64,000 nucleotides of DNA from Deltaproteobacteria bacterium (GCA_019310535.1 JAFDED010000029.1:1-64000), one strand, 5' to 3'; shown: positions 1 to 64,000, numbered from the stretch's first letter. The notes: generated from the sequence alone by a model not told the origin. Made by a program: numbers and translations.

Positions 1-17
1 ATGAGATGATCCAGATC

Positions 18-1550
18 ATGAGTGAACTGCTGGAGGTTGAGTCCTTGACGGCGGAACAATACCCGTCGGCGCCGGTCCAGGTCAACAGCCTTTCTCTAAA
101 GTTCATGCGCCAGGCTCGATTCATTCCGGTGGATCAGCGAGACGAGGCCCTGGTGGTCGCCATGGCCGACCCGGAGGATTTTTACACCATCGAGGCCATC
201 GAGCAGGCCTGCCGTCTTCGGGTGCAGCGATGCATCGGCCGCCAGCGCGATATTGAAGAGGCTATCGAGAGGCTGTACGGATCTGGAGCCTCCACAATGC
301 AACGGATTGTGGGAGATCTGGGAATGGGGGAGGTGGACGCGGTCGTTGATCCCGAGGATGTGGAGCATCTTCGGGATATGGCCTCCGAGGCTCCCGTCAT
401 ACGGTTGGTCAACCTCATCATCACCCGCGCCCTGGAGACCCATGCCAGTGATATACACATTGAACCTTTCGAGAATTCGCTCAAAGTCCGGTATCGGATA
501 GACGGGGTGCTGTACGAGGTGGAATCGCCCCCTCGACGGCTGCAGCCAGCCATCACATCCCGCATCAAGATCATGGCTAAGATGAACATTGCCGAACGGC
601 GTCTGCCCCAGGACGGCCGGATCAAACTGAGAATTTCGGGCCGGGACATCGATTTCCGCATCTCAACCATCCCCACCATGTGCGGAGAGAGTGTGGTGAT
701 GCGCATCCTGGATCGCGAGAGCGTCATTCTGGATATACGCAGCCTCGGATTCCCGGAGGACACACTCTCGGTCTTTCGCGACCTGATTGCAAGGCCTTAC
801 GGCATGATTCTTGTGACCGGCCCAACGGGCTCGGGCAAAACCACCACCCTCTACAGCGCGCTGCAAGAAATAAACACGCCGGACAAGAAAATCATCACCA
901 TCGAAGACCCCGTTGAGTATCAACTGCCGGGAATTAACCAGATTCAGGTCAAGCCGCAGATCGGTCTGTCATTTGCACATGGACTCCGCTCCATTGTCCG
1001 ACAGGACCCGGACATTATTCTTGTTGGTGAGATACGGGACCATGAGACGGCGGAAATAGCCATACATGCGGGGCTGACAGGACACGTGGTCTTCAGCACC
1101 CTGCACACCAACGACTCCGCAGGCGCCGTTACGCGCATGCTTGAGATGGAAATGGAGGATTATCTGCTGGCGTCATGCCTCATGGGCGTGCTGGCCCAGA
1201 GGCTGGTGCGTGTGATCTGCCCTCAATGCAAGGCTGAATATGAGCCGGACATCCTTATGTTGGAGCAACTGGGATTGCCCCCGGAGGCGTTTCGGGACTG
1301 GAAGTTCTACAAGGGAAAGGGTTGTGAGCAATGCTATGACACCGGTTTTAGAGGGCGAACGGGGATATACGAGTTCCTGGAGGTGGATGACGAGATCCGA
1401 AAGCTCATAACCAATCGCTCCGATGCCGGCATAATCCGAGATGCGGCCATACGCAAGGGGATGCGCACTCTCCGGGAGGACGGCTGGGAAAAGGTTCGCA
1501 AAGGAATAACCACCATCAGCGAATTGATGCGCGTAACGCTGGACCAGTAA
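18..1550 (+). CDS. gspE: Type II secretion ATPase GspE
   Basis: This is the cytoplasmic hexameric ATPase that powers pseudopilus assembly in type II secretion. About 510 residues are present, full length for the family. An N-terminal GspE_N domain binds GspL. The motor domain carries Walker A GPTGSGKTTTLYS near residue 268 and Walker B DPDIILVGEIRD near 330. A tetracysteine zinc element follows, with CPQC near 401 and CEQC near 436, which is typical of GspE rather than PilT. The ATG at 18 starts at the usual MSELL; an in-frame ATG at 6 would add four residues, and neither has a clear ribosome binding site. It is the first gene seen of a long plus-strand gsp locus. The family call is very secure. 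Confidence 0.97.
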   Translation: MSELLEVESLTAEQYPSAPVQVNSLSLKFMRQARFIPVDQRDEALVVAMADPEDFYTIEAIEQACRLRVQRCIGRQRDIEEAIERLYGSGASTMQRIVGDLGMGEVDAVVDPEDVEHLRDMASEAPVIRLVNLIITRALETHASDIHIEPFENSLKVRYRIDGVLYEVESPPRRLQPAITSRIKIMAKMNIAERRLPQDGRIKLRISGRDIDFRISTIPTMCGESVVMRILDRESVILDIRSLGFPEDTLSVFRDLIARPYGMILVTGPTGSGKTTTLYSALQEINTPDKKIITIEDPVEYQLPGINQIQVKPQIGLSFAHGLRSIVRQDPDIILVGEIRDHETAEIAIHAGLTGHVVFSTLHTNDSAGAVTRMLEMEMEDYLLASCLMGVLAQRLVRVICPQCKAEYEPDILMLEQLGLPPEAFRDWKFYKGKGCEQCYDTGFRGRTGIYEFLEVDDEIRKLITNRSDAGIIRDAAIRKGMRTLREDGWEKVRKGITTISELMRVTLDQ

Positions 1551-1628
1551 TTCACCAATAAGATGACAGAATTGCCAAAAGGCAGCCACAAATGGAACAA
1601 TACGAACAATACAGGGGACTGAGCGTTG

Positions 1629-2156
1629 ATGCATTCTGTCAGACGAAAAAAAGTCAGAGCGCGGGCAACCATCCCGGATTCAGCGCGTAAAAAGCGGTTG
1701 GTGCTTGAAGCCTGTCTGGTTTTGCTCCTTGCGGCGGGGATATATCAAATGATCCGTCCCCTTCGAGCCGAGTGGCATTACAGGTACGCAAAAAATGCAG
1801 TGAACGCCATCTTTCAGAAAAAACTCGATCCCCGAAAGCATCCGGAAGCTATGAGAAGAGCAGTCAATGAACTGCGTCTCGGTCTCCGGCTGGCGCCATC
1901 CAATGGCGAGATGTGGGCCTGCATGGGGGATCTTCTTTTTTTTGCCGGCCATTTCCAGGAATCCCTGAACAGTTACAAGACCGCGCTGCGCTATTTCCGC
2001 TCGCCAAGCTTGTATACCAACCTGGGAGTGGCGTACGCGAAGGTGAAGAAATACGACAAAGCCGAGGAAGCTCTGAAGACGACCCTGGCTTTTTTCCCGG
2101 GTCATACAGATGCCCAAAAAGCGTTGAAAGTCGTCCATGCTTTGCGCAAGCAATAA
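1629..2156 (+). CDS. Membrane-anchored TPR protein between gspE and gspF
   Basis: This 175-residue protein has a basic N-terminus, one hydrophobic segment (about residues 22-38) and then two or three tetratricopeptide repeats with typical helix pairs, including the pattern YTNLGVAYAKVKKYDKAEEA. The topology suggests an inner-membrane anchor with a periplasmic protein-binding domain. It lies 78 bases after gspE and 80 before gspF, on the same strand, so it is probably co-transcribed with the secretion genes. It is not one of the canonical gsp components. A scaffold or assembly role is inference from position. The ATG at 1629 is preferred over the TTG at 1626. Confidence 0.8.
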   Translation: MHSVRRKKVRARATIPDSARKKRLVLEACLVLLLAAGIYQMIRPLRAEWHYRYAKNAVNAIFQKKLDPRKHPEAMRRAVNELRLGLRLAPSNGEMWACMGDLLFFAGHFQESLNSYKTALRYFRSPSLYTNLGVAYAKVKKYDKAEEALKTTLAFFPGHTDAQKALKVVHALRKQ

Positions 2157-2236
2157 AAACTAAAATAAATACAAATGCAAAATAGACTCAAAAGCGCCTC
2201 GTTATTCAAGGCAAAACGTGCGATAATAATTCGATC

Positions 2237-3457
2237 ATGCCGGAATTTCATTACAGGGCCAGTAGTATAGGCGGTGAAGTGGTACAGGGGGCCATTGAGG
2301 AAGAGTCGGAGAGCGCTGTTGTCGAGCGCCTTCACGAGAGGGGCCTCATACCGCTGCAGATCCAGCGTCAGGTAGTGCGTTTTTATGCGCTCCGCGCGCT
2401 GGATTTCAGCACCCTTTTGCGCCGGATCTCCGGTCGCGATATCCTTACCTTCACCCAGCAGTTCACTGCTCTTCTGGAGGCGGGACTACCCATAGACAGA
2501 GCACTGTCCATCTGCGCGCGCGTAACGGAGAACCCCAGATTGCAAAGCGTGGTGGAGGCGGTTCTGCGGGATATCGAGTCGGGAAAGTCTGTTCATGAGG
2601 CAATGCAGCGGCACCCCGCTGTCTTTTCGCGCCTGTATATTAACATGGTGCGGGCGGGTGCGGAAGGAGGTGTGCTGGAACTGGTGCTGCGTCGGATGAC
2701 CGAGTTTCAGGAAAGTACCCAGGAACTCAGGGACTACATGGTCTCGGCCATGGTTTACCCCGCCATTTTGACAATGGTGGCGGGCATCTCCGTGGTCATT
2801 CTTCTTACGTATGTTTTACCGAAGTTCACCTTGATATTCTCCCAGATGGACAAGGCCCTCCCTTTATCCACCCGGATAATTCTTGATATGAGCTACATAG
2901 TCAGGCATTTCTGGTGGATGATTATCGGGGCGGCGGCCTTGGTGATCCTGGCCTGGAAGGCTTACGTTTCCACCGATGAAGGAAGAGTCAGGTGGGACGG
3001 TCTCAAACTGCGCATAGGATTTGTGCGTGGGATGGTGCAGCGGATCGAGACAGCCCGTTTTGCCAGAACCCTCGGCACTCTTCTGCGTAGCGGCGTGCCT
3101 ATTCTCGTTGCTGTGCGCATTGTCCGTGAGACCATCGGCAACCAGGTGATCGCCCGCTCACTGGAGCACGTCCAAAACACTGTCAAAGAAGGAGGCGGCC
3201 TTGCACGGCCCCTTATGGAAAACGGCCTTTTCCCCCCCCTTGCCGTCCATATGATTACCGTTGGGGAGGAGACGGGCCGTCTGGATGAAATGCTGCTGAA
3301 TGTGGCCGACAATTATGACCGGGAGGTTCGCAACGTGATCAGGCGATTTACGTCGCTGCTGGAGCCCATGCTGATCCTGACCATGGGCATGATGGTGGGG
3401 TTTATTGTGCTATCAATGCTCTCGGCCATCTTCAGCATCCACGAGATTCCTTTTTAA
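2237..3457 (+). CDS. gspF: Type II secretion inner-membrane platform protein GspF
   Basis: GspF is the polytopic inner-membrane platform protein that contacts GspE and GspL and supports pseudopilin polymerisation. At 406 residues it is full length. It has two T2SSF cytoplasmic repeats (about residues 70-190 and 270-390), each ending in hydrophobic segments. The characteristic phrase FTQQFTALLEAGLPIDRAL opens the first repeat, and FARTLGTLLRSGVPIL opens the second. Three transmembrane helices are visible, two near 170-240 and one at the C-terminus. The start at 2237 reads MPEFHYRA, the usual GspF opening. Confidence 0.96.
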   Translation: MPEFHYRASSIGGEVVQGAIEEESESAVVERLHERGLIPLQIQRQVVRFYALRALDFSTLLRRISGRDILTFTQQFTALLEAGLPIDRALSICARVTENPRLQSVVEAVLRDIESGKSVHEAMQRHPAVFSRLYINMVRAGAEGGVLELVLRRMTEFQESTQELRDYMVSAMVYPAILTMVAGISVVILLTYVLPKFTLIFSQMDKALPLSTRIILDMSYIVRHFWWMIIGAAALVILAWKAYVSTDEGRVRWDGLKLRIGFVRGMVQRIETARFARTLGTLLRSGVPILVAVRIVRETIGNQVIARSLEHVQNTVKEGGGLARPLMENGLFPPLAVHMITVGEETGRLDEMLLNVADNYDREVRNVIRRFTSLLEPMLILTMGMMVGFIVLSMLSAIFSIHEIPF

Positions 3458-3694
3458 GGGAGGGTCGCCACTGTGGGGTGATCTGAGATAATTCATAGTA
3501 ATTGTCATTCAGGGGCTGTCCCTATATGCCGACCGTATAAAAACAACAGTAAGGGGCGTATTTTGGAGGCATTTTTTCATCAATCCCTTTCAGGGATACT
3601 ATGTAGCGGAGGGGTTCCCGACATGAGACACAGGAACAGATCGGTTATTTCTTCCGTTTTTATCCGGCACGAGGGAGATGAGATTGTGGCCGAT
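3458..3694 (+). other. Spacer between gspF and gspG
   Basis: This 237-base spacer is unusually long for the locus. The reading frame of gspG stays open upstream to 3563, but the residues there look nothing like a pseudopilin leader. A small hairpin (ATCCCT-TTC-AGGGAT) sits at 3582-3596. No good promoter was recognised. Confidence 0.4.
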
Positions 3695-4138
3695 ATGAAT
3701 TACAGGAACAAACGCGCCACTTCTTCTGCTGGTTTCACCCTCATCGAATTGCTGGTGGTGATGATCATCATAGGGTTGCTGGCGGCACTGGTGGGACCGC
3801 GAATGTTCGGCAAGGTGGACCGAGCCAAACAACAATCTGCGCAAACGCAGATAGAGCTCTTTGCCACAGCGCTTGGCATCTACCGCCTGGATTTGGGCAA
3901 ATATCCCAGCACAGAGCAGGGCCTGGCGGTGCTTCGCGAGGCTCCTCCCAATGAGCCCCGCTGGGACGGCCCCTACCTGCCCAAGGAAATTCCTCTAGAT
4001 CCATGGGGCAGACCTTACGTTTACAAGTCTCCTGGAGATCACGAGGACTATGACATCATTTCTTACGGACAGGATGGTCAGCCCGGCGGCGAGAAAAATG
4101 ACATGGACATAGTATCCTGGAAGGGTTTAGGTCAATGA
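3695..4138 (+). CDS. gspG: Major pseudopilin GspG
   Basis: GspG is the main subunit of the periplasmic pseudopilus. From the ATG at 3695 it is 147 residues. A short basic leader ends in a G-F prepilin peptidase site followed by FTLIELLVVMIIIGLLAAL, including the conserved Glu at +5. The C-terminal region carries the calcium-loop type sequence and the family signature PLDPWGRPYVYKSPG, and ends DIVSWKGLGQ. The frame is open back to 3563, but an extra 44 residues would be atypical. Length and signature make this the major rather than a minor pseudopilin. Confidence 0.95.
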   Translation: MNYRNKRATSSAGFTLIELLVVMIIIGLLAALVGPRMFGKVDRAKQQSAQTQIELFATALGIYRLDLGKYPSTEQGLAVLREAPPNEPRWDGPYLPKEIPLDPWGRPYVYKSPGDHEDYDIISYGQDGQPGGEKNDMDIVSWKGLGQ

Positions 4139-4146
4139 AATGAAAA

Positions 4147-4893
4147 ATGCCAAAATTATCATTTAAAAATGCTAAACTTGAAATGCTGATTATTAAATTT
4201 TCAATGAAAAGCGGCCCTGAGTGGCGAAGGCAAAGCCGCAGGTTCACCTGTGATATACTGTTTCGATCAGTGCCGCCCGGGACACGGGTGCCCCCTCGGC
4301 TTTGCCCGCGGCACCAGGCGGGATTCACCTTGCTGGAGATGATCCTGGTGCTGGCCATAGTCGCTTTGGTGGCCTCCGTGGTGGCGCCGGCCATCACCAC
4401 CGGCATCAAAAGCGCAAAGCTCCAGACGAGCTGCCGCAAAGCGAGCGCACTGATGCGCCAGGCCCGCAACAGAGCCGTTGCATTCAAGCAGACGATGGTG
4501 GTCGATATCGATAGGAAGGATCAAAGACTCACAATATATCCTTTCACGGGCCTTCGGAAGGATCAGGAAAGGGAATTCCGTGTTGGGGAAGATAGAGTAA
4601 ATGAAGCCGGTGCCGTTACCGAGCCCGGAGAAGATCGGAAAGGGGAGTTACCAGCACACAAGGTTATCTCGTATCTTCTTCCACAGGGCATTAGCATTGG
4701 AGAGATGAAAATCGGCGGTGAAGAGCTGAGTGATGAGGTCACGCGATTCGTCTTTTTCTTCTATCCGGACGGAAGGAGCACCGGGGGAGAGATTCTTTTC
4801 CGTGATGACCGCGGGAGGTCTCTCCGAATACTGGTCGATCGAATCACCGGCAGCGCCGAGATCAGAGAACCACTGGAGGAAAATGAAAGATGA
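4147..4893 (+). CDS. gspH: Minor pseudopilin, GspH-like
   Basis: This is a minor pseudopilin of the type II system, with prepilin cleavage before FTLLEMILVLAIVALVASVV and the GspH-type continuation SCRKASALMRQARNRAVAF. GspH is thought to sit at the pseudopilus tip complex with GspI, J and K. The start is uncertain: from 4147 the leader would be about 60 residues, far longer than usual, and the first 20 codons are AT-rich and non-coding in character. An ATG at 4204 and GTG codons at 4270 and 4288 are alternatives, the last two giving a normal short leader. None has a clear ribosome binding site. It overlaps gspI by four bases. Confidence 0.85.
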   Translation: MPKLSFKNAKLEMLIIKFSMKSGPEWRRQSRRFTCDILFRSVPPGTRVPPRLCPRHQAGFTLLEMILVLAIVALVASVVAPAITTGIKSAKLQTSCRKASALMRQARNRAVAFKQTMVVDIDRKDQRLTIYPFTGLRKDQEREFRVGEDRVNEAGAVTEPGEDRKGELPAHKVISYLLPQGISIGEMKIGGEELSDEVTRFVFFFYPDGRSTGGEILFRDDRGRSLRILVDRITGSAEIREPLEENER

Positions 4894-5318
4894 GTTCCCG
4901 GAGAAAGGCCACCGGAGGATTCACCCTGCTGGAAGTTCTGGTGGCCCTCGTGGTGCTCGGGGTTTCGTTCGTAACCATCTTCGAGCTCTTTCAGGGCGGA
5001 TTGCAGGCCCTCTCCGCATCGCGGCAGCATACTCTGGCCTTCATGCATGCCAGGGAAAAACTGGAGGAGCTGACCCTGGAGGACCGTCCTGCGGCAGGAG
5101 AACGTCGAGGGACTTTTGAGGACGGCTTCAGGTGGGAGACGTTGGTATCATTGTACCCCTTGCCCCAGATAGAAGATGAAAAACTGGAGATGGAAACTTT
5201 TCAACTCACAGCACGCGTTTTCTACAGGCGAATAGGCAGGGAACGCTCGGTGGAACTCAACACGCTGAAACTGGTCCTGCCCGAACCCAAAACAATCCAA
5301 CATAAGGATAAATTATGA
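4890..5318 (+). CDS. gspI: Minor pseudopilin GspI
   Basis: GspI is the minor pseudopilin that nucleates the tip complex with GspJ and GspK. The 142-residue product has a leader ending KATGG, then FTLLEVLVALVVLGVSFV with Glu at +5. The following segment (FELFQGGLQALSASRQHTLA) is typical of GspI. A GGAGG ribosome binding site lies about nine bases upstream of the ATG. The start overlaps the end of the GspH-like gene (ATGA), and the stop overlaps the start of the next gene, which suggests translational coupling. Confidence 0.92.
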   Translation: MSSRRKATGGFTLLEVLVALVVLGVSFVTIFELFQGGLQALSASRQHTLAFMHAREKLEELTLEDRPAAGERRGTFEDGFRWETLVSLYPLPQIEDEKLEMETFQLTARVFYRRIGRERSVELNTLKLVLPEPKTIQHKDKL

Positions 5319-5806
5319 ACAACGCTTCATGGATAATGCGATTTTTCATTCCTATGGCTGCGGCAGTGGTCTTTGTCGGCTGTGCTCATCTGAATGACAG
5401 ACCAGGGTCATCCCAGGAGGAGTTGATCCAGCGCGTCAACACATACTGGGACGCAAAAATCAAGGATCAGGTGGAAGTGGCATATTCCATTGAACATCCG
5501 GAAGGACGTAAAAAAGTGCCCATTTACCGGTACGCAGGTATGAACTTTTCCCCTCAGCAGGCAAGCACGAAATTGCTATCATTCAAGATCCTGGCTGTAG
5601 ACCTCCAGGAGGATCGGGCTGTAGTTTCCATCCAGCAAGAAGTGATGATCACTGCGCCTGTCCTGAGGACCAAGCTGAAACTCGTCAGAGATGACAAATG
5701 GTTCAAAATCGATGGAGAGTGGTACCACGAGTTCAAGGATGTGCGCGCCATGAGCGATGCCATCATCCAATACATACAGAAAAGACGGCAAATGAGGAGT
5801 AAATAA
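5315..5806 (+). CDS. Predicted lipoprotein in the T2SS locus (paralogue 1)
   Basis: This 163-residue protein has a lipoprotein signal peptide with a lipobox-like VFVGCAH, so Cys near 22 would be lipidated. The mature part is small and alpha-beta in character. It contains the pattern VNTYWDAKIKDQVEVAYSI near the start and KWFKIDGEWYHEF near the end. The next gene encodes a related protein with the same layout, which resembles an NTF2-like fold; that fold is inference. It overlaps gspI by four bases, so it belongs to the secretion operon. A role as a pilotin or assembly factor is a guess from position and lipidation. Confidence 0.75.
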   Translation: MNNASWIMRFFIPMAAAVVFVGCAHLNDRPGSSQEELIQRVNTYWDAKIKDQVEVAYSIEHPEGRKKVPIYRYAGMNFSPQQASTKLLSFKILAVDLQEDRAVVSIQQEVMITAPVLRTKLKLVRDDKWFKIDGEWYHEFKDVRAMSDAIIQYIQKRRQMRSK

Positions 5807-5807
5807 G

Positions 5808-6311
5808 ATGATCGTAAGCATTGCAAACGCTTTTCCTTTTTTGACTGGCGCATGCCGTTATTTAATTGAACGGCGGATATGGCCTGTATTATGCACAGTG
5901 ATAGCCATGAGCGCACTGGCCGTGATATCGAATCCATCAACCGTCATATGCGCTGAACCGGAAGATATACTGGCCAGCCGCATCCGGGCATACTGGGAAG
6001 CCAAATCCAATAATAATTTTCAGTCAGCCTATGAGATGGAATCCCCCAGGTTTCGCAAAGAGCTTTCGTTGGAAAAGTACAAAGAACTGAATCAAACCCC
6101 CCTGCTGCGGATTTCCAGAGTGGGCATCCAAAACATTGTGATTGAGGGCGACCGGGGGCGGGCAGATGTGGTTTTTCATCTTGACATACACCAGGGATCG
6201 TCCGGGTTTTCCATCGTCACGCCCAAGCGGACGGATGAGTGGGAGAGGATAGATGGGGTTTGGTATAAAAAATATTTCCCCCCCGATCTCTCATTCCCAC
6301 TAAGCAGATGA
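5808..6311 (+). CDS. Exported paralogue of the preceding lipoprotein
   Basis: This 167-residue product has an N-terminal hydrophobic segment (about residues 24-42) followed by a likely signal peptidase I site at VICA-EP. The mature domain mirrors the preceding protein: IRAYWEAKSNNNFQSAYEM near its start and EWERIDGVWYKKYF near its end. Overall identity is low but the ordered landmarks agree, so a tandem duplication followed by divergence is likely. A GAGGAG ribosome binding site supports the ATG at 5808, one base after the previous stop. It lies between gspI and gspJ and has no recognised counterpart among the canonical T2SS proteins. Confidence 0.72.
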   Translation: MIVSIANAFPFLTGACRYLIERRIWPVLCTVIAMSALAVISNPSTVICAEPEDILASRIRAYWEAKSNNNFQSAYEMESPRFRKELSLEKYKELNQTPLLRISRVGIQNIVIEGDRGRADVVFHLDIHQGSSGFSIVTPKRTDEWERIDGVWYKKYFPPDLSFPLSR

Positions 6312-6347
6312 TCTCCCCTAGAGGGTCGCGATAGCCTAAAAGGGACT

Positions 6348-7085
6348 ATGATCCGGGAAAGCAAGAACCGTGAGAGTCAACAAAAAGGATTTACCCTCCT
6401 GGAGGTCCTCGTCGCCATCACCATTCTGGGATTGATGGCTGGCGTGGTATTCGGCGGATTGAGGCTGGGAATCCAGGCATGGGAAAAGGGCGAGAAAGGG
6501 GCCGATCGGCTCCAGCGCCTCCGGATAATTTCGGACCTGATCAGCTCACAGCTTCGGGACGCTTATCCATACAGCCTGGTCAAGCCTCTGAAATCGGGAC
6601 AGAGGTTGAGACTGGACAGGCAAGAGGTACTGGAGATACGGAAAAAAGGGCCTCCGGTTTTTTTCCAGGGAAGGCCGAAAACAGTGCGATTCGTGAGCAC
6701 GCGCGCCCTGGATCCGTCCATGAACGGCTTGGTGCAGGTATTCTATGAACTGGCGGATGACCAGATATTCCGGGCTAGAGAATATTATGTCCGGGGGATG
6801 GATTCGCTGCAGGAAGTTCCGGACAAGGATGGCAATGTTCTTCTCACGGGTGTCGGCTCTGTGCGGTTTGATTATTTAGGCACGACTCCCGGTGAAAAAG
6901 AGCCGACCTGGCGGAATAAATGGGACGGCCGTCGGATGAGAGGGCTGCCAATGGGGGTCCGGATCCGGATGGAATGGATCGAAGAGGGGATATCCCCGCT
7001 TGATTGGATCGTGTGGATACCTTCAAAGCCATGGATCAAGAGCAGAAGATTGAGGTTTCCTGCTGTGAGGCCGTTCCTCAAGTAG
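6348..7085 (+). CDS. gspJ: Minor pseudopilin GspJ
   Basis: GspJ is a large minor pseudopilin of the tip complex. The 245-residue product has a prepilin site before FTLLEVLVAITILGLMAGVV, with Glu at +5. The downstream phrase RLQRLRIISDLISSQLRDAY is typical of GspJ. An AAGGGA ribosome binding site precedes the ATG. The stop at 7083-7085 lies five bases before the preferred GspK start. Confidence 0.92.
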   Translation: MIRESKNRESQQKGFTLLEVLVAITILGLMAGVVFGGLRLGIQAWEKGEKGADRLQRLRIISDLISSQLRDAYPYSLVKPLKSGQRLRLDRQEVLEIRKKGPPVFFQGRPKTVRFVSTRALDPSMNGLVQVFYELADDQIFRAREYYVRGMDSLQEVPDKDGNVLLTGVGSVRFDYLGTTPGEKEPTWRNKWDGRRMRGLPMGVRIRMEWIEEGISPLDWIVWIPSKPWIKSRRLRFPAVRPFLK

Positions 7086-7090
7086 GCGGG

Positions 7091-8170
7091 ATGCAGGCGT
7101 CTGTCGGACCCAGAGGCGTTGCGCTGGTGTTGGTTCTGTGGGTGGTGGCGCTCCTGTCCGTTGTGGTCATGGAGTTTGCTTTTGCCATGCGCACCGAGAC
7201 CGACATTGCGCAAAATTACGGGGACAGCATCAGGGCATACTATGCGGCCCGCGGAGGATTTCAGTACGGACTGGTGGAAATAATCCGGATTCTCAACGAA
7301 AAGCGGCAACAAAGGTTGCCCTATTTGATCACCCGGAGAACCAGGATCAAACTACTTCCTCAGGAGTCAGAAAGCCAAAAAAAAGAACGTAAATCCCTCT
7401 GGAGAATGGACGGCAGGCTAAACGAGGTTTTGATCGCCGGAGAAAAGTGCCGGATACGAATACAGGATGAAGGCGGAAAGATAGATATTAATAGGATTCC
7501 TGACCGGGCTCTGCGAGATGTGATCGGTTTCATGGGGCTGGACGCCCAGAACCGGGACATAGTGGTGGATTCCATTCTCGACTGGCGGGACGAAAACCAG
7601 TTCCACCGGGCCAACGGTGCAGAGGAGCCCTATTACCGGAGTCTCCCTGAGCCGTATTCTTGCAAGGATGGTTTCATCGATGTTCTCGAGGAACTGCTCC
7701 TTGTCAAAGGCGTAACCAGGGAAATCTTTTACGGGGGGCGGATCGGAACTACCATGGCCGCCACCATCGGACTCAAGACACCCCTGGATGGCCCCGGCTT
7801 GGTGGATATCTTTACTGTCTACGCCTCGCGCGGCCGTGTGAACATCAACACCGCTCCAAAGGCGGTGCTGGAAGCTATCCCCGGTATAGGACCGGAAAGA
7901 GCGGCCACCATCATTCGGGCCAGGGAAAAAGAGGAATTCCGCTCTGTCCAGGAAGTCCGGTCCAAGCTCGGCCAGGAGGCCAGGGCAGCGGAGCCATTCC
8001 TCAGCGTCAGCCCTTCCAGTTTTTTTACCATTTATGCGGAGGGAGAAGTGGAGACGGGTGTGCGGAGGGCCGTGCGCGGGGTGGTGTATATTACCGGCGG
8101 TAAAACGCCGTCCTATAAAATTGTCCAGTGGGATGACGATGCGGAAATTATTCCCATGGAGCAACAATAA
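7091..8170 (+). CDS. gspK: Minor pseudopilin GspK
   Basis: GspK caps the pseudopilus tip and lacks the +5 glutamate of the other pseudopilins. From the ATG at 7091 the leader is short (MQASVGPRG), followed by VALVLVLWVVALLSVVVMEF. A large globular domain follows, with two helix-hairpin-helix-like GspK repeats: VNINTAPKAVLEAIPGIGPE is clear near residue 250. Total length is 359 residues. The frame is open back to a TTG at 7004 with an in-frame ATG at 7031, but those would give an unusually long leader and overlap gspJ; the ATG at 7091 has AGGCGGG directly before it. Confidence 0.92.
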   Translation: MQASVGPRGVALVLVLWVVALLSVVVMEFAFAMRTETDIAQNYGDSIRAYYAARGGFQYGLVEIIRILNEKRQQRLPYLITRRTRIKLLPQESESQKKERKSLWRMDGRLNEVLIAGEKCRIRIQDEGGKIDINRIPDRALRDVIGFMGLDAQNRDIVVDSILDWRDENQFHRANGAEEPYYRSLPEPYSCKDGFIDVLEELLLVKGVTREIFYGGRIGTTMAATIGLKTPLDGPGLVDIFTVYASRGRVNINTAPKAVLEAIPGIGPERAATIIRAREKEEFRSVQEVRSKLGQEARAAEPFLSVSPSSFFTIYAEGEVETGVRRAVRGVVYITGGKTPSYKIVQWDDDAEIIPMEQQ

Positions 8171-8262
8171 CCTGCAATTTTTCCGATACGGATGTAGCGA
8201 CCGGTTTTAACCGGAATCTTCGGTTTTATCGAGAGCGAAATTTTGTAATAGCGGATATCATT

Positions 8263-9678
8263 ATGATCGTACTTCGCTCCAGTGTGGGTATAGACTTTCA
8301 GGAAAAGGGATTGGCCATTGTCCATCTCCAGCGGACCCTTCAGGGAACTCTGGTCCGGCACAGTCTGTTTCAAACGTTTCCGTCAGATGCAGGGCCGGAA
8401 AGAATCGAGGAAATGGCGGCTCTGGAGATACAGAACTTTTTCCGCCGCAACCGCATCAGCACCGATCGGGTGAGGGTGGGTATCCCGCGCCGGGAGGCAA
8501 TGGTGCGGTTGATCGCTTTGCCCGAAGCGGCCCGGGAAAACCTAGGCCAGGTGATGCAATACGAGGTCGATCGCTACCTGCCTTTCCGCCCGGACGATCT
8601 CTGCTTCGACCATCATTACATGGGGTCTGGACGCCGCCCAAAGACCATTCGAGTCATGCTGGTGGCGGTGCGGAAGGATACAGCAGAGCGGTACCTGCAG
8701 ATACTCCAGAAGGCCCGTGTCCAGCCCACCGCTGTGGAGATCAGTTCAACTGCACTGACCAACGCATTTGCTTTCTCAAAGAGCAATGAGGGGGAACCCT
8801 TGATCCTGGTGGAAATGGGGCGTATGGGGTTCGAGGTCAATGTGGTTTCAGACCAAAACCTTATTTTCTCCCGATTCACAGCATATCCAGCCGATGGGAT
8901 CTCCGGGTTCATTCGCGGAGAGCTTGACCGTCTCCTGGCTCAACTGGAAGAGGAGATGCAGAGGCCGATAACGCAGCCCGTCTCTGTGATTTTCAGCGGC
9001 AAGGAAGCTTCGGAGCAGATCATCCAGGATCTGGAAGGCAAAGGTGAATTCAATTGCATGCTTGCATCTCCTCCCGCCAGGTTTGCATCGTCAGAAGGGC
9101 GGGTGGAAAAACCATTTCAACTGGCTGTGGCTGTGGGTCTGGCCAGATGCGATTTGTACCGGACACCCATACGCATCGACCTGTTGCCCCGATCAAAGAA
9201 GCTGCGGCCGAGCCGCATGGGGAAAAGGCTGACCAAAGCGTTGATTGTGCTGCTGGTGATTACGGGCCTCCTGTGGCAGGGAGGGAGGCTGGTGAGGCAA
9301 CGGCTGGAGCTTCAGCGCATTCGCAATAACATCGAACAGCTCAAGCCCGCCGCGGAAGCCACTGTCCTGTTGCGGCAAAAGGTGGAAAGGATCAAACACC
9401 AGATAGAGGTGCTCATAAACGAGGTCAACCAGAGACCGGGCACCCTGGTGGTGCTGAGGGAATTGTCCCGCATCATCCCCCCTACCGCCTGGTTTAGCAA
9501 CCTTAACTACGAAGGTGAAAAGTTGGTCATATCCGGGTATGCTCAATCTGCATCGGGGCTCATTTCTGTGTTGGAAGCCTCCCCCCTGCTGGAGAAGGTG
9601 GAATTTTCCGCTCCCATTAACGTTGACCCCCGCATGGAGCGAGAGCGGTTCCAGATCGAAGCGGAGATGAAGCCGTGA
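8263..9678 (+). CDS. gspL: GspL-type assembly protein with PilM-like and PilN-like parts
   Basis: This inner-membrane protein links GspE to the periplasmic assembly proteins. The 471 residues comprise an actin-like (PilM/GspL cytoplasmic) domain at about 1-300, beginning VGIDFQEKGLAIVHL. One transmembrane helix lies near 326-343 (ALIVLLVITGLLWQGG), and a periplasmic coiled coil plus ferredoxin-like domain covers about 345-471, as in PilN/GspL-C. The layout is a PilM-PilN fusion that serves as GspL. The stop codon overlaps the GTG start of the next gene (GTGA), indicating coupling. Confidence 0.88.
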   Translation: MIVLRSSVGIDFQEKGLAIVHLQRTLQGTLVRHSLFQTFPSDAGPERIEEMAALEIQNFFRRNRISTDRVRVGIPRREAMVRLIALPEAARENLGQVMQYEVDRYLPFRPDDLCFDHHYMGSGRRPKTIRVMLVAVRKDTAERYLQILQKARVQPTAVEISSTALTNAFAFSKSNEGEPLILVEMGRMGFEVNVVSDQNLIFSRFTAYPADGISGFIRGELDRLLAQLEEEMQRPITQPVSVIFSGKEASEQIIQDLEGKGEFNCMLASPPARFASSEGRVEKPFQLAVAVGLARCDLYRTPIRIDLLPRSKKLRPSRMGKRLTKALIVLLVITGLLWQGGRLVRQRLELQRIRNNIEQLKPAAEATVLLRQKVERIKHQIEVLINEVNQRPGTLVVLRELSRIIPPTAWFSNLNYEGEKLVISGYAQSASGLISVLEASPLLEKVEFSAPINVDPRMERERFQIEAEMKP

Positions 9679-10337
9679 GAGGAATATTCACAGGCCTTCA
9701 GCAGGCAAAAGGGTTGCTGGAAAAATTTTGGAAGCAGCGCGGAGTCCGAGAGAAATGCCTGATCGGAGGCGCTATTGGTACGGCAGCGGTTCTGATGCTG
9801 AACTATTTTATCATTGAGCCTTTTGTCAAAGATCAGCAGCGAATACAGAATGAAATTCCCATCCAGAGACAGGTGCTGGCAAAATATTCCCGAATGGCGG
9901 CGGCCCGACAGCATATGGAGGGACGCCTGGAGGAGTTGACCCGAATGCGGGAAGCCCTTCACCAGCGCCTCCTTGAAGGGAATACACCGGCCCTCGCAGC
10001 CGCCGGACTTCAGGATATGCTGCAAAAAATGGCCAATGAACACAAAGTAGTGGTGCGGGTCATGCGGGTCGTGCAACCCCGCCCGCTGGAGATGTACATG
10101 GGTATTCCCGTGTTGATTGAGGTTCAAACCCGAATCCCCGGGCTGACAGCATTTCTTTACAGCATAGAAAATAACCAGAGGTTGCTGCGCGTCGGCAAAC
10201 TCGAGATACGGGTGATCGATCTGAGAAAACCGCTGGACATTCGTGCCACCCTCATGGTGGAGGGATTCTCCCTGGCCCCCCGGAATAAAGCGGCCCCCGT
10301 TGCCCAACATCGCCGTCAGCGGGCTGTCTTCAATTGA
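9675..10337 (+). CDS. gspM: GspM/PilO-like assembly protein
   Basis: GspM is a small bitopic inner-membrane protein that pairs with GspL. The 220-residue product starts at GTG 9675 inside the end of gspL. It has a cytoplasmic N-terminus, one membrane helix (about residues 32-53), a coiled-coil stretch and a periplasmic ferredoxin-like domain (about 100-200). Sequence is closer in style to PilO than to enterobacterial GspM. Its place directly after gspL supports the assignment. Confidence 0.85.
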   Translation: MRGIFTGLQQAKGLLEKFWKQRGVREKCLIGGAIGTAAVLMLNYFIIEPFVKDQQRIQNEIPIQRQVLAKYSRMAAARQHMEGRLEELTRMREALHQRLLEGNTPALAAAGLQDMLQKMANEHKVVVRVMRVVQPRPLEMYMGIPVLIEVQTRIPGLTAFLYSIENNQRLLRVGKLEIRVIDLRKPLDIRATLMVEGFSLAPRNKAAPVAQHRRQRAVFN

Positions 10338-10442
10338 TGCGGTTGATCGTTTACAAAGATGAGAACATGGCGGAAGGAATCACACGGATGCGAGCCAGCA
10401 GGCGCTCAATAAAGTTACCGGGCATAGGACGGACATAGGACA

Positions 10443-11294
10443 ATGATCAGAAGAAGAGGGCTTTTGAATCTATTTCTGCTTGCCCTGGTCCTCTGGGCGG
10501 GATTCCAGGTATATTCCTTGGTGTTCCTGGGCTCCGGGGGGCGGGGAGCACTGTCAGATGAGTCAAAGAAAATCGCTATGGTTCAGATTCCACCGCCGGC
10601 AAGAATCATGGAGTCCGAAAAGGCATACGAAGATGTGATGGAGAAGAACCTTTTCCGGCCTGAAAGAACCCGGTGGCGGCCTCCGGCAGCCCCACAGGCA
10701 CTGCCCGCGCCTTTAGCGGCACCGCCTCCACCTCCACCTCCATCCCCGCCCCCTATCACGCTACAGGGCATTATCTTGGCGGGAACCCGAAAGGTGGCCC
10801 TCCTGAACGCCAGGAAGAAGGGATCACCCGAGCCGATCACGGTGAGGGCCAGCGTGGGAGACGAGGTGGCGGGCGCCCGCGTCCATGCCATCGAAGAGGA
10901 TCGGATTATCTTGCAATGGAATCAGGATCACATTGAGCTGCATGTTCACAAGCAGAACGGCCAGAAAAAAACAAACGAGCCAATGCCTGAAAACATTCCC
11001 CTCCTTTTGACAGAGGAAGAGATGGCAATAAGGCAAATCAACCTGGAGGCCAAATCGAAGAAGAGGGCCCCGCCGCCGGCCCAGGTCTCTACTCCTGTTT
11101 CGCCGCTGCCGCCGGTTGCGAAAGGGGATGCTAAAGCCGGTAAAAAGGCTTCAAAACCTTCGCATCCAGCTAAAGTGGAAACACCGGAGCTGCCTGCACG
11201 ATCTCGAGGAACACAGCAAAATCCTGCTCATCCTTTGTATCCTTCGACCCCTCAGCGCCGGTTTCCCTATTCTATTTTCGCGCCGAGGAAATGA
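10443..11294 (+). CDS. gspC: GspC-like inner-membrane protein with proline-rich linker
   Basis: GspC connects the inner-membrane platform to the GspD secretin. The 283-residue product has an N-terminal membrane helix (about 6-30). A periplasmic stretch ends in the HR-like phrase VMEKNLFRPER. A polyproline linker (PAPLAAPPPPPPPSPPP) follows, then a homology-region beta domain, ITLQGIILAGTRKVALLNAR through about 180. The C-terminal 100 residues are low complexity (Lys, Pro, Ala) with no recognisable PDZ domain. Placement just before gspD matches canonical C-D order although E precedes them here. Confidence 0.85.
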   Translation: MIRRRGLLNLFLLALVLWAGFQVYSLVFLGSGGRGALSDESKKIAMVQIPPPARIMESEKAYEDVMEKNLFRPERTRWRPPAAPQALPAPLAAPPPPPPPSPPPITLQGIILAGTRKVALLNARKKGSPEPITVRASVGDEVAGARVHAIEEDRIILQWNQDHIELHVHKQNGQKKTNEPMPENIPLLLTEEEMAIRQINLEAKSKKRAPPPAQVSTPVSPLPPVAKGDAKAGKKASKPSHPAKVETPELPARSRGTQQNPAHPLYPSTPQRRFPYSIFAPRK

Positions 11295-11458
11295 CATCAG
11301 GACTGCTACCGGAGAAATGCGAACCATTCATGAAAAGAAATTAAGGAATACCGCCAAGAGAACTGAACCAAAAAAAAGGAGCCATACTATAGACTTTGAA
11401 ACGAAGATTATTGTTGGAGCCTCGATAGGATGACTGATAAGGAGTCAAGTAGTAAATC

Positions 11459-13852
11459 ATGAAAGGAGAGCAAAATTTCATCGTGAGATTATGGCTGCAG
11501 AAGTTGAAAATTCTTTCTGTTCTCGGCGCGCTGGTGATGATTACGGGACTTGCCTCCTGCGCATCCCCTAAGGCGCGGGAGAAGCCCATGGAATTCCCCT
11601 CTCCCCCCCGTCCGCAGCAAATCCAGCCCGAAACGGGCAAACAACCGGCCGTGGACACTCCCGTGACAACTCCAACCAGCCAAGCATCCGAGGCGCCTAC
11701 CGCCGCTGAGCGGGAAGCCGCAGTTTCTTCCGAAGAGGAGAAGCCCCAGCCGGCGGATGAGCAGAAAACACCGGCCATGGCCCCTATCGCCGGGAGTTCA
11801 GCGCCTGAGACAAAAGTCAAAAAAAAGCAAGAGGATGTTCAGTATATTATGCTGAACTTCGAGAACGCCAAACTGCCCGATGTGGTTCGCACCATCATGG
11901 AGATATTGGGCTACAATTACATCATCGATCCCCGTGTTGCAGGGGTGGTGAATATTCATACTTCGGGAAAGGTGGCCAGAGGGGACCTTTTCCCCATCCT
12001 CGAAACCTTGCTTAAGATTCACAACGCCACGGTGATGCAGGAAGGGAAAATTTATCATGTGCGTCCCCTGGGACCTGGACAGGGGATTGTGCCGCCGCTG
12101 CACCCCCGAGGAGAGGTGCTTCCGCAAGACCGGCTGATCATCCAGGTGATTCCTCTGCATTTCATCCAGGCCGTTGAGATGGCCAAGCTCATCAAACCCT
12201 TCATTTCCCCCGGGGCACTATTGTTACCCCATGTAAAGGGAAATCTTCTGCTGGTAATGGATTTCGCCTCTAATATACGCAAATTTCTCACCATGGTGGC
12301 TCTTTTCGACATAGACATCTTCCAGAAAGCCCGCATGAAGATGTATCCTTTAAAGTTTGCCCTCTCCCAGGACCTGGTTAAAGAAATGCAAAAGATCTTT
12401 GAGGCTTATGAACTTCCGAAGAAGGGAGGACTTGGAATCAGATTTATCCCGATCCAAAGGCTCAATGCCTTTCTGGCCGTCAGCTCTGTCCCGGGCGCAT
12501 TGGAACTTGTAGACCGATGGGTGAAACAACTGGACCGGATATCCGATGAGGATATTATACGGGTCTTTGTGTACCGGTGCCAAAACCAGAAAGCTGAGGA
12601 TATCGCCAAAGTTTTGAAGGAAGTGTACGAAAAAAAGGAGAGTCCCCGACCGGAGAAAGCGCTTATCACTGGACAACCGCCCGTCAGGCGCGGCGGACTG
12701 CAGCCACAAACACAAGTTACTCCCAGGAAAGGCGCTCCACCGGGCACCCCGCCGACCCGTACGGCGCCGACAGTTTCCCCGGCCCCCGCTACACCATCAG
12801 GCCCCACTCCCGCTCCCCGCAAGGCTCCTGCAGCGCCCGCCGCACCCCCGACCGCCGAAGCGCCGACCGTCAGGGAGGCCCCCGCAGTTGAAGGAGCGCC
12901 GTCGGGCGGACCCGAGGTCATGACCGACGTGTCCGGAGAGGTAACCTTCCACGTGGACACGGTAACCAACTCTATTATTGTGCGAGCTAGTGAACGAGAC
13001 TATCGCACCGTCCTGAAGATAATCCATCAACTGGATATTTACCCGCGTCAGGTTCTCATTGAGGTGCTGATAGCCGAGATATCACTGGATGAGAGCATGG
13101 AGATGGGCTTTGAGTGGGAGCACATCGCGGGGTCATTCACGGTGGGCTCTCTGGGTGGCGCCTCCACTATTGTTCCCGGGCTGGAATTTATGGTGAGCAG
13201 GACCGCAGATCTGACGGCCGCACTTCGGGCCGTTGCAGCGAAAAACATGGTGGATATCCTTTCATCTCCACACATTATCGCTTCGGACAATACATCGGCT
13301 TCAATTAATATCGCCGATGAAATCCCCATTATCACCGGGCAGGTCACCACCACAGACCCTACAGGCGGCGATGCGGGCGTGAGAACCGTGGAGCAGACCA
13401 TAGAATACCGAAGTGCTGGGATCATCCTCACAGTAACCCCTCATATCAACGACATGGGTCTCGTGAGAATGGATATCCAGCAGACGGTAAGTGAGGTAAG
13501 CGACAAGACCGTTGCCGGGGTGGACGCTCCGGTCTTTTTCAACAGGACAGCCAAAACCACCCTGACGGTAAACGATTCCCAGACCATTGTGATAGGCGGA
13601 TTGATACGGGAAAAAAAGGACAGAGTGCGATCCGGTGTCCCATTTCTCTATAAAATCCCGGTCTTGGGCTTTTTATTCGGGTTCGATTCACACCAGATCA
13701 ATAAAACGGAATTGATGATCCTCATCACCCCCCATGTTATCAGGGGATACGATGATGTTGATATTGTGACTAGAGAATTCCAAAAGAAGGTCAAATCCAT
13801 CAGGGAATCTGTGAAAGCATTTCATAATGGATTTGATGAAAAATTTCCGTAA
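11459..13852 (+). CDS. gspD: Type II secretion secretin GspD
   Basis: GspD is the outer-membrane channel of the system. The 797-residue product has a lipoprotein signal (LASCAS, Cys near 34) and a low-complexity region to about 120. The N0 domain (about 125-205) and ring-building N1, N2 and N3 domains follow, then the secretin domain (about 520-770). Clear secretin landmarks are VDILSSPHIIASDN, SAGIILTVTPHIND and VPFLYKIPVLGFLFG. A long proline/alanine-rich insertion (about residues 400-490) interrupts N3. A lipidated secretin could reach the outer membrane without a separate pilotin. It is the last canonical component in the locus. Confidence 0.96.
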   Translation: MKGEQNFIVRLWLQKLKILSVLGALVMITGLASCASPKAREKPMEFPSPPRPQQIQPETGKQPAVDTPVTTPTSQASEAPTAAEREAAVSSEEEKPQPADEQKTPAMAPIAGSSAPETKVKKKQEDVQYIMLNFENAKLPDVVRTIMEILGYNYIIDPRVAGVVNIHTSGKVARGDLFPILETLLKIHNATVMQEGKIYHVRPLGPGQGIVPPLHPRGEVLPQDRLIIQVIPLHFIQAVEMAKLIKPFISPGALLLPHVKGNLLLVMDFASNIRKFLTMVALFDIDIFQKARMKMYPLKFALSQDLVKEMQKIFEAYELPKKGGLGIRFIPIQRLNAFLAVSSVPGALELVDRWVKQLDRISDEDIIRVFVYRCQNQKAEDIAKVLKEVYEKKESPRPEKALITGQPPVRRGGLQPQTQVTPRKGAPPGTPPTRTAPTVSPAPATPSGPTPAPRKAPAAPAAPPTAEAPTVREAPAVEGAPSGGPEVMTDVSGEVTFHVDTVTNSIIVRASERDYRTVLKIIHQLDIYPRQVLIEVLIAEISLDESMEMGFEWEHIAGSFTVGSLGGASTIVPGLEFMVSRTADLTAALRAVAAKNMVDILSSPHIIASDNTSASINIADEIPIITGQVTTTDPTGGDAGVRTVEQTIEYRSAGIILTVTPHINDMGLVRMDIQQTVSEVSDKTVAGVDAPVFFNRTAKTTLTVNDSQTIVIGGLIREKKDRVRSGVPFLYKIPVLGFLFGFDSHQINKTELMILITPHVIRGYDDVDIVTREFQKKVKSIRESVKAFHNGFDEKFP

Positions 13853-13871
13853 AAAATCTTTGAAAAATAGC

Positions 13872-13900
13872 TTGACATCGGCAAATGAAACATTTATGAT
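13872..13900 (+). promoter_or_regulatory. Sigma-70-like promoter P1
   Basis: TTGACA at 13872-13877 and TATGAT at 13895-13900 are separated by exactly 17 bases, a near-consensus housekeeping promoter 20 bases after the gspD stop. Confidence 0.7.
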
Positions 13901-13964
13901 GATACCACAATCAAAGATCGAGAAGTGGAAGACCAGAAAAATTAGCTTACGGATTAAAAAAAGC

Positions 13965-13993
13965 TTGACAAAACTATTCTCCGGTTATATAAA
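13965..13993 (+). promoter_or_regulatory. Sigma-70-like promoter P2
   Basis: TTGACA at 13965-13970 and TATAAA at 13988-13993 are separated by 17 bases. With P1 it forms a tandem pair reading toward the exported-protein gene. A third TTGACA at 14020-14025 has only a weak -10. Confidence 0.7.
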
Positions 13994-14355
13994 GAATCAC
14001 AATTTGCATCGCAAAGAACTTGACAGGCGGTGCGAAGATAGTTTATTGTAGCTTCCAAATATGTATTCTTGCGGGAAGCCATAAAAAAATTTTAGAAATT
14101 GGTTAGTTTGGACCTTATGGTTCATAATAAACCGAGGGAGGTGGTAAGCGCGCAAATCATTTTATAGAGATAGCGAGGACGAAATCACATTAAATGGGAG
14201 GACCTCACAGTTTCTTACTAGGGATAATGGCTATCATTCTTTGATGGTATTTTTTCTAAAAAGCATACGCAAAGGGGGTGAGAGGTGCCAGGCATATGGA
14301 TTGCACATTTGAAGTACGGGGTTCCAATACTATGGAATAGAAAGGAGAGAAGAAG

Positions 14356-15561
14356 ATGAGGAAATTTTTAGCAATTTGCATGGTGGCAGCGATGGCGGTG
14401 TCCTTTTCAACCGTTGCACATGCCACTTTATTCCCCGATTTGCTGAGTGCCAACATTTTCGCAAAGAAATTGGATTTTGACGGCGTTACAACGCTGAACG
14501 ATCTTACTATTTCCCAGTTAACTCCATGGGCATCCGGAGACCAGATTGAGATCAACTTCGATATCTGCCCGAAACAAAAAGGTCTTGGCTCGGAAGATCG
14601 AATCTTTTACGAGCTGCCGTATACGGTGGACTGGAGTGGGGTAACATTCGCTCCATCATCGATCGTACTCGCTAGCACGGTCACAAATGTGTTTACCGGG
14701 GCCACAGGGTGGGGACCAACCGGCCTGGTGCTTACACTAGACGGACTTACCCATACCGCGCTGACCGGAACACCCGGAGACGGAGCACGGATGACCTTAA
14801 CACTGGCTGAAGGAAGCGCAGTAACGATTAAGGGCATTCGCATCATCCGGAACATGTTCCCCTGCAGGCCCAACAATCTTGTGAAACTATCTGTGCTGCC
14901 GGCGGAAGGTTTCCTACCATCCACAACGATCAGCAAATATATAAGCCGTTTCGATACTTCCCCTGGAACGAACGTGCTTGATTCCGATCCGACGAAGGAA
15001 GACGGTCTCTACTGGTGCAACGAGCGCTTCTATCACCCGTTCGGTGTTATTGCTGCTGCATGCACTGACCCCTGCGCCACTTGGCTGAAGTTCGGGTTCG
15101 TCCTCGGCACCGCCGACTTCGTGACCGTTCTGGTGGTCACCTCGGACCTGAGCACCACCTGCAACGACGGCGTGGCTGATTCGGTGGAGTTCTATGCATG
15201 GGATGACTTCGGAACCTTCCTTGGGACGGCCGACGTGCCTGTTGGAGGAGACTTCCTCCTGAACAGCGGTCAAAAATCAGGCCAAGCCTTAATGGTTATT
15301 GGTGTTCCAGCATTTACATGGAACGGCGGGAACACCTGGGATGCTCTGAACCCCGGCGGAATCGGCTCGGTAATTGCTAAGGCCTTGCAGCCCTTTGCTC
15401 ACGGTGTGGCAATAATCCTTGGGCCTGGGGGAATGAGCACTTACGTGGCTTTGCAAGATCCTTCCATCACCGGCGTCGACTCGGCAGGAGGTATCCTGCG
15501 TGAGGACTATTACAACTTTAAAGAGCCTTACCTGGGATATTTTATAGGTGCTCCTCTTTGA
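14356..15561 (+). CDS. Exported protein of unknown function, candidate T2SS substrate
   Basis: This 401-residue protein begins with a classic signal peptide (basic MRK, hydrophobic core, cleavage near AHA-TLF at 23). The mature part is rich in Thr, Gly, Val and aromatic residues and looks all-beta. It has about seven cysteines, including a CTDPC cluster, which suggests disulfides in an exported fold. I recognise no family. An AAAGGAG site precedes the ATG. It has its own strong tandem promoters and a strong terminator, so it may be highly expressed as a single gene. Its position right behind the secretin makes it a plausible substrate or surface partner of the system; that link is inference. 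Confidence 0.8.
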   Translation: MRKFLAICMVAAMAVSFSTVAHATLFPDLLSANIFAKKLDFDGVTTLNDLTISQLTPWASGDQIEINFDICPKQKGLGSEDRIFYELPYTVDWSGVTFAPSSIVLASTVTNVFTGATGWGPTGLVLTLDGLTHTALTGTPGDGARMTLTLAEGSAVTIKGIRIIRNMFPCRPNNLVKLSVLPAEGFLPSTTISKYISRFDTSPGTNVLDSDPTKEDGLYWCNERFYHPFGVIAAACTDPCATWLKFGFVLGTADFVTVLVVTSDLSTTCNDGVADSVEFYAWDDFGTFLGTADVPVGGDFLLNSGQKSGQALMVIGVPAFTWNGGNTWDALNPGGIGSVIAKALQPFAHGVAIILGPGGMSTYVALQDPSITGVDSAGGILREDYYNFKEPYLGYFIGAPL

Positions 15562-15581
15562 TATCTCGAACTAACAATTAG

Positions 15582-15615
15582 AAAGCTGGGCGAGTTCTCG
15601 CCCAGCTTTTTTTTT
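15582..15615 (+). terminator. Strong rho-independent terminator
   Basis: A perfect 12-base-pair stem (AAAGCTGGGCGA / TCGCCCAGCTTT) with a four-base loop is followed by nine T residues, 20 bases after the exported-protein stop. Confidence 0.93.
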
Positions 15616-15998
15616 AGGAAGAGGGCCCTGGATCGGCGTTTGCCTGAGATTGCCACCAGGCGTATCCATGCCATCTGAGTCAATACTTTTCATGGAATAC
15701 CGGTAAATTTTGTTTTTACTTCACATTTTCATGCTATAATTAACGATAAGTCGAGCAATTCGTTTATCCAGAACGTCTGACAATGAGCGGGAGTAATATC
15801 GCCGACTCTCAACCAATCCCTGCTTTTCGCTTCAGTCTGAATAAGGCTGACTGTCCCCACCAGTGGGTCCGGTAAAGATTTATTTTCTTCCTCTTGGATC
15901 TGAGCGGCGAATCAAATCACTCGTTCAGGTGTTATTGAAATTGGTTGGTTACTTGTCCGCGTATACAGGATCATATGCAAAAGAACCGGGAGTGAATC
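15616..15998 (+). other. Gene-free stretch upstream of the TPR membrane protein
   Basis: No gene is supported here. A TATAAT hexamer at 15735-15740 could be a -10 box, but there is no good -35 at a suitable distance and it would leave a 250-base leader. Confidence 0.3.
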
Positions 15999-18383
15999 GT
16001 GACGCAACGAATTAGGAAAAAGCGTGAAACATCAGAAAAGAAAGTCAGTATTTCGTCCGGGGGAGAAAATGTGCCCAGAAAATGGCCCGTAATAGTTCTG
16101 TTGGCAATCCTGTGCATATTGCTTTACGGCAATAGCCTGCAGAACGACTTTGCTTTTGACGACAAGCCCCTGATCGTCAAAAACAAGGCCATTCGGAGCC
16201 TCGGGAACATTCCTGATATCCTGGGCATATCCGATCCAAAGAACTTTATCAGGGGACTTATCGGCGGCGTAAACTACAGGCCTATAAGGGTTGTTTCCTT
16301 TACCATCGATTATTTCTTTTCGGGCTCTTCTCCCGTTGCTTTTCATGTCTTCAACATCCTATACCACTTCTTGACCGCATGGGTGGTTTTTCTGGTTGTC
16401 ATGAGGTTGATTACTGCTCCTGCAGGCTTGATCACCCCCTCGGGCGGGGAAAGCAAATTACTGGCCTTTCGGACCGCCCTGTTCACGGCAATCCTTTTCG
16501 CCGTGCATCCCATCCAGACCAATGCTGTTACCTATATTTCCGGGCGCAGAGACGTGCTTTCAACCCTTTTTTATATGCTGGGACTTCTGTATTTTCTGAA
16601 ACTCAGGGAGGCTCAATATAAAGAGAACAAAGTGGGAAAAGATGCTCGAGTCGCGTATTTTGCCCTGGTGTGCATGTTCTTTCTGCTTGCAGTGATGACC
16701 AAAGAGATGGCCTTGAGTCTTCCGGCAATATTTTTTGTTATAGATTTCATGCGGGAGTTCCCCAAACAGAGTGGCAGCAATGTGTGGACGGATATCCTTC
16801 GCAGTTCCGGCCGGGTGATTTACCGCCACAGGTATTTCTATTATCCTTTCATATTTATCTCTCTACTAACCGGTATGTATTATATATTTTTCAGGGGCGC
16901 CTCCAATAGAATCATCGCAGGGTGGCAATGGTGGGGGGATAGTGCCCTGAACAATTTCCTCACTGTTGCCACCATTCTTGTCTTTTATATAAAGCTTCTG
17001 ATCTTCCCCGTTGTACTCAGTGCAGATTACTCATACAACGCATATCCCGTTGCACAATCACCATGGGAACTGCGAGTGCTTTTGTCTCTCGCTGTGTTGC
17101 TCGTCCTTGCCATAATGGCTGTGCGGTGGCTGCGTCGGTCCCGGCTTATGGCTTTCGGATGGATATGGTTTTTTGTAACGCTGTTGCCGGTAAGCCAGAT
17201 AATCCCCCACCACGAGCTATTGGCCGAACACTACCTTTATTTGCCCTCCATCGGTTTTTTCATGCTGTTGGGCTTGATTATTGCCACCAGGATTTCCAAC
17301 GCCTCGGGCAATCGGGGGGTACTGTTCTTCATTTACGCCGTTCCGGTGCTTTTGGTTGTAATATGGTCCGGACGAACCATCATCCGCAACCCGGATTGGC
17401 GATCCGATAAGGTTTTGTGGGCCAAGACCGTGCGGACTGTCCCTCAATCCTTCCGCGCCCAATTCAACATGGGGAACCTCCTGCGTCAGGAGGGTTCCCC
17501 TTACGGGGCCCTGGACTATTTTAACCGTGCGTTGAAGATCAAGCCGGACGATGCCAGAGCACTTCTTAATATCGGCGCCATTTATGATCGTCTGGGCCTG
17601 AGAGACAAGGCTTTCGAGCATTATCAAAGATCTCTAACGGCTGATCCAGAATATGCGGCGGCATGCAACAATATCGGTGGATTTTATATTCGTCGCGGAG
17701 AGATTGATAAGGCCATTTATTACCTTACCAAGGCCACCAAGTTGTTGTCCAATTTTGTGGAGGCCCGCATGAACCTTGCTATTGCGTACGGGAAGAAATA
17801 TTACACAGAAGAGGCCCTCAAGCACTTCGATATAGCTTTGGAAATGGACCCTGAAAATGCAAGAATTTATTACTACCGCGGCGTTTTTTTCGCTTCCATC
17901 GGGGAGGTAGCCCTTGCCAAGCGCGATATGCGCCTTGCTCTCCTTCATGATCCGAACTACCCCCTACCCCATCTGAATTTGGGGGAGATGTATGTGAATG
18001 AGGAAAAAATGGACGAAGCTGCCAGAGAGTTCCAGGATGTGTTGCGCCTGGAACCGCGCATCCCGCAGGCACATGTAAATCTGGGGAGTATTTATGCCTC
18101 TCAGGGAAAGGTTGGTCAGGCGATTTACCATTTCAGGACTGCTCTGGACATCGATCCTAATCAGGCTGCTGCTCACAAAGGTATGGGCATCATCTACCTG
18201 ACAAGCCTCCAGGACCTGGATGGTGCTGTTTCCCACTTCCGCCGTTCGCTGGAGTTGGACCCCACGCAGGAGGGGGCTGACAGCATACGGGAGTTCCTGG
18301 CAAACCCCCGGCTTGCACTCCCCCAAGGGACAGGTGAAGGGGTTCCCGGCGTGACTTACAAAACGGTTCCCAAAAAACGGTGA
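15999..18383 (+). CDS. Multipass membrane protein with C-terminal TPR array
   Basis: The N-terminal 450 residues contain about ten membrane helices and the acidic motif FAFDDKPLIVKN in the first periplasmic loop, as in GT-C glycosyltransferases and TMTC-type proteins. The C-terminal 330 residues are eight or so tetratricopeptide repeats, for example PDDARALLNIGAIYDRLGL and PENARIYYYRGVFFASIGEV. The total of 794 residues fits bacterial TMTC/O-mannosyltransferase-like proteins. The start is GTG with GGGAG upstream. The next gene encodes a polyprenyl-phosphate sugar transferase, the usual donor-making partner of GT-C enzymes. Protein or glycan glycosylation is the likely role. Confidence 0.82.
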   Translation: MTQRIRKKRETSEKKVSISSGGENVPRKWPVIVLLAILCILLYGNSLQNDFAFDDKPLIVKNKAIRSLGNIPDILGISDPKNFIRGLIGGVNYRPIRVVSFTIDYFFSGSSPVAFHVFNILYHFLTAWVVFLVVMRLITAPAGLITPSGGESKLLAFRTALFTAILFAVHPIQTNAVTYISGRRDVLSTLFYMLGLLYFLKLREAQYKENKVGKDARVAYFALVCMFFLLAVMTKEMALSLPAIFFVIDFMREFPKQSGSNVWTDILRSSGRVIYRHRYFYYPFIFISLLTGMYYIFFRGASNRIIAGWQWWGDSALNNFLTVATILVFYIKLLIFPVVLSADYSYNAYPVAQSPWELRVLLSLAVLLVLAIMAVRWLRRSRLMAFGWIWFFVTLLPVSQIIPHHELLAEHYLYLPSIGFFMLLGLIIATRISNASGNRGVLFFIYAVPVLLVVIWSGRTIIRNPDWRSDKVLWAKTVRTVPQSFRAQFNMGNLLRQEGSPYGALDYFNRALKIKPDDARALLNIGAIYDRLGLRDKAFEHYQRSLTADPEYAAACNNIGGFYIRRGEIDKAIYYLTKATKLLSNFVEARMNLAIAYGKKYYTEEALKHFDIALEMDPENARIYYYRGVFFASIGEVALAKRDMRLALLHDPNYPLPHLNLGEMYVNEEKMDEAAREFQDVLRLEPRIPQAHVNLGSIYASQGKVGQAIYHFRTALDIDPNQAAAHKGMGIIYLTSLQDLDGAVSHFRRSLELDPTQEGADSIREFLANPRLALPQGTGEGVPGVTYKTVPKKR

Positions 18384-18529
18384 CTGTCTTTTCCTATTGC
18401 TAGCAGCGAAGAAAGAAAGCAAACATTCGTTTAATAAGGACTTGAAGGAGCTTGGTCCATCAGCCCTTGCAACTCTGGTAATGATAAAACGGTTGCAACA
18501 GAACGGCTCCGAATTGATGGAGGATCGCA

Positions 18530-19468
18530 GTGATAGAGGATGCGTGTCGGATATCAGTCGTCATTCCCCTCTTCAATGAGGAAGAGGGTCTGGCGGAGCT
18601 TCACAGGAGGTTGGTGGATGTGCTTAGCCCTATGGAAGGGGGATTTGAGATCATCTTCGTTGACGACGGCAGCACTGACAACTCCTTCGAAGTGTTAAGG
18701 GGCATCCATCAAAAGACCCCCAATGTTAGAGTTTTACGGCTGCGCAGAAATGTTGGCAAGGCAGCGGCTCTGTCGGTGGGTTTTCGCAATTCCCGCGGGG
18801 ATATAATCCTGACACTGGACGCCGACCTTCAGGATGTCCCTGAAGAAATTCCTCGCCTGTTGGCCAAAATTGACGAAGGGTATGATCTTGTCTCCGGCTG
18901 GAAAGTGCATAGGCAGGACTCCTGGCTTAAAACCGCTCCCTCATGGTTGTTCAATCGTGTTACTAACTTCCTCTCCGGCACCCACCTGCACGATATAAAC
19001 TGTGGTTTCAAGGCATACCGTAAAGAGGTGATTCGGGAAATCTGCCTTTACGGCGAACTTCATCGGTACATACCCGTCCAGGCCGCCTGGAGAGGCTACC
19101 GGGTCGGCGAAGTGGAGGTTGTCCACGCTTCCAGGCGTTACGGCCGCTCCAAGTACGGGCCCCATCGGTTTTACCGGGGGTTTTTTGACCTGCTGACAGT
19201 TCTTTTCCTGACTCGATATTTTCGCCGCCCTCTCCATTTCTTCGGCATGCTTGGATCGATCTTCCTGACCGGGGGATTGGCAATCAACCTCTACATCACC
19301 TACCTGCGATTCAGGCATGGACACATCATGGAACGTTATCCCCTCCTGTTTCTCGGCGTGCTGCTCATGGTGGTGGGCATCCAGTTGGTTACCACAGGCT
19401 TTCTGGGTGAGATGATCACTTCCATGCACAACGAGTCCGACGATATAATCCGGGAGCGGCTGGAATGA
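18530..19468 (+). CDS. GT2 polyprenyl-phosphate glycosyltransferase (DPM1/GtrB-like)
   Basis: This 312-residue enzyme probably transfers a sugar from a nucleotide donor to undecaprenyl phosphate. The N-terminal GT-A domain shows ISVVIPLFNEEEGL, FVDDGSTDNS and the metal-binding DADLQD, and the acceptor-side VSGWK. Two C-terminal membrane helices (about 228-255 and 270-300) anchor it, as in GtrB and Synechocystis-type DPM synthases. The start is GTG 18530, with GGAGG about eight bases upstream. It follows the TPR membrane protein on the same strand and may supply its donor lipid. Confidence 0.9.
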   Translation: MIEDACRISVVIPLFNEEEGLAELHRRLVDVLSPMEGGFEIIFVDDGSTDNSFEVLRGIHQKTPNVRVLRLRRNVGKAAALSVGFRNSRGDIILTLDADLQDVPEEIPRLLAKIDEGYDLVSGWKVHRQDSWLKTAPSWLFNRVTNFLSGTHLHDINCGFKAYRKEVIREICLYGELHRYIPVQAAWRGYRVGEVEVVHASRRYGRSKYGPHRFYRGFFDLLTVLFLTRYFRRPLHFFGMLGSIFLTGGLAINLYITYLRFRHGHIMERYPLLFLGVLLMVVGIQLVTTGFLGEMITSMHNESDDIIRERLE

Positions 19469-19532
19469 AAGGAAATTTGCTGCTGCGAGACGGCGAGCCG
19501 CCCGGCTTTTCATCCAGAGCCGAACCAGGAAA

Positions 19533-20756
19533 TTACCCCCCTGGCGACGGGTGGGCGGCATCGGCCTCGGAAGAGGGCCGAAGTTTTTCTCCATCCAAGA
19601 AGCTGTCCAGCTTTGCAATAACGTTCTCCAGCCCTATGGCCTGCATGCAGATGTTGCGGCCCTGGCAGGCCGCTATCTTGGCGTCGAAAACATTAAGACA
19701 AGGACTGCAGTAAACACGGGCATAGAAAACGGCATTGTCATTGCCGATGGGACCGTAAAGCAGGGGCGTTTCCGGGCCGAAGAAAGACACGGAGGGTACG
19801 CCAAGCATGGCCGCTAGGTGGAGAGGACCGCTGTCGTTGGTGATCAACAAGTCTGATTGCTCCAACAAGGCCACAAGGCCGTCGAAGTCCAGATTCCCCG
19901 CCAGGTTAACGGCTTTATCCCCCCGCAGGCAGATGGAGAGCACATGATCCACATACGGCCTTTCACCGGGCGATCCGATCAAGATGGGCCGCACCCGCCG
20001 CCGTTCGATGAGGTAATCCACCAGCGCGGCAAAGAGCTCCGCCGGCCACCTGCGCTCAAGACAGAGCTCGGAGGCATTGACGTTGATCACCACCCGCGGT
20101 CCCGGACCGTCCAGACCGTGCTCCTGCAACATGGCCTGAACACGTTCAACGGCACCAGGAATTGGCTTCAGCCCCGGTACGAGAATGGGAGAAGGGACGG
20201 CGATGCCCACTGATTCGCCCAAGGCTAAAAAGACCTCTGTGATGTGGCGGTAGTGATTGAAATAGGTGGGGTGGGTAAGCAGATTGCCCCGCCCCACGTT
20301 GAGTTTGTAAAAGCCCACTCGTATCGGCGCTCCCGTCATGTAGCTGAACATCATGGAGAACCGGGAGAAAAATTCGAGGTCGAAAACCATGTCTATGCCT
20401 CGACGACGCAGAGCAAGCAGGTTCACCACAACATCCCGGCAGAAACGCAGAAAGCTGTCTGTCCGAAGCACCATCCACTCGTCCACCCCTGTCATCCGGT
20501 TGAGCACGGACTGGTTGGACGCGAAAGAAATATAATATATCCGAGCGCCCGGATAGTGTTTGCGTACTGATTCCACCAGGGGCATGGAAAGGATAAGGCT
20601 CCCCATGCCGAAGAATTTCATAAACAATATATTTCTCACCTCGTGCGGGACACGCCTTTTTATGAAGGGGCGCTTGGCCTGATGGACAATGTTCAAAAGC
20701 ATGCAGACCAACGTGCCCAAAACCAGGTCAATGCGAATCATATTGCGAACATGCAA
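19533..20756 (-). CDS. GT9 family glycosyltransferase (heptosyltransferase-like)
   Basis: This 407-residue protein resembles LPS ADP-heptosyltransferases (WaaF/WaaC/RfaQ group). It has an N-terminal Rossmann-like domain with ILFMKFFGMGSLILSMPLV and the C-terminal donor-site motif TNDSGPLHLAAMLGVPSVSF. A preceding hydrophobic segment (about residues 8-25) suggests membrane association. The start is TTG at 20756, supported by AAAGGAG eight bases upstream; an ATG at 20741 is an alternative. It converges on the GT2 gene. Specificity for heptose cannot be read from sequence. Confidence 0.88.
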   Translation of the reverse strand: MHVRNMIRIDLVLGTLVCMLLNIVHQAKRPFIKRRVPHEVRNILFMKFFGMGSLILSMPLVESVRKHYPGARIYYISFASNQSVLNRMTGVDEWMVLRTDSFLRFCRDVVVNLLALRRRGIDMVFDLEFFSRFSMMFSYMTGAPIRVGFYKLNVGRGNLLTHPTYFNHYRHITEVFLALGESVGIAVPSPILVPGLKPIPGAVERVQAMLQEHGLDGPGPRVVINVNASELCLERRWPAELFAALVDYLIERRRVRPILIGSPGERPYVDHVLSICLRGDKAVNLAGNLDFDGLVALLEQSDLLITNDSGPLHLAAMLGVPSVSFFGPETPLLYGPIGNDNAVFYARVYCSPCLNVFDAKIAACQGRNICMQAIGLENVIAKLDSFLDGEKLRPSSEADAAHPSPGG

Positions 20757-21010
20757 AATTATTGCTCCTTTGGTTCTTGCTTTTTTCCCATTGCGGCAGG
20801 TGGAAGGTCGTTTGTCTTATATCAGTGATTACCCCGTTTTTCAGGGGTCATGCACTTTAAAGACGCATAACATGATGAAGCGTCCTCGTCAAAAGTGAGC
20901 GCTTCGGTTTTGAGGTAATATTTGTCTTTTGGGGGTTTCATGTCGCTTCGCCGTTCTGCGGGTTCCTTGAGAAGGCGTACCAACATTCTCTTGGTAAAAA
21001 AAGCATAGGG

Positions 21011-21308
21011 TTATTCTTTAATCAGGCAAAAACAGGAAACATCTATTGATTTGTCCATATAAGAAAGGATAACTCTTTAGGATAACTCTTTCTTCGGTGA
21101 ACTTGATGTAGACGTCAATAGTGTTTTGGTCATATTTTTCCGGGGTTATAATAGCTTTCTGAATTTCTTCAAACGGGATAAAAGGGATTTTTCCCCTTCG
21201 GACCAACAATGCTCCTTTTCCGCTTTTTAGAGCATCCTTGAATACGTCTCTGAAGGTAATCTGCCAGCCCTTCTTCTTAAAACTTCCAGGACGGATGAAT
21301 ACATCCTC
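21011..21308 (-). pseudogene. C-terminal remainder of the GIY-YIG nuclease gene
   Basis: Beyond the TGA at 21309-21311 the same frame continues for about 80 codons (EDVFIRPGSFKKKGWQITF and onward), with normal coding character. At 21066-21091 a 13-base sequence (AGGATAACTCTTT) occurs twice in tandem. Removing one copy restores a natural ending, EERVILSYMDKSIDVSC to a TAA at 21011-21013. With both copies the frame shifts and ends at 21018. The segment therefore looks like the former C-terminal part of the nuclease gene, cut off by a nonsense change and further damaged by the duplication. Confidence 0.75.
21066..21091. repeat. 13-base tandem duplication
   Basis: AGGATAACTCTTT occurs at 21066-21078 and again at 21079-21091. 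The extra 13 bases are not a multiple of three and shift the reading frame of the nuclease remnant. Confidence 0.9.
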
Positions 21309-21923
21309 TCAATCTATAACAGCAGTATATGCGCCCCACTTTTCAATTTTTCTGCCTGATTTCCTGACTGATTTTTCAAGTTCATCTATATGGACTTCCT
21401 CTTCCCCTACCTCAGAGAATACCTTTGTTATAAGGTTCTCTTTTTGAAGAAAAAATTTAAGCTCATGAATTAGATTATCCACGATCGTTTTCTGGAAAGA
21501 GGTTACCGGTTGAGGTGAGCCCTGGGAAACTACTATATATTTGTTTAACTTAAATAGCCTGATTAAATAATCTTCAATAAATCTCCTGACAACAATGTCA
21601 TTCATGTCTGACTGGGTGGCCGGTCTTCCGTCATTAATTATTAATATTCTGTCCCAGTTCTTAACCTTATCATCAGGATTATTAATATGGGATTTTGTTC
21701 TTGTATAAACACATTTCGCCTCGCCAATGTAAATCTTCTTTTTTTCAAATAATATATATATACTCGGAAACTCTAACTTACCCCATTCATTGTCGTTTAT
21801 TTTTTCGAGCTGACTAAGTGAGTTTCCAAGATTCCATGCCCTCAACTGCCCTGTAGTTTTAGATCTGATGATTCCGTTTGTGTTCTTCGGAGCCTGAAAA
21901 TAGCCCAGAAGTTTTTCATCCAT
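21309..21923 (-). CDS. GIY-YIG nuclease domain protein, truncated
   Basis: The 204-residue product has the GIY-YIG pattern: SIYILF at 54-59, KIYIGEA at 63-69, Arg75, Glu117 in RRFIEDYL and Asn127 in FKLNKYI. These match the catalytic Tyr, Arg, Glu and Asn of the family. The gene overlaps the DNA methyltransferase by eight bases, so it is probably the restriction half of a restriction-modification pair. An in-frame TGA (21309-21311) ends the protein while coding sequence continues beyond it. The nuclease fold is complete before the stop, but a C-terminal domain of about 95 residues is lost. The DNA is AT-rich compared with its neighbours, suggesting transfer. Confidence 0.8.
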   Translation of the reverse strand: MDEKLLGYFQAPKNTNGIIRSKTTGQLRAWNLGNSLSQLEKINDNEWGKLEFPSIYILFEKKKIYIGEAKCVYTRTKSHINNPDDKVKNWDRILIINDGRPATQSDMNDIVVRRFIEDYLIRLFKLNKYIVVSQGSPQPVTSFQKTIVDNLIHELKFFLQKENLITKVFSEVGEEEVHIDELEKSVRKSGRKIEKWGAYTAVID

Positions 21924-23271
21924 CTGTCCTCTTATCCTTTCTAAGTGTTAAGATTGTCTCACGTAATCTGTAACTTCTTACCTGGCCTGACCGCCTGTTT
22001 CTCGCTCGTTCGATTTTTTCAATTTCGAGACCAAGCTCTCGACCTATTCTTGCCATAATTAAATCTGTGGGGACATAGACATCCGCTATTAAGCTGTCTC
22101 CGATGACAAGAATGAATCTTCCCCTTGGATTCAGTGCGTTTACAACATTTTTCATTACCTTATACAGATCGTCAAAATATTTTGCCACTATAAAAGGCAT
22201 ATCTATTCGACGGTAGTTACCCCGTCTGTCGATGTTTCGCTTTATGTGGAGGACTATATCATCAAGCCAGTCGTTTGTATATCGTGAATTCGACTCTGAA
22301 AAATTCTTAATCAAACCCTTTGAAACGTTGTCGCACACTACCATCTCGTCTTTGATTTTTTTGGCATCTTTCTGGCTGCTTATAAATTCAAGCCACCCCA
22401 TTTCTATCTTGTAGTTCATAACGTAGTCCAAACCATTCATGTACGGAGGAGATGTTATTGCAAGGTCAAAGAAATTTGGGTGCTTATAAGTCATTGCGTT
22501 TGTGCAGACAACTTGGCTGTCAACAGCGATCTTATCCGCAAAATGTTTCTGGATTATGTTAAGGTCATTGGCTATAATGCGAACATTTTTCTCCATGAGC
22601 ATCCACGGAGCATTGTCAATAATTTGTTTACTTTTACTGTATCCCAAGCAAGGGGTTCTCTTTAGGTTGCTGCATTCAATTAAGATAGATGAAAATGCAA
22701 CCTTTAAAAGGTCTTTGACCTTTTGTTCTGTTTTATTTTTAACCGTTATAAAATCAAGCCCGCCATAAATTTTTTCAATGTTCTTTAAGACACCGTGTCT
22801 AAATTGGTCTTTTGACTTAAGAAATGTAGGTGGTGCCTTGGAGATGTCTTTTGGTATTGATTTATACATTTCAATAAGCGCATTCGGTGAAACATCCCAT
22901 GAGTTTACTTTTACGTTTGCAATGAAAGCAAGAAGAGGGTTTAGTTCCGTCCCGAATGAGGGATACCCTGAAAATTTTGACTGAATAAGAACTGTTCCAC
23001 ACCCTGCAAATGGATCGAGAATACGCAAACAATTATATTCTTTGTGATATTTGTTTATAGTTGACTGGACAAATTCAGCAGAAAAACCCTGAATGTAAGC
23101 TGACCAGCGATGGACGTGCTCTGAGAAATTTGGTGTGAATTGTATGGGTTGTTTTTTGTCAACAATTTCAATGCCAAGGTCCTTTAAATATGGAATAGAG
23201 TCCTCATCGCAGCAACCGCCCGCTTTTGGCGAGTTCAGAATGTTCCTTTTCCTGGCATTGAGCTTTTCCAT
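21916..23271 (-). CDS. DNA methyltransferase (TSPPY class)
   Basis: This 451-residue S-adenosylmethionine-dependent DNA methyltransferase has motif I DPFAGCGT at 86-93, the following TELNP at 108-112 and the catalytic motif IV TSPPY at 273-277. TSPPY is commonest in N4-cytosine enzymes, although N6-adenine activity is possible. The order (motif I before IV) and the length are normal and no break is seen, in contrast to the damaged nuclease partner. It is transcribed first, and the nuclease gene overlaps its end. Base composition is clearly AT-richer than flanking genes, and recognition specificity cannot be inferred. Confidence 0.9.
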   Translation of the reverse strand: MEKLNARKRNILNSPKAGGCCDEDSIPYLKDLGIEIVDKKQPIQFTPNFSEHVHRWSAYIQGFSAEFVQSTINKYHKEYNCLRILDPFAGCGTVLIQSKFSGYPSFGTELNPLLAFIANVKVNSWDVSPNALIEMYKSIPKDISKAPPTFLKSKDQFRHGVLKNIEKIYGGLDFITVKNKTEQKVKDLLKVAFSSILIECSNLKRTPCLGYSKSKQIIDNAPWMLMEKNVRIIANDLNIIQKHFADKIAVDSQVVCTNAMTYKHPNFFDLAITSPPYMNGLDYVMNYKIEMGWLEFISSQKDAKKIKDEMVVCDNVSKGLIKNFSESNSRYTNDWLDDIVLHIKRNIDRRGNYRRIDMPFIVAKYFDDLYKVMKNVVNALNPRGRFILVIGDSLIADVYVPTDLIMARIGRELGLEIEKIERARNRRSGQVRSYRLRETILTLRKDKRTDG

Positions 23272-23695
23272 TGTCTTAAATCCTGTCTTGAAAAAAGCAT
23301 CTGAATATCGGCCATATGAATAATTTAGTCCTGAATAATTTTGAATTGAGAATCAAAATAATATAACAATGAACATGCGCCTTAGAATGACACAAAACAC
23401 CAGAAGTGTCAAATTCTTTATTTACAGGAGGCACCCCAAAATTTTCAAAGGAAAAAGTGGTAATGTGGATCCGGGGAAACACCTCTCGTTCCGGGGAGGA
23501 GTAACGGAGCCCATGCGCGACCCGTACGACATGTCGTCCGGGCCACCCTCTTTTTTCGAAAAGTTTTCCAAAATTCCTTTTTTACGTACTGATGAACGCA
23601 GGGGATAAAAATTCAAAGCATTTTGATAAATCTGCGTGAATTATTGGGGCAAGTCCTGTTTATTCAGGCCAGAGTCATCTATAAGGTTGAGTTTC
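23272..23695. other. Intergenic region holding the left flanking repeat
   Basis: No gene is supported between the methyltransferase and the asparagine-synthetase-like gene. The region contains a composite repeat (23424-23548) and a further copy of its end motif at 23638-23667. Confidence 0.6.
23424..23548 (+). repeat. Composite repeat, left copy
   Basis: About 100 bases here match, in inverted orientation, the sequence at 33568-33677. The most conserved stretches are GTGGATCCGG, GTTCCGGGGAGGAG (GCTCCGGGGTGGAG in the other copy) and TAACGGAGCCCATG. The copy ends in a degenerate version of the palindrome seen intact at 27389. I estimate roughly 80 percent identity by eye. Confidence 0.75.
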
Positions 23696-25531
23696 TTAAG
23701 TATACAATCCCCACTTTTTCTCACGCAAGCGAAAACCCAGCTCCAGCGCCAGCAGAAGGCCGATCTGTTCGGTGTGATCCCGGCGCCCCGACAGGTGTTC
23801 GTCAAGGAATGGCTCCAGCCCGGCAGGATCGAAAACATCCCTCCTGCGTGTTCGGTCGTCCAGTAGAATCTCCCGCACCCACTGGCGCAGCGGCCCTCTA
23901 ATCCACTGGTTGAATCGGGCATAAGGCCTCTTGGGGGATGCGGTTGATCCGAGTACTCCGGACAAACGCCTGCGCGCCTCGGATACGGTTTTTGCCACCT
24001 GGTATCGAGCCTTGCCGGCATCCAGCGGCACGCCCAGTTCGTTCCACGGGTAGCGGGCCAGATGCTGTGCATTGCGGGTAATAAGGAAGCGGTGCACAGG
24101 CGACCATCGCCGGCGCATGGATCGAGGCGCCCTGCCCAGCGCTTCCATCAGCGGATAATCCATAAGGGGCGCCCGACATTCAACGTAGTTGCGCTTCAGA
24201 ACAATGCCGCAGACTGAAAATTTTCGGAAGCGCTCGTACAGGTAAAACGCGTCAAGCCGATCACTATCGGACATCTCTCCCAGACCTTCCACCGTCTGCT
24301 CCAGGGCTTGCCGCGCGAGCGGTGCGAGCTCCCGCGCCAGGTCTTTATCGATGGGGGCCGGATTCGCCTCCAGCCTGAATCCATTGTGAAAGAGTCTGAA
24401 CAGGCCGGGCAGGAGTTGCGGACCCCCTCGGAGAGCATCGCCGCGGTGGTAGTATCCGCGGCTGAACTCGCCTCCGTTACCAACCAGAAGAATGTCCACG
24501 TGTCGGGCGATTTCGTCAAACACCGAAATACCGCTGGAGTGGACAAGGTTCAGCATGCCGTCCGTCATCCGCACTAGTGTATCCGCCCATCGGAGCAGGA
24601 AATCCGGCTCCATATCCAGTGTATGATGACGTGTCCCGGCCTCGCGGGCCAGCTTCTCCGCGATGACGATATCTGTGCATCCCGGAATACCGTATGTGAA
24701 GGAATGGATGTCTGGCGCCCGATGAGCCGCACCGGCCAGGTTCACCCGGGTGTCCATGCCCGCGGATAAAAGCAGACCCACCCGGCATCCGCCCGATAGG
24801 CACCGAGCCATGGAGCGACGAAAAGCTATCCCGATCTCTCTGTACGATGTGCCCTCAGATACTTCATCTGCTGAGAATAGCTCGGCCGAGCGCCAGTATG
24901 GTGATATGCGCTCTCGCCCGCCGCGGAAGACAAGGACAGAGGCGGGCGGAAGAAGGCGCACTCCGCGCATGAGGGTGCTATCCCCCACTGGAGAGCCGAA
25001 TGCCAGAAACGCTGCCAGGCCATGGGGGTCCAGCTCTTGCTTCACAATGCCGGAGGCCAAAATTCCCAGTACCAGGGGTGCAAAGACCAATCTTTCACCC
25101 CGCCGCGCCCAGTAAACCGGTCGCGTTCCGAACCGGTCAGACACCAGCGCCAGCTCCCGACGCATTTCATCCCAGAGCGCGATATGGAAAGACCCTTCCA
25201 GCAGCCGGGCGGTCGGAACGGGGTTGCCCTCCCCGTGCCGCCAGTGGAGGCGGACCTCTTGCAGGCACTCCTCGTGAGTCAAGGCACGATCTTCCCGAAA
25301 CAGTTCCCCATCCAACCAGATGAATGGGCCGCTTTCTGCGGGACTTTGCGTTGATGCCGATATGGCGGCTTCCAGGCCCAATTTTCCCAGAGCCGCGCCG
25401 CCTTCGGGGTGGATCCACCGCCGGCATTTGTGCTCAGGCCGTGTGCGTAACGCCGCCTCCATACGGTCCATAGCGCTCATCAGCGAATTCCGATCCGCGA
25501 AAGGATCTATAATTCCAAAAAGACCGGGCAT
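23696..25531 (-). CDS. Asparagine-synthetase-like protein without the glutaminase cysteine
   Basis: The 611-residue protein has the layout of glutamine-dependent asparagine synthetase: an N-terminal class II amidotransferase-like domain (1-200, with RLLEGSFHIALWD and LVSDRFGTRPVYW) and a C-terminal ATP-pyrophosphatase domain. The nucleophile expected at residue 2 (MCGI) is replaced by MPGL, so glutamine hydrolysis should be lost. The PP-loop reads LLLSAGMDTR at 253-262 instead of SGGxDS. It may catalyse a different ATP-dependent amide or ester ligation, perhaps on the polymer made by the neighbouring genes. A GAGGGAA ribosome binding site supports the ATG. Placement in the amidotransferase-dead subgroup is clear; the reaction is unknown. 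Confidence 0.85.
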   Translation of the reverse strand: MPGLFGIIDPFADRNSLMSAMDRMEAALRTRPEHKCRRWIHPEGGAALGKLGLEAAISASTQSPAESGPFIWLDGELFREDRALTHEECLQEVRLHWRHGEGNPVPTARLLEGSFHIALWDEMRRELALVSDRFGTRPVYWARRGERLVFAPLVLGILASGIVKQELDPHGLAAFLAFGSPVGDSTLMRGVRLLPPASVLVFRGGRERISPYWRSAELFSADEVSEGTSYREIGIAFRRSMARCLSGGCRVGLLLSAGMDTRVNLAGAAHRAPDIHSFTYGIPGCTDIVIAEKLAREAGTRHHTLDMEPDFLLRWADTLVRMTDGMLNLVHSSGISVFDEIARHVDILLVGNGGEFSRGYYHRGDALRGGPQLLPGLFRLFHNGFRLEANPAPIDKDLARELAPLARQALEQTVEGLGEMSDSDRLDAFYLYERFRKFSVCGIVLKRNYVECRAPLMDYPLMEALGRAPRSMRRRWSPVHRFLITRNAQHLARYPWNELGVPLDAGKARYQVAKTVSEARRRLSGVLGSTASPKRPYARFNQWIRGPLRQWVREILLDDRTRRRDVFDPAGLEPFLDEHLSGRRDHTEQIGLLLALELGFRLREKKWGLYT

Positions 25532-25659
25532 TTCCCTCTTTCTGCCGGATTGATGATTTATCTTTTCTGATTTGGGGGAAACCCTTTTGTAAAAGGGCTA
25601 TCCCCCAAGCCCCGTTCTTAAAACTTTTAATAGTAAAGTTCCTGAAAAAGAAAAAGAGG

Positions 25660-25699
25660 TATGGAGAAAAGACTTTTTATAAAAAATTTTTTCTCCATA
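25660..25699 (-). terminator. Hairpin downstream of the radical SAM gene
   Basis: Eleven-base arms TATGGAGAAAA and TTTTCTCCATA enclose 18 bases. On the minus strand a T-rich tract follows, so it could terminate transcription of the radical SAM gene. Its sequence is shared with the element at 27536-27606. Confidence 0.45.
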
Positions 25700-25758
25700 T
25701 CAGCTCAAGTTTCTCCTGCTTCAAATGAATTGCGCATATATTCTTAGTCATCACAACG

Positions 25759-27243
25759 TTACAGGATCGCGTCGAAATCCCTCGCCTCACCCGTGTAACC
25801 CCGGCGATTAATGCGCGAAGCCAGTGCCCTGATCCGGTAAATTGCCCGCTGGTAATCCGGCGATTCCATCACGGGGTTCTCGTGATAAACAAGCCCCGTG
25901 ATGGGATCCGGATGGGGATTTTTGATCAGCCCTTCAGCCAGGTATTTCTCCATTTGCCGGTGAAAGGGGGACCCCATGGTTATGGCGAACTTGGAAAGCC
26001 ATAGTTTGTGAATGAAGACTTCATGGGCTTTAAGAAATCGCAGGGTCTCCTCCAGGTCATCAGCGGACTCGCCCGGGAACCCGTAGAGAATCGAGACGCG
26101 GACGTTAAGGCCCGCTGAATGGGCATTCCTGATCAACGCTGCGTTTCGTTCCACTGTTGTCCCTTTTCGCATGAGGTTGAGGACGCGCTGACTTCCGCTT
26201 TCAAGCCCGGGTGCGATCGCCCGCATCCCGGCTTTATAGGAAAGTCGAAGGATCTCGGGCCTCAAGCCCTTCACCGATTGCAGCGCCCCGATCCAGATAA
26301 CTCCCAATTTCTCTCTGACCATGGCTTCCAGCAAGGCGACCCAGCTATCCATGTCGGCGTTGACTTCCTCATCCAGAAAAATGAACCGCCGCATTCCGTA
26401 GCGGTCCCGCTGGTGTGAGAGTTCAGCCATAACGTGCTCGGTTGAGCGTTTGCGGAAGCGGAAGGCGCAGGTCACGGCCGATGGATCGGAGCAAAACACA
26501 CAGTGTCCCCAGGAGCATCCCCGTGTGGCCAGGATGGGCAAAACTCCGTCATTGTATTGATTCATCCGGAAAGCGCTGAAGTCAGGGAAAGGGAGCTCAT
26601 CCAGGTTTTCCACGATCCCGGGCGGACCGGTGTCGCGGACCCCAATCTCATCCATATAATAAACTCCGGGGACTGCATTTAAGGGTTCTTTGGACTCCAG
26701 TATCCGAATCAAGGGCACCAGGTACAGCTCCGCTTCAAATGAGCATACGCCCTGGAAAGCTCCTGTGGAAGCCCATGAGCGGGCCACCTCGGGAACGCCG
26801 AACTGGGGTCCTCCCACCACCACCGGGATGCCCCATTCATCGCCGACATACCGGGCAAGGACATTACACTCCCTGAATCGCCCGGCGGTAGAAATGAGCG
26901 CCAGATCAAACGGGCTTTCAGCATGCCATCGACCTGCCAGATCCAATGCGGGCCTCATCGTACGGCTCGCCCTGAACGCTTCACTCGTTTTTTTCAGCTG
27001 TTTCAATGGTCCCTTAAAAGGTTGCATCCATGGAGAGTGGGATGCATACATTCGCGCACGGGCCATAATGGAACTCAGGGTCGTTTCTCTCCGTTGTCCA
27101 CGGTGTGCGGTTCTAACACCATGACTGGTCAGGTCCAGCAGTTTTACCTCCTGCCCGGCACCCTGAAGGACTGCCATCAAGTAAGCTGGACCCAGGGCGG
27201 GATACCGGACGTTGCTCTGAAAGTTAACTATCAAAATTCTCAT
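25759..27243 (-). CDS. B12-binding-type radical SAM protein
   Basis: This 494-residue protein has an N-terminal cobalamin-binding-like Rossmann domain (about 1-200, with PVVVGGPQFGVPEVA) and a radical SAM barrel from about 235. The iron-sulfur motif is RGCSWGHCVFC with Cys243, Cys248 and Cys251, a CX4CX2C spacing seen in part of this class instead of CX3CX2C. Later landmarks include GLESGSQRVLNLMRKGTT and VSILYGFPGESADDLEETL. The B12-binding histidine motif is not obvious, so cobalamin use is uncertain. Members of this group methylate or rearrange unreactive carbons. Its neighbours suggest a modified surface glycan or lipid as substrate. Confidence 0.87.
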   Translation of the reverse strand: MRILIVNFQSNVRYPALGPAYLMAVLQGAGQEVKLLDLTSHGVRTAHRGQRRETTLSSIMARARMYASHSPWMQPFKGPLKQLKKTSEAFRASRTMRPALDLAGRWHAESPFDLALISTAGRFRECNVLARYVGDEWGIPVVVGGPQFGVPEVARSWASTGAFQGVCSFEAELYLVPLIRILESKEPLNAVPGVYYMDEIGVRDTGPPGIVENLDELPFPDFSAFRMNQYNDGVLPILATRGCSWGHCVFCSDPSAVTCAFRFRKRSTEHVMAELSHQRDRYGMRRFIFLDEEVNADMDSWVALLEAMVREKLGVIWIGALQSVKGLRPEILRLSYKAGMRAIAPGLESGSQRVLNLMRKGTTVERNAALIRNAHSAGLNVRVSILYGFPGESADDLEETLRFLKAHEVFIHKLWLSKFAITMGSPFHRQMEKYLAEGLIKNPHPDPITGLVYHENPVMESPDYQRAIYRIRALASRINRRGYTGEARDFDAIL

Positions 27244-27388
27244 ATTTATTTAGGATTATCCTATCAGGTCAGCAAATAAACCTTTAATTGTAATTGCTTG
27301 ATTTTTAGTAAATTCTTTTTGCTTAACCATTGGAGCGAAAGCTGTGATTCAATACCGACCAAACCTTAATGGCATTCAGGTTCTATGA

Positions 27389-27424
27389 GGGGTGGCCCGG
27401 ACGACAAGTCGTCCGGGCCACCCC
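27389..27424. repeat. 36-base palindrome, type copy of a dispersed family
   Basis: Two perfect 17-base arms (GGGGTGGCCCGGACGAC and its complement) flank a two-base AA centre. Related copies occur at 29374-29409 and 29488-29519, with degenerate ones in the two composite repeats at 23.5 and 33.6 kb. Either RNA strand would form a very stable hairpin. Confidence 0.92.
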
Positions 27425-27535
27425 AACAACATCCTTCATCTATCATTGGCGGCAATTTGACTGTAATATCGTTGATCAATGTGTTGCTGATCAAATTCTA
27501 TATTTATTTTATATTTTGTTATGTAGGGAGACAAA

Positions 27536-27606
27536 ACCTTTTTGTAAAACCTCCGCACGGGGGACGTTTTTCTCCATGCCTCTTTTACAAAAGGATTATC
27601 CTCCTA
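27536..27606 (-). terminator. Inverted repeat downstream of the flippase gene
   Basis: CCTTTTTGTAAAA and TTTTACAAAAGG form the arms of a long hairpin just after the flippase stop. Read on the minus strand it includes CCTTTTGTAAAAGAGG and CATGGAGAAAA, also found in similar form at 25,590-25,670. Confidence 0.45.
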
Positions 27607-27619
27607 TTCCAAAACATGT

Positions 27620-29101
27620 TCATGCTTTATCCTGCAGGGCGCTTCTCAGAAGACCAATAAGCTCGCTGTAAAGACCAGACTCTCCCACCCGCAGGGCGCA
27701 GTAATAAAAGGCGAGCCCAAGGATTATGGAACTCGCTGCCAGAGATAGGCCCGAGACGCTTAAGTACAGCCCTCCAATGTACCGGTATGCAAGCAATATC
27801 GCTAACATCGCAGCACTAAGCCAGGCCGAGGGGAGCAGGGACCTGATGATGTGTCCCATGGGGAAGCGCAGCAGCCGGCACAGGACAAGCTGGGCGATCA
27901 TAAATGCCGATACGGAAGATACACTGATGCCCGCCGCCACTCCGGCAGTGCCAAAGGGGATTCCCGCCGCCACACAGCCTATGGTTAAGACAAGGGCCGC
28001 AAGGGTCACCTTGAGTGCCACATCGGGCCTCCCGCATGCCCTGAAAGCGCTGTTGACAGGAGCACCGATGGATTTGGCCAGCCCGGCGGCCACCATGATC
28101 TGAAGCGGGCGCACGGCCGGCCGCCAGTGCTCGCCAAATATCCCCGTCACCAACTCCGGTGCCAGTGCCATCAGTCCCACCAGCATTGGCATAATAATGA
28201 TGGAGAGATGTTTGATGGTGGTCAGGTAGCCTCGTACCATCCGGGGCGGGTCATCCTGAACCCGGGAAAACGCGGGATACACCGCGCTCATGACAGCTAT
28301 GGAAATTTTTTGCAGGGGCAGTGTTATAATGCGGTAGGCCATGCCGTATAAACCCAGCGCTGTGGATCCCAGGAATCGTCCAACAAGGGCGTAATCCACG
28401 TTGGTATACAGATAGGCCGCCATGTTGTCCCCCATGACGTTGGCGCCGAACCCCATGAGTTCCCGGAAATGCCGCCAGGAGAAGCGGAACCCCGGACGCC
28501 AAGGATAAGAAACCCAGTAGAGACCGGTGGCAATGGCGCGCTGAATCACTTTTCCAGCCACAATACTCCAGACACCCGCCCCTGCGAGAGCAAGTCCGAC
28601 GGAGGAAATCCCGAACCCGACGGCTGCCGCTACATCGCACCGGGCCAGGTGCCGAAATCGCATTTCCCTCTCCAGCAGGGTCCGATGGACGAGCCCCAGC
28701 GAACCCACCATGAAGTTCAGGGAAAGCACGGGAAGCACGGCTTCCAGTGCCGGCGTCCGGAAAAAGGAGGCCAGCATCGGAGCCAACAGGGTGAATGTAA
28801 CCAGAAGACCGGCGCCCATGAGAGCGGCTGACCAGAAGGTGGAATCAAGGTGTCCAGGGGTCGGATCCTTGCGCTGGATCAGCGCAGCGCCCAGCCCCAG
28901 TTCGTTTATGGTGAATGCTAGGGCGACAAAAATCATCGACATGGTGACCACGCCGAAATCTTCCGGCACCAGCAGGCGGGCCAGAACGGCTGTGGCAACC
29001 AGATCAATGAGGGATTGACAGCTATTAGAGATGTTCTTCCATAGAACCCCCAGGGCCGTTCGAACTCTCAGGCCCGCCTGCAGTTCCCCGTTATTGTCCA
29101 T
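27620..29101 (-). CDS. Polysaccharide flippase (Wzx/MOP superfamily)
   Basis: This multipass membrane protein has 12 to 14 predicted helices and the Polysacc_synt/WzxC pattern. The landmarks DLVATAVLARLLVPEDFGVV and GFGANVMGDNMAAYLYTNVD are typical. Such proteins flip lipid-linked oligosaccharides across the inner membrane. The ATG at 29101 gives 493 residues (MDNNGELQ); an upstream in-frame start at 29137 would add twelve unlikely residues. It sits among glycosyltransferases on the same strand and probably exports the glycan they build. Confidence 0.92.
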   Translation of the reverse strand: MDNNGELQAGLRVRTALGVLWKNISNSCQSLIDLVATAVLARLLVPEDFGVVTMSMIFVALAFTINELGLGAALIQRKDPTPGHLDSTFWSAALMGAGLLVTFTLLAPMLASFFRTPALEAVLPVLSLNFMVGSLGLVHRTLLEREMRFRHLARCDVAAAVGFGISSVGLALAGAGVWSIVAGKVIQRAIATGLYWVSYPWRPGFRFSWRHFRELMGFGANVMGDNMAAYLYTNVDYALVGRFLGSTALGLYGMAYRIITLPLQKISIAVMSAVYPAFSRVQDDPPRMVRGYLTTIKHLSIIIMPMLVGLMALAPELVTGIFGEHWRPAVRPLQIMVAAGLAKSIGAPVNSAFRACGRPDVALKVTLAALVLTIGCVAAGIPFGTAGVAAGISVSSVSAFMIAQLVLCRLLRFPMGHIIRSLLPSAWLSAAMLAILLAYRYIGGLYLSVSGLSLAASSIILGLAFYYCALRVGESGLYSELIGLLRSALQDKA

Positions 29102-29373
29102 CAATCCCAATGAAATCCATCCCCTCGACCACAACACCCGGAACAGAAGGTGGACTCTTTAATATGCAAAAGCCAAAGGCGAATAAAAACAACCGCATAT
29201 CGGGTGTATCAGCCAGACGCTCGCTTAAAAATTATTAGAATTATCAACTTAGTTCAGAGAAATGTTTACTAATTACTCCATTATAAAGAATAAAGAGCCT
29301 TTTCGAGTAGAAATATTGGACCGAAAACCATGATTCAACAATGTTGAAATGTATACACTACCATGATATCCGT

Positions 29374-29409
29374 GGGGTGGCCCAGACAATTCATTGTCCG
29401 GGCTGCGCA
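29374..29409. repeat. Imperfect palindrome copy
   Basis: GGGGTGGCCCAGACAAT and ATTGTCCGGGCTGC form imperfect arms around TC. The core matches the palindrome at 27389 with paired compensating changes in the centre (GACAAT/ATTGTC instead of GACGAC/GTCGTC). Confidence 0.75.
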
Positions 29410-29487
29410 GCAGCAAGAAGTGATTCCGTTTTCCTTTAATATAGGGTGGCAGTGTTTTGTTGCGCCGGGTAAATCCTCTTGTCGCTT

Positions 29488-29519
29488 CGCGACCCGGACG
29501 ACAAGTCGTCCGATCCACC
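29488..29519. repeat. Imperfect palindrome copy
   Basis: GCGACCCGGACGAC and GTCGTCCGATCCACCC flank AA; the inner CGGACGAC/GTCGTCCG arms are perfect. Confidence 0.75.
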
Positions 29520-29677
29520 CACTTAACACTATCTTTGATAGCTTGGTTTGGACCTCTGGTGTTCCCGCGCAATTACATATTACCAATTGGTTACTGATTT
29601 ACCTTGATAATACTAAAAATTATTGTATTCAACCCCTCCGCTCTTGTAAAGGTTGATTTCTCAGTGGTACAGGGTTT

Positions 29678-31420
29678 TCATGGTCCGCGCGCCGTGTTTT
29701 CGCCTTCTTGGCGAGGTTGGGCCGCCAGGGCGGCGGCGACCGGAACGCGGTAGACATAAATGGAATATCCCACCCGGGCCGCGGGCTCCCTCTCTCTGAG
29801 CCACTGAAACCGCTGTTTGTTCCGGTGATGCAGGTTATACAGTTCATTGACCCGAATGGCGTAATTACCCGGCATGGGATGGAGCGCACGGTATGGCGTG
29901 ATGGATTTTCCAGCCACTCCGTAGTAGGATGGATTCACATTCCCCCGGAGATCCATATGGAGGTCCGAGATACGCTCACGATGCAGGTACTTTCTCAACA
30001 GGATCAGATCCTGTCCCCAGTCAATATTGGAGTCAAGCAGGTAACGGGGTCCGTTTTTGGGGCCGCCTATCAAACCATTGAAATATGCCAGATAATGGGG
30101 ATATATGCCAACCGCAGAGACGGCATGCCAGAGGACAAGCACGGCCATGAGCGCGTACCATCCCCATCTACGAGGTATCCGTACAACCAGCCTGCTGCAC
30201 CAGATGAATAAGAAGGGATAGATGGGGAGGATGTGCCGGTGCCCGATGTTCATGGGGCTTGTAAGCGCCATTGCATAAAAGACAAGGGGCGGAGCCAAGA
30301 GGAATATGCGATCCTTCCACATCAGGGAGGGGGCTTTGGAAAAAGGCAACATACTCAAAAGAATCAGCAACAGAAAAGGGATAGTTGTCTTGATGAGTGT
30401 GGAGACTATGAAGTAATACCACCACCCATGTTTGGAGTATTGTCCCATGAGGTAAGCGTCATGGCCCTGTCGGAAGTGGCGCATGAGGTATGATATCCCC
30501 TTAAAATAAGAAGGTGCAGGGATGGGGGCTTCAACGGCTGCCCGGAAGCCCAGTTTCTTCCAGGTGGGCTTATGGGAGGAGGAAGCAGCCGTTTTCAGTT
30601 TGCTGATCATTTCCGGGTCGGTGGCAAGAGGTTTAAACTCCATTCCGTAAAAGAGAAAAATTACCATCCCCGCGATAATAAGGACTCCCATCCAGCGGAC
30701 ACAGCCGCGAATGAGCCCCCTCCATCTATTTTGTATCTGCGCAACAATTTCTTTTTCCAGCATCCTGCCGGGGATCATCAGAACAAAGGTCAGAGGAATG
30801 AGGATCAGGCCGCTGAATTTCGTAGTCGCGGCCAGCCCCACCATCAAACCGGCGCACAAAAGGTTACCCGGGGATGGTGCCCGATGGAACCTCCACCATG
30901 CGTAGAGGGCCGCCGTGATGAAAAGGCTGATGCCGAGGTCCATGGTGGCCAGCCGCGTGTGGGCCAGAATATTGGGGTCAAAAGTATATAATGTCAGGGC
31001 AAAAAGTCCTGCCCACGGGCCATACAGAGTGGTGGACCACCGACATACAACCATCCCCAGCAACAGAGAAAGGATCACCGTGGGCAATCGCGCCAGGAAA
31101 GCGATTATATCCAGGTCGCGGCGATGTGTATCAAAAAATCGTCGGGCGAAACGCCAGGCATTTTTCTCATGCCAACTCGGGTCTTCCAACGGCAGATACA
31201 ATTTCGGGCGCCACGCCAGGAGGGGCGCGGCGGCAAGCAGCTTCATCAGGGGAGGCTCATCCAGATTAAGCCGGAAATCATTGGTGCGCAAGTAAGAAAG
31301 CCCGGCAGGGATGTGTACATATTCATCTTCGGTGAGCGATTTCTGGCGCATGCTCATGATGCACTGCAGTGCCAGCGCCAATAAAAGAAGGGCCGCTATG
31401 GCGCGATGGGTCCGGTTCAC
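29678..31420 (-). CDS. GT39-like membrane glycosyltransferase (1)
   Basis: This GT-C fold protein of about 580 residues has some eleven membrane helices. The first large periplasmic loop carries the acidic motif LTEDEYVHIPAG and LDEPPLMKLLAA, as in PMT/ArnT-type enzymes that take sugars from polyprenyl phosphate. The GTG at 31420 overlaps the stop of the upstream gene (GTGA) and has GGAGG just upstream, so it is preferred over the GTG at 31438. It is probably translated with the following 656-residue relative. The acceptor is unknown. Confidence 0.87.
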   Translation of the reverse strand: MNRTHRAIAALLLLALALQCIMSMRQKSLTEDEYVHIPAGLSYLRTNDFRLNLDEPPLMKLLAAAPLLAWRPKLYLPLEDPSWHEKNAWRFARRFFDTHRRDLDIIAFLARLPTVILSLLLGMVVCRWSTTLYGPWAGLFALTLYTFDPNILAHTRLATMDLGISLFITAALYAWWRFHRAPSPGNLLCAGLMVGLAATTKFSGLILIPLTFVLMIPGRMLEKEIVAQIQNRWRGLIRGCVRWMGVLIIAGMVIFLFYGMEFKPLATDPEMISKLKTAASSSHKPTWKKLGFRAAVEAPIPAPSYFKGISYLMRHFRQGHDAYLMGQYSKHGWWYYFIVSTLIKTTIPFLLLILLSMLPFSKAPSLMWKDRIFLLAPPLVFYAMALTSPMNIGHRHILPIYPFLFIWCSRLVVRIPRRWGWYALMAVLVLWHAVSAVGIYPHYLAYFNGLIGGPKNGPRYLLDSNIDWGQDLILLRKYLHRERISDLHMDLRGNVNPSYYGVAGKSITPYRALHPMPGNYAIRVNELYNLHHRNKQRFQWLREREPAARVGYSIYVYRVPVAAALAAQPRQEGENTARGP

Positions 31421-33387
31421 GGCGCCTCCGCTTTGCACGGGTGCCAGTACAATTGGTCATCCGCGGGAACCCGTACTAATCGATAACACGTTTTGTGGGG
31501 ATAAGCCCGGCGGAGGATCATGTTGCGGTATCCCAGGTCGCGGGCGAACAGCACATCGTCGTCCAGCCGGGGGGAGTTCCAGAACATCCCGCTCCACCCG
31601 CGAAAGCCCGGATCCACGAAAATCAAGGCATTGTGCAGACCGCGCTGCTTGACCTGGCGGGCGATGCGGGGATTGACAAACCGGGCATACCTCTCCATCC
31701 ACAGCGGCACCCGGTGGGAAAGGGCGAACACCACTGATACGGCCAGGAGGAATACCACGAAGCACCGGGCATTCACAGTGTCCACTCTGAACCCCAGACC
31801 GCGCACGAAGGCTGGAGTGCTGCGGATGCCCCGCGACGTCAGCAAGCAAAGGCACGGGATGAGCTCGAAAAAGTACCTCGGTCCCAGGTGGAGGTCCTGC
31901 CCGAAGTAAAAAAAATACAGGGCCATGACTGAAAGGATCGGGGCGAAGAAAAAAGCATCCCACGGGTTGCGCTTACGGGCCGCGGCCGCGATAAAAATAA
32001 AGCACAAAGACGGAATGGGCCACTGGAAGAGGAATTCATTGAGCCCCCACAGGTTGCTGGCGGTGTTCATCAGGCCCCTCCACGGCGTATGTACCACCCC
32101 CCAGGACCGAGGCCCGAAGCCCATGGACTGGGCGGACCCGAATCGGGCCTCATAGCCGAAGGTGAAGGCGTCGCCCGTGAGCGCATTATTGTATAGCAGA
32201 AACAGGGCAGCGAAGGCTGCAAATCCCAGAAGACCCGCCGCTGCCGCGCCGACAGTCCGCCTGGGTCTCCGAACAATCCTGGCCATAAACCATAAAGCCG
32301 TGGGCAGGCCGATCCCCAGGGCGGTAAGCGGGCGAATGATAAACATCATGCCCAGGCACAACCCTGCCGCAAGCCCCGCCCGGGGAGACAAGGTGCGGAT
32401 ACATCGAGCCGCGCTCCACAAAAACAGGGTTGCGAACAGCAGGGCCGTGGGATGAGCCATGAAGCTGGCCGACATGAACCACAAGAAAGGGGAGAGACTC
32501 CCCAGGAGCATACCCAACCGGGCTGTTTTTTCCCCGTACGTTTCCTTTCCCAGCCAGTAGATCAAAATGGCCGAGACTGAGCCCGCCAATGGGTTGATCA
32601 GCCATGGGGCCCCGATCCACTGCCCCAGGGTCAGCATTATGGGGTGGCCCGGGGAGTACACGGAGTACCATCGCCCCTCATCCATGATGTGTTCAAGGGC
32701 AAAAAATTCCACATGCGGCGGCGGATGAAGAAAGAGATCACCCCCGGCAAATATCCTGGACTGGAAGACCATGGAGACCTCGTCCCCGATGGAGGGCATG
32801 TGGCAGAAGAGAAACCATGCAAAAAAATTGGTTATGGCCAGAACACAGAGGAAAATGGGAAATGGTCTTCCTGCAATCCGCATCAAGCGCCGCCGCAGGC
32901 TATCCAGGGCTTCCGCCTGTCTCCGGTATATTCGTTCAAAAAGGGATGCGGCAATCAGCAGTACCCCTGCGACCCAAAAGACGTGAATCAGTAAATTCCG
33001 AAAAGAAATGGCAAAGAACCGCGGCGTAGGAGGGGGGAGGTTAAGCCCGAATTTAGGAAAACAAATATTACTGAACAGAAAAAAGCTAAACAGCAAGGAA
33101 AGAAGTACAAGGTACCGCCTTTGATTCTTCAAGATTGTGCGAATGAGAGGGGGGAATCCGCACCGGATCAAAAGAAAAACCCACAAAATGACCAGTATGG
33201 TCAACGTCGCCAGGCCGAAAAGTCGCAGGGAAGGAGACGGACGGAAAGAGACGCCCTCGAATCCGAAGCCCCACATACCATGCTGATAACGGATCAGAGC
33301 AACGGCGGCAGCCAGAAGAAAGCTCAGAAGGCCAGCTATCCAGAAGCAATTTCGAGATTCGAGACTAGAAAATTCGAATTTTAACAT
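31417..33387 (-). CDS. GT39-like membrane glycosyltransferase (2)
   Basis: This 656-residue multipass protein has about twelve helices and a GT-C-style motif MPSIGDEVSMVFQSRIFAGG followed by the HPPPHVEFFALE loop. It resembles dolichyl-phosphate-mannose-protein mannosyltransferase-like proteins of bacterial surface polymer clusters. It is first in the minus-strand pair, and its stop overlaps the next start. A long cytoplasmic or interfacial stretch precedes the catalytic loop and there are four N-terminal helices, an arrangement slightly different from its neighbour. Confidence 0.82.
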   Translation of the reverse strand: MLKFEFSSLESRNCFWIAGLLSFLLAAAVALIRYQHGMWGFGFEGVSFRPSPSLRLFGLATLTILVILWVFLLIRCGFPPLIRTILKNQRRYLVLLSLLFSFFLFSNICFPKFGLNLPPPTPRFFAISFRNLLIHVFWVAGVLLIAASLFERIYRRQAEALDSLRRRLMRIAGRPFPIFLCVLAITNFFAWFLFCHMPSIGDEVSMVFQSRIFAGGDLFLHPPPHVEFFALEHIMDEGRWYSVYSPGHPIMLTLGQWIGAPWLINPLAGSVSAILIYWLGKETYGEKTARLGMLLGSLSPFLWFMSASFMAHPTALLFATLFLWSAARCIRTLSPRAGLAAGLCLGMMFIIRPLTALGIGLPTALWFMARIVRRPRRTVGAAAAGLLGFAAFAALFLLYNNALTGDAFTFGYEARFGSAQSMGFGPRSWGVVHTPWRGLMNTASNLWGLNEFLFQWPIPSLCFIFIAAAARKRNPWDAFFFAPILSVMALYFFYFGQDLHLGPRYFFELIPCLCLLTSRGIRSTPAFVRGLGFRVDTVNARCFVVFLLAVSVVFALSHRVPLWMERYARFVNPRIARQVKQRGLHNALIFVDPGFRGWSGMFWNSPRLDDDVLFARDLGYRNMILRRAYPHKTCYRLVRVPADDQLYWHPCKAEAP

Positions 33388-33567
33388 TGCGTCATGAATT
33401 CATGGATAACAAGATTGCTTCTGTCCCGACACGATTTGCAAATATCGGGAACGAGCGAAAGATTTATTTGCGGGGACTCCGAATTCTTGTGAGTTAGCCA
33501 AACCTGTATACCATTATCCGGGATGAGCGTCAATATGGGGGAGCCTGCCTGTCAATAGCAAATTAAA

Positions 33568-33677
33568 TTGTCCGGGCCACCCATGGGCTCCGTTACTCCA
33601 CCCCGGAGCGGGAGGTGATCCTCCGGATCCACAATTACCCCTTTTCCCTTTGGAAATTATGGGGTAACTCCTGTTTC
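33568..33677 (-). repeat. Composite repeat, right copy (inverted)
   Basis: On the minus strand this matches the left copy at 23424-23548 through GTGGATCCGG, GCTCCGGGGTGGAG and TAACGGAGCCCATG, and ends in a half copy of the palindrome (GGGTGGCCCGGACAA). The outer end motif GAAATTNTGGGG...CCTGTT is repeated at 33733-33758 and at 23638-23667. Confidence 0.75.
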
Positions 33678-33765
33678 ACTTCCGGATTGCTTTATGCTAT
33701 TAAAATCAAAAAGTATTTTGGTAAATTACCATGAAATTGTGGGGAAAGCCCTGTTCAGAAAAGTG

Positions 33766-33794
33766 TTGAAATCTTAACAAAATTGATATATAAA
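33766..33794 (+). promoter_or_regulatory. Sigma-70-like promoter
   Basis: TTGAAA at 33766-33771 and TATAAA at 33789-33794 are separated by 17 bases, reading into the molybdopterin-domain gene 35 bases downstream. Confidence 0.6.
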
Positions 33795-33828
33795 AGACGC
33801 ATATTATTCAATGGAAGAGGTCTTATAC

Positions 33829-34419
33829 ATGTCGGTTCTCAAACGGCTGAACGTACCGGTGTTCAAGGCGGGGGGCATGATCAGTGTCGATCCTTCCGAA
33901 TATACCCTGGCGAGCATCGGCATGGTGAAGGAGGAGAAGCGCTTTACGTGGAAGGAGTTGGAGGGTCTCCCCAGGACCACTGTCAACGCTCGGCTCACTT
34001 CGGTCTCAGGGTGGTCGGTGCGCGCCGACTGGGACGGGATACTGTGGCGAGATTTCCTGAATACCATAGCTGTTGAACCGGCGGCCAGCCACGTCGTATT
34101 CGTCAGCATTAATGAGGGTTACCGTACCACCGTGTCCCTTACGGACTTGGATCATCCCCGAGTCCTCATGGCCACCGGCGTGAGAGGCGAGCCGCTGGAG
34201 ACCGAGTACGGCGGCCCCCTCCGCATGGTGATTCCACATCTTTATGGGTACAAAAGCTGTAAATGGCTGGGCACCATCCAGTTCACGGATCACGTGGTAA
34301 CGGGTTACTGGGAGGCGCGGGGATATACGGAATCCGGCATCATCGAGCCCGGCTTCACCTTGGACGTAAACACTAACAACCGACGTGAAATCCCCGGCGG
34401 GGAGGTCACCGATTTTTGA
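33829..34419 (+). CDS. Molybdopterin-dependent oxidoreductase domain protein with Ser for Cys
   Basis: The 196-residue protein consists of the sulfite-oxidase/YedY-type molybdopterin-binding domain. Landmarks are LTSVSGWS at 56-63, WRDFLNTI, and the C-terminal GGPLRMVIPHLYGYKSCKW. In this family the motif normally reads xCVxGWS, the cysteine ligating molybdenum; here serine 58 occupies that place. No signal peptide is seen. The ATG at 33829 has GGAAGAGG at good distance, so the in-frame ATG at 33811 is less likely. The domain assignment is firm; catalytic competence is doubtful or altered. Confidence 0.85.
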   Translation: MSVLKRLNVPVFKAGGMISVDPSEYTLASIGMVKEEKRFTWKELEGLPRTTVNARLTSVSGWSVRADWDGILWRDFLNTIAVEPAASHVVFVSINEGYRTTVSLTDLDHPRVLMATGVRGEPLETEYGGPLRMVIPHLYGYKSCKWLGTIQFTDHVVTGYWEARGYTESGIIEPGFTLDVNTNNRREIPGGEVTDF

Positions 34420-34452
34420 TCACCTGATACTCAAGAGAATGGCACGCCGGGA

Positions 34453-35175
34453 ATGCCCCGTGTGTTCAAGGATCAGTGGATCCTGCTGGCAATGGGCTAC
34501 GGGGCTTTGAACTTTACGGCGCTTATGGCTGGCGCCGCGGATTTCCGCTATCTGCTGGAGAAAGGATACCCGCGTGCCCGGTCGTTGGAATTGGTGGGAA
34601 ACCGCTACAAGCTGGATCGCATCCACAGGCAAATACTGCACCGCGGGGTCTTTGCTGTAAAGATATGTTCCCAGCGCAAGTCACATCTGGAGCTGCCGGA
34701 GAGGATTCGAGGGAAGGCACTGGCGGTGGATGGATATAATGTCCTGATCACGGTGGAGTCTTCCATGAGGGGAATTCCGGTATTGCTGTGTGATGATGGA
34801 TGGGTAAGAGATGTGGCCGGAGTTTCCGGCGGTTACCGGCTGGAAGAGACGGGCAAGCGTGCCATAGCGCTGATCCTGGAGGCCATCAGGGCGTTGGGTC
34901 CGAAGCGTGTTAAGTTCCTCTTCGACTCCCCCATCGCCCGCAGCGGCGAGCTGGCTTCACTGATCCGGGAGAAGATCGGACATTGCAACATGGTTGGGGA
35001 TGCCCTGGCCGTACCGGTGCCCGAGAAGATCCTTCTGGAGCATAGAGGACCCGTGGCCACCAGCGACTCAGCCCTCATAGACCGCCTCCCCAGGGTGGTG
35101 GATCTCGCAGGGTTTGTTATCCGGCGAAGTCAGGAGTGCGGAAAGCTGCTGGAATTAAGAGAGGATCAAGGTTAA
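34453..35175 (+). CDS. DUF434-type protein with NYN/PIN-like C-terminal domain
   Basis: This 240-residue protein resembles the DUF434 family of archaea and anaerobic bacteria. The N-terminal 60 residues are helical (FRYLLEKGYPRARSLELVG is typical). The C-terminal part has GKALAVDGYNVLITVES near residue 90 and an aspartate-rich FLFDSPIARSGELA, both in the style of metal-binding nuclease-like folds. That nuclease comparison is inference. It follows the molybdopterin-domain gene by 33 bases on the same strand. Confidence 0.75.
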   Translation: MPRVFKDQWILLAMGYGALNFTALMAGAADFRYLLEKGYPRARSLELVGNRYKLDRIHRQILHRGVFAVKICSQRKSHLELPERIRGKALAVDGYNVLITVESSMRGIPVLLCDDGWVRDVAGVSGGYRLEETGKRAIALILEAIRALGPKRVKFLFDSPIARSGELASLIREKIGHCNMVGDALAVPVPEKILLEHRGPVATSDSALIDRLPRVVDLAGFVIRRSQECGKLLELREDQG

Positions 35176-35370
35176 AGGAAAAAGGTCAAAGGATAAATCT
35201 ATTTTTTTATTGTCGATAATGAAAGCAATTGCCGATTTTTTATCTCCTAATAAATGTCGAACATGGTCAAAACTGCATTTATCCTCTATCTTTTATCTTT
35301 CCTTAATTGTTAGGTGTCTATTAATGTTTGGCTTTTAAAAATCCTTGAACTTTAATAGAAAGGGCACTGG

Positions 35371-35865
35371 ATGGGAGCGCCAGAAACATTGGCGGACAGG
35401 ATGCGGCGGTTTGCGCGGATGATCCCTGACGTCGGCACCTACCAGGATCGCGAGGCTCGCCGGGATACGGACAAGCGCTTCAGAACCTGGCTGGCCGATG
35501 GACTGGATGGTGAGCGCCGTCGGCTGAGTTCGATGAAAGAAAGGGGGACGCGGCTGGAATATCTGGATGACCTGGATCGCCTTGAACGGACGATGCAGAG
35601 GATTGCAGATTCCATCCGATACGCCCGATATGGTTACGGAGGGCTGTTCGACAGCGTGAAGATTGATGACGAGAAGCTGGCCGAAATTTACCGGTATGAC
35701 CTCGACGTGGCCGAGTATCTCGATACTATCCGGGCAGCGTTGAACAGCCTGGCAGCGGAAGTTACGCTGGACTCCATTCAAAAGGCCCGGGATTCCATCG
35801 ACCGCCTGGATCAAAAATGGAGGAGACGGAGCGATTTATTTCTTGGGGTTCATAAAGAGAGATGA
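35371..35865 (+). CDS. Charged helical protein of unknown function
   Basis: This 164-residue protein is rich in Arg, Asp, Leu and Glu and predicted to be almost entirely helical, with heptad-like stretches (LDDLDRLERTMQRIADSI and ALNSLAAEVTLDSIQKARDS). It has no signal peptide or membrane segment. I recognise no family. It precedes an SPFH/zinc-ribbon protein on the same strand at 111 bases, so a partner role at the membrane is possible. An AAAGGG site lies upstream of the ATG at 35371. Confidence 0.65.
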   Translation: MGAPETLADRMRRFARMIPDVGTYQDREARRDTDKRFRTWLADGLDGERRRLSSMKERGTRLEYLDDLDRLERTMQRIADSIRYARYGYGGLFDSVKIDDEKLAEIYRYDLDVAEYLDTIRAALNSLAAEVTLDSIQKARDSIDRLDQKWRRRSDLFLGVHKER

Positions 35866-35976
35866 TGCGCAGTACAAGAAAATTATTGATAGGATAACAG
35901 GATAAAACCTGATTTTTTAAAAGATATTATCTATTCTGCTGTCCCGTCGAAAACTTTTCCTTGAACAGAGGGGGGC

Positions 35977-37119
35977 ATGATGAGCGTGTTCATGGAAGTG
36001 ATCGAATGGCTGGATGATACCGGCAATGAGATGGTTCACCGCATTCCTGAGAAAGGGTCGGCCGAGATAAAGATGGGGGCACAGTTGATCGTGCGAGAGA
36101 ACCAAGCCGGCGTTTTCTTTCGCGACGGCAAGGGTTATGACGTGCTTGGCCCGGGACGCCATACTTTATCCACCTTGAACCTCCCCATCCTCACCAAGGT
36201 GCTCAGCCTTCCCTTTGGCTTCAGGAGCCCGTTCCGCGTTGAAATTTACTTTGTGAACCTGAAGATTTTCAGCAATTTGCGCTGGGGCACCAAGGATCCC
36301 GTGGCTTTTAAGGATGCAGAGCTGGGGCTGGTGCGTCTGCGGGGATTTGGCCGATACACCATGCGGATTATTCAGCCGCTCCTTTTCATCAACACCTTTG
36401 TGGGAACGCAGGGCATCGTATCCGTGGAAAGGATATCCGATTTTCTGCGCGATGTCATAGTCTCCCGCCTCAATGACATGCTGGGAGAAAACCTGCGCAC
36501 CCTCCTGGAACTGCCGCAATATTATGACGAGCTGGCCGCGCTCATGAAAACGCGGTGCCGGGAAGACTTTGAGCGTTACGGTATTGAACTTCTTGATTTC
36601 TACATCAACTCCATCACCCCGCCAGACGACGTGCAGAGGATGATCGACGCCAAGTCCGGCATGGGAGCGGTGGGGAACCTAAACGACTTCTTTAAATTCA
36701 GGGCCGCTCAGGCTATTGGTGATGCTGCCAGGGGAGGGCCTGGCACGGGAGGCGCAGGTGGAACCGCGTCCGAAGGCATGGGACTCGGCCTGGGTGCAGG
36801 CCTCGGTATGATGATACCGGGGATGCTGCGGCAGGCCTTTGAAGACCCTGAGGGCAAGCCCGCCGCTCGCAAAAGAAAAATTGAATGCCCAGGATGTCAT
36901 ACCAAGCTCCCGGTGGATGCGCGCTTTTGCTCCAACTGCGGGCATCAGATCGTGGTGATGCAGAAGTGTGAAAATTGCAATGCTGATCTGCCCTCCGAAG
37001 CCCGTTTTTGCCATGCATGCGGCACTCCCGTGGGAAAGGTGGAACGGCACTGCTCTAAGTGCAACGCCGAGGCTCTGCCCGGATCTAAATTCTGCAACAA
37101 TTGCGGGGAAAAGCTCTGA
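35977..37119 (+). CDS. SPFH-domain protein with three C-terminal zinc ribbons
   Basis: This 380-residue protein has an SPFH (band 7-like, YdjI/virion-core-protein-like) domain at about 30-245, with [19 protein letters not shown] and [19 protein letters not shown] glycine-rich linker follows at about 250-285. Three double-CxxC zinc ribbons end the protein: CPGC/CSNC, CENC/CHAC and CSKC/CNNC. Family members assemble at membranes and are often next to stress genes. There is no transmembrane segment, so membrane contact would be peripheral. An ATG at 35977 is used; a second Met follows it immediately. Confidence 0.87.
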
Positions 37120-37391
37120 TTCGCCCCCCCTGCCTGCAAAAAGGTCCAGAAGATTTAATCGCTTCTTATTAGTCCCTTATAATTATGAAATTCGTGTTTT
37201 TTCTGGCAGAAAAGATGTTCTTTCATACAGGAAGATGTGCTGCGCATACGAAGACGTTTCAGTATTCGGGAAACCCTAGTTCTAGTTGCGTAGGTTTTTG
37301 TTCTGGAAACCACTGATAGTGAATTCTCCGAGGGCTATTGATTCATACTAAGCTGCGTTCTAACAAGTAATATTTAGACACGGAAAACTGG

Positions 37392-37952
37392 TCAAAGACC
37401 GTAGTTTATCTTGATCCTCGTACAGGGCATAAAACCCCTCACACAAAAGTTCTTTAACTTCGTCAAGCGACATAAATGCTTTAATGCTTTATTAGGGAAG
37501 CTCTTCTCTCGCGACTCTTCCCATATATGTTCCACAGGATTCAATTCCGGGCTGTGCGATGGTCGTTCAATAAGATTTATATTCTCAAGCATTTCCAGTT
37601 TTTTCGACCTGTGCCAACCGGCTTGATCTACAAGCATCGGGATGAAATAATCCGGATAGTCTTGTGAAACCTGATGTAAAACTATCTTCATCATTTCGGT
37701 ATTTGCAGGGGGCAGTATCAAAGCGGTCATTTGGCCTAATCCGAGACAAACTGCCACATAGGCATACAGGTAACTTCTGGTTACTTGCCTGGGTGAGCGT
37801 GGCCGGCATCCCGGTGGCGACCACGTCCGCCTCGTATCGCTGATACGATCAAAACGACCTTCGTCTTGGGCAAATATCAAGACAGGACGGCTGTCTTCCG
37901 GGTCTTTTTCGGCAAGGATTTTTCTTTTTTTATCGGGGGATTTTTTTTCATG
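37392..37952 (-). CDS. IS630 transposase, C-terminal DDE part
   Basis: This frame encodes the catalytic domain: first Asp in LIFAQDEGRFD, second Asp in MLVDQAGWH, and Glu in ELNPVEHIWEE, a complete DDE triad. The frame has no good start of its own; it is open across the end of the upstream frame and continues naturally from ...QEEQEA into HEKKSPDKKRKILAEKD. Expression would need a +1 shift at GCA-TGA. The tail after the Glu motif (from about NKALKHLC) looks slightly short for the family. Confidence 0.75.
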   Translation of the reverse strand, partial: HEKKSPDKKRKILAEKDPEDSRPVLIFAQDEGRFDRISDTRRTWSPPGCRPRSPRQVTRSYLYAYVAVCLGLGQMTALILPPANTEMMKIVLHQVSQDYPDYFIPMLVDQAGWHRSKKLEMLENINLIERPSHSPELNPVEHIWEESREKSFPNKALKHLCRLTKLKNFCVRGFMPCTRIKINYGL

Positions 37953-38427
37953 CCTCCTGTTCTTCTTGCTTGGTTTGGATATGAAAAGGCCTTGGTGCGA
38001 CTTTACGCCACCCTTGTCGCTTGAGAATCCGATACACGGTGGTTTTATGGACCTTGTGCTCCAAAATCGCTTCCAGCGCGTCCTTTATTTCTGTGGCTGT
38101 AGCAATCTGACCGGTAAGAGCTTTCTGTTTGAACGGCTCCAAAAAAGCTGCCTCTTGTTCAAGACTCAAATACGACCGGCGACGCCCTCCCTTCCCCGGC
38201 CCTTCCACGGCTCCGGGCCCCAGCCGATTGTATTGGGAAATCAAATTGTGAACGGTTTGCTCGGCAAGTCCAGTATGCAAGGCGATCTCATTTGCCGGGC
38301 GTGGAGCTACCAGGCCATTCCATATGACCAGCCATTTTTGGACCCTCCAAAAACCCACGGTTCTTTTGATATTCTCTAGAACCTCCTCTTCCGAAAGATG
38401 CGGCGCAGCCTTGGTAATCCTTCCCAT
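37948..38427 (-). CDS. IS630 transposase, N-terminal helix-turn-helix part
   Basis: The 159-residue frame contains the two helix-turn-helix regions that bind the ends of IS630 elements, with EIALHTGLAEQTVHNLISQY and later VHKTTVYRILKRQGWRKVAP. It ends at a TGA at 37948-37950 just where the catalytic domain continues in another frame. AGGAGG precedes the stop directly, in the order AGGAGG-CA-TGA. The start MGRITKAAPHLSEEE is typical. Confidence 0.82.
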   Translation of the reverse strand: MGRITKAAPHLSEEEVLENIKRTVGFWRVQKWLVIWNGLVAPRPANEIALHTGLAEQTVHNLISQYNRLGPGAVEGPGKGGRRRSYLSLEQEAAFLEPFKQKALTGQIATATEIKDALEAILEHKVHKTTVYRILKRQGWRKVAPRPFHIQTKQEEQEA

Positions 38428-38559
38428 TGTCTACCTCTATAAATCGTGTTGAGGCAGCCTATCATATTACCTAATCAAATCCACGCCCCAACGTTTTTTA
38501 CATGACGAATAAACTGAAATCCGGGTGGCAATGTAAAGCAGGTGCGGTTATTAAACCCG

Positions 38560-40167
38560 CTACCGCAGCAAGTACGGGACCTCCACATAGAGGGCCTCGG
38601 TAGGGCACACCACCTCGCAGGGGAGGCAGAACCAGCACGTCCTGTAATGTCCCACTGGAACGCCGCATGAGTAACAGCGCTCCGCCTCCCGGCGGGCGGC
38701 ATCGTCGTCAAGGGACGCCTCCAATTCGCGGAAGTCCCCCTGTGTTCCCCTGCCCACAGTGGGAATGGCCACCCGCTCCCGCTGTATTGCTCCTGATACA
38801 TCAATGGGAAAATCACGGATGTAAGGCCCTTCATAGGCCCTGCCGTATCGCAAGGGCTCACCCGAGAGCATTCGGTGGACTGAGATGGCCGCCTCCCTCC
38901 CCTGTGCCATGGCCTCCACCACTGACGACGGACCGCTGACAGCGTCGCCGGCTGCAAAGAGCCCATTTTCGGCCGTCTCCAAGGTAACTGGATCCACCGC
39001 CACGAGGCCGCCCTTGACCATGTCAGGTCCTTCCAGCAGAGGCGCACCAGCTTTCTGGCCAACGGCAATGATGACCGTGTCCGCATCAAAACGGATGGTC
39101 TGGCACTGATCAAAAGCCGGGTCGAACGCACCGTTCTCATTGAATACCCGAACACATCTCTGGAACTCAAGGCCCGCCACTTTGCCGTCCCTGGTATCGA
39201 ACCGCAGCGGTCCCCAGGAGCACTCCGCCTTAACGCCTTCGCCCAGCGCCCCGGCAAGTTCCCAGGTAAAAGCGGGCATTTCTTCACGACTCTCGAGGCA
39301 GACCATTCGGACGTCCTGCGCCCCGAGGCGGAATGCCGTCTGTGCCGCGTCGACCGCCACGTTACCGCCGCCGACCACCAGGACTTTTGATCCCACCCGA
39401 TGCGGTGTTCCCTCGCGAACGGCGCGGAGGAAGGGGAGGCCGTGATAAATCCCCTCCATATCCTCACCATCAATGCCCAGCCGGGCGGGTTCACCCGCGC
39501 CGGTGCACACCACAACAGCGTCGTGCTGGCCCTTGAGCTTATCCAGAGAAACATCCCTGCCTACTTGTGTGCCGCAGGAAAACTCCACCCCCATGCGCCG
39601 CAGCAGGTCCAACTCCTGCTTCAGCACATCGCCTGGGAGACGGAACTCCGGGATGGCCCACCGCAGCATCCCGCCCGGCTGATCATCGGCCTCGTAAACG
39701 GTTACACCGTGGCCGAAGCGGCGCAGTTCGTACGCTGTCATCATCCCTGCCGGCCCGGAGCCTATTACGGCCACTCGGCGGCCACTATCACCCGGGATAT
39801 CCGGATCGGACACCTCGGACCCATGTCGGTCGGCCAGATAGCGCTTCAGAGCCCGTATGGCCACGGGCGCACCCTCAGTGACGTTGCGGTGGCATGTATC
39901 CTCGCAGGGCTGTGAGCAAATGCGGCCAAGTATCCCAGGGAACGGAAGTGTTTCCCTCAGCACTTCCATAGCCTTGAGGCCCTCGCCATCCGCCAGCAGC
40001 TTCACGTAACCGTGGCAGTTGACCCCCAGCGGGCAGGCCTGGCGGCATGGCGATAGCTGCAGCCGGATGTTGTCCAGCACACATCGCTCCACGCAATCCC
40101 CGCAGAATATGCACTTGTCCCTGTCAATACAAATGTTGTCGCTCAGCGCTTCCAGAAGATTGGTCAT
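38560..40167 (-). CDS. GltD-like FAD/NADPH oxidoreductase with extra ferredoxin domains
   Basis: This 535-residue iron-sulfur flavoprotein belongs to the glutamate-synthase-small-subunit/PreT group. At the N-terminus Cys13, 19, 22, 25 and 29 form a ferredoxin-like motif (CIFCGDCVERC). The Fer4_20 cysteines follow (CRQACPLGVNCHG, GRICSQPCEDTC). The FAD site VAVIGSGPAGMMTAYELR lies near 131 and the NAD(P)H site VLVVGGGNVAVDAAQ near 262. A C-terminal cysteine cluster, CYSCG...CWFCLPCEVVCP, ends the protein. It is last in a minus-strand operon with an AprA-like flavoprotein and probably passes electrons between pyridine nucleotide and that partner. Confidence 0.9.
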   Translation of the reverse strand: MTNLLEALSDNICIDRDKCIFCGDCVERCVLDNIRLQLSPCRQACPLGVNCHGYVKLLADGEGLKAMEVLRETLPFPGILGRICSQPCEDTCHRNVTEGAPVAIRALKRYLADRHGSEVSDPDIPGDSGRRVAVIGSGPAGMMTAYELRRFGHGVTVYEADDQPGGMLRWAIPEFRLPGDVLKQELDLLRRMGVEFSCGTQVGRDVSLDKLKGQHDAVVVCTGAGEPARLGIDGEDMEGIYHGLPFLRAVREGTPHRVGSKVLVVGGGNVAVDAAQTAFRLGAQDVRMVCLESREEMPAFTWELAGALGEGVKAECSWGPLRFDTRDGKVAGLEFQRCVRVFNENGAFDPAFDQCQTIRFDADTVIIAVGQKAGAPLLEGPDMVKGGLVAVDPVTLETAENGLFAAGDAVSGPSSVVEAMAQGREAAISVHRMLSGEPLRYGRAYEGPYIRDFPIDVSGAIQRERVAIPTVGRGTQGDFRELEASLDDDAARREAERCYSCGVPVGHYRTCWFCLPCEVVCPTEALYVEVPYLLR

Positions 40168-40306
40168 GAGTCTTCTCCTTGTTATCTGTCATGAATGGCG
40201 CAGTAATCATACCATCCCTTGTTAATCGTAAAGTACCGAAAGCATTCGATTGCTGCCAACTTGCCACCGAATTAACAACGAGTCATCCGGGGTTAGGTCA
40301 GGGCTA

Positions 40307-41986
40307 TTACTCTGATGCTTCCGGGAGTGCCATGCGTTCCACTGCCTGGTAAGAAACTGTAACGTCCGCCGGGGTTTCTCCCTTTGTGAGTACGATGTGC
40401 TTGATCCACTCATCGCCGCCCTTCTCAGGGTAATCGGACCGGAAGTGCCAGGGCGCCCAGCGGGTCTCACGCCGCTCCAGGGAGGCAGTGGCGGCGAGTC
40501 GGGCTGAGAGAATTATATTCTCTATCTCAAAGGCCTTGAAGAGATCATGCTCGCTCTTTATGCGAACCAGACCGCTCTTCAACTCGTTCTCAAACCGATC
40601 CATCCACCACAAGGCCCTGTTAAGCTTGTATTCGTTCTTGGGAGGCGAGATATAATCGTTAATGTGACGCCTCACCTTGTACTCGAACTCCTCTATGGAG
40701 ACGGAGCCGTTGCCTTGTTCCGTCAGGGAAGAGATTCGGCCCTTGAGCGCCCGGTCAACCTGATCGGGGTCCACTGACGGTCGGCCGGCAGTGCGCGCGT
40801 AAGCGGTGGCGCTTTCGGCGGCAAATTGACCGAAAACGAACGCACCGCTCAGATGCCCCCTGGCCACCAGAGAGGTGTCGCCTGCAGCGTAAAGGCCGGG
40901 CACCGCTGTTTCCGCGCGGTCGTTTACCATGATACCCGTGAGGCCGTGCCCTCCGCACAGGTAGCATTCAGTTGGCCACAGCTCGATGTCTCCGGAACGG
41001 AAGTTGACATCCCTGCCCTTAAAAAAGCGCTCCATGACGGGCCGTTCGGTGGTGAAAAGGATCCCCTCGATCTCCGAGATCTTCTCCTCGGTCAGGTGGC
41101 TCATCCGGATACGGAGAGGCCCTCGGTTTTTCCTGTGCTGCTCCAGCATGCCCTTGATGGACACATGGGCGTCGGGCAGATCCACGTCTTGCGGGTCCAG
41201 CAGGCGGGCTCCGCGGGTCATGGTTATATACAGGAGCGGCGCATTGATGTCCTTGATGATGTAATAAACGATAGTGTACTCGAAGCCCGAGAGCTTCGCC
41301 CCGGCGCGGTAGCCCAGGCAATAGCCATCGCCGGTGTTTCCGGGGAAGTCGTACACGCCGTACAGGTAGCCGTTGTTGGGCAGGCCGAAGCGAGCCGTTC
41401 CGCCGGCCGAAAGGATCACCGCCGGGCTTCGGCAGATCAATCGCTCACCGGTGCGGATGTTGAACCCCACGGCGCCGGCGACCCGCTCGTCCTCTTTCAG
41501 GAGATCGATTGCCATGGTGCGGTTGAAAACCTTCACACCCTGTTCCATGAGGCGGCGGGCTAGAATGGCCTTGAGCTCGGGCTCCTTCATGGTCACGGCG
41601 AACCGCCCCTTGGGATGTACCTTGAGTACCTCGTAATTGCCATTGGCGTCAGTTGGGAAACACACGTCCCATTTCTCCAATAGTTTCAGTACATCCCAGC
41701 TTCGCTGTGCCATTCGATAGCTGGGAGGCTCGTCCATAACCCCCTCGCAGGACATGCGATTTGCCTCCACATATAACTCCGGCGTGGAAATGCCCGGCAC
41801 GGCCACTATGTTCAGGGCGTCCATTCCACGGGCGATGCATCCCGAGTAAAGGATATCTCCTTTCTCGAAGACCGCCACCCTCTGGCCGGGATCGAGCTCC
41901 TTGGCCCTGATGGCCGCCATGGCTCCCGCGCTGCCTCCTCCAATAATGAGTATATCCACATCGATGACGTTGGAATTAGTTTTCAT
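40307..41986 (-). CDS. AprA-like FAD-dependent oxidoreductase
   Basis: The 559-residue flavoprotein belongs to the succinate dehydrogenase/fumarate reductase/adenylylsulfate reductase alpha superfamily. It has the FAD motif ILIIGGGSAGAMAAIRAKE near 13, YSGCIARGMDALNIVAVPG in AprA style, VPGLYAAGDTSLVARGHLSG and a C-terminal helical domain. It cannot be assigned as dissimilatory AprA, because the partner AprB and sulfate-pathway genes are absent. The adjacent GltD-like protein replaces AprB as likely electron partner. Substrate is unknown; oxidation or reduction of an acyl or carboxylate compound is possible. The gene begins 56 bases after the ketopantoate-reductase-like gene ends. Confidence 0.87.
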   Translation of the reverse strand: MKTNSNVIDVDILIIGGGSAGAMAAIRAKELDPGQRVAVFEKGDILYSGCIARGMDALNIVAVPGISTPELYVEANRMSCEGVMDEPPSYRMAQRSWDVLKLLEKWDVCFPTDANGNYEVLKVHPKGRFAVTMKEPELKAILARRLMEQGVKVFNRTMAIDLLKEDERVAGAVGFNIRTGERLICRSPAVILSAGGTARFGLPNNGYLYGVYDFPGNTGDGYCLGYRAGAKLSGFEYTIVYYIIKDINAPLLYITMTRGARLLDPQDVDLPDAHVSIKGMLEQHRKNRGPLRIRMSHLTEEKISEIEGILFTTERPVMERFFKGRDVNFRSGDIELWPTECYLCGGHGLTGIMVNDRAETAVPGLYAAGDTSLVARGHLSGAFVFGQFAAESATAYARTAGRPSVDPDQVDRALKGRISSLTEQGNGSVSIEEFEYKVRRHINDYISPPKNEYKLNRALWWMDRFENELKSGLVRIKSEHDLFKAFEIENIILSARLAATASLERRETRWAPWHFRSDYPEKGGDEWIKHIVLTKGETPADVTVSYQAVERMALPEASE

Positions 41987-42041
41987 TTTTTCTTTACCCT
42001 CCGAATTCCGTCAATGCTCATTCTCCGCAATGCCCCTTCCT

Positions 42042-43001
42042 TCAGTGGTACGCATCGATTCCCCGCAGCAGGGTTACCGCCATTTCGGTAACGGGGACGG
42101 GGATGCCTTTCTCTCGGGCGCGCCGGACAAGATCGCCGCCCGTCTCTTCCATTTCGGTCCTCCTGCCTGCCAGAACATCCTGAAGCACGGAGTTGACAGC
42201 GCGGGTAAAACCTTTTGTCTCGAACTGCCGTCCCGCGTCCATAAGTTTCAACGCCGCCTTTTCCAGAGGAGCCTCGTAGATGGATCCGGCAAGGATGGGA
42301 GGAAAATCAGACAGATGCACGCCGCAGGCCGCAGCCACGGCCCCCGCCTCCTTGACGATGGTGGCGAAAAGCGTAGCCAGCCCCTTATGTATCAGCACCT
42401 TATAAATTTCCAGCCTGGTCAGTGCTGACAACAGCGCCGTAGAAAGCCAGAAGGCCATCTTGGACCATTCGGCCCCGGCTATGCTCTCCGGGACCTGTGC
42501 CGGAAGCCCCACCGTGTTGAATGTGGCAACTATCTCCTCGACCCGGCGGCTGCGGCAGTCATCCAGTTCGCCAAAGAAGGTGGGATTGTCCATGGTATAA
42601 CGTATCTTACCGGGTTGTTCAACGGTGGCTCCCATGCCCGTCATTGCCCCGATTACTGGCTCGCGGCCAAATTGTGCGGCAAGGTGATCGTTCTTGGCCA
42701 CCCCGTTCTGGAGCGATGCAACGCAACCGGGCCTGAGATGGCCCAGCGCTCCCAGGGCGGCGGCCGTGTCCCGTGCTTTGACTGCTATCAGCAGGAAGTC
42801 CGCTTCCTTGACGACCGAGGGATCGGTAATCGCTCTGACCCTGGCCCGTGCCTGGGCGACCCCGAAGACCTCCAATCCGTTGGCCTCAATGACCCGCACG
42901 TGCGATTCACGCCCTATAAGGGTTACGTCCTCGCCGCTGCGGGCCAGGAAGGCTCCCACCACGCCTCCCACCGCCCCGGCTCCCATAATGACAATTTTCA
43001 T
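42042..43001 (-). CDS. Ketopantoate reductase family protein
   Basis: This 319-residue protein has the ApbA/PanE two-domain layout: an N-terminal Rossmann fold with IVIMGAGAVGGVVGAFLARSG, and a helical C-terminal domain with FTRAVNSVLQDVLAGRRTEM. That second motif (K or R plus N, S, D, E) matches the family active site. In this operon context it more probably reduces a 2-oxo or 3-oxo acid of the catabolic route than ketopantoate itself. The gene sits between a flavin reductase and an AprA-like flavoprotein. Confidence 0.88.
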   Translation of the reverse strand: MKIVIMGAGAVGGVVGAFLARSGEDVTLIGRESHVRVIEANGLEVFGVAQARARVRAITDPSVVKEADFLLIAVKARDTAAALGALGHLRPGCVASLQNGVAKNDHLAAQFGREPVIGAMTGMGATVEQPGKIRYTMDNPTFFGELDDCRSRRVEEIVATFNTVGLPAQVPESIAGAEWSKMAFWLSTALLSALTRLEIYKVLIHKGLATLFATIVKEAGAVAAACGVHLSDFPPILAGSIYEAPLEKAALKLMDAGRQFETKGFTRAVNSVLQDVLAGRRTEMEETGGDLVRRAREKGIPVPVTEMAVTLLRGIDAYH

Positions 43002-43072
43002 GATGCAGGCCTCATGTGCACACTATTTCCCAAGGCAAAGCGCCTCGCCGCGACAATGAGCCGAGAAATGAT

Positions 43073-43585
43073 TCAATCCTCCCAGTATGCCGCCAGGATT
43101 TCACCGAAATATATCGTATGGTAATCCCCTTTTGGGTAGCAGTCGTCATGCAGGGCCGGATCCAATAGGGAACGGGCCATGTGTGTCCGGTATACGACTC
43201 GGCATTCATAATGGCCTACACACTGCCCGATTATGGGTACCTGGACCTTACGGCCCGGGACGGCGGTGAAGTCATGCGCGGCGAATTTGTCCACATCGCG
43301 TCCTGAGCGGACCCCACAGTCCGCCACCGCAGCCTTAAGGCCTTGGGGCGGCACGTTGACGGTGAATTCTCCGGAATTCTCCAACAATTGGTGGGTGTAA
43401 CGGCTGACCCTCACCAGTATCGTAAAAATAGGGCGTCTCCATATGATGCCCGGGCTTCCCCACCCGATGGTCATGGCGTTGGGCTTGCCTTTAGGGTCCA
43501 CAGCCACCAACAAGAGCCCCATCCGCTTCATTGTCTCAAGTGTTTCAACGGATCTGCTGTTATACTCTATGTCTACCTTGCCCAT
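43073..43585 (-). CDS. Flavin reductase-like (flavoredoxin) protein
   Basis: The 170-residue protein has the FMN-binding split-barrel layout of flavin reductase-like proteins: VAVDPKGKPNAMTIGWGSP near 28 and a FTVNVPPQGLKAAVADCG motif. Flavoredoxins of sulfate reducers belong to this group. A GGAGGAGA ribosome binding site lies just before the ATG. It is the first gene of the four-gene minus-strand operon and may supply reduced flavin to, or exchange electrons with, the AprA-like protein. Confidence 0.87.
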   Translation of the reverse strand: MGKVDIEYNSRSVETLETMKRMGLLLVAVDPKGKPNAMTIGWGSPGIIWRRPIFTILVRVSRYTHQLLENSGEFTVNVPPQGLKAAVADCGVRSGRDVDKFAAHDFTAVPGRKVQVPIIGQCVGHYECRVVYRTHMARSLLDPALHDDCYPKGDYHTIYFGEILAAYWED

Positions 43586-44284
43586 ATCTCCTCCTTTGAT
43601 GCCGGTGATGCTGGTGATGCCAGCTGAAAACCATGAATTACAACAGCCGATAATGAACTTACAAGATGACGGGGCAATCTGTCAATTAACTTCCTTCAGT
43701 GCACCGGAATACCGCAACGTCGATTTGTTTCGTCTCTCCAGACCGCGATGAAACATCACTCGAAGGCGATTCCAGCAGATTTGGATGCAAAAATCAATGA
43801 AAAAAAGCATGAAAATGCCGGGAATCCTGTTTTTTTAATCAGCAGCAATGTCATCCTTGACCATGGAGCACCGGCAGGATATTTGGCATGTTATTTGGAA
43901 AATCATTAGACTGATAGCACGGTACGAAATTAAAAAAAAGATTCTTACAATATTATCGGCAACAATTTTCTTGACTTATTCATCATGCTGTGGTCATAAT
44001 TATTTCTCTGCATTTCTATCAATATGCTCACCATGAGAGACTAAAGAGGGCACGATTATTTATATGTCGGCACAAATAATGTCATGCCTTTCAAGTGAAA
44101 GAAGGAGCATTTAACCTTTAGCCATTAATTCCATGGGTCCGGAAAACAGCAATAATGAATGATGGGTATGGGGTTGATCAAAACATTAACCTTTTTCATG
44201 CATTGGTAGACGGGGGGGTGATAAGGAAAAAGTGTCGATGTAAACCCTTACTTCACTGATTATTTTTTACTAAAGGGGGTTATC
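43586..44284. other. Divergent intergenic region
   Basis: About 700 bases lie between the minus-strand flavin reductase operon and the plus-strand tctC copies. I see no credible gene; a 62-codon frame at 43848-44036 lacks support. The right part, from about 43960, is related to 46400-46620 in front of the second tctC. Confidence 0.55.
43971..44000 (+). promoter_or_regulatory. Putative promoter of the first tctC unit
   Basis: TTGACT at 43971-43976 and CATAAT at 43995-44000 are 18 bases apart. The surrounding 60 bases closely resemble the sequence at 46412-46441, which has TTGACT and CTTAAT at the same spacing. Confidence 0.5.
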
Positions 44285-45198
44285 ATGGAAAAAGGAAAAG
44301 TTATACTTGCAGTTGTATGCTCCATGTTCATCGCATGGGGGATCTCTCATACAAGGCTGGCGGCAGCACGGACGTGGCGGCCCGGACCATGGGGCCTTTT
44401 CTGGAGAAGTATCTTGGACAGCCCATTGTGGTTCTGAACTTACCCGGAGCCGGTGGTCAGGTGGGATGGACCAAGCTGGCCAGGAGCAAGCCGGATGGCT
44501 ACACCATCGGCTTTATCAACATGCCGGCGCTAAACATGGTATATTCAGCCCGGGAAGGGGTCCTTTACCATCCGGTCAAGAGCTGGGACCCCATCGGGTG
44601 CAACATCATCGATCCCAACACGGTCATGGTGCGCATCGATGATGATCGCTTCAAGATCATTCAGGACCTCATCGAATACGCGCGCAAGAACCCGGGCAAG
44701 GTGATTTGCGGGGCTGACGGCCCGCTGTCCGACGACCAGTTGGCAATGGTCAAGATACAAAAGGCGACCGGTGTCAAGTTCTCTTACGTGGCCTATAATG
44801 GGGCGGCCCCGGCCCACGCCGCGTTGCTTGGCAAGCATTCGGATTTTATCATTACCAACACCCAGGATACTATCATTTACAAGGACAAGGAAAGGTGCTT
44901 AGTCCAGTTATGGAAAGAAAGGTATCACATGAACCCGAATACTCCGACCTTTAAAGAGGTTTTCGGGAAAGAGCTTATCGGCTCATCCACCCGCGGCATC
45001 GTGGCGCCGGCCGGAGTACCGGCAGATCGACTGAAAATTTTACGGGATGCCTTCAAAAAAGCAGCTCATAACCCGGAATATAAGGAGAGGGCCAAGAAGG
45101 TCGGCCTGACGCTGGCCTGGATGGATGCCGAGGAATTCGGGCAATTTATGAAGAATCTTCAGGCGGATGTGGATGCCCTGATCAACGAGCTCAAATAA
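44285..45198 (+). pseudogene. tctC: tctC homologue broken by a 49-base deletion
   Basis: From the ATG at 44285, with GGGGG upstream, the first codons read MEKGKVILAVVCSMFIAWGI, nearly the same as the intact tctC at 46630. The sequence between TGGGGGATC and GGCAGCACGG is 17 bases here (44345-44361) but 66 bases in the intact copy (46690-46755). The net loss of 49 bases shifts the frame and removes the signal-peptide end and the start of the mature protein. The rest (AGGSTDVAARTM onward) stays open in another frame to 45198 and is very similar to the intact copy. An in-frame ATG at 44317 would give a protein without a signal peptide, so periplasmic function is unlikely. Confidence 0.85.
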
Positions 45199-45240
45199 AA
45201 GGCCGATGCCGGCCGGGCATGCGATCGCCCGGTCGGCCTT
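45199..45240 (+). other. Stem-loop after the tctC pseudogene
   Basis: AAGGCCGA/TCGGCCTT outer arms and CCGGGC/GCCCGG inner arms form a strong two-part hairpin right after the stop. There is no T-run, so it is more likely a 3'-end stabiliser or attenuator than a full terminator. A related hairpin follows the intact copy. Confidence 0.6.
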
Positions 45241-45293
45241 AGCCTACCCTCGCAATTCATTAAAGAGGTGCGAAAGCTGAGGGGAAATTATTC

Positions 45294-46379
45294 ATGACAA
45301 AAGGAAAAGCTGTGGCTGCAATTTTGGAAGCACCTCACACGTTTACGATCAGGGAATTTGAAGTTCCAAAAGTCGGAGAAAACGATGTCCTATTACAGGT
45401 TGAGATGTGTACGATATGTGGCTCCGACCCGCCCGTGTATAAAGGGCTTCATCCCGATGTGCAATATCCTGTCATCATGGGGCATGAATTGATTGGACGT
45501 ATTGTGGATATTGGTTCCAGGGCTAAGGACCGGTATCAACTGAAAGAAGGAGACAGGGTTGTTCCCGGCGGAACGGACGGATGTGGAACTTGCAGGGTTT
45601 GCCTGGAAGGAAATGCCCGCCTCTGCGAGGCAAGAAAACGATCTCCCGGCCGTCCGTGCGCGGAGTATCCCCATTTATTCGGCGGGTTCGCAGAGTATAT
45701 CTACATTCGGGGGGGAACACATTTGCACAGGGTCGATGAGGACGTCCCATCCGAAGCGGGCTGTCTTGGAAACAATGTGGGCAACGGGATATACTATACT
45801 CAATTCAGGGGCGGGGTAAAAAAAGGCCATGCCGTGGTGATAATTGGAGTCGGAGGCCAAGGATTGGGCAGCGTCATTGGGGCCAAAGACGTCGGCGCCC
45901 ATCCGATCATCGCCACAGGCTTGAGCGGAGATCGGATCCGTTTTGATTTGGCTGAAAAACTGGGAGCGGATTATACGATCAACAGTGAAGAAGAGGATCC
46001 AGTCGAAAAAGTGATGACCTATACGAATGGAGAATTGGCCGACGTTGTAGTAGAGACATCCGGACATCCCCTTGCTTTTCAACATGCGCTGAGTTACGCC
46101 CGTCCTGCAGGGACAGTGACTCAGGTGGGATTGAACTGGACAAACATACCCATCGAATCACATTTTATGAGTAAATTGGTGCAAAAAGAGCTGAATATTT
46201 ATGGCGCCCTGGGACCGCGAAGACCCGCTATGGAACAGGGGATCCGGATAATAAACTCGAAAAAATTTCCCATCGAAGATTTCATCACCCACAAATTCTG
46301 CCTTGCAAACCTCCATGAAGCCTTTGATCTGTTCGATGAAAGGAAACGAGAATGTATAAAGATTGGGATTATACCGTAA
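45294..46379 (+). CDS. Zinc-dependent alcohol dehydrogenase (MDR family)
   Basis: This 361-residue medium-chain dehydrogenase has a catalytic-zinc region with MCTICGSDPPVYKG near 38 and GHELIGRI. A structural-zinc cluster reads GCGTCRVCLEGNARLC. A Rossmann domain with VIIGVGGQGLGSVIGA follows near 185. The product would oxidise or reduce an alcohol or aldehyde with NAD(P). It occupies the place after the broken tctC where tctB and tctA stand after the intact one. A GGGG site precedes the ATG. Substrate cannot be assigned. Confidence 0.9.
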   Translation: MTKGKAVAAILEAPHTFTIREFEVPKVGENDVLLQVEMCTICGSDPPVYKGLHPDVQYPVIMGHELIGRIVDIGSRAKDRYQLKEGDRVVPGGTDGCGTCRVCLEGNARLCEARKRSPGRPCAEYPHLFGGFAEYIYIRGGTHLHRVDEDVPSEAGCLGNNVGNGIYYTQFRGGVKKGHAVVIIGVGGQGLGSVIGAKDVGAHPIIATGLSGDRIRFDLAEKLGADYTINSEEEDPVEKVMTYTNGELADVVVETSGHPLAFQHALSYARPAGTVTQVGLNWTNIPIESHFMSKLVQKELNIYGALGPRRPAMEQGIRIINSKKFPIEDFITHKFCLANLHEAFDLFDERKRECIKIGIIP

Positions 46380-46411
46380 AATAAACAAAAAAACCGATCG
46401 TCACAATTTAC

Positions 46412-46441
46412 TTGACTTATTCAACCTGCTATGTTCTTAAT
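46412..46441 (+). promoter_or_regulatory. Putative promoter of the tctCBA operon 1
   Basis: TTGACT at 46412-46417 and CTTAAT at 46436-46441 are 18 bases apart. The flanking bases match those at 43971, so the promoter was duplicated along with the gene. Confidence 0.5.
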
Positions 46442-46629
46442 TATTCAGCCAAATTTCTATCCTCCTGCTCAGATTTTATGGGGCATGAAAAAGCGATATT
46501 GAATGAAAAATATGGAAGTGATCAATACCGGATCCTTTTCAGGCATTTTTGGATGGAGGGTGATAGGGAAAAAACCTTATAATGCAAACCGTGCTTCACC
46601 AGTTATTTTTTTATTAAAGGAGGGTTATC

Positions 46630-47592
46630 ATGAAAAAGGGAAAGATTATACTTGCAATTGTATGTTCACTGTTCATGGCATGGGGAATCCTGTCGTCGCC
46701 GGCATCGGCTTTTCCGGACAAGCCGATTACCATGACCGTCTCCTTCAGTGCCGGAGGCAGCACGGACGTGGCGGCGAGGACCATCGCCGTTTATATGGAG
46801 AAGTACCTCGGGCAGCCCGTGGTCATCAAGAATCTTCCCGGAGCCAGCGGCCAGGTCGGATGGACAAAACTGTCCCGGAGCAAACCGGATGGCTACACCA
46901 TAGGCTTTGTCAATTTGCCGGCTTTAAACATGGTATACGCGCTCCGGGAAGGGGTGGCCTATCATCCTGTCAAGAGCTTTGTCCCCATCGGGTGCAACAT
47001 CATCGATCCCAACACGGTGTTGGTGCGCATTGATGACGACCGCTTCAAAACCATCAAGGACCTCATCGAATACGCGCGCAAAAATCCGGGCAAGGTGATA
47101 TGCTCGCTTGATGGCCCGGTGTCCGACGACAGGTTGGCCCTGGTCAAGATGGAAAAAGCGACCGGAGTCAAATTTTCTGCTGTTTTCTACCATGGATCGG
47201 CTCCCGCTAATGCCGCACTCATGGGCGGGCACGGCGATTTTACCATCACCAATACCTTCGATGTGATCAAGTACAAAGACAAGGAGCGATGCCTGGTTCA
47301 GATGTGGAAAGAACGATATCACATGAATCCCGACACCCCGACATTTAAAGAGGTATTCGGTAAAGATATCATCGGGGCCTCCACCCGAGGGATGGCAGCT
47401 CCTGCCGGGGTGCCGGCGGATAGGCTCAAGATACTGCGTGATGCCTTCGAGAAAGCGGCAAATGATCCTGAATTCAAAGAGAGAGCCAACAAAATCGGGC
47501 TGACCCTGGCATGGCTGAGTGCCGATGAATTCGGTACATTTATAAAAAATCTCCAGAATGACGTGGATACGTTAATTGACGAGCTCAAATAG
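46630..47592 (+). CDS. tctC: Tripartite tricarboxylate transporter substrate-binding protein (TctC)
   Basis: TctC binds a carboxylate in the periplasm and delivers it to TctAB. The 320-residue protein has a signal peptide ending ASA-FP near 26 and the family opening PDKPITMTVSFSAGGSTD. Downstream phrases include SKPDGYTIGFVNLPA and VPADRLKILRDAFEKA. An AAAGGAGGG ribosome binding site precedes the ATG. It is followed by a hairpin, then tctB and tctA. It is closely similar to the damaged copy upstream. The ligand is unknown. Confidence 0.94.
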   Translation: MKKGKIILAIVCSLFMAWGILSSPASAFPDKPITMTVSFSAGGSTDVAARTIAVYMEKYLGQPVVIKNLPGASGQVGWTKLSRSKPDGYTIGFVNLPALNMVYALREGVAYHPVKSFVPIGCNIIDPNTVLVRIDDDRFKTIKDLIEYARKNPGKVICSLDGPVSDDRLALVKMEKATGVKFSAVFYHGSAPANAALMGGHGDFTITNTFDVIKYKDKERCLVQMWKERYHMNPDTPTFKEVFGKDIIGASTRGMAAPAGVPADRLKILRDAFEKAANDPEFKERANKIGLTLAWLSADEFGTFIKNLQNDVDTLIDELK

Positions 47593-47594
47593 AA

Positions 47595-47640
47595 CATTGT
47601 TGCCGGCCGGGCCGGGCATCGGAGGATACGGTCGGCCTTC
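47595..47640 (+). other. Stem-loop between tctC and tctB
   Basis: GCCGGCCG pairs with CGGTCGGC (one G-T pair) in a strong hairpin without a T-run. Such structures keep the binding protein mRNA more abundant than the membrane genes that follow. Confidence 0.55.
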
Positions 47641-47685
47641 GGCATATAAGGGCACTATATTACGAAGATCCGGAGGAAAGGCTTG

Positions 47686-48156
47686 ATGCGGAGAAAGGAC
47701 GTTTATGCGGTCATTTTTGTGCTGGCTGTTTGCTTGCTGGCATACTGGGAAGCACTTTCCTATCCACATGAATCCGCATATTTCCCCCGGATCATCATCG
47801 GGTTGCTTGCTCTCATGACATGCATCCTGCTGGGAAAGTTAATACTCGCGGGCATCAGGGAAAAGCGGGAAGGCCTTCAGGTTCCACTCGAGCCGGGGGA
47901 AAAACTCCCTTTCTGGAAACAGGAGGTGATCAGAAAGGTCGTCATCATGCTTGGTGGATCAATTGTCTACCTGCTCATTATGCCATCAGTAGGCTTCTTT
48001 CTCACCACCCTGGTGTATCTGCCGGCGATGATCCGGCTGCTGGGGGTGAGGAAAGTGAGGACCATTGCTCTGTCCAGCTTTGTAGTATTGTTTTTTATCT
48101 ATCTGGTCTTCACAAATTTTCTTAAGGTTCCGCTTCCTGAGGGGATAGCGTTTTAA
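47686..48156 (+). CDS. tctB: TctB family small membrane subunit
   Basis: TctB is the small integral-membrane subunit of the transporter. The 156-residue protein has four predicted helices with the typical Pro/Arg loop SAYFPRIIIGLLALMTC after the first. The C-terminal NFLKVPLPEGIAF is typical. GGAGGAAA lies seven bases upstream of the ATG at 47686, which is preferred over TTG 47683. Confidence 0.88.
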   Translation: MRRKDVYAVIFVLAVCLLAYWEALSYPHESAYFPRIIIGLLALMTCILLGKLILAGIREKREGLQVPLEPGEKLPFWKQEVIRKVVIMLGGSIVYLLIMPSVGFFLTTLVYLPAMIRLLGVRKVRTIALSSFVVLFFIYLVFTNFLKVPLPEGIAF

Positions 48157-48177
48157 TATCAAGGAGAAGATCTTTTC

Positions 48178-49716
48178 ATGTTTGACCAGATATACAGCGG
48201 AGCCCTTGTGGCACTGCAATGGCAGAACCTGCTGATTGCTTTTTTTGGCGCGGCCGGTGGGATCATCATCGGTTCCCTGCCGGGCCTTACGGCGACCATG
48301 GGCGTTGCTTTGCTGATTCCCGTTACCTTCGGTATGCACCCGGCCTCCGGGCTTATCTTGCTGGGAGCGGTCTATTGCGGTGCCATATACGGCGGCTCCA
48401 TTGCCGCCATTCTCGTACGCACACCGGGCACACCCGCGGCGGCGGCCACAGTATTTGACGGGTACGAGATGACCAAGAAAGGCCAGGCCGGCAGGGCTCT
48501 GGGCGCTGCAGTGTATGCCTCTTTTGTGGGAGGAACCATCAGCACTACCATCCTCATCTTTGTTGCCCAGCCGCTGGCCATGTTCTCGCTGCGCTTCGGT
48601 GCCCCGGAGTTCATGTGGCTGGGCATTTTCGGCCTCACCATCATCGCATCCCTGGCGGGCAGATCCCTGGTTAAGGGGCTCATGTCCGGGTTGATCGGGC
48701 TTTTGATCAGCACCATGGGAATGCATCCCCTCTCAGGATTCATGCGTTTCACGTTCGGACGCATGGAGCTTTATGACGGAATCCCTGTGATCATCGCCAT
48801 GATCGGCCTGTTCTCTGTATCGCAGGTACTGTACCTCTCCGAGCGGAAAGGGGCCGAGGCCGCCGAAATCACAGAAAAGATTGGCCGCGTGCTCCCCACC
48901 TGGGAGGATCTGAAGCTGGTCAAAGTAACACTGTTGCGCTCCAGCCTTATCGGAACCCTCATCGGCGCAATTCCCGGCGCCGGCGCAGACATTGCCAGCT
49001 TTGTGGGTTACAATGAAGCCCGCCGCTTCTCCAAACATCCGGAAAAGTTCGGCACTGGCTATATCGAAGGCGTGGTGGGCTCGGAGGCGGCCAACAACGG
49101 CGTAACCGGCGGCTCTCTGATTCCCCTGCTGACCCTGGGAATTCCGGGAAATGCGGTAACCGCCGTTCTCCTGGGCGGTCTATTGATCCAAGGGCTCCTC
49201 CCGGGCCCGGAACTGTTCACCAAGCACGCAGACATTACGTACGGCTTTATCATGAGTCTGTACTTGGCCAAGACATTTTACTTGGTCCTGGGATTTTTTG
49301 GGGCCAGGTATTTTGTACGCGTGGTCAAGACCCCCAGTGGCGTCCTGGCACCGGTAATATTCACCCTGTCAGTGGTGGGATCGTATGCCATCAATAATGC
49401 CGTCTCGGATATATGGCTCATGGTTTCCGTGGGCATTTTGGGCTATGCCATGCGCAAGTTCGAGTTCCCTCTGGCTCCCATCTGCCTGGCCGTCATCCTG
49501 GGCCCCATTGTGGAATCCAACCTGGCTCGGACCCTGATCATCAGCAAGGCCAAAGATATTAATCCTTTCTTGATGTTTTTCACCCGTCCCATCTGCCTGA
49601 TTCTCATGGCCCTCGTGGTCATTTCCCTCCTTACCCCGTATCTGACCGCTCGCGCGTCCGCCAAAAGGGCCCAGCTTCTGGAGAAAGCAGCAGTTCACGG
49701 AGATGAAGTCGAGTAA
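48178..49716 (+). CDS. tctA: TctA family permease
   Basis: TctA is the large permease, with about twelve helices in 512 residues. The family signatures GSLPGLTATMGVALLIP near 36 and VRTPGTPAAAATVFDGY near 80 are clear, as is the second half GAIPGAGADIASFVGYNEA. AGGAGA precedes the ATG. It follows tctB by 21 bases. Energy comes from the ion gradient; substrate is set by TctC. Confidence 0.95.
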   Translation: MFDQIYSGALVALQWQNLLIAFFGAAGGIIIGSLPGLTATMGVALLIPVTFGMHPASGLILLGAVYCGAIYGGSIAAILVRTPGTPAAAATVFDGYEMTKKGQAGRALGAAVYASFVGGTISTTILIFVAQPLAMFSLRFGAPEFMWLGIFGLTIIASLAGRSLVKGLMSGLIGLLISTMGMHPLSGFMRFTFGRMELYDGIPVIIAMIGLFSVSQVLYLSERKGAEAAEITEKIGRVLPTWEDLKLVKVTLLRSSLIGTLIGAIPGAGADIASFVGYNEARRFSKHPEKFGTGYIEGVVGSEAANNGVTGGSLIPLLTLGIPGNAVTAVLLGGLLIQGLLPGPELFTKHADITYGFIMSLYLAKTFYLVLGFFGARYFVRVVKTPSGVLAPVIFTLSVVGSYAINNAVSDIWLMVSVGILGYAMRKFEFPLAPICLAVILGPIVESNLARTLIISKAKDINPFLMFFTRPICLILMALVVISLLTPYLTARASAKRAQLLEKAAVHGDEVE

Positions 49717-49834
49717 GCCATCACGGCGATATTGAATATTGGTCATTCAGAGGATTTCCAGGCTCTCCCGTCAGAAAGTCAATATCCCTTGAAGCGCATA
49801 TAATACCAAAGAAATTCATGGAGTAGTCAGGAGC

Positions 49835-50731
49835 ATGGCCAGGGAAAAAGTGGGAATAATCGGATTAGGCGCCATGGGGAAGCCCATGGCCTTGAACCTA
49901 TTAAAGGGGGGTTTTGAGGTTTTTGCCTTTGATATTCGGAAAGAACCCCTGGAGGAACTGGAAGCATCGGGGGCACACGCTCTCACTTGTCCTCATTCCG
50001 TTGCAACTCATGCCGACAGGGTTATTACCATACTTCCTTCCTCTCGGGATGTGCAAGAGTCGATCCTGGGCCGAAACGGCATGATTGCAACACTGCGAGA
50101 GGGGAAAATCCTCATCGAGATGAGCACAATATCACCCCTGGTTACACAAGAATTAGCCGGGCATGTTGAAAAGACAGGAGCAAAAATGATTGACGGCCCG
50201 GTAAGCGGAGGTGGAAAGGGAGCGGAGGAGGGGACTCTGACCATTATGGTGGGCGGTGATACTGAGGTTTTTGAACAGTGCAGGCCCATTCTGATGGCCG
50301 TGGGTAAGAATGTTCATCACGTGGGCGCCATCGGCATGGGTGAAACGGTAAAGATGCTCAACCAGCTTCTGGTGGGGGTTAATCTTATCGGGGTGTGCGA
50401 GACCGTCGGCCTGGCAAGTAAGCTTGGCGTCAATCTTGAACAATTATATGAGATACTTCGCACCAGTGCCGGCAGATCGATGCAGTTGGAGTCCAAAATG
50501 CCCATGATTGTGAGCGGTTCTTATGATACTGCGTTTAAGATCGATTTCATGGAAAAAGATTTAGGGTATGCAGTAGAAATGGCTCGAGATGTAGAATTCC
50601 CCCTTATATTCGGCGGCCTTGCCCACACGCTGTTCCTTGCCACCCAGGCCGAAAGGGGCAAGAATGGCGTTGAGGCCATGATGAACCTTTTTGAGGCGAT
50701 AGGCAATGTAAAATTACAAAAGTCTCTTTAA
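49835..50731 (+). CDS. 3-Hydroxyisobutyrate dehydrogenase family protein
   Basis: This 298-residue beta-hydroxyacid dehydrogenase has an N-terminal NAD(P) site (VGIIGLGAMGKPMALNLLKGG) and the substrate-binding signature DGPVSGGGKGAEEGTLTIM near 120. The catalytic lysine lies in GETVKMLNQLL near 172. Members oxidise 3-hydroxyisobutyrate, tartronate semialdehyde or related acids. It lies 118 bases after tctA on the same strand, which suggests it works on the imported acid or a product of it. The exact substrate is not visible. Confidence 0.88.
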   Translation: MAREKVGIIGLGAMGKPMALNLLKGGFEVFAFDIRKEPLEELEASGAHALTCPHSVATHADRVITILPSSRDVQESILGRNGMIATLREGKILIEMSTISPLVTQELAGHVEKTGAKMIDGPVSGGGKGAEEGTLTIMVGGDTEVFEQCRPILMAVGKNVHHVGAIGMGETVKMLNQLLVGVNLIGVCETVGLASKLGVNLEQLYEILRTSAGRSMQLESKMPMIVSGSYDTAFKIDFMEKDLGYAVEMARDVEFPLIFGGLAHTLFLATQAERGKNGVEAMMNLFEAIGNVKLQKSL

Positions 50732-50827
50732 TCATGCCATGAGCCATTCCCTTTTTCATGGAACAGGGCGGAGCCATAGACTTATCCATCCATCCGCTTC
50801 TCCATTTGGCCGGGCGGGTGGTATTGT

Positions 50828-51316
50828 TCATGTCTCCGGCTGAAGAATCTCAACATCAATCTCCTCATCGTATAGCTTCGCCAGGGAGACATTGAGTATT
50901 TCCGCAAGCACCACGTCAACAGTTGAATGGGTCATGTTCTGCCCCGAGAAAAGGTGAGCGCCCCATACGCGGCCCGAAGGATCGCAGAGCGACGCGTGGA
51001 AGTGGCCCACCGGCTCGTCCGTATCGCAGGCACTCATTACTCCCATAAAAGAGACGATCTCAAGGGGCCCGTTCAGCTTGATTGGTTCTGTTCGCCGAGA
51101 GCCGCGGCGAGTCTCCATGGTGGGCTCAGCCCATGAGACCACAGCGTGCTTGAAGCTGCCCGCCGCGCAGAGGACGGTTGCGGTCCGAATGCCGTGATCA
51201 CGGCAACCCTGATAGAGCGAAGTAATGAGATCCGACCAGGGTAAAACCCGGATATAAAGCATTCGGCCCATATTGCCTGGAACAGTTACAATACGGTTGG
51301 CGGATGATGCATTCAT
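50828..51316 (-). CDS. PPC/DUF296 domain protein
   Basis: This 162-residue protein consists of a PPC (DUF296) domain. Landmarks are CAAGSFKHAVVSWAEP, the EIVSFMGVMS strand and the metal-type pattern VGHFHASLCDPSGRVWGAHL. In bacteria these domains form trimers of unknown role and are found near carboxylate-catabolism genes. The ATG at 51316 has AGGAG eight bases upstream; a GTG nine bases earlier is less likely. It converges with the dehydrogenase gene. Confidence 0.8.
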   Translation of the reverse strand: MNASSANRIVTVPGNMGRMLYIRVLPWSDLITSLYQGCRDHGIRTATVLCAAGSFKHAVVSWAEPTMETRRGSRRTEPIKLNGPLEIVSFMGVMSACDTDEPVGHFHASLCDPSGRVWGAHLFSGQNMTHSTVDVVLAEILNVSLAKLYDEEIDVEILQPET

Positions 51317-51533
51317 CAGAGGCACTCCTTTTGAAGGAAATCTCTATTCACCAAGTGCCGCAACCCTTCTCCCCGGCCATCATGCAGATGACTTGCCGTT
51401 GCGGGAGGACCAGGCCGCAGCCGCTGGCGATTACAATGATGTACAAGAGTATATTAAGTACGGGTTATTCAATACTGCCAATATCCTGAAGTAACGTATA
51501 AAACACCGGCTTAAACGATATTCGGAGAACTGA

Positions 51534-51926
51534 TCAATCATCACTTTTCACCTTTTTCCACTCCCTGATAAAGCTGAGATCCATGGCGGGTGCGAAAAAT
51601 GCAGCGAACTCCAGCTCGCCGTCGCCAACGTTTCGGGTTTGATGAACGGCTTTGGGTGGGATGTAAACCGCCACTCCCGGCTCGAATCGGTGGGCCTTCC
51701 CCAGAAACTCCACCTCTCCCGCACCACGCAGGCCGAAGTAAACTTCCACCTCAGTCTCGTGCTCATGCGCCGGACCAACCACACCCGGTTCATAGCGGAA
51801 CACTCCGAAACTGCATCGGGCACCCTGTATCGTCTTCGGGTCCAACAGGATGCGTGCATATCTGCCCTCACCATCAACTGATTGATATTCAGTCATCTCC
51901 TCTTTGGCAAACCTGTATTGCGTCAT
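51534..51926 (-). CDS. Cupin domain protein
   Basis: The 130-residue single-domain cupin has metal-binding motif 1 in PGVVGPAHEHETEVEVYFGL (two His, Glu) and motif 2 in PPKAVHQTRN, so a divalent metal site is likely complete. Small cupins act as dioxygenases, isomerases, decarboxylases or sensors. AAAGGAGAG precedes the ATG. It is divergent from the next plus-strand operon and probably in one minus-strand unit with the PPC-domain gene, separated by about 200 bases. Confidence 0.85.
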   Translation of the reverse strand: MTQYRFAKEEMTEYQSVDGEGRYARILLDPKTIQGARCSFGVFRYEPGVVGPAHEHETEVEVYFGLRGAGEVEFLGKAHRFEPGVAVYIPPKAVHQTRNVGDGELEFAAFFAPAMDLSFIREWKKVKSDD

Positions 51927-52641
51927 TTCTCTCTCTCCTTTTATATGCCTATATGCTGGCCACGGCCTTTATCCTTTTACCGCCTTTGCCGGCAGTTTCA
52001 ATGCTTCAGCTCGATGATCCGATCTTCTGTTACCTGACCAGTGATCTCACGAGCTGTGCCGTGCCTCACTGTTCCGCAAACGATTGGCGCCTCCAGCACT
52101 CCGGGCCGGAATTCGGCCACGCCCGTGCCATGTATGCGCTGTCTCTCAACCGGCCTCCCCCCGGAGTGCCCAAGGCTATGCCGATGACGGCTCGCAATGC
52201 TTTGATGTTTCCTGATCTCAAAATTCCTTCCTTTGAACTAGCACCAAGGGTGAGAAGTATTAAAGGAACTTGCATGAAATCGATGAAAATATATAGTAAA
52301 GGGGATGATGGATCAAGCAGAAAAGCATCACACCATGTTCAAAAAAGATATTTTACAGGAGAGGTCTTAAGATATCTGATGCGCACCTGTGTGTTCAGAG
52401 GGTCAAATGTTCAATAATCAAAGATCTTTTAGCAAATCTCCCTGAAGCACAATATCCTGGACGGCTGTTAAGGGAATAAAGGGCGACGAAAAAAAGGGAT
52501 AAAACAAAACAATTGACAAGAATAACATGATAGTACATATTATTATAAACGGAGGTCATGGGAATCAACTTTCCCACATTCATTTGCAAATAACCACAAC
52601 AGGCCTTTAAAGCAAAAAATACGTACGAAAGGAGAAATGGA
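51927..52641. other. Gene-poor stretch with a possible decayed coding fragment
   Basis: No intact gene is supported. The part from about 51,950 to 52,250 is GC-rich and keeps a minus-strand frame open (containing HGTGVAEFRPGVLEAPIV and ending ITGQVTEDRIIELKH) without a start, while the rest is AT-rich. It may be a remnant of a lost gene. A promoter for the following operon lies at 52514-52542. Confidence 0.35.
52514..52542 (+). promoter_or_regulatory. Sigma-70-like promoter
   Basis: TTGACA at 52514-52519 and CATATT at 52537-52542 are 17 bases apart, about 100 bases before the ADP-ribosylglycohydrolase-like gene. Confidence 0.55.
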
Positions 52642-53838
52642 GTGATTGACAATCAATTGTTCAAAAAAGTACATGGTTGCAATGTGGGAGGATACGTGGG
52701 GGCGGCATTGGGAGAGCCTTCCCGCAGATGCGGCGGAGGTGTTTTCGATTGTTATAATGGGTTATGCGGGCCTATAGAAGCGGCTCATTATAAGGTCATA
52801 GATGAGGTTCTTGGAAAACCGGTGGACAAAATGCTTCCACAGGTCAAAGCCTGGGTGGGGGGTGAAGTTCCCAATATCAGTTATGAAGCGCAAGGCTGGA
52901 AAACTTTGCGCTGGCATAACGGCCCCCTGTTCACATTGCCCGCCCTGAATTATCCCCCCGGGACCAATGAGGACGGAGGAGAGAGAAAGTGGCTGGTCAT
53001 GAAGGCGATCTTCGATAAAGGAGGAAGAATCACCAAAGAAGACCTTCGCAATTCATGGCTTACGTATGTCAACCCGGACTGGTTTGGATTCCACCTTCTT
53101 CCCAGAGATAAATGCACGTATGAGAACATGAAGAGATTTCCGGCCAGTGAAGTCGGCAAGTACGACCGGTGGCCCGGGAATGTGGATTGCCTGATGATGA
53201 TCCATCCTGTGGGCATAATCAATGCCTGTGATCCCCAGAGAGCGGCGGAAGATTCCCTCGATATGTGCCAGACCATTCAATCTTCTCTTCTTAGCTATGC
53301 ACCCGATGCTGCAGCGGCTATTGCTGCCGGTATTGCAGAGGCGTTCAAGCATGAGGCCACGGTTGATTCCATTATACAAGCGGCCAAGGCCTATGTTGAT
53401 GAGAACATAGGGCAAATAATTGACGAATGCCTGGAATACGCAAGACAGGCACCGGACATCCTGGAAGTAAGAGAACTCTTCTGGAAACGATTCGGCGGGC
53501 GGGTTCCCACCGATTCGCTTGAAGTGGTGGGTGAATCGTTTGCCATGTTCTGGATCACAAAGGGAGATCCAAAACAGTGCATGATTGCCGGATCTTCACT
53601 GGGTAGAGATGCTGACTGCGTGGCGAGCATTGCCGGAGCCATCGCTGGAGCTTTTAAAGGAATTGATGCAATACCGAAAGACTGGGTGGAAATATGCGAT
53701 AAAGCGACAATGGATGATACGCATGAGCTAATAGACATGAATTTTGAAGAACAATCCAGAGCACTCTACGATGTCCTTCTCAAAATTATGGATAGGCAAA
53801 AAGAGCAGGTAAGGGCCATTGAATCATTAATGAAATAA
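52642..53838 (+). CDS. ADP-ribosylglycohydrolase-like protein in a transporter operon
   Basis: The 398-residue protein resembles the ADP-ribosylglycohydrolase (ARH/DraG) fold. The opening GCNVGGYVGAALGEP corresponds to the family GxxxGDALG, and GRDADCVASIAGAIAGAFKG near 321 corresponds to the C-terminal GGDTDT metal motif. Several usual metal ligands differ: the first aspartate of GDALG and one Asp/Thr of DTDT are not conserved. It may hydrolyse another N- or O-glycosidic bond. The start is GTG, with AAGGAG seven bases upstream. It is first in an operon with a second tctCBA set, so its substrate is likely imported by that transporter. Confidence 0.78.
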   Translation: MIDNQLFKKVHGCNVGGYVGAALGEPSRRCGGGVFDCYNGLCGPIEAAHYKVIDEVLGKPVDKMLPQVKAWVGGEVPNISYEAQGWKTLRWHNGPLFTLPALNYPPGTNEDGGERKWLVMKAIFDKGGRITKEDLRNSWLTYVNPDWFGFHLLPRDKCTYENMKRFPASEVGKYDRWPGNVDCLMMIHPVGIINACDPQRAAEDSLDMCQTIQSSLLSYAPDAAAAIAAGIAEAFKHEATVDSIIQAAKAYVDENIGQIIDECLEYARQAPDILEVRELFWKRFGGRVPTDSLEVVGESFAMFWITKGDPKQCMIAGSSLGRDADCVASIAGAIAGAFKGIDAIPKDWVEICDKATMDDTHELIDMNFEEQSRALYDVLLKIMDRQKEQVRAIESLMK

Positions 53839-53857
53839 AGAAATCAAGGAGGAGAAA

Positions 53858-54865
53858 ATGGAGGGTAAACGAATCATTTCAGGCAAGAAGTTGTATTGTT
53901 CTGCCATTTTGGGGATTATTGCACTGCTGGCAACGCCATTATTTTGTTTTGGGGCGGGATATCCCGAAAAACCCATCACGCTGGTGGCTCCCTATGGACC
54001 GGGAGGGGCTTCCGATTTGGCCTCCCGGACTCTGGCAACCGTGGCGCATAACTATATTGGACAGCCTGTCCTGGTCGTCAACAAGACAGGGGCCAGTGGG
54101 GCAGTGGGGTCAGCCTATGTCAAACAATCCAAGCCGGACGGCTATACGTTGTTGCTGGCGAGGGTTGGATGCAACGCTGTCGCCCCGGCGATTCAGGCCA
54201 ATTTGCCGTACAAATGGGATGACTTCACAATGCTGGGGCTCCTGGAGTTGAATCCTTTCGTCTTCGTGGTTCATGCCGATTCTCCAATCAAGAGTTTGAA
54301 AGATCTGGTGAATACTTTAAAGAGCAAACCCGGAACATTATCCTACAGCACCTCGGGGCCTGGAACCATCCTGGATTTTGGCCCCAAAATACTTTTCCAG
54401 AGGATTGGGCTGGGTAAGGACGCAGGCACCATGATCCCTTACAGGGGAGGAGGAGGAGCTGCTGCTGCGCTTGTTGGCAAACATGTGAATTTTCTGGGCA
54501 TCAACCTTGCGCCCGTGCTGAGCCATATACTTGGCGGAAGACTGAGAGCCCTGGCTGTTACTACCAAGGAGCGCTTTCGCGACATCCCCGATGTTCCTAC
54601 GGTCAGGGAGTTAGGATATCCTGAGTTGGAAGTCGTTATTGGATGGAGCGGACTTTTCGGACCTCCTAATATGGACAAAGCAGTCATTGACAAGTGGGTA
54701 AAGGCTCTTCAGGGAGTTGAAAAGGACAAGAGCTGGAATACCCTTACCAAGAAGTTGGGATCCATTCCATATATCATTCCTCCAGCGGAGACCAAAGCCT
54801 TTGTGGGCAAACAATATAATATGTTCCATGACCTGGCGGTGAAGCTGGATCTTGTGGTCAAATAA
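53858..54865 (+). CDS. tctC: TctC substrate-binding protein 2
   Basis: This 335-residue binding protein has a signal peptide (cleavage near FGA-GYPEKP, residue 30). The family phrases PITLVAPYGPGGASDLASR and SKPDGYTLLLARVGC are present. It is clearly diverged from the copies at 44-47 kb, so it probably binds a different ligand. AAGGAGGAG precedes the ATG. It follows the glycohydrolase-like gene by 19 bases. Confidence 0.94.
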   Translation: MEGKRIISGKKLYCSAILGIIALLATPLFCFGAGYPEKPITLVAPYGPGGASDLASRTLATVAHNYIGQPVLVVNKTGASGAVGSAYVKQSKPDGYTLLLARVGCNAVAPAIQANLPYKWDDFTMLGLLELNPFVFVVHADSPIKSLKDLVNTLKSKPGTLSYSTSGPGTILDFGPKILFQRIGLGKDAGTMIPYRGGGGAAAALVGKHVNFLGINLAPVLSHILGGRLRALAVTTKERFRDIPDVPTVRELGYPELEVVIGWSGLFGPPNMDKAVIDKWVKALQGVEKDKSWNTLTKKLGSIPYIIPPAETKAFVGKQYNMFHDLAVKLDLVVK

Positions 54866-54875
54866 ATAGGATTTT

Positions 54876-54907
54876 AAGGCAGGGGGGGTCGGGGCTCCCC
54901 CTGCCTT
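54876..54907 (+). other. Stem-loop between tctC2 and tctB2
   Basis: A perfect 11-base-pair stem (AAGGCAGGGGG / CCCCCTGCCTT) encloses a ten-base loop, right after the binding-protein gene. There is no T-run, so partial termination or mRNA protection is likely. Confidence 0.65.
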
Positions 54908-54923
54908 ACAGGAAAGCTCGAAA

Positions 54924-55448
54924 ATGCGATGGTCACTGAAAGATCTGGGATTGGCCGGTGGGTTGATCCTGTTTTTTTTGTTCACGCTCTTTTTTCTGAT
55001 CCCAAAGGGGGTCTACGTCCCCGCCAACATAAATATTAGGGTCATGTCGCCTGATTTCTTTCCGAGGGCGGTGGCTATTTTTGTCATCCTGATGAGCTTG
55101 ATCTTGGCTCTCCAAAATATCCTTGTATCAGGGTCGAAAAAGAGATATCCCGATCAGAATGTGGAAAGGAAATTGCCTCAAGAAGGCAAAGACAATGATA
55201 AAATCCGCAAATTGAAAATTATTAAGATTTGCGTGGCCATCTTTTTGCTCTTTATGTATTTTCAGGCCGTGTCATTAATCGGAATTCTCCCTTCATCGGC
55301 CATCTTTCTACTTGCTTTTTCATTTCTTTATGGAGAGAGACGGTTCAAGATCATTATACCCCTGGCTGTGTTCCTGCCCATTATCCTGTATTTTTTCTTC
55401 ACACGACTCGCTAACATCCCTTTGCCGAAAGGAATCTTCTTTGAGTGA
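54924..55448 (+). CDS. tctB: TctB family small membrane subunit 2
   Basis: The 174-residue protein has four predicted helices, the first at about 12-28. The TctB loop MSPDFFPRAVAIFVILMSL follows it, and the end reads ANIPLPKGIFFE. A longer charged loop (about 70-100) separates the helix pairs. It lies between tctC2 and tctA2 and completes a second transporter. Confidence 0.87.
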   Translation: MRWSLKDLGLAGGLILFFLFTLFFLIPKGVYVPANINIRVMSPDFFPRAVAIFVILMSLILALQNILVSGSKKRYPDQNVERKLPQEGKDNDKIRKLKIIKICVAIFLLFMYFQAVSLIGILPSSAIFLLAFSFLYGERRFKIIIPLAVFLPIILYFFFTRLANIPLPKGIFFE

Positions 55449-55482
55449 TTAAAGAAACTGCGAAATCCGACGAGGTTTGTTT

Positions 55483-56976
55483 ATGATCGATAATTTTCTT
55501 CTGGGAATTCAGATGTTCGGCCACTTCAAGAACTTCGTGGCCATCTTCGCAGGCGTTGGTGTGGGAATCATCACCGGGGCGATACCAGGGATGACGGGCA
55601 CCATGGGTGTTGCACTGGCCCTTCCCTTTACTTTTTACATGGACCCCATCACCGGCATTCTTTTTTTAGTGGGGTTGTATAAGGGTGCCATTTACGGCGG
55701 ATCCATCACAGCCATTTTGATCAAAACCCCGGGAACTCCGGCAGCGGCATGTACCGTTCTGGATGGCTACCCCATGGCTCAACAAGGAAAGGCGGGCAAA
55801 GCCCTCAATATGGCTCTTTATGCCTCGGTTTTTGCTGATTTTGTCTCCAACATGTCGCTTATCATCTTCGCCGCCCCCATCGCCGCCTTTGCGCTCCGGT
55901 TCGGCCCACCGGAATTTTTTACCCTGATTTCATTTTCCCTGACTATCATTGCCGGGGTGTCCGGCAAATCCATCACCAAGGGCCTTATTGCGGGCGGGAT
56001 GGGGTTGATGGCAGCCACCATCGGGATGGACCTGGTCTACGGATCATCGCGCTTTTCCTTTGGAAGCGTGGAACTTCTGGGCGGTCTGAATTTCATACCC
56101 GTCCTGATAGGACTTTTCGCAATTCCCGAATTAATCAAAGAGTATGGAGAGACATATACCTCTTCTTTCAGAACATCCTCTATGGGGGACAGAAGTATCT
56201 CATTCCGCGAGTTGAAAAGGTGCTTCAAGAGCATAGTCCGCGGCAGCCTGATAGGCGTTGTCATCGGCGCCATCCCGGGCATAGGCGGAGCGCCTTCGGC
56301 CTTTTTGAGTTACAACGAGGCCAAGAGGAATTCCAAACACCCGGAAACCTTTGGGCAGGGGGAAATTGAAGGAGTGGCAGCCTCCGAAGCGGGCAATAAC
56401 GGTGTTTGCGGAGCCACCATGATTCCGCTTCTCACTCTGGGTGTTCCAGGTGATGTGATTACTGCCATCCTCCTTGGGGCTTTCATGGTACACGATCTCA
56501 GGCCGGGGCCCCTCCTGTTCCAGAAAAATATCGACATCATCTATGGCATATTTGTGGGCATCATGCTGAGCTCCGTGGCCATGCTGCTTCTGGGGAAACT
56601 GGGAATCAGGTTGTTCGCCCGTATTGCCAACGTTCCCAATTCTATCCTGTTTCCGGCGGTTCTTGTCCTCTGTGTCTATGGAACCTATGCTGTGGACAAC
56701 AAGATGTTTGATGTCCTGGTGATGATCATCATGGGACTGGTCGGATATTTTATGCTCCTCTTCGAGCTTCCTCCGGCACCCTTTCTGATAGCTTTTATAC
56801 TGGGCCCCATGTTCGAAGATAACCTTCGCAGATCTTTGCTTCTATCTCACGGGGATCCTTCCATACTCTTTCGCAGTTTCATCTGCTGGATTTTTTGGGG
56901 ATTGACTCTGCTTTCCATTATTTTAATTGTACGGCGAAATCTAAAGGCAAAAACACTCCAAACGAGGGATCGTTAA
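55483..56976 (+). CDS. tctA: TctA family permease 2
   Basis: This 497-residue permease has about twelve helices and the signatures GAIPGMTGTMGVALALP near 34 and IKTPGTPAAACTVLDGYPM near 82, repeated in the second half as GAIPGIGGAPSAFLSYNEA. The ATG at 55483 (MIDNFLLG) has GAGG upstream; a TTG six bases earlier is less likely. It ends the second transporter operon. Confidence 0.94.
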   Translation: MIDNFLLGIQMFGHFKNFVAIFAGVGVGIITGAIPGMTGTMGVALALPFTFYMDPITGILFLVGLYKGAIYGGSITAILIKTPGTPAAACTVLDGYPMAQQGKAGKALNMALYASVFADFVSNMSLIIFAAPIAAFALRFGPPEFFTLISFSLTIIAGVSGKSITKGLIAGGMGLMAATIGMDLVYGSSRFSFGSVELLGGLNFIPVLIGLFAIPELIKEYGETYTSSFRTSSMGDRSISFRELKRCFKSIVRGSLIGVVIGAIPGIGGAPSAFLSYNEAKRNSKHPETFGQGEIEGVAASEAGNNGVCGATMIPLLTLGVPGDVITAILLGAFMVHDLRPGPLLFQKNIDIIYGIFVGIMLSSVAMLLLGKLGIRLFARIANVPNSILFPAVLVLCVYGTYAVDNKMFDVLVMIIMGLVGYFMLLFELPPAPFLIAFILGPMFEDNLRRSLLLSHGDPSILFRSFICWIFWGLTLLSIILIVRRNLKAKTLQTRDR

Positions 56977-57152
56977 TTTGTCCGAATTGGTTAATAGGGT
57001 ATTTTATGTGTTTTCATAAAACGTATCCCCATAAAATCAACCAGGAATTCCTCAGGACCATCCAAACAGCTTGACATAACGATCAGGTTTTTGATACACA
57101 AAAGTTGCCCTTTGGGCGTTGTATGATAGAGTATGTCCATGGAGGTTTACCT

Positions 57153-58343
57153 ATGCCGCTGCCGTTGACAGGAGTTCGCGTGATCGAGCTTTCCCAGGTG
57201 CTGGCAGGCCCATTTGCCGGCCAGCTTCTCGGGGACCTTGGGGCCGAGGTCATCAAGTTGGAACAGCCCGGTCAGGGGGACAATGCTAGACAAATGCCGC
57301 CCTATTTTATCGGCGGTTTGAGTGCATATTACCTGGGCCTGAACCGCAACAAAAAGAGCCTGCCTCTGAATCTTAAAGCACCCGAAGGGAAAACTATCTT
57401 CATGGAGTTGGTGAAAAAGGCGGACGTTGTTTTTGATAATTTCCGTCCCGGTGTGAGGGAGCGTCTGGGCATCGACTACGAGAGCATCAAAAAGGTCAAC
57501 CCGCGGATTATCTCATGCTCCATCTCCGGGTTCGGCCAGACGGGTCCCTACCGCAATCGCCCCGCACTGGATCTTATCATCCAGGCCATGGGCGGCGCCA
57601 TGAGCTTCACCGGTGAGGTGGGCGGAGAGCCGGTTCGCATGGGACTGCCCATGGGAGACCTCGGAGGGGCGCTCTTTGCGGTCCATGGAATACTGTCGGC
57701 GTTGTATTACCGGGAACGAACGGGAGAAGGCCAGAATATAGACATCTCCATGCTGGACTGCCAATTGGCCCTCATGACCTACCGTCTCCAGTACTATTTC
57801 ATCGGGGGGGAGGTTCCCGCGCCCATAGGATCAGGCCATGCCTCCGCCGTGCCCATCAGGGCATACCGCTGCAAAGACAAGTATATAGTCATCGATGCTG
57901 TGGTGGAGCGGATCTGGGAGTCTTTGTGCCGGGCACTTGGACACCCTGAGCTAATCTCAGACCCCCGCTTCGAGGGCCGCCATAAACGGCTCCAGAACCG
58001 CGATGAGCTGGATGGCATTCTTGAGCAAATATTTGCCACACGCACCCGGGACGAATGGATGGAGATTTTCGTACGGGAAGGGGTGGCCGGAGGCCCGATT
58101 TATACCCTGGATGAGGTGGTGAAGGATCCTCAGACTCAGCATCGCCAAATGGTGGTGGACATGGATCACCCGGTGGCCGGCCCCCTCAAGGCCACGGGCA
58201 ATCCTATCAAAATGTCCGCAGTTGAGAAATATCGATATGATCACCAACCCACTCTTGGGGAGCACAGCGAGGAGATATTGAAAGATCTTCTGGGCTACGC
58301 ACCCGAGGAAGTGGCCAGGTTACGCGAAAACGGCGTCATATAA
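57153..58343 (+). CDS. Family III CoA-transferase (CaiB/BaiF)
   Basis: This 396-residue enzyme would move CoA between two carboxylates, activating the substrate for degradation. The N-terminal VRVIELSQVLAGPFAGQLLG, GAEVIKLEQPG and LNRNKKSLPLNLK are classic. The catalytic aspartate lies in GLPMGDLGGALFAVHG near 170. GGAGG eight bases upstream supports the ATG at 57153 (MPLPLTGV); an in-frame TTG at 57105 would add an unlikely extension. It heads the next plus-strand group and fits a role in activating the acid imported by the Tct systems. Confidence 0.93.
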   Translation: MPLPLTGVRVIELSQVLAGPFAGQLLGDLGAEVIKLEQPGQGDNARQMPPYFIGGLSAYYLGLNRNKKSLPLNLKAPEGKTIFMELVKKADVVFDNFRPGVRERLGIDYESIKKVNPRIISCSISGFGQTGPYRNRPALDLIIQAMGGAMSFTGEVGGEPVRMGLPMGDLGGALFAVHGILSALYYRERTGEGQNIDISMLDCQLALMTYRLQYYFIGGEVPAPIGSGHASAVPIRAYRCKDKYIVIDAVVERIWESLCRALGHPELISDPRFEGRHKRLQNRDELDGILEQIFATRTRDEWMEIFVREGVAGGPIYTLDEVVKDPQTQHRQMVVDMDHPVAGPLKATGNPIKMSAVEKYRYDHQPTLGEHSEEILKDLLGYAPEEVARLRENGVI

Positions 58344-58486
58344 TGTAAACCAGGGATCCTCCCTTGTGCTGCCCCGCCCGCCAATAACGAAGATGAGTTT
58401 CCCATACCGATTGTCGGAGGCGTTTCCGGAGACCATTGATAAATTAAGCCCTTTCGCTCTCCAAAGGGCTGACCAGGAGGTGTTCA

Positions 58487-59368
58487 ATGCAGGCCGAAGC
58501 CGTATTGGTACCCAATGAGTCCAAAAAACTCATAGCCAAAGCCGTTCTGGACATGGATGAAGTGAAAAAAGCCCTGGACGATGGCATCATGGTGATGCAC
58601 CCCAGCAGCACCACGATCTTCATGTACGAGTCTATTCTGGGCCGACTACCCGATGAAGGACAGGTATGGGTATGCGGCGTCACCTTGCCCAGAGGGTTGT
58701 GTGGCTCAAGGGAGACCCTGCGGGGAATGGCTGCTCACGGAGACGGCTTCCGTGATCCCCTGGATTTCAAGCACGCGTGGATCTTTCGAAAAGGCCAACT
58801 CCAGGAGAGTATGCGCCTGGGGGATATCGTGGATCAGATGTCCTCCGATGACGTTTATGTTAAAGGACCTAATGCCCTGGATCCCCAGGGAAACGTGGGC
58901 GTTCTCTTTGCAAACCCCGCTGGTGGCGGAGGAACCATAGGCCGCGTGATAGTTGCACAGCGCAAACGGGGATTCCATCTGCTGCTGCCCATCGGCCTGG
59001 AAAAGCTCATTCCGGTATCCATTCAGGCCGCCTCCAAAAAGGCGGGGTTTAAGAACGTGGACAGAGCCATGGGAATGCCCTGTGGTCTGATCCCGGTGCC
59101 GGGACGAAAGATCGATGAAGTTGATGCCATCCGTATGATCAGCGGCGCTGAGGCCACCCCGATTGCCGCTGGCGGCCTGGGAGGAGCCGAGGGAGCGGTT
59201 GTACTGGCCATACACGGCACTGAGGAGCAGGTCAACCGGGCCATGGAAGCGATGGAAAGCGTCAAAGGGGCACCACTCCCCTCACTGGACCTGTGGCAGT
59301 GCGATACCTGCCCGGGCCCTACGTGCCACCTTCGAGGCCGTAACGACTTGCCGTGGCTGAGGGGCTGA
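58487..59368 (+). CDS. Unknown protein with C-terminal cysteine cluster
   Basis: I do not recognise a family for this 293-residue protein. It has no signal peptide or membrane helix. The central part is glycine-rich (KGPNALDPQGNVGVLFANP and AGGGGTIGRV). The C-terminal half contains GAEATPIAAGGLGGAEGAV and a final CDTCPGPTCHLRG cluster that could hold a metal. It starts with AGGAGG at good distance. It stands between a CoA-transferase gene and a dihydroorotate-dehydrogenase-like fragment followed by an MmgE/PrpD gene, all on one strand, so it probably belongs to the same pathway. Confidence 0.7.
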   Translation: MQAEAVLVPNESKKLIAKAVLDMDEVKKALDDGIMVMHPSSTTIFMYESILGRLPDEGQVWVCGVTLPRGLCGSRETLRGMAAHGDGFRDPLDFKHAWIFRKGQLQESMRLGDIVDQMSSDDVYVKGPNALDPQGNVGVLFANPAGGGGTIGRVIVAQRKRGFHLLLPIGLEKLIPVSIQAASKKAGFKNVDRAMGMPCGLIPVPGRKIDEVDAIRMISGAEATPIAAGGLGGAEGAVVLAIHGTEEQVNRAMEAMESVKGAPLPSLDLWQCDTCPGPTCHLRGRNDLPWLRG

Positions 59369-59381
59369 CCTGCCGAGGCGA

Positions 59382-59576
59382 TTGAAGCAAGTGGATTTGA
59401 GCGTAAACATAACGGGCGTTACCTTTCCCGGCCCGGTGTTGCCGGCTTCCGGCCCGTGGAGCAGAACAGCTCGGTCCACGGCGGTTGCAGCCCGAGCGGG
59501 GGCCGGCGGGATCGTTACCAAAACCATCACCCTGGAATGGCGCCAGGATTTCCCGCATCCCCGGAAGGAGGAATAG
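59382..59576 (+). pseudogene. N-terminal fragment of a dihydroorotate-dehydrogenase-like protein
   Basis: The 64 codons read like the first strand-loop of PreA/PyrD-type flavoproteins: DLSVNITGVTFPGPVLPASG and AGAGGIVTKTIT are characteristic. The frame then stops and the MmgE/PrpD gene begins four bases later. The remaining 230 or so residues of the barrel, including the FMN and catalytic sites, are missing, so the gene has been cut by a deletion. A TTG at 59382 is the likely old start. Confidence 0.7.
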
Positions 59577-59580
59577 AGCC

Positions 59581-60918
59581 ATGAACCCTACCGAGAAACT
59601 GGCCGCATTTGTGGCTGAAACCACCGCGGACAAGGTGCCGAGGGAAGTTTTCGAGAGGAGTAAATGGCCCGTTCTGGACGGCCTGGCTGTCACACTCGCG
59701 GGGCACAACCACGAGGTTGGACGGGCAATTGTATCCTTCGTCCGAGAGTTGGGCGGCAATCCGGTAGCCACTGTCCTGGCTGACGGGTTTCGGACCTCCG
59801 CCCCCATGGCTGCCTATGCCAATGGCACATTGTCTCATGCTCTGGACTATGATGACGTTAACGTCAACATCGGCGGCCACCCCACTGTGCCGGTGCTCTC
59901 GGCCATCCTGGCTGTGGGCGAGATGGTGAAAGCAACCGGGCAGGAGTTTCTCCTCGCTTATATCCTGGGTGTCGAGGCTGAGACAAAGCTGGGACGTGCT
60001 ATCATCAAGGTCTTTTACAATCTCGGATGGCACCCCACCTCCACGCTCGGGACCCTGGGCGCCGCCGCTGCGTGCAGCAAACTTCTGGGGCTGGACGCTG
60101 AAAAAACGTTGATGGCGCTGGGCATAGCCGGATCGGCTGCCAGCGGGCTTAAGCAGAACTTCGGGACAATGACCAAACCCCTGCATCTGGGCCAGTCCGC
60201 TAAAAACGGCGTGCTGGCCGCCATGCTTGCCCAGCGGGGATGGACTGCAGACCGGCGGATTCTGGAGGGACACTTCGGCTTCTGTAACCTCTTCTGCGGG
60301 CGCGACCAATACGACCTGCGGGAGATGACCGAATATCTCGGAAATCCATGGGAAATCCTGGATCCAGGCATATCCCTGAAAAAGTACCCTTGCTGCGGCA
60401 GCATCCATTCCTCTCTGGACGCCATGTTCGAACTCCTTAAGGAAACGCCCCTGAGGGCGGATCAAGTGAAGAAAGTTGAGTGCCAGGTGGACCCCACCAA
60501 AGACCATACGCTTGTCCATCCGCGTCCCTGCACCGGACTGGAAGGGAAGTTTAGCCTTGAGTATTGCCTGGCCGCCTCCATTCTGGACGGCAAAGTCGGC
60601 CTGGCTCAGTTTGAGGATGAGAAGATCCGGGATCCGCGCGTCCAGGATCTCCTGCCACGGATCGTTGCATCCAAGGATGAAAAAGTGGCAAACTGGGGAA
60701 GCCGGGTTCGCATAGAGACCACCGACGGCCGGGTGTTGTTCCGTGAGAACGGTCCATCTTCCGGCATTACGCTCTGGGACGATCTTGCCGCCAAGTACCG
60801 CGATTGCGCCGTCCCCGTCCTGGGCCCACACGGGGCAGAGCGTGCTCTGGGCATGGTTCAAGGCTTAGAGGAAATGTCGAATATTTCAGAGTTGGTGCAA
60901 ATGCTGGTTCGCTCATAA
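59581..60918 (+). CDS. MmgE/PrpD family protein
   Basis: The 445-residue protein has the MmgE/PrpD layout: a helical N-terminal domain with GTLSHALDYDDVN near 80 and GGHPTVPVLSAILAVGE, and the smaller C-terminal domain with SLKKYPCCGSIHSSLDAM. Members include 2-methylcitrate dehydratase, iminodisuccinate epimerase and cis-aconitate decarboxylase, so a hydration, dehydration or decarboxylation of a polycarboxylate is likely. GGAGGAATAG precedes the ATG at 59581. An in-frame upstream extension to 59485 overlaps the dehydrogenase fragment and is not used. Confidence 0.9.
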   Translation: MNPTEKLAAFVAETTADKVPREVFERSKWPVLDGLAVTLAGHNHEVGRAIVSFVRELGGNPVATVLADGFRTSAPMAAYANGTLSHALDYDDVNVNIGGHPTVPVLSAILAVGEMVKATGQEFLLAYILGVEAETKLGRAIIKVFYNLGWHPTSTLGTLGAAAACSKLLGLDAEKTLMALGIAGSAASGLKQNFGTMTKPLHLGQSAKNGVLAAMLAQRGWTADRRILEGHFGFCNLFCGRDQYDLREMTEYLGNPWEILDPGISLKKYPCCGSIHSSLDAMFELLKETPLRADQVKKVECQVDPTKDHTLVHPRPCTGLEGKFSLEYCLAASILDGKVGLAQFEDEKIRDPRVQDLLPRIVASKDEKVANWGSRVRIETTDGRVLFRENGPSSGITLWDDLAAKYRDCAVPVLGPHGAERALGMVQGLEEMSNISELVQMLVRS

Positions 60919-61087
60919 GAACAATCACACCTTTCCGGGAACAGAAAAACATGAAAAATTTATTGAGCTTTGAAATATAGATATATTGTTTATTGATTTG
61001 ATAACAAAATGAACAAAATTTTCGCACCCTATTTTATCCTGTTATCCAGTTCTAAATTACTTTTCATAAATGTGAAAGGAGTGTAAG

Positions 61088-61774
61088 ATGAAAATTACAT
61101 ATTACGGGCATGCCTGTTTCGGGCTGGAGGACGGAAAATCCAGCATCCTGATTGATCCATGGCTCAAGGGGAATCCACTGGTTAAACATGTTCCCGAGGG
61201 CTTGCGGCCGGATTTGATCCTTGTGAGTCATGGACACCACGACCACCTCGGAGACGCCGTAGAAATTGCTAAAGAGAGCGGTGCTACCATTATCTCCACC
61301 CCTGAAGTATGTCATTATTGCGCCAAACAGGATGCTAAGATTGACCCCGTGCATTACGGAGGCACATTGAAATTCGACTTCGCAGCCGTATCAGTAGTAC
61401 CGGCCTGGCATTCGTCTTCCATTACCATTGGCGAAGAACGTATTTACGCGGGAAACCCCTGCGGCTTCGTCATCCGGTTCGGCGAAAAAGTGATTTACCA
61501 CGCGGGCGACACATGCCTTTACGGCGACATGTCGCTCATAGCGGAGCGATTTGTGCTGGACTATGCCCTGCTGCCCATCGGGGATCGGTTCACCATGGGG
61601 CCGGAGGATGGCCTGAGGGCTGTCCGGTTGCTTCGCCCCAGGGTTGTGATTCCCATGCACTATGATACGTGGGACCGCATTGTGCAGGACGTGGAGGCTT
61701 TCCGAAAAGTGGTGGAGGCTCGGACTATTTCGAAATGCCTGGTGATGAAGCCCGGGACTATCCACCAGGATTAA
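61088..61774 (+). CDS. Metallo-beta-lactamase-fold hydrolase (UPF0173-like)
   Basis: The 228-residue protein is a predicted metal-dependent hydrolase of the UPF0173 group. It has SHGHHDHLGDAVEIA near 51 (HxHxDH), GGTLKFDFAAVSVVPAWHSS, HAGDTCLYGDM and the final IPMHYDTW. All expected metal ligands appear present. AAAGGAG precedes the ATG. Its substrate is unknown; it is the last gene of the catabolic stretch. Confidence 0.88.
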   Translation: MKITYYGHACFGLEDGKSSILIDPWLKGNPLVKHVPEGLRPDLILVSHGHHDHLGDAVEIAKESGATIISTPEVCHYCAKQDAKIDPVHYGGTLKFDFAAVSVVPAWHSSSITIGEERIYAGNPCGFVIRFGEKVIYHAGDTCLYGDMSLIAERFVLDYALLPIGDRFTMGPEDGLRAVRLLRPRVVIPMHYDTWDRIVQDVEAFRKVVEARTISKCLVMKPGTIHQD

Positions 61775-61959
61775 CCTGTATAATGGCGTTACATATTAAA
61801 CCACATGGCTGAGGACAGCCAAGCTAAATTTTTCCTTTGACAGACGGTAACATTCCAAATAAACTACTCCTGGAATAACGAATACAATTCCCCAGGTATC
61901 CCAATGGGGCATAAGCCTGTTTGGGCATGAGTGCCCACCACGGAAGAGGAGGTTAATCG

Positions 61960-62397
61960 ATGCTGAGCGTAAAATTATCGCTGATCGCACTATTGAGTGT
62001 TGGTCTGGTGCTTTCTGTGCAGACACCACGTATTCAGGCAAGGCAAGGTTTCCCGGGAGTCAGAACTTGCCCCAAGGGCCAGGTCTGGGAGCGGCCCCAC
62101 GTGAAACCCGATGGGAAGATAGCACCAGGTTTTTGCCGGCCGGCGAATCGGGCGGATTTCAGATGGGTGCCCGGGAAGAAAGGCCCCGATGGAAAATGGC
62201 ACCGCGGCCATTGGGTGCCCGCTGGACCCACACCACCAAACAAAGCATGGGTGCCCGGTCATTATGATAAAAAAGGCAAATGGGTGGAAGGGCACTACAG
62301 GACGAAGAGGAGGCCACCCCCGGCGGGTGGGGTTTTTGGGCCACGTAGTCCGGGAAGGACTGGCGGGAAAAAACCGCCACTGCCCTTTATCAAATAA
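61960..62397 (+). CDS. Small exported protein with WVPG repeats
   Basis: The 145-residue protein has a signal peptide (about 1-27, ending IQA) and then a Gly, Pro, Lys and Trp-rich region. Two related units are visible: FRWVPGKKGPDGKWHRGHW near 66 and KAWVPGHYDKKGKWVEGHY near 95, each of the form WVPG-x-D-GKW-x-GH. This resembles YXWGXW-type repeat proteins of the cell envelope. A GAGGAGG ribosome binding site precedes the ATG. The C-terminus is basic and proline-rich. Function is unknown. Confidence 0.75.
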   Translation: MLSVKLSLIALLSVGLVLSVQTPRIQARQGFPGVRTCPKGQVWERPHVKPDGKIAPGFCRPANRADFRWVPGKKGPDGKWHRGHWVPAGPTPPNKAWVPGHYDKKGKWVEGHYRTKRRPPPAGGVFGPRSPGRTGGKKPPLPFIK

Positions 62398-62793
62398 AAC
62401 CTGCCGCTGAAAATCAGGTTCCGTCAACATCAACTATGTGGATGTTGACCTCGGCCGGGTCACTAGGGTAGATTCTTCACGGTCACGGCAATTACTTTCT
62501 ACATGGATGGTTGGAGAGTGTTGCGGGGATAGCTCGCTGTGTACAAGAGTTGCGCATTCGGTGCGCACTTTTCTTGTAAAACCGTCTGCTTTCAGTTGAG
62601 ACTTGACAAAATGCCCAAAGTCATATAATACAATCCCCGATTTTCTCTTCGAAGAGTGGATAAAGAAAGCCTTTCGGCATATCATGTGGGATGAACGATT
62701 AATGCGCTTTTACTATACAATACAAAAAAAATGATGTTCCAGCAAAGCTGCTGCGGATTTGAGTATTGATGCTGGAGAAGGGAGGAGTCGTTA
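62398..62793 (+). other. Gene-free stretch before ino1
   Basis: I see no gene. A short imperfect hairpin (about 62,434-62,470) and the promoter at 62603-62629 are the only signals. Confidence 0.5.
62603..62629 (+). promoter_or_regulatory. Promoter upstream of ino1
   Basis: A consensus TTGACA (62603-62608) and a consensus TATAAT (62624-62629) are 15 bases apart, shorter than the optimum 17. It reads into ino1 with a leader of about 155 bases. Confidence 0.6.
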
Positions 62794-63912
62794 ATGGGAA
62801 AGATTAATGTTGCCATAGCCGGTATTGGAAACTGTGCCAGTTCCTTGCTTCAGGGTATTGAATATTACAGGAACAATCCCGGTGACAGTCTTGGCCTTAT
62901 GCATGAAAACATGTGCGGGTATGTACCGGGAGATATCCAGGTGGTGGCCGCATTCGACATTGATGCGCGAAAGGTGGGAAAACCGGTGGAGGAGGCCATT
63001 TTTGCCCCCCCCAACTGTACGATCCCGATCTGGAAAGATATGCTGGCCACGGGGGTTACTGTAAAAATGGGCCCCGTAATGGACGGGGTGGCCATTCATA
63101 TGCACGATTACGATACCGCCCGGACGTTTGTTGCGGCTCAAGAGATGCCCTGCAACGTTGTTGAGGAACTGCGGGCAAGCAAAGCGCATATCTTGATTAA
63201 TTATCTTCCTGTTGGATCCGAGGATGCCACGCGCTTCTATGCCCAGTGTGCACTTGACGCAGGGGTGAGTTTTCTTAATTGTATGCCCGTTTTTATCGCA
63301 TCTAATGAAGAATGGGCCAGAAAATTCGAGGCAGCGGGTACAGTCATCGTGGGAGACGACGTCAAGTCCCAGATCGGCGCAACCGTGATTCACCGGATTC
63401 TGACCCGTTTGTTTGAAGAGCGGGGCGTCTTTCTGGAAAGGACCTATCAGCTTAATACAGGCGGGAATACTGATTTTCTCAACATGCTGGAGCGCAGCCG
63501 GCTTAAGAGCAAGAAAATATCAAAAACCAACGCAGTTCAATCCCAGCTTTCCAAGCCGCTTCATCCTGACAACATTCACATCGGCCCCAGCGATTATGTC
63601 CCCTGGCAAAATGATAACAAGGTTTGTTTTATTCGGATGGAAGGAAGGGGATTTGCAGGCATTCCTATGAATTTGGAGTTGCGTCTTTCGGTGGAAGACT
63701 CCCCCAATAGCGGCGGTGTGGCCATCGATGCCATCCGATACATGAAGGTGGCAATGGATAGAGGTTGCAGGGGCGTACTATACCCGATTTCCTCCTACTG
63801 CATGAAACATCCTCCAATCCAGACTCCCGAAGAGCGCTCCAGGGAAATGATTGAGGAGTTTCTCTCGGAATCAAGCGCTGAATTGGCAACGGCGGTGCAC
63901 ACTGCTGTTTGA
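62794..63912 (+). CDS. ino1: Inositol-3-phosphate synthase
   Basis: The 372-residue enzyme converts glucose 6-phosphate to inositol 3-phosphate with NAD. The NAD-binding start INVAIAGIGNCASSLLQG, the phrase LMHENMCGYVPGDIQVVAAF and INYLPVGSEDATRFYAQ are typical of the short prokaryotic (actinobacterial and archaeal) form. The active-site region around DDVKSQIGATVIHRILTRL and NTGGNTDFLNMLERSRLKSK is intact. GGGAGGAG precedes the ATG. The product could feed phosphatidylinositol, inositol-based solutes or glycan synthesis. Confidence 0.95.
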   Translation: MGKINVAIAGIGNCASSLLQGIEYYRNNPGDSLGLMHENMCGYVPGDIQVVAAFDIDARKVGKPVEEAIFAPPNCTIPIWKDMLATGVTVKMGPVMDGVAIHMHDYDTARTFVAAQEMPCNVVEELRASKAHILINYLPVGSEDATRFYAQCALDAGVSFLNCMPVFIASNEEWARKFEAAGTVIVGDDVKSQIGATVIHRILTRLFEERGVFLERTYQLNTGGNTDFLNMLERSRLKSKKISKTNAVQSQLSKPLHPDNIHIGPSDYVPWQNDNKVCFIRMEGRGFAGIPMNLELRLSVEDSPNSGGVAIDAIRYMKVAMDRGCRGVLYPISSYCMKHPPIQTPEERSREMIEEFLSESSAELATAVHTAV

Positions 63913-64000
63913 ACTTTTTACGCTTGCAATCTCTTCCGTTATCCTTGGATATCAGCATATCTTGAGACTAGGCTCGATTGCCTAAAGCGGAAAATTCTAT
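63913..64000. other. Window end
   Basis: No feature is recognised in the last 88 bases. Confidence 0.5.

Follow-up and report, generated by a model that had tools for sequence, protein, structure and literature searches.

The interval from 38560 to 61774 of the window (the whole 64,000-nucleotide stretch analysed) is best read as a modular island and not as one pathway: its right-hand part, block C, would be an operon that takes up a dicarboxylate, epimerises it and activates it with CoA, and blocks A and B would be separate units. We hold this reading with moderate confidence. The substrate class of block C is most likely a 2-substituted succinate such as methylsuccinate, as judged from the gene families and active-site residues described below.

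The window consists of bases 1-64000 of contig C16 (64,186 bp), from an assembly of 4.8 Mb in 191 contigs that is 95% complete, with 5.9% contamination. Gene classes were called by Pfam gathering scores and equivalogs were judged by NCBIfam cut-offs, while transcription units were deduced from strand and spacing alone, on a fragmented assembly. Promoter and terminator scans gave a yield barely above that of shuffled sequence and were left unused. The following families pass the Pfam cut-off in the interval: TctA (twice), TctB (twice), TctC (three times), CoA_transf_3, MmgE_PrpD N and C, NAD_binding_2/11, ADH_N/ADH_zinc_N, ApbA/ApbA_C, FAD_binding_2/Succ_DH_flav_C, Fer4_20/Pyr_redox_2, Cupin_2, PCC and ADP_ribosyl_GH. 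Each gene class listed by the first-pass annotation is thus present, with two refinements. Its two Tct transporters do correspond to two TctABC sets, but TctC genes number three, the first being a broken tandem copy; and its "glycohydrolase-like" protein is more exactly an ADP-ribosylglycohydrolase homologue. It had also missed a 293-aa protein at 58487-59368, hereafter UNK, together with genes for a flavin reductase (43073-43585) and a UPF0173 hydrolase (61088-61774).

We describe the interval as a TTT-rich chromosomal island of at least four separate strand units: block A (minus), block B (plus), a cupin/PPC pair (minus) and block C (plus). The pair lies between blocks B and C, on the other strand from both:

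50828-51325, minus strand, PPC (PCC/DUF296) domain protein (Pfam PCC)
51534-51926, minus strand, small cupin (Pfam Cupin_2)

A split transposase, with DDE_3 and HTH halves, is found at the left edge of the region. The left flank holds type II secretion and glycan genes, and the right flank an inositol-1-phosphate synthase gene.

Block C and its relatives

Block C runs on the plus strand from 52642 to 60918, in the order ADP-ribosylglycohydrolase homologue, TctCBA3, CaiB CoA-transferase, UNK and MmgE/PrpD, with the UPF0173 hydrolase gene downstream:

52642-53838, plus strand, ADP-ribosylglycohydrolase-family protein (Pfam ADP_ribosyl_GH), 19 bp before TctC3
53858-54865, plus strand, TctC3, solute-binding protein (Pfam TctC; PDB 25hk and BugD)
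54924-55448, plus strand, TctB (Pfam TctB)
55477-56976, plus strand, TctA (Pfam TctA)
57105-58343, plus strand, family III (CaiB) CoA-transferase (Pfam CoA_transf_3; NCBIfam below cut-offs), likely start near 57153
58487-59368, plus strand, unclassified protein UNK, 293 aa, with no Pfam, NCBIfam or PDB sequence match
59485-60918, plus strand, MmgE/PrpD protein, epimerase type by its iminodisuccinate (IDS) epimerase residues, likely start near 59581
61088-61774, plus strand, UPF0173 metallo-beta-lactamase-fold hydrolase (NF001911 above cut-off), 169 bp downstream of MmgE/PrpD

The CoA-transferase, with a candidate catalytic Asp185 (ORF numbering), lies near MmgE/PrpD, UNK being in between. Carboxylate import by a TTT system and CoA activation, as proposed in the first-pass annotation, are both supported by family content and synteny for this right-hand block. 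A homologue of the ADP-ribosylglycohydrolase was found in no other genome among 390 at E 1e-20, and one partial plasmid match was recovered.

The combination of TTT, CaiB and MmgE/PrpD recurs in four relatives (L036, L076, L077 and L079). Each of them adds a methylmalonyl-CoA-mutase-family (B12) large subunit, and several also carry a carboxyltransferase, a B12-binding protein, an epimerase or an acyl-CoA dehydrogenase; in the literature we found no description of such a TTT-CaiB-MmgE-mutase set. The L036 counterparts of the window genes are 69% (CaiB), 65% (UNK) and 63% (UPF0173 hydrolase) identical, and the UPF0173 hydrolase is possibly linked to block C. The mutases of L036 and L076 keep the Tyr and the Arg by which methylmalonyl-CoA mutase binds the substrate carboxylate, and are without the Ile and Gln of 2-hydroxyisobutyryl-CoA mutase. 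The retained pair points to a dicarboxylyl-CoA substrate, in parallel to IaaL-IaaGH-IaaF. No gene for a large or small B12 mutase subunit lies within 38560-61774; the genome does carry such genes on other contigs, and its methylmalonyl-CoA-mutase-family large subunits number five, one of them on contig 47 by an MmgE/PrpD and a B12-binding gene. This grouping of mutase, B12-binding protein and MmgE/PrpD, with no TTT alongside, is seen both in L074 and on that contig.

UNK members occur in 44 of the 395 phylum genomes searched. Pfam searches with 19 members at relaxed thresholds returned chance-level matches only (e.g., DeoR-C at 0.039 in three), and there was no match in NCBIfam, PDB sequences or plasmids (PLSDB). 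AlphaFold (AF2) models of two different members, the window protein and one other, have pLDDT values of 90 and 88 respectively, and the Foldseek lists of both consist mostly of NagB/RpiA/CoA-transferase (ISOCOT) folds, none with E below 2e-3 or TM above 0.40. The matches include eIF2B, ribose phosphate isomerases, and the IpdAB, AtoDA and CtfAB CoA-transferases. From these models UNK is predicted to adopt a divergent ISOCOT-like fold: its likeness to the superfamily is that two independent models draw mostly members of it, at the E and TM values just given, whereas UNK has no LUD or CoA_trans profile match and no Pfam family. UNK as a LUD (LutC-like) protein or as a family I CoA-transferase was considered and rejected, hhalign giving below 1% probability to LUD and CoA_trans. 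A family I CoA-transferase pair adjoins UNK in one genus. Glu11, Lys18, Lys126, Asn129, Asp132, Lys173 and Glu211 are among the invariant or nearly invariant residues. Our guess is that UNK has a role in CoA-ester or acid turnover.

Block C might instead be a loose collection, in which the ADP-ribosylglycohydrolase, UNK and the UPF0173 hydrolase are bystanders and the working unit is TTT, CaiB and PrpD only, or none. UNK neighbourhoods do vary widely in the phylum, with PrpD near UNK in few of about 60 places, and the uniqueness of the ADP-ribosylglycohydrolase among the 390 genomes is in keeping with a bystander. We nevertheless find such a collection unlikely: three of the four members of the closest UNK subfamily lie within 10 kb of an MmgE/PrpD gene (a rough estimate puts the chance of this at about 6e-4), and L036 holds CaiB, UNK and UPF0173 together, at the 63-69% identity given above.

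The MmgE/PrpD protein and the substrate of block C

The first-pass annotation had expected a hydration or dehydration step from the MmgE/PrpD enzyme. The protein is predicted, from its residues, to catalyse epimerisation of a C4-backbone dicarboxylate and not hydration, because the epimerase residue set is complete and the NCBIfam prpD models for 2-methylcitrate dehydratase stay far below cut-off (20.7 versus 458, 26 versus 575 and 31 versus 950 bits). Its closest PDB match is IDS epimerase (2hp0, E 1e-67), and the match to cis-aconitate decarboxylase is weaker (3e-41). Seven catalytic or binding residues, including a His99/Tyr145 two-base pair, have been proposed for IDS epimerase (PMC12290011). 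The window protein keeps all seven (H85, D88, H99, Y145, H150, K198 and K266 of 2HP0), and the second base, Tyr145, is Ile in the aligned cis-aconitate decarboxylase. In these seven residues, two-base pair included, it is the same as IDS epimerase (2HP0/2HP3), from which it differs in its setting among TTT and CoA-transferase genes; this setting suggests a substituted succinate other than IDS as substrate. Plasmid relatives of the protein are all under 41% identity. In L036, L076, L077 and L079 the MmgE/PrpD proteins carry Leu or Phe in place of Tyr145, and the reaction is accordingly not uniform across the module.

These comparisons make it quite improbable that block C serves citrate/aconitate or itaconate, with MmgE/PrpD as a cis-aconitate decarboxylase or 2-methylcitrate dehydratase and the CoA-transferase activating itaconate. 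Cis-aconitate decarboxylases are indeed among the PDB matches, and itaconate CoA-transferases activate both itaconate and methylsuccinate (PMC12290011), but the closer match to IDS epimerase, the Tyr that the decarboxylase does not have and the low PrpD scores all speak against it, as does the finding that neither ich nor ccl (itaconyl-CoA hydratase and citramalyl-CoA lyase) lies within 38560-61774.

The statement that no described pathway has this composition is true when the whole list of genes is taken, yet block C comes near the methylsuccinate/itaconate cluster. A 2025 study described, in Cupriavidus necator and Pseudomonas aeruginosa, a methylsuccinate isomerase of the MmgE/PrpD family whose gene adjoins that of a CoA-transferase (PMC12290011). 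The two share the CoA-transferase and MmgE/PrpD genes, the MmgE/PrpD catalytic core and C4-backbone dicarboxylate chemistry, whereas block C adds the TTT genes, UNK and the ADP-ribosylglycohydrolase homologue, and the region is without the dehydrogenase, hydratase and lyase; for the first of these, neither an (RS)-methylsuccinyl-CoA dehydrogenase nor another acyl-CoA dehydrogenase was found among the genes of 38560-61774. We also compared the window protein with the methylsuccinate isomerase set His88/Glu91/His102/Tyr148/His152/Lys202/Lys266, through the published residue positions (PMC12290011). Equivalents are present for all except Glu91, where Asp stands, and the substrate may therefore differ from methylsuccinate. 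A second described system with points in common is indoleacetate degradation in Aromatoleum, in which a CoA-transferase, a B12 mutase and an acyl-CoA dehydrogenase act on phenylsuccinyl-CoA (PMC8360864). Block C and iaaL-iaaGH-iaaF have in common a CoA-transferase for a substituted succinate, and the relatives of block C also share the B12 mutase and acyl-CoA dehydrogenase; the window region, in contrast, is without mutase and dehydrogenase, and has MmgE/PrpD and TTT in addition.

Alongside the families, gene order, conserved residues and recurrence of the module set out above, we infer the following substrate and direction for block C. TctABC3 would import a dicarboxylate built on a C4 (succinate-type) backbone, MmgE/PrpD would use two bases to invert its stereocentre at C2, and the CaiB-type CoA-transferase would form the CoA ester, the likely donor being succinyl-CoA. 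The ester might then be processed onward by enzymes coded elsewhere, e.g., one of the five methylmalonyl-CoA-mutase-family subunits, or by UNK. A bolder proposal, possible but doubtful in our view, is that UNK is the first member of an enzyme family not yet described, of divergent CoA-transferase/isomerase fold, and that it also works, with TTT, the epimerase-type MmgE/PrpD and CaiB, in an undescribed 2-substituted-succinate route, which in relatives would proceed via a B12 mutase acting on a dicarboxylyl-CoA, along with either a carboxyltransferase or an acyl-CoA dehydrogenase.

Blocks A and B

Block A extends on the minus strand from 43585 to 38560, in the order flavin reductase, PanE-like, AprA-like and GltD-like:

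38560-40167, minus strand, GltD/DsrL-family Fe-S flavoprotein, predicted NAD(P)H:acceptor oxidoreductase (Pfam Fer4_20, N-terminal, and Pyr_redox_2; extra Fe-S motifs)
40307-41986, minus strand, AprA-like/fumarate-reductase-family flavoprotein (Pfam FAD_binding_2 and Succ_DH_flav_C)
42042-43001, minus strand, PanE-like protein of the ketopantoate reductase family (Pfam ApbA, ApbA_C; TIGR00745 subfamily above cut-off)
43073-43585, minus strand, flavin reductase-like protein (Pfam Flavin_Reduct)

Our reading of block A is that of a portable NAD(P)H-linked flavoprotein redox pair, independent and found in different operons in different genomes. The flavin-dependent redox function foreseen for the region holds up to this extent, in that both the gene families and the synteny support a flavin/Fe-S pair. 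Proteins homologous to the AprA-like one (54-68% identity) occur in a minority of the phylum genomes, and the GltD-like gene adjoins the AprA-like gene in all 12 loci examined. The third partners vary by locus and can be TctA/TctC, a HIBADH-family gene or GntR-UTRA regulators; in L063 they are an aminotransferase, a TPP enzyme and an aldehyde dehydrogenase. At the other loci no homologue of PanE or of the flavin reductase was detected beside the pair.

The AprA-like protein has PAPS reductase alpha (8a8o) as its best PDB match. It carries Ile where A. fulgidus AprA has Arg265, the catalytic residue of APS reductase; because this Arg is lost, APS/PAPS reductase identity was dropped, and TIGR02061 gives 114 bits versus 641.75. 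A sulfoacetaldehyde/taurine role, prompted by the L063 neighbours, was likewise rejected, as NCBIfam gives Xsc no support. The GltD-like protein is under every NCBIfam equivalog cut-off listed (TIGR01317/01318, 225 and 224 bits versus 448 and 483), and its gene neighbours the AprA-like gene and no glutamate synthase large subunit. Closest to it in function is DsrL, which acts as an NAD(P)H:acceptor oxidoreductase (PMC7596348): the GltD-like protein has, as does the DsrL/GltD family, Fe-S and FAD/NAD(P)H domains and the place of electron partner of another redox enzyme, but here the partner is the AprA-like flavoprotein, and DsrAB is not adjacent.

Block B (plus strand, 44285-50731) is a second TTT system plus two dehydrogenases, in the order broken TctC1, Zn-dehydrogenase, TctCBA2 and beta-hydroxyacid dehydrogenase:

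44285-45198, plus strand, TctC1, broken tandem copy of TctC2 (DNA alignment)
45294-46379, plus strand, Zn-dependent medium-chain dehydrogenase (Pfam ADH_N, ADH_zinc_N)
46630-47592, plus strand, TctC2, solute-binding protein (Pfam TctC; PDB BugD 2f5x, E 7e-36)
47683-48156, plus strand, TctB (Pfam TctB)
48178-49716, plus strand, TctA (Pfam TctA)
49835-50731, plus strand, beta-hydroxyacid dehydrogenase of the tartronate semialdehyde reductase/HIBADH family (Pfam NAD_binding_2/11)

TctC1 and TctC2 are 73% identical at the DNA level, over a copied stretch that takes in about 150 bp of leader. Near 44345 TctC1 has lost 49 bp, and with the resulting frameshift the end of the signal peptide and the first strand are gone; the deletion may be an assembly error. 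The differences between the two copies by codon position (55/25/119) indicate that TctC1 was under purifying selection until recently, and that its loss is recent. The best NCBIfam model for the Zn-dehydrogenase is threonine dehydrogenase, at 176 bits versus a cut-off of 458, and the beta-hydroxyacid dehydrogenase is under all the equivalog cut-offs. Orthologue searches reached at best 41% identity for the former (ADH) and 44% for the latter (HIBADH), which leaves the function of block B without comparative support.

The two complete TTT sets (TctA, TctB and TctC together, all above the Pfam cut-off) are at 46630-49716 and 53858-56976, and the sequence matches of TctC2 and TctC3 are to Bug-type receptors only. 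The host genome has 23 TctC genes, and two independent TTT systems lie no more than 7.3 kb apart in about 51% of random placements (contig ends ignored). Since so many TctC genes make chance pairs common, the proximity of the two transporters is weak evidence for joint function. The least probable reading is that of the first-pass annotation, a single integrated 23-kb pathway that takes one branched or polycarboxylate through CoA activation, hydration and redox steps by means of the two transporters, the dehydrogenases and the flavoprotein pair: all the genes do lie inside 23 kb, and blocks A and B do diverge from a common intergenic region of 0.7 kb, but there are at least four strand blocks, neither a regulator nor a hydratase was found within 38560-61774, and comparative neighbourhood analysis, one of the checks suggested with that claim, found the full set in no relative examined, with blocks A and C conserved apart and with different partners. 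Because conserved synteny splits the interval in this way, the one-pathway reading was dropped as unsupported. Nor does any gene of the interval prove the anaerobic operation that the first-pass annotation proposed.

Biological meaning

If the modular reading with a block C for substituted succinates is true, the strategy of pairing an MmgE/PrpD epimerase with a CoA-transferase for methyl- and alkylsuccinates extends to TTT-rich uncultured bacteria of the phylum. It would also suggest a B12-mutase variant of the substituted-succinate route, of which we found no description in the literature searched. UNK, a widespread unnamed protein family, is a concrete target for characterisation. Substituted succinates arise from hydrocarbon, auxin and itaconate metabolism, and their uptake and recycling would therefore matter for carbon flow in groundwater and sediment.

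Left part of the window

Type II secretion/type IV pilus genes occupy the left end, and G+C drops to 42-45% at 20-24 kb.

6-13852, set of type II secretion/type IV pilus genes, with products resembling GspE, GspF, GspK, PilM/PilN and secretins
21916-33387, low-G+C stretch, then polysaccharide and other genes
34453-35175, protein with DUF434 and DUF5616, both domains of unknown function

The low-G+C part of the second interval contains an N6/N4 DNA methylase-like ORF, after which lie one asparagine-synthase-like and one radical SAM gene along with genes for polysaccharides; this interval is possibly a horizontally acquired glycan island. The DUF434/DUF5616 protein lies close to a band-7/zinc-ribbon protein.

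Left edge of the TTT-rich island and a glycohydrolase homologue

37392-38427, minus strand, transposase split in two halves
37392-37880, minus strand, DDE_3 half
37948-38427, minus strand, HTH half
52642-53838, ADP-ribosylglycohydrolase-family protein, immediately 5' of the solute-binding protein gene TctC3

The split transposase is probably an inactivated insertion element bordering the island on the left. A close homologue of the ADP-ribosylglycohydrolase-family protein was absent from the 390 phylum genomes searched; its one plasmid match was partial.

Loci in relatives of the same phylum

L037 (G221:C110), 5140-8455, two MmgE/PrpD ORFs (301 and 337 aa)
L036 (G149:C443), 1-16431, compact cluster: tripartite tricarboxylate transporter (TTT), B12-binding protein, glyoxalase-type epimerase, carboxyltransferase, family III CoA-transferase (CaiB), B12-dependent mutase, MmgE/PrpD, acyl-CoA dehydrogenase, UNK (293 aa in the window, without Pfam or NCBIfam match) and DctP

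The L037 ORFs, between which lies an isocitrate/isopropylmalate dehydrogenase gene, look like truncated genes. The L036 cluster is a candidate for a complete substituted-succinate pathway, and a better one than the window's own.
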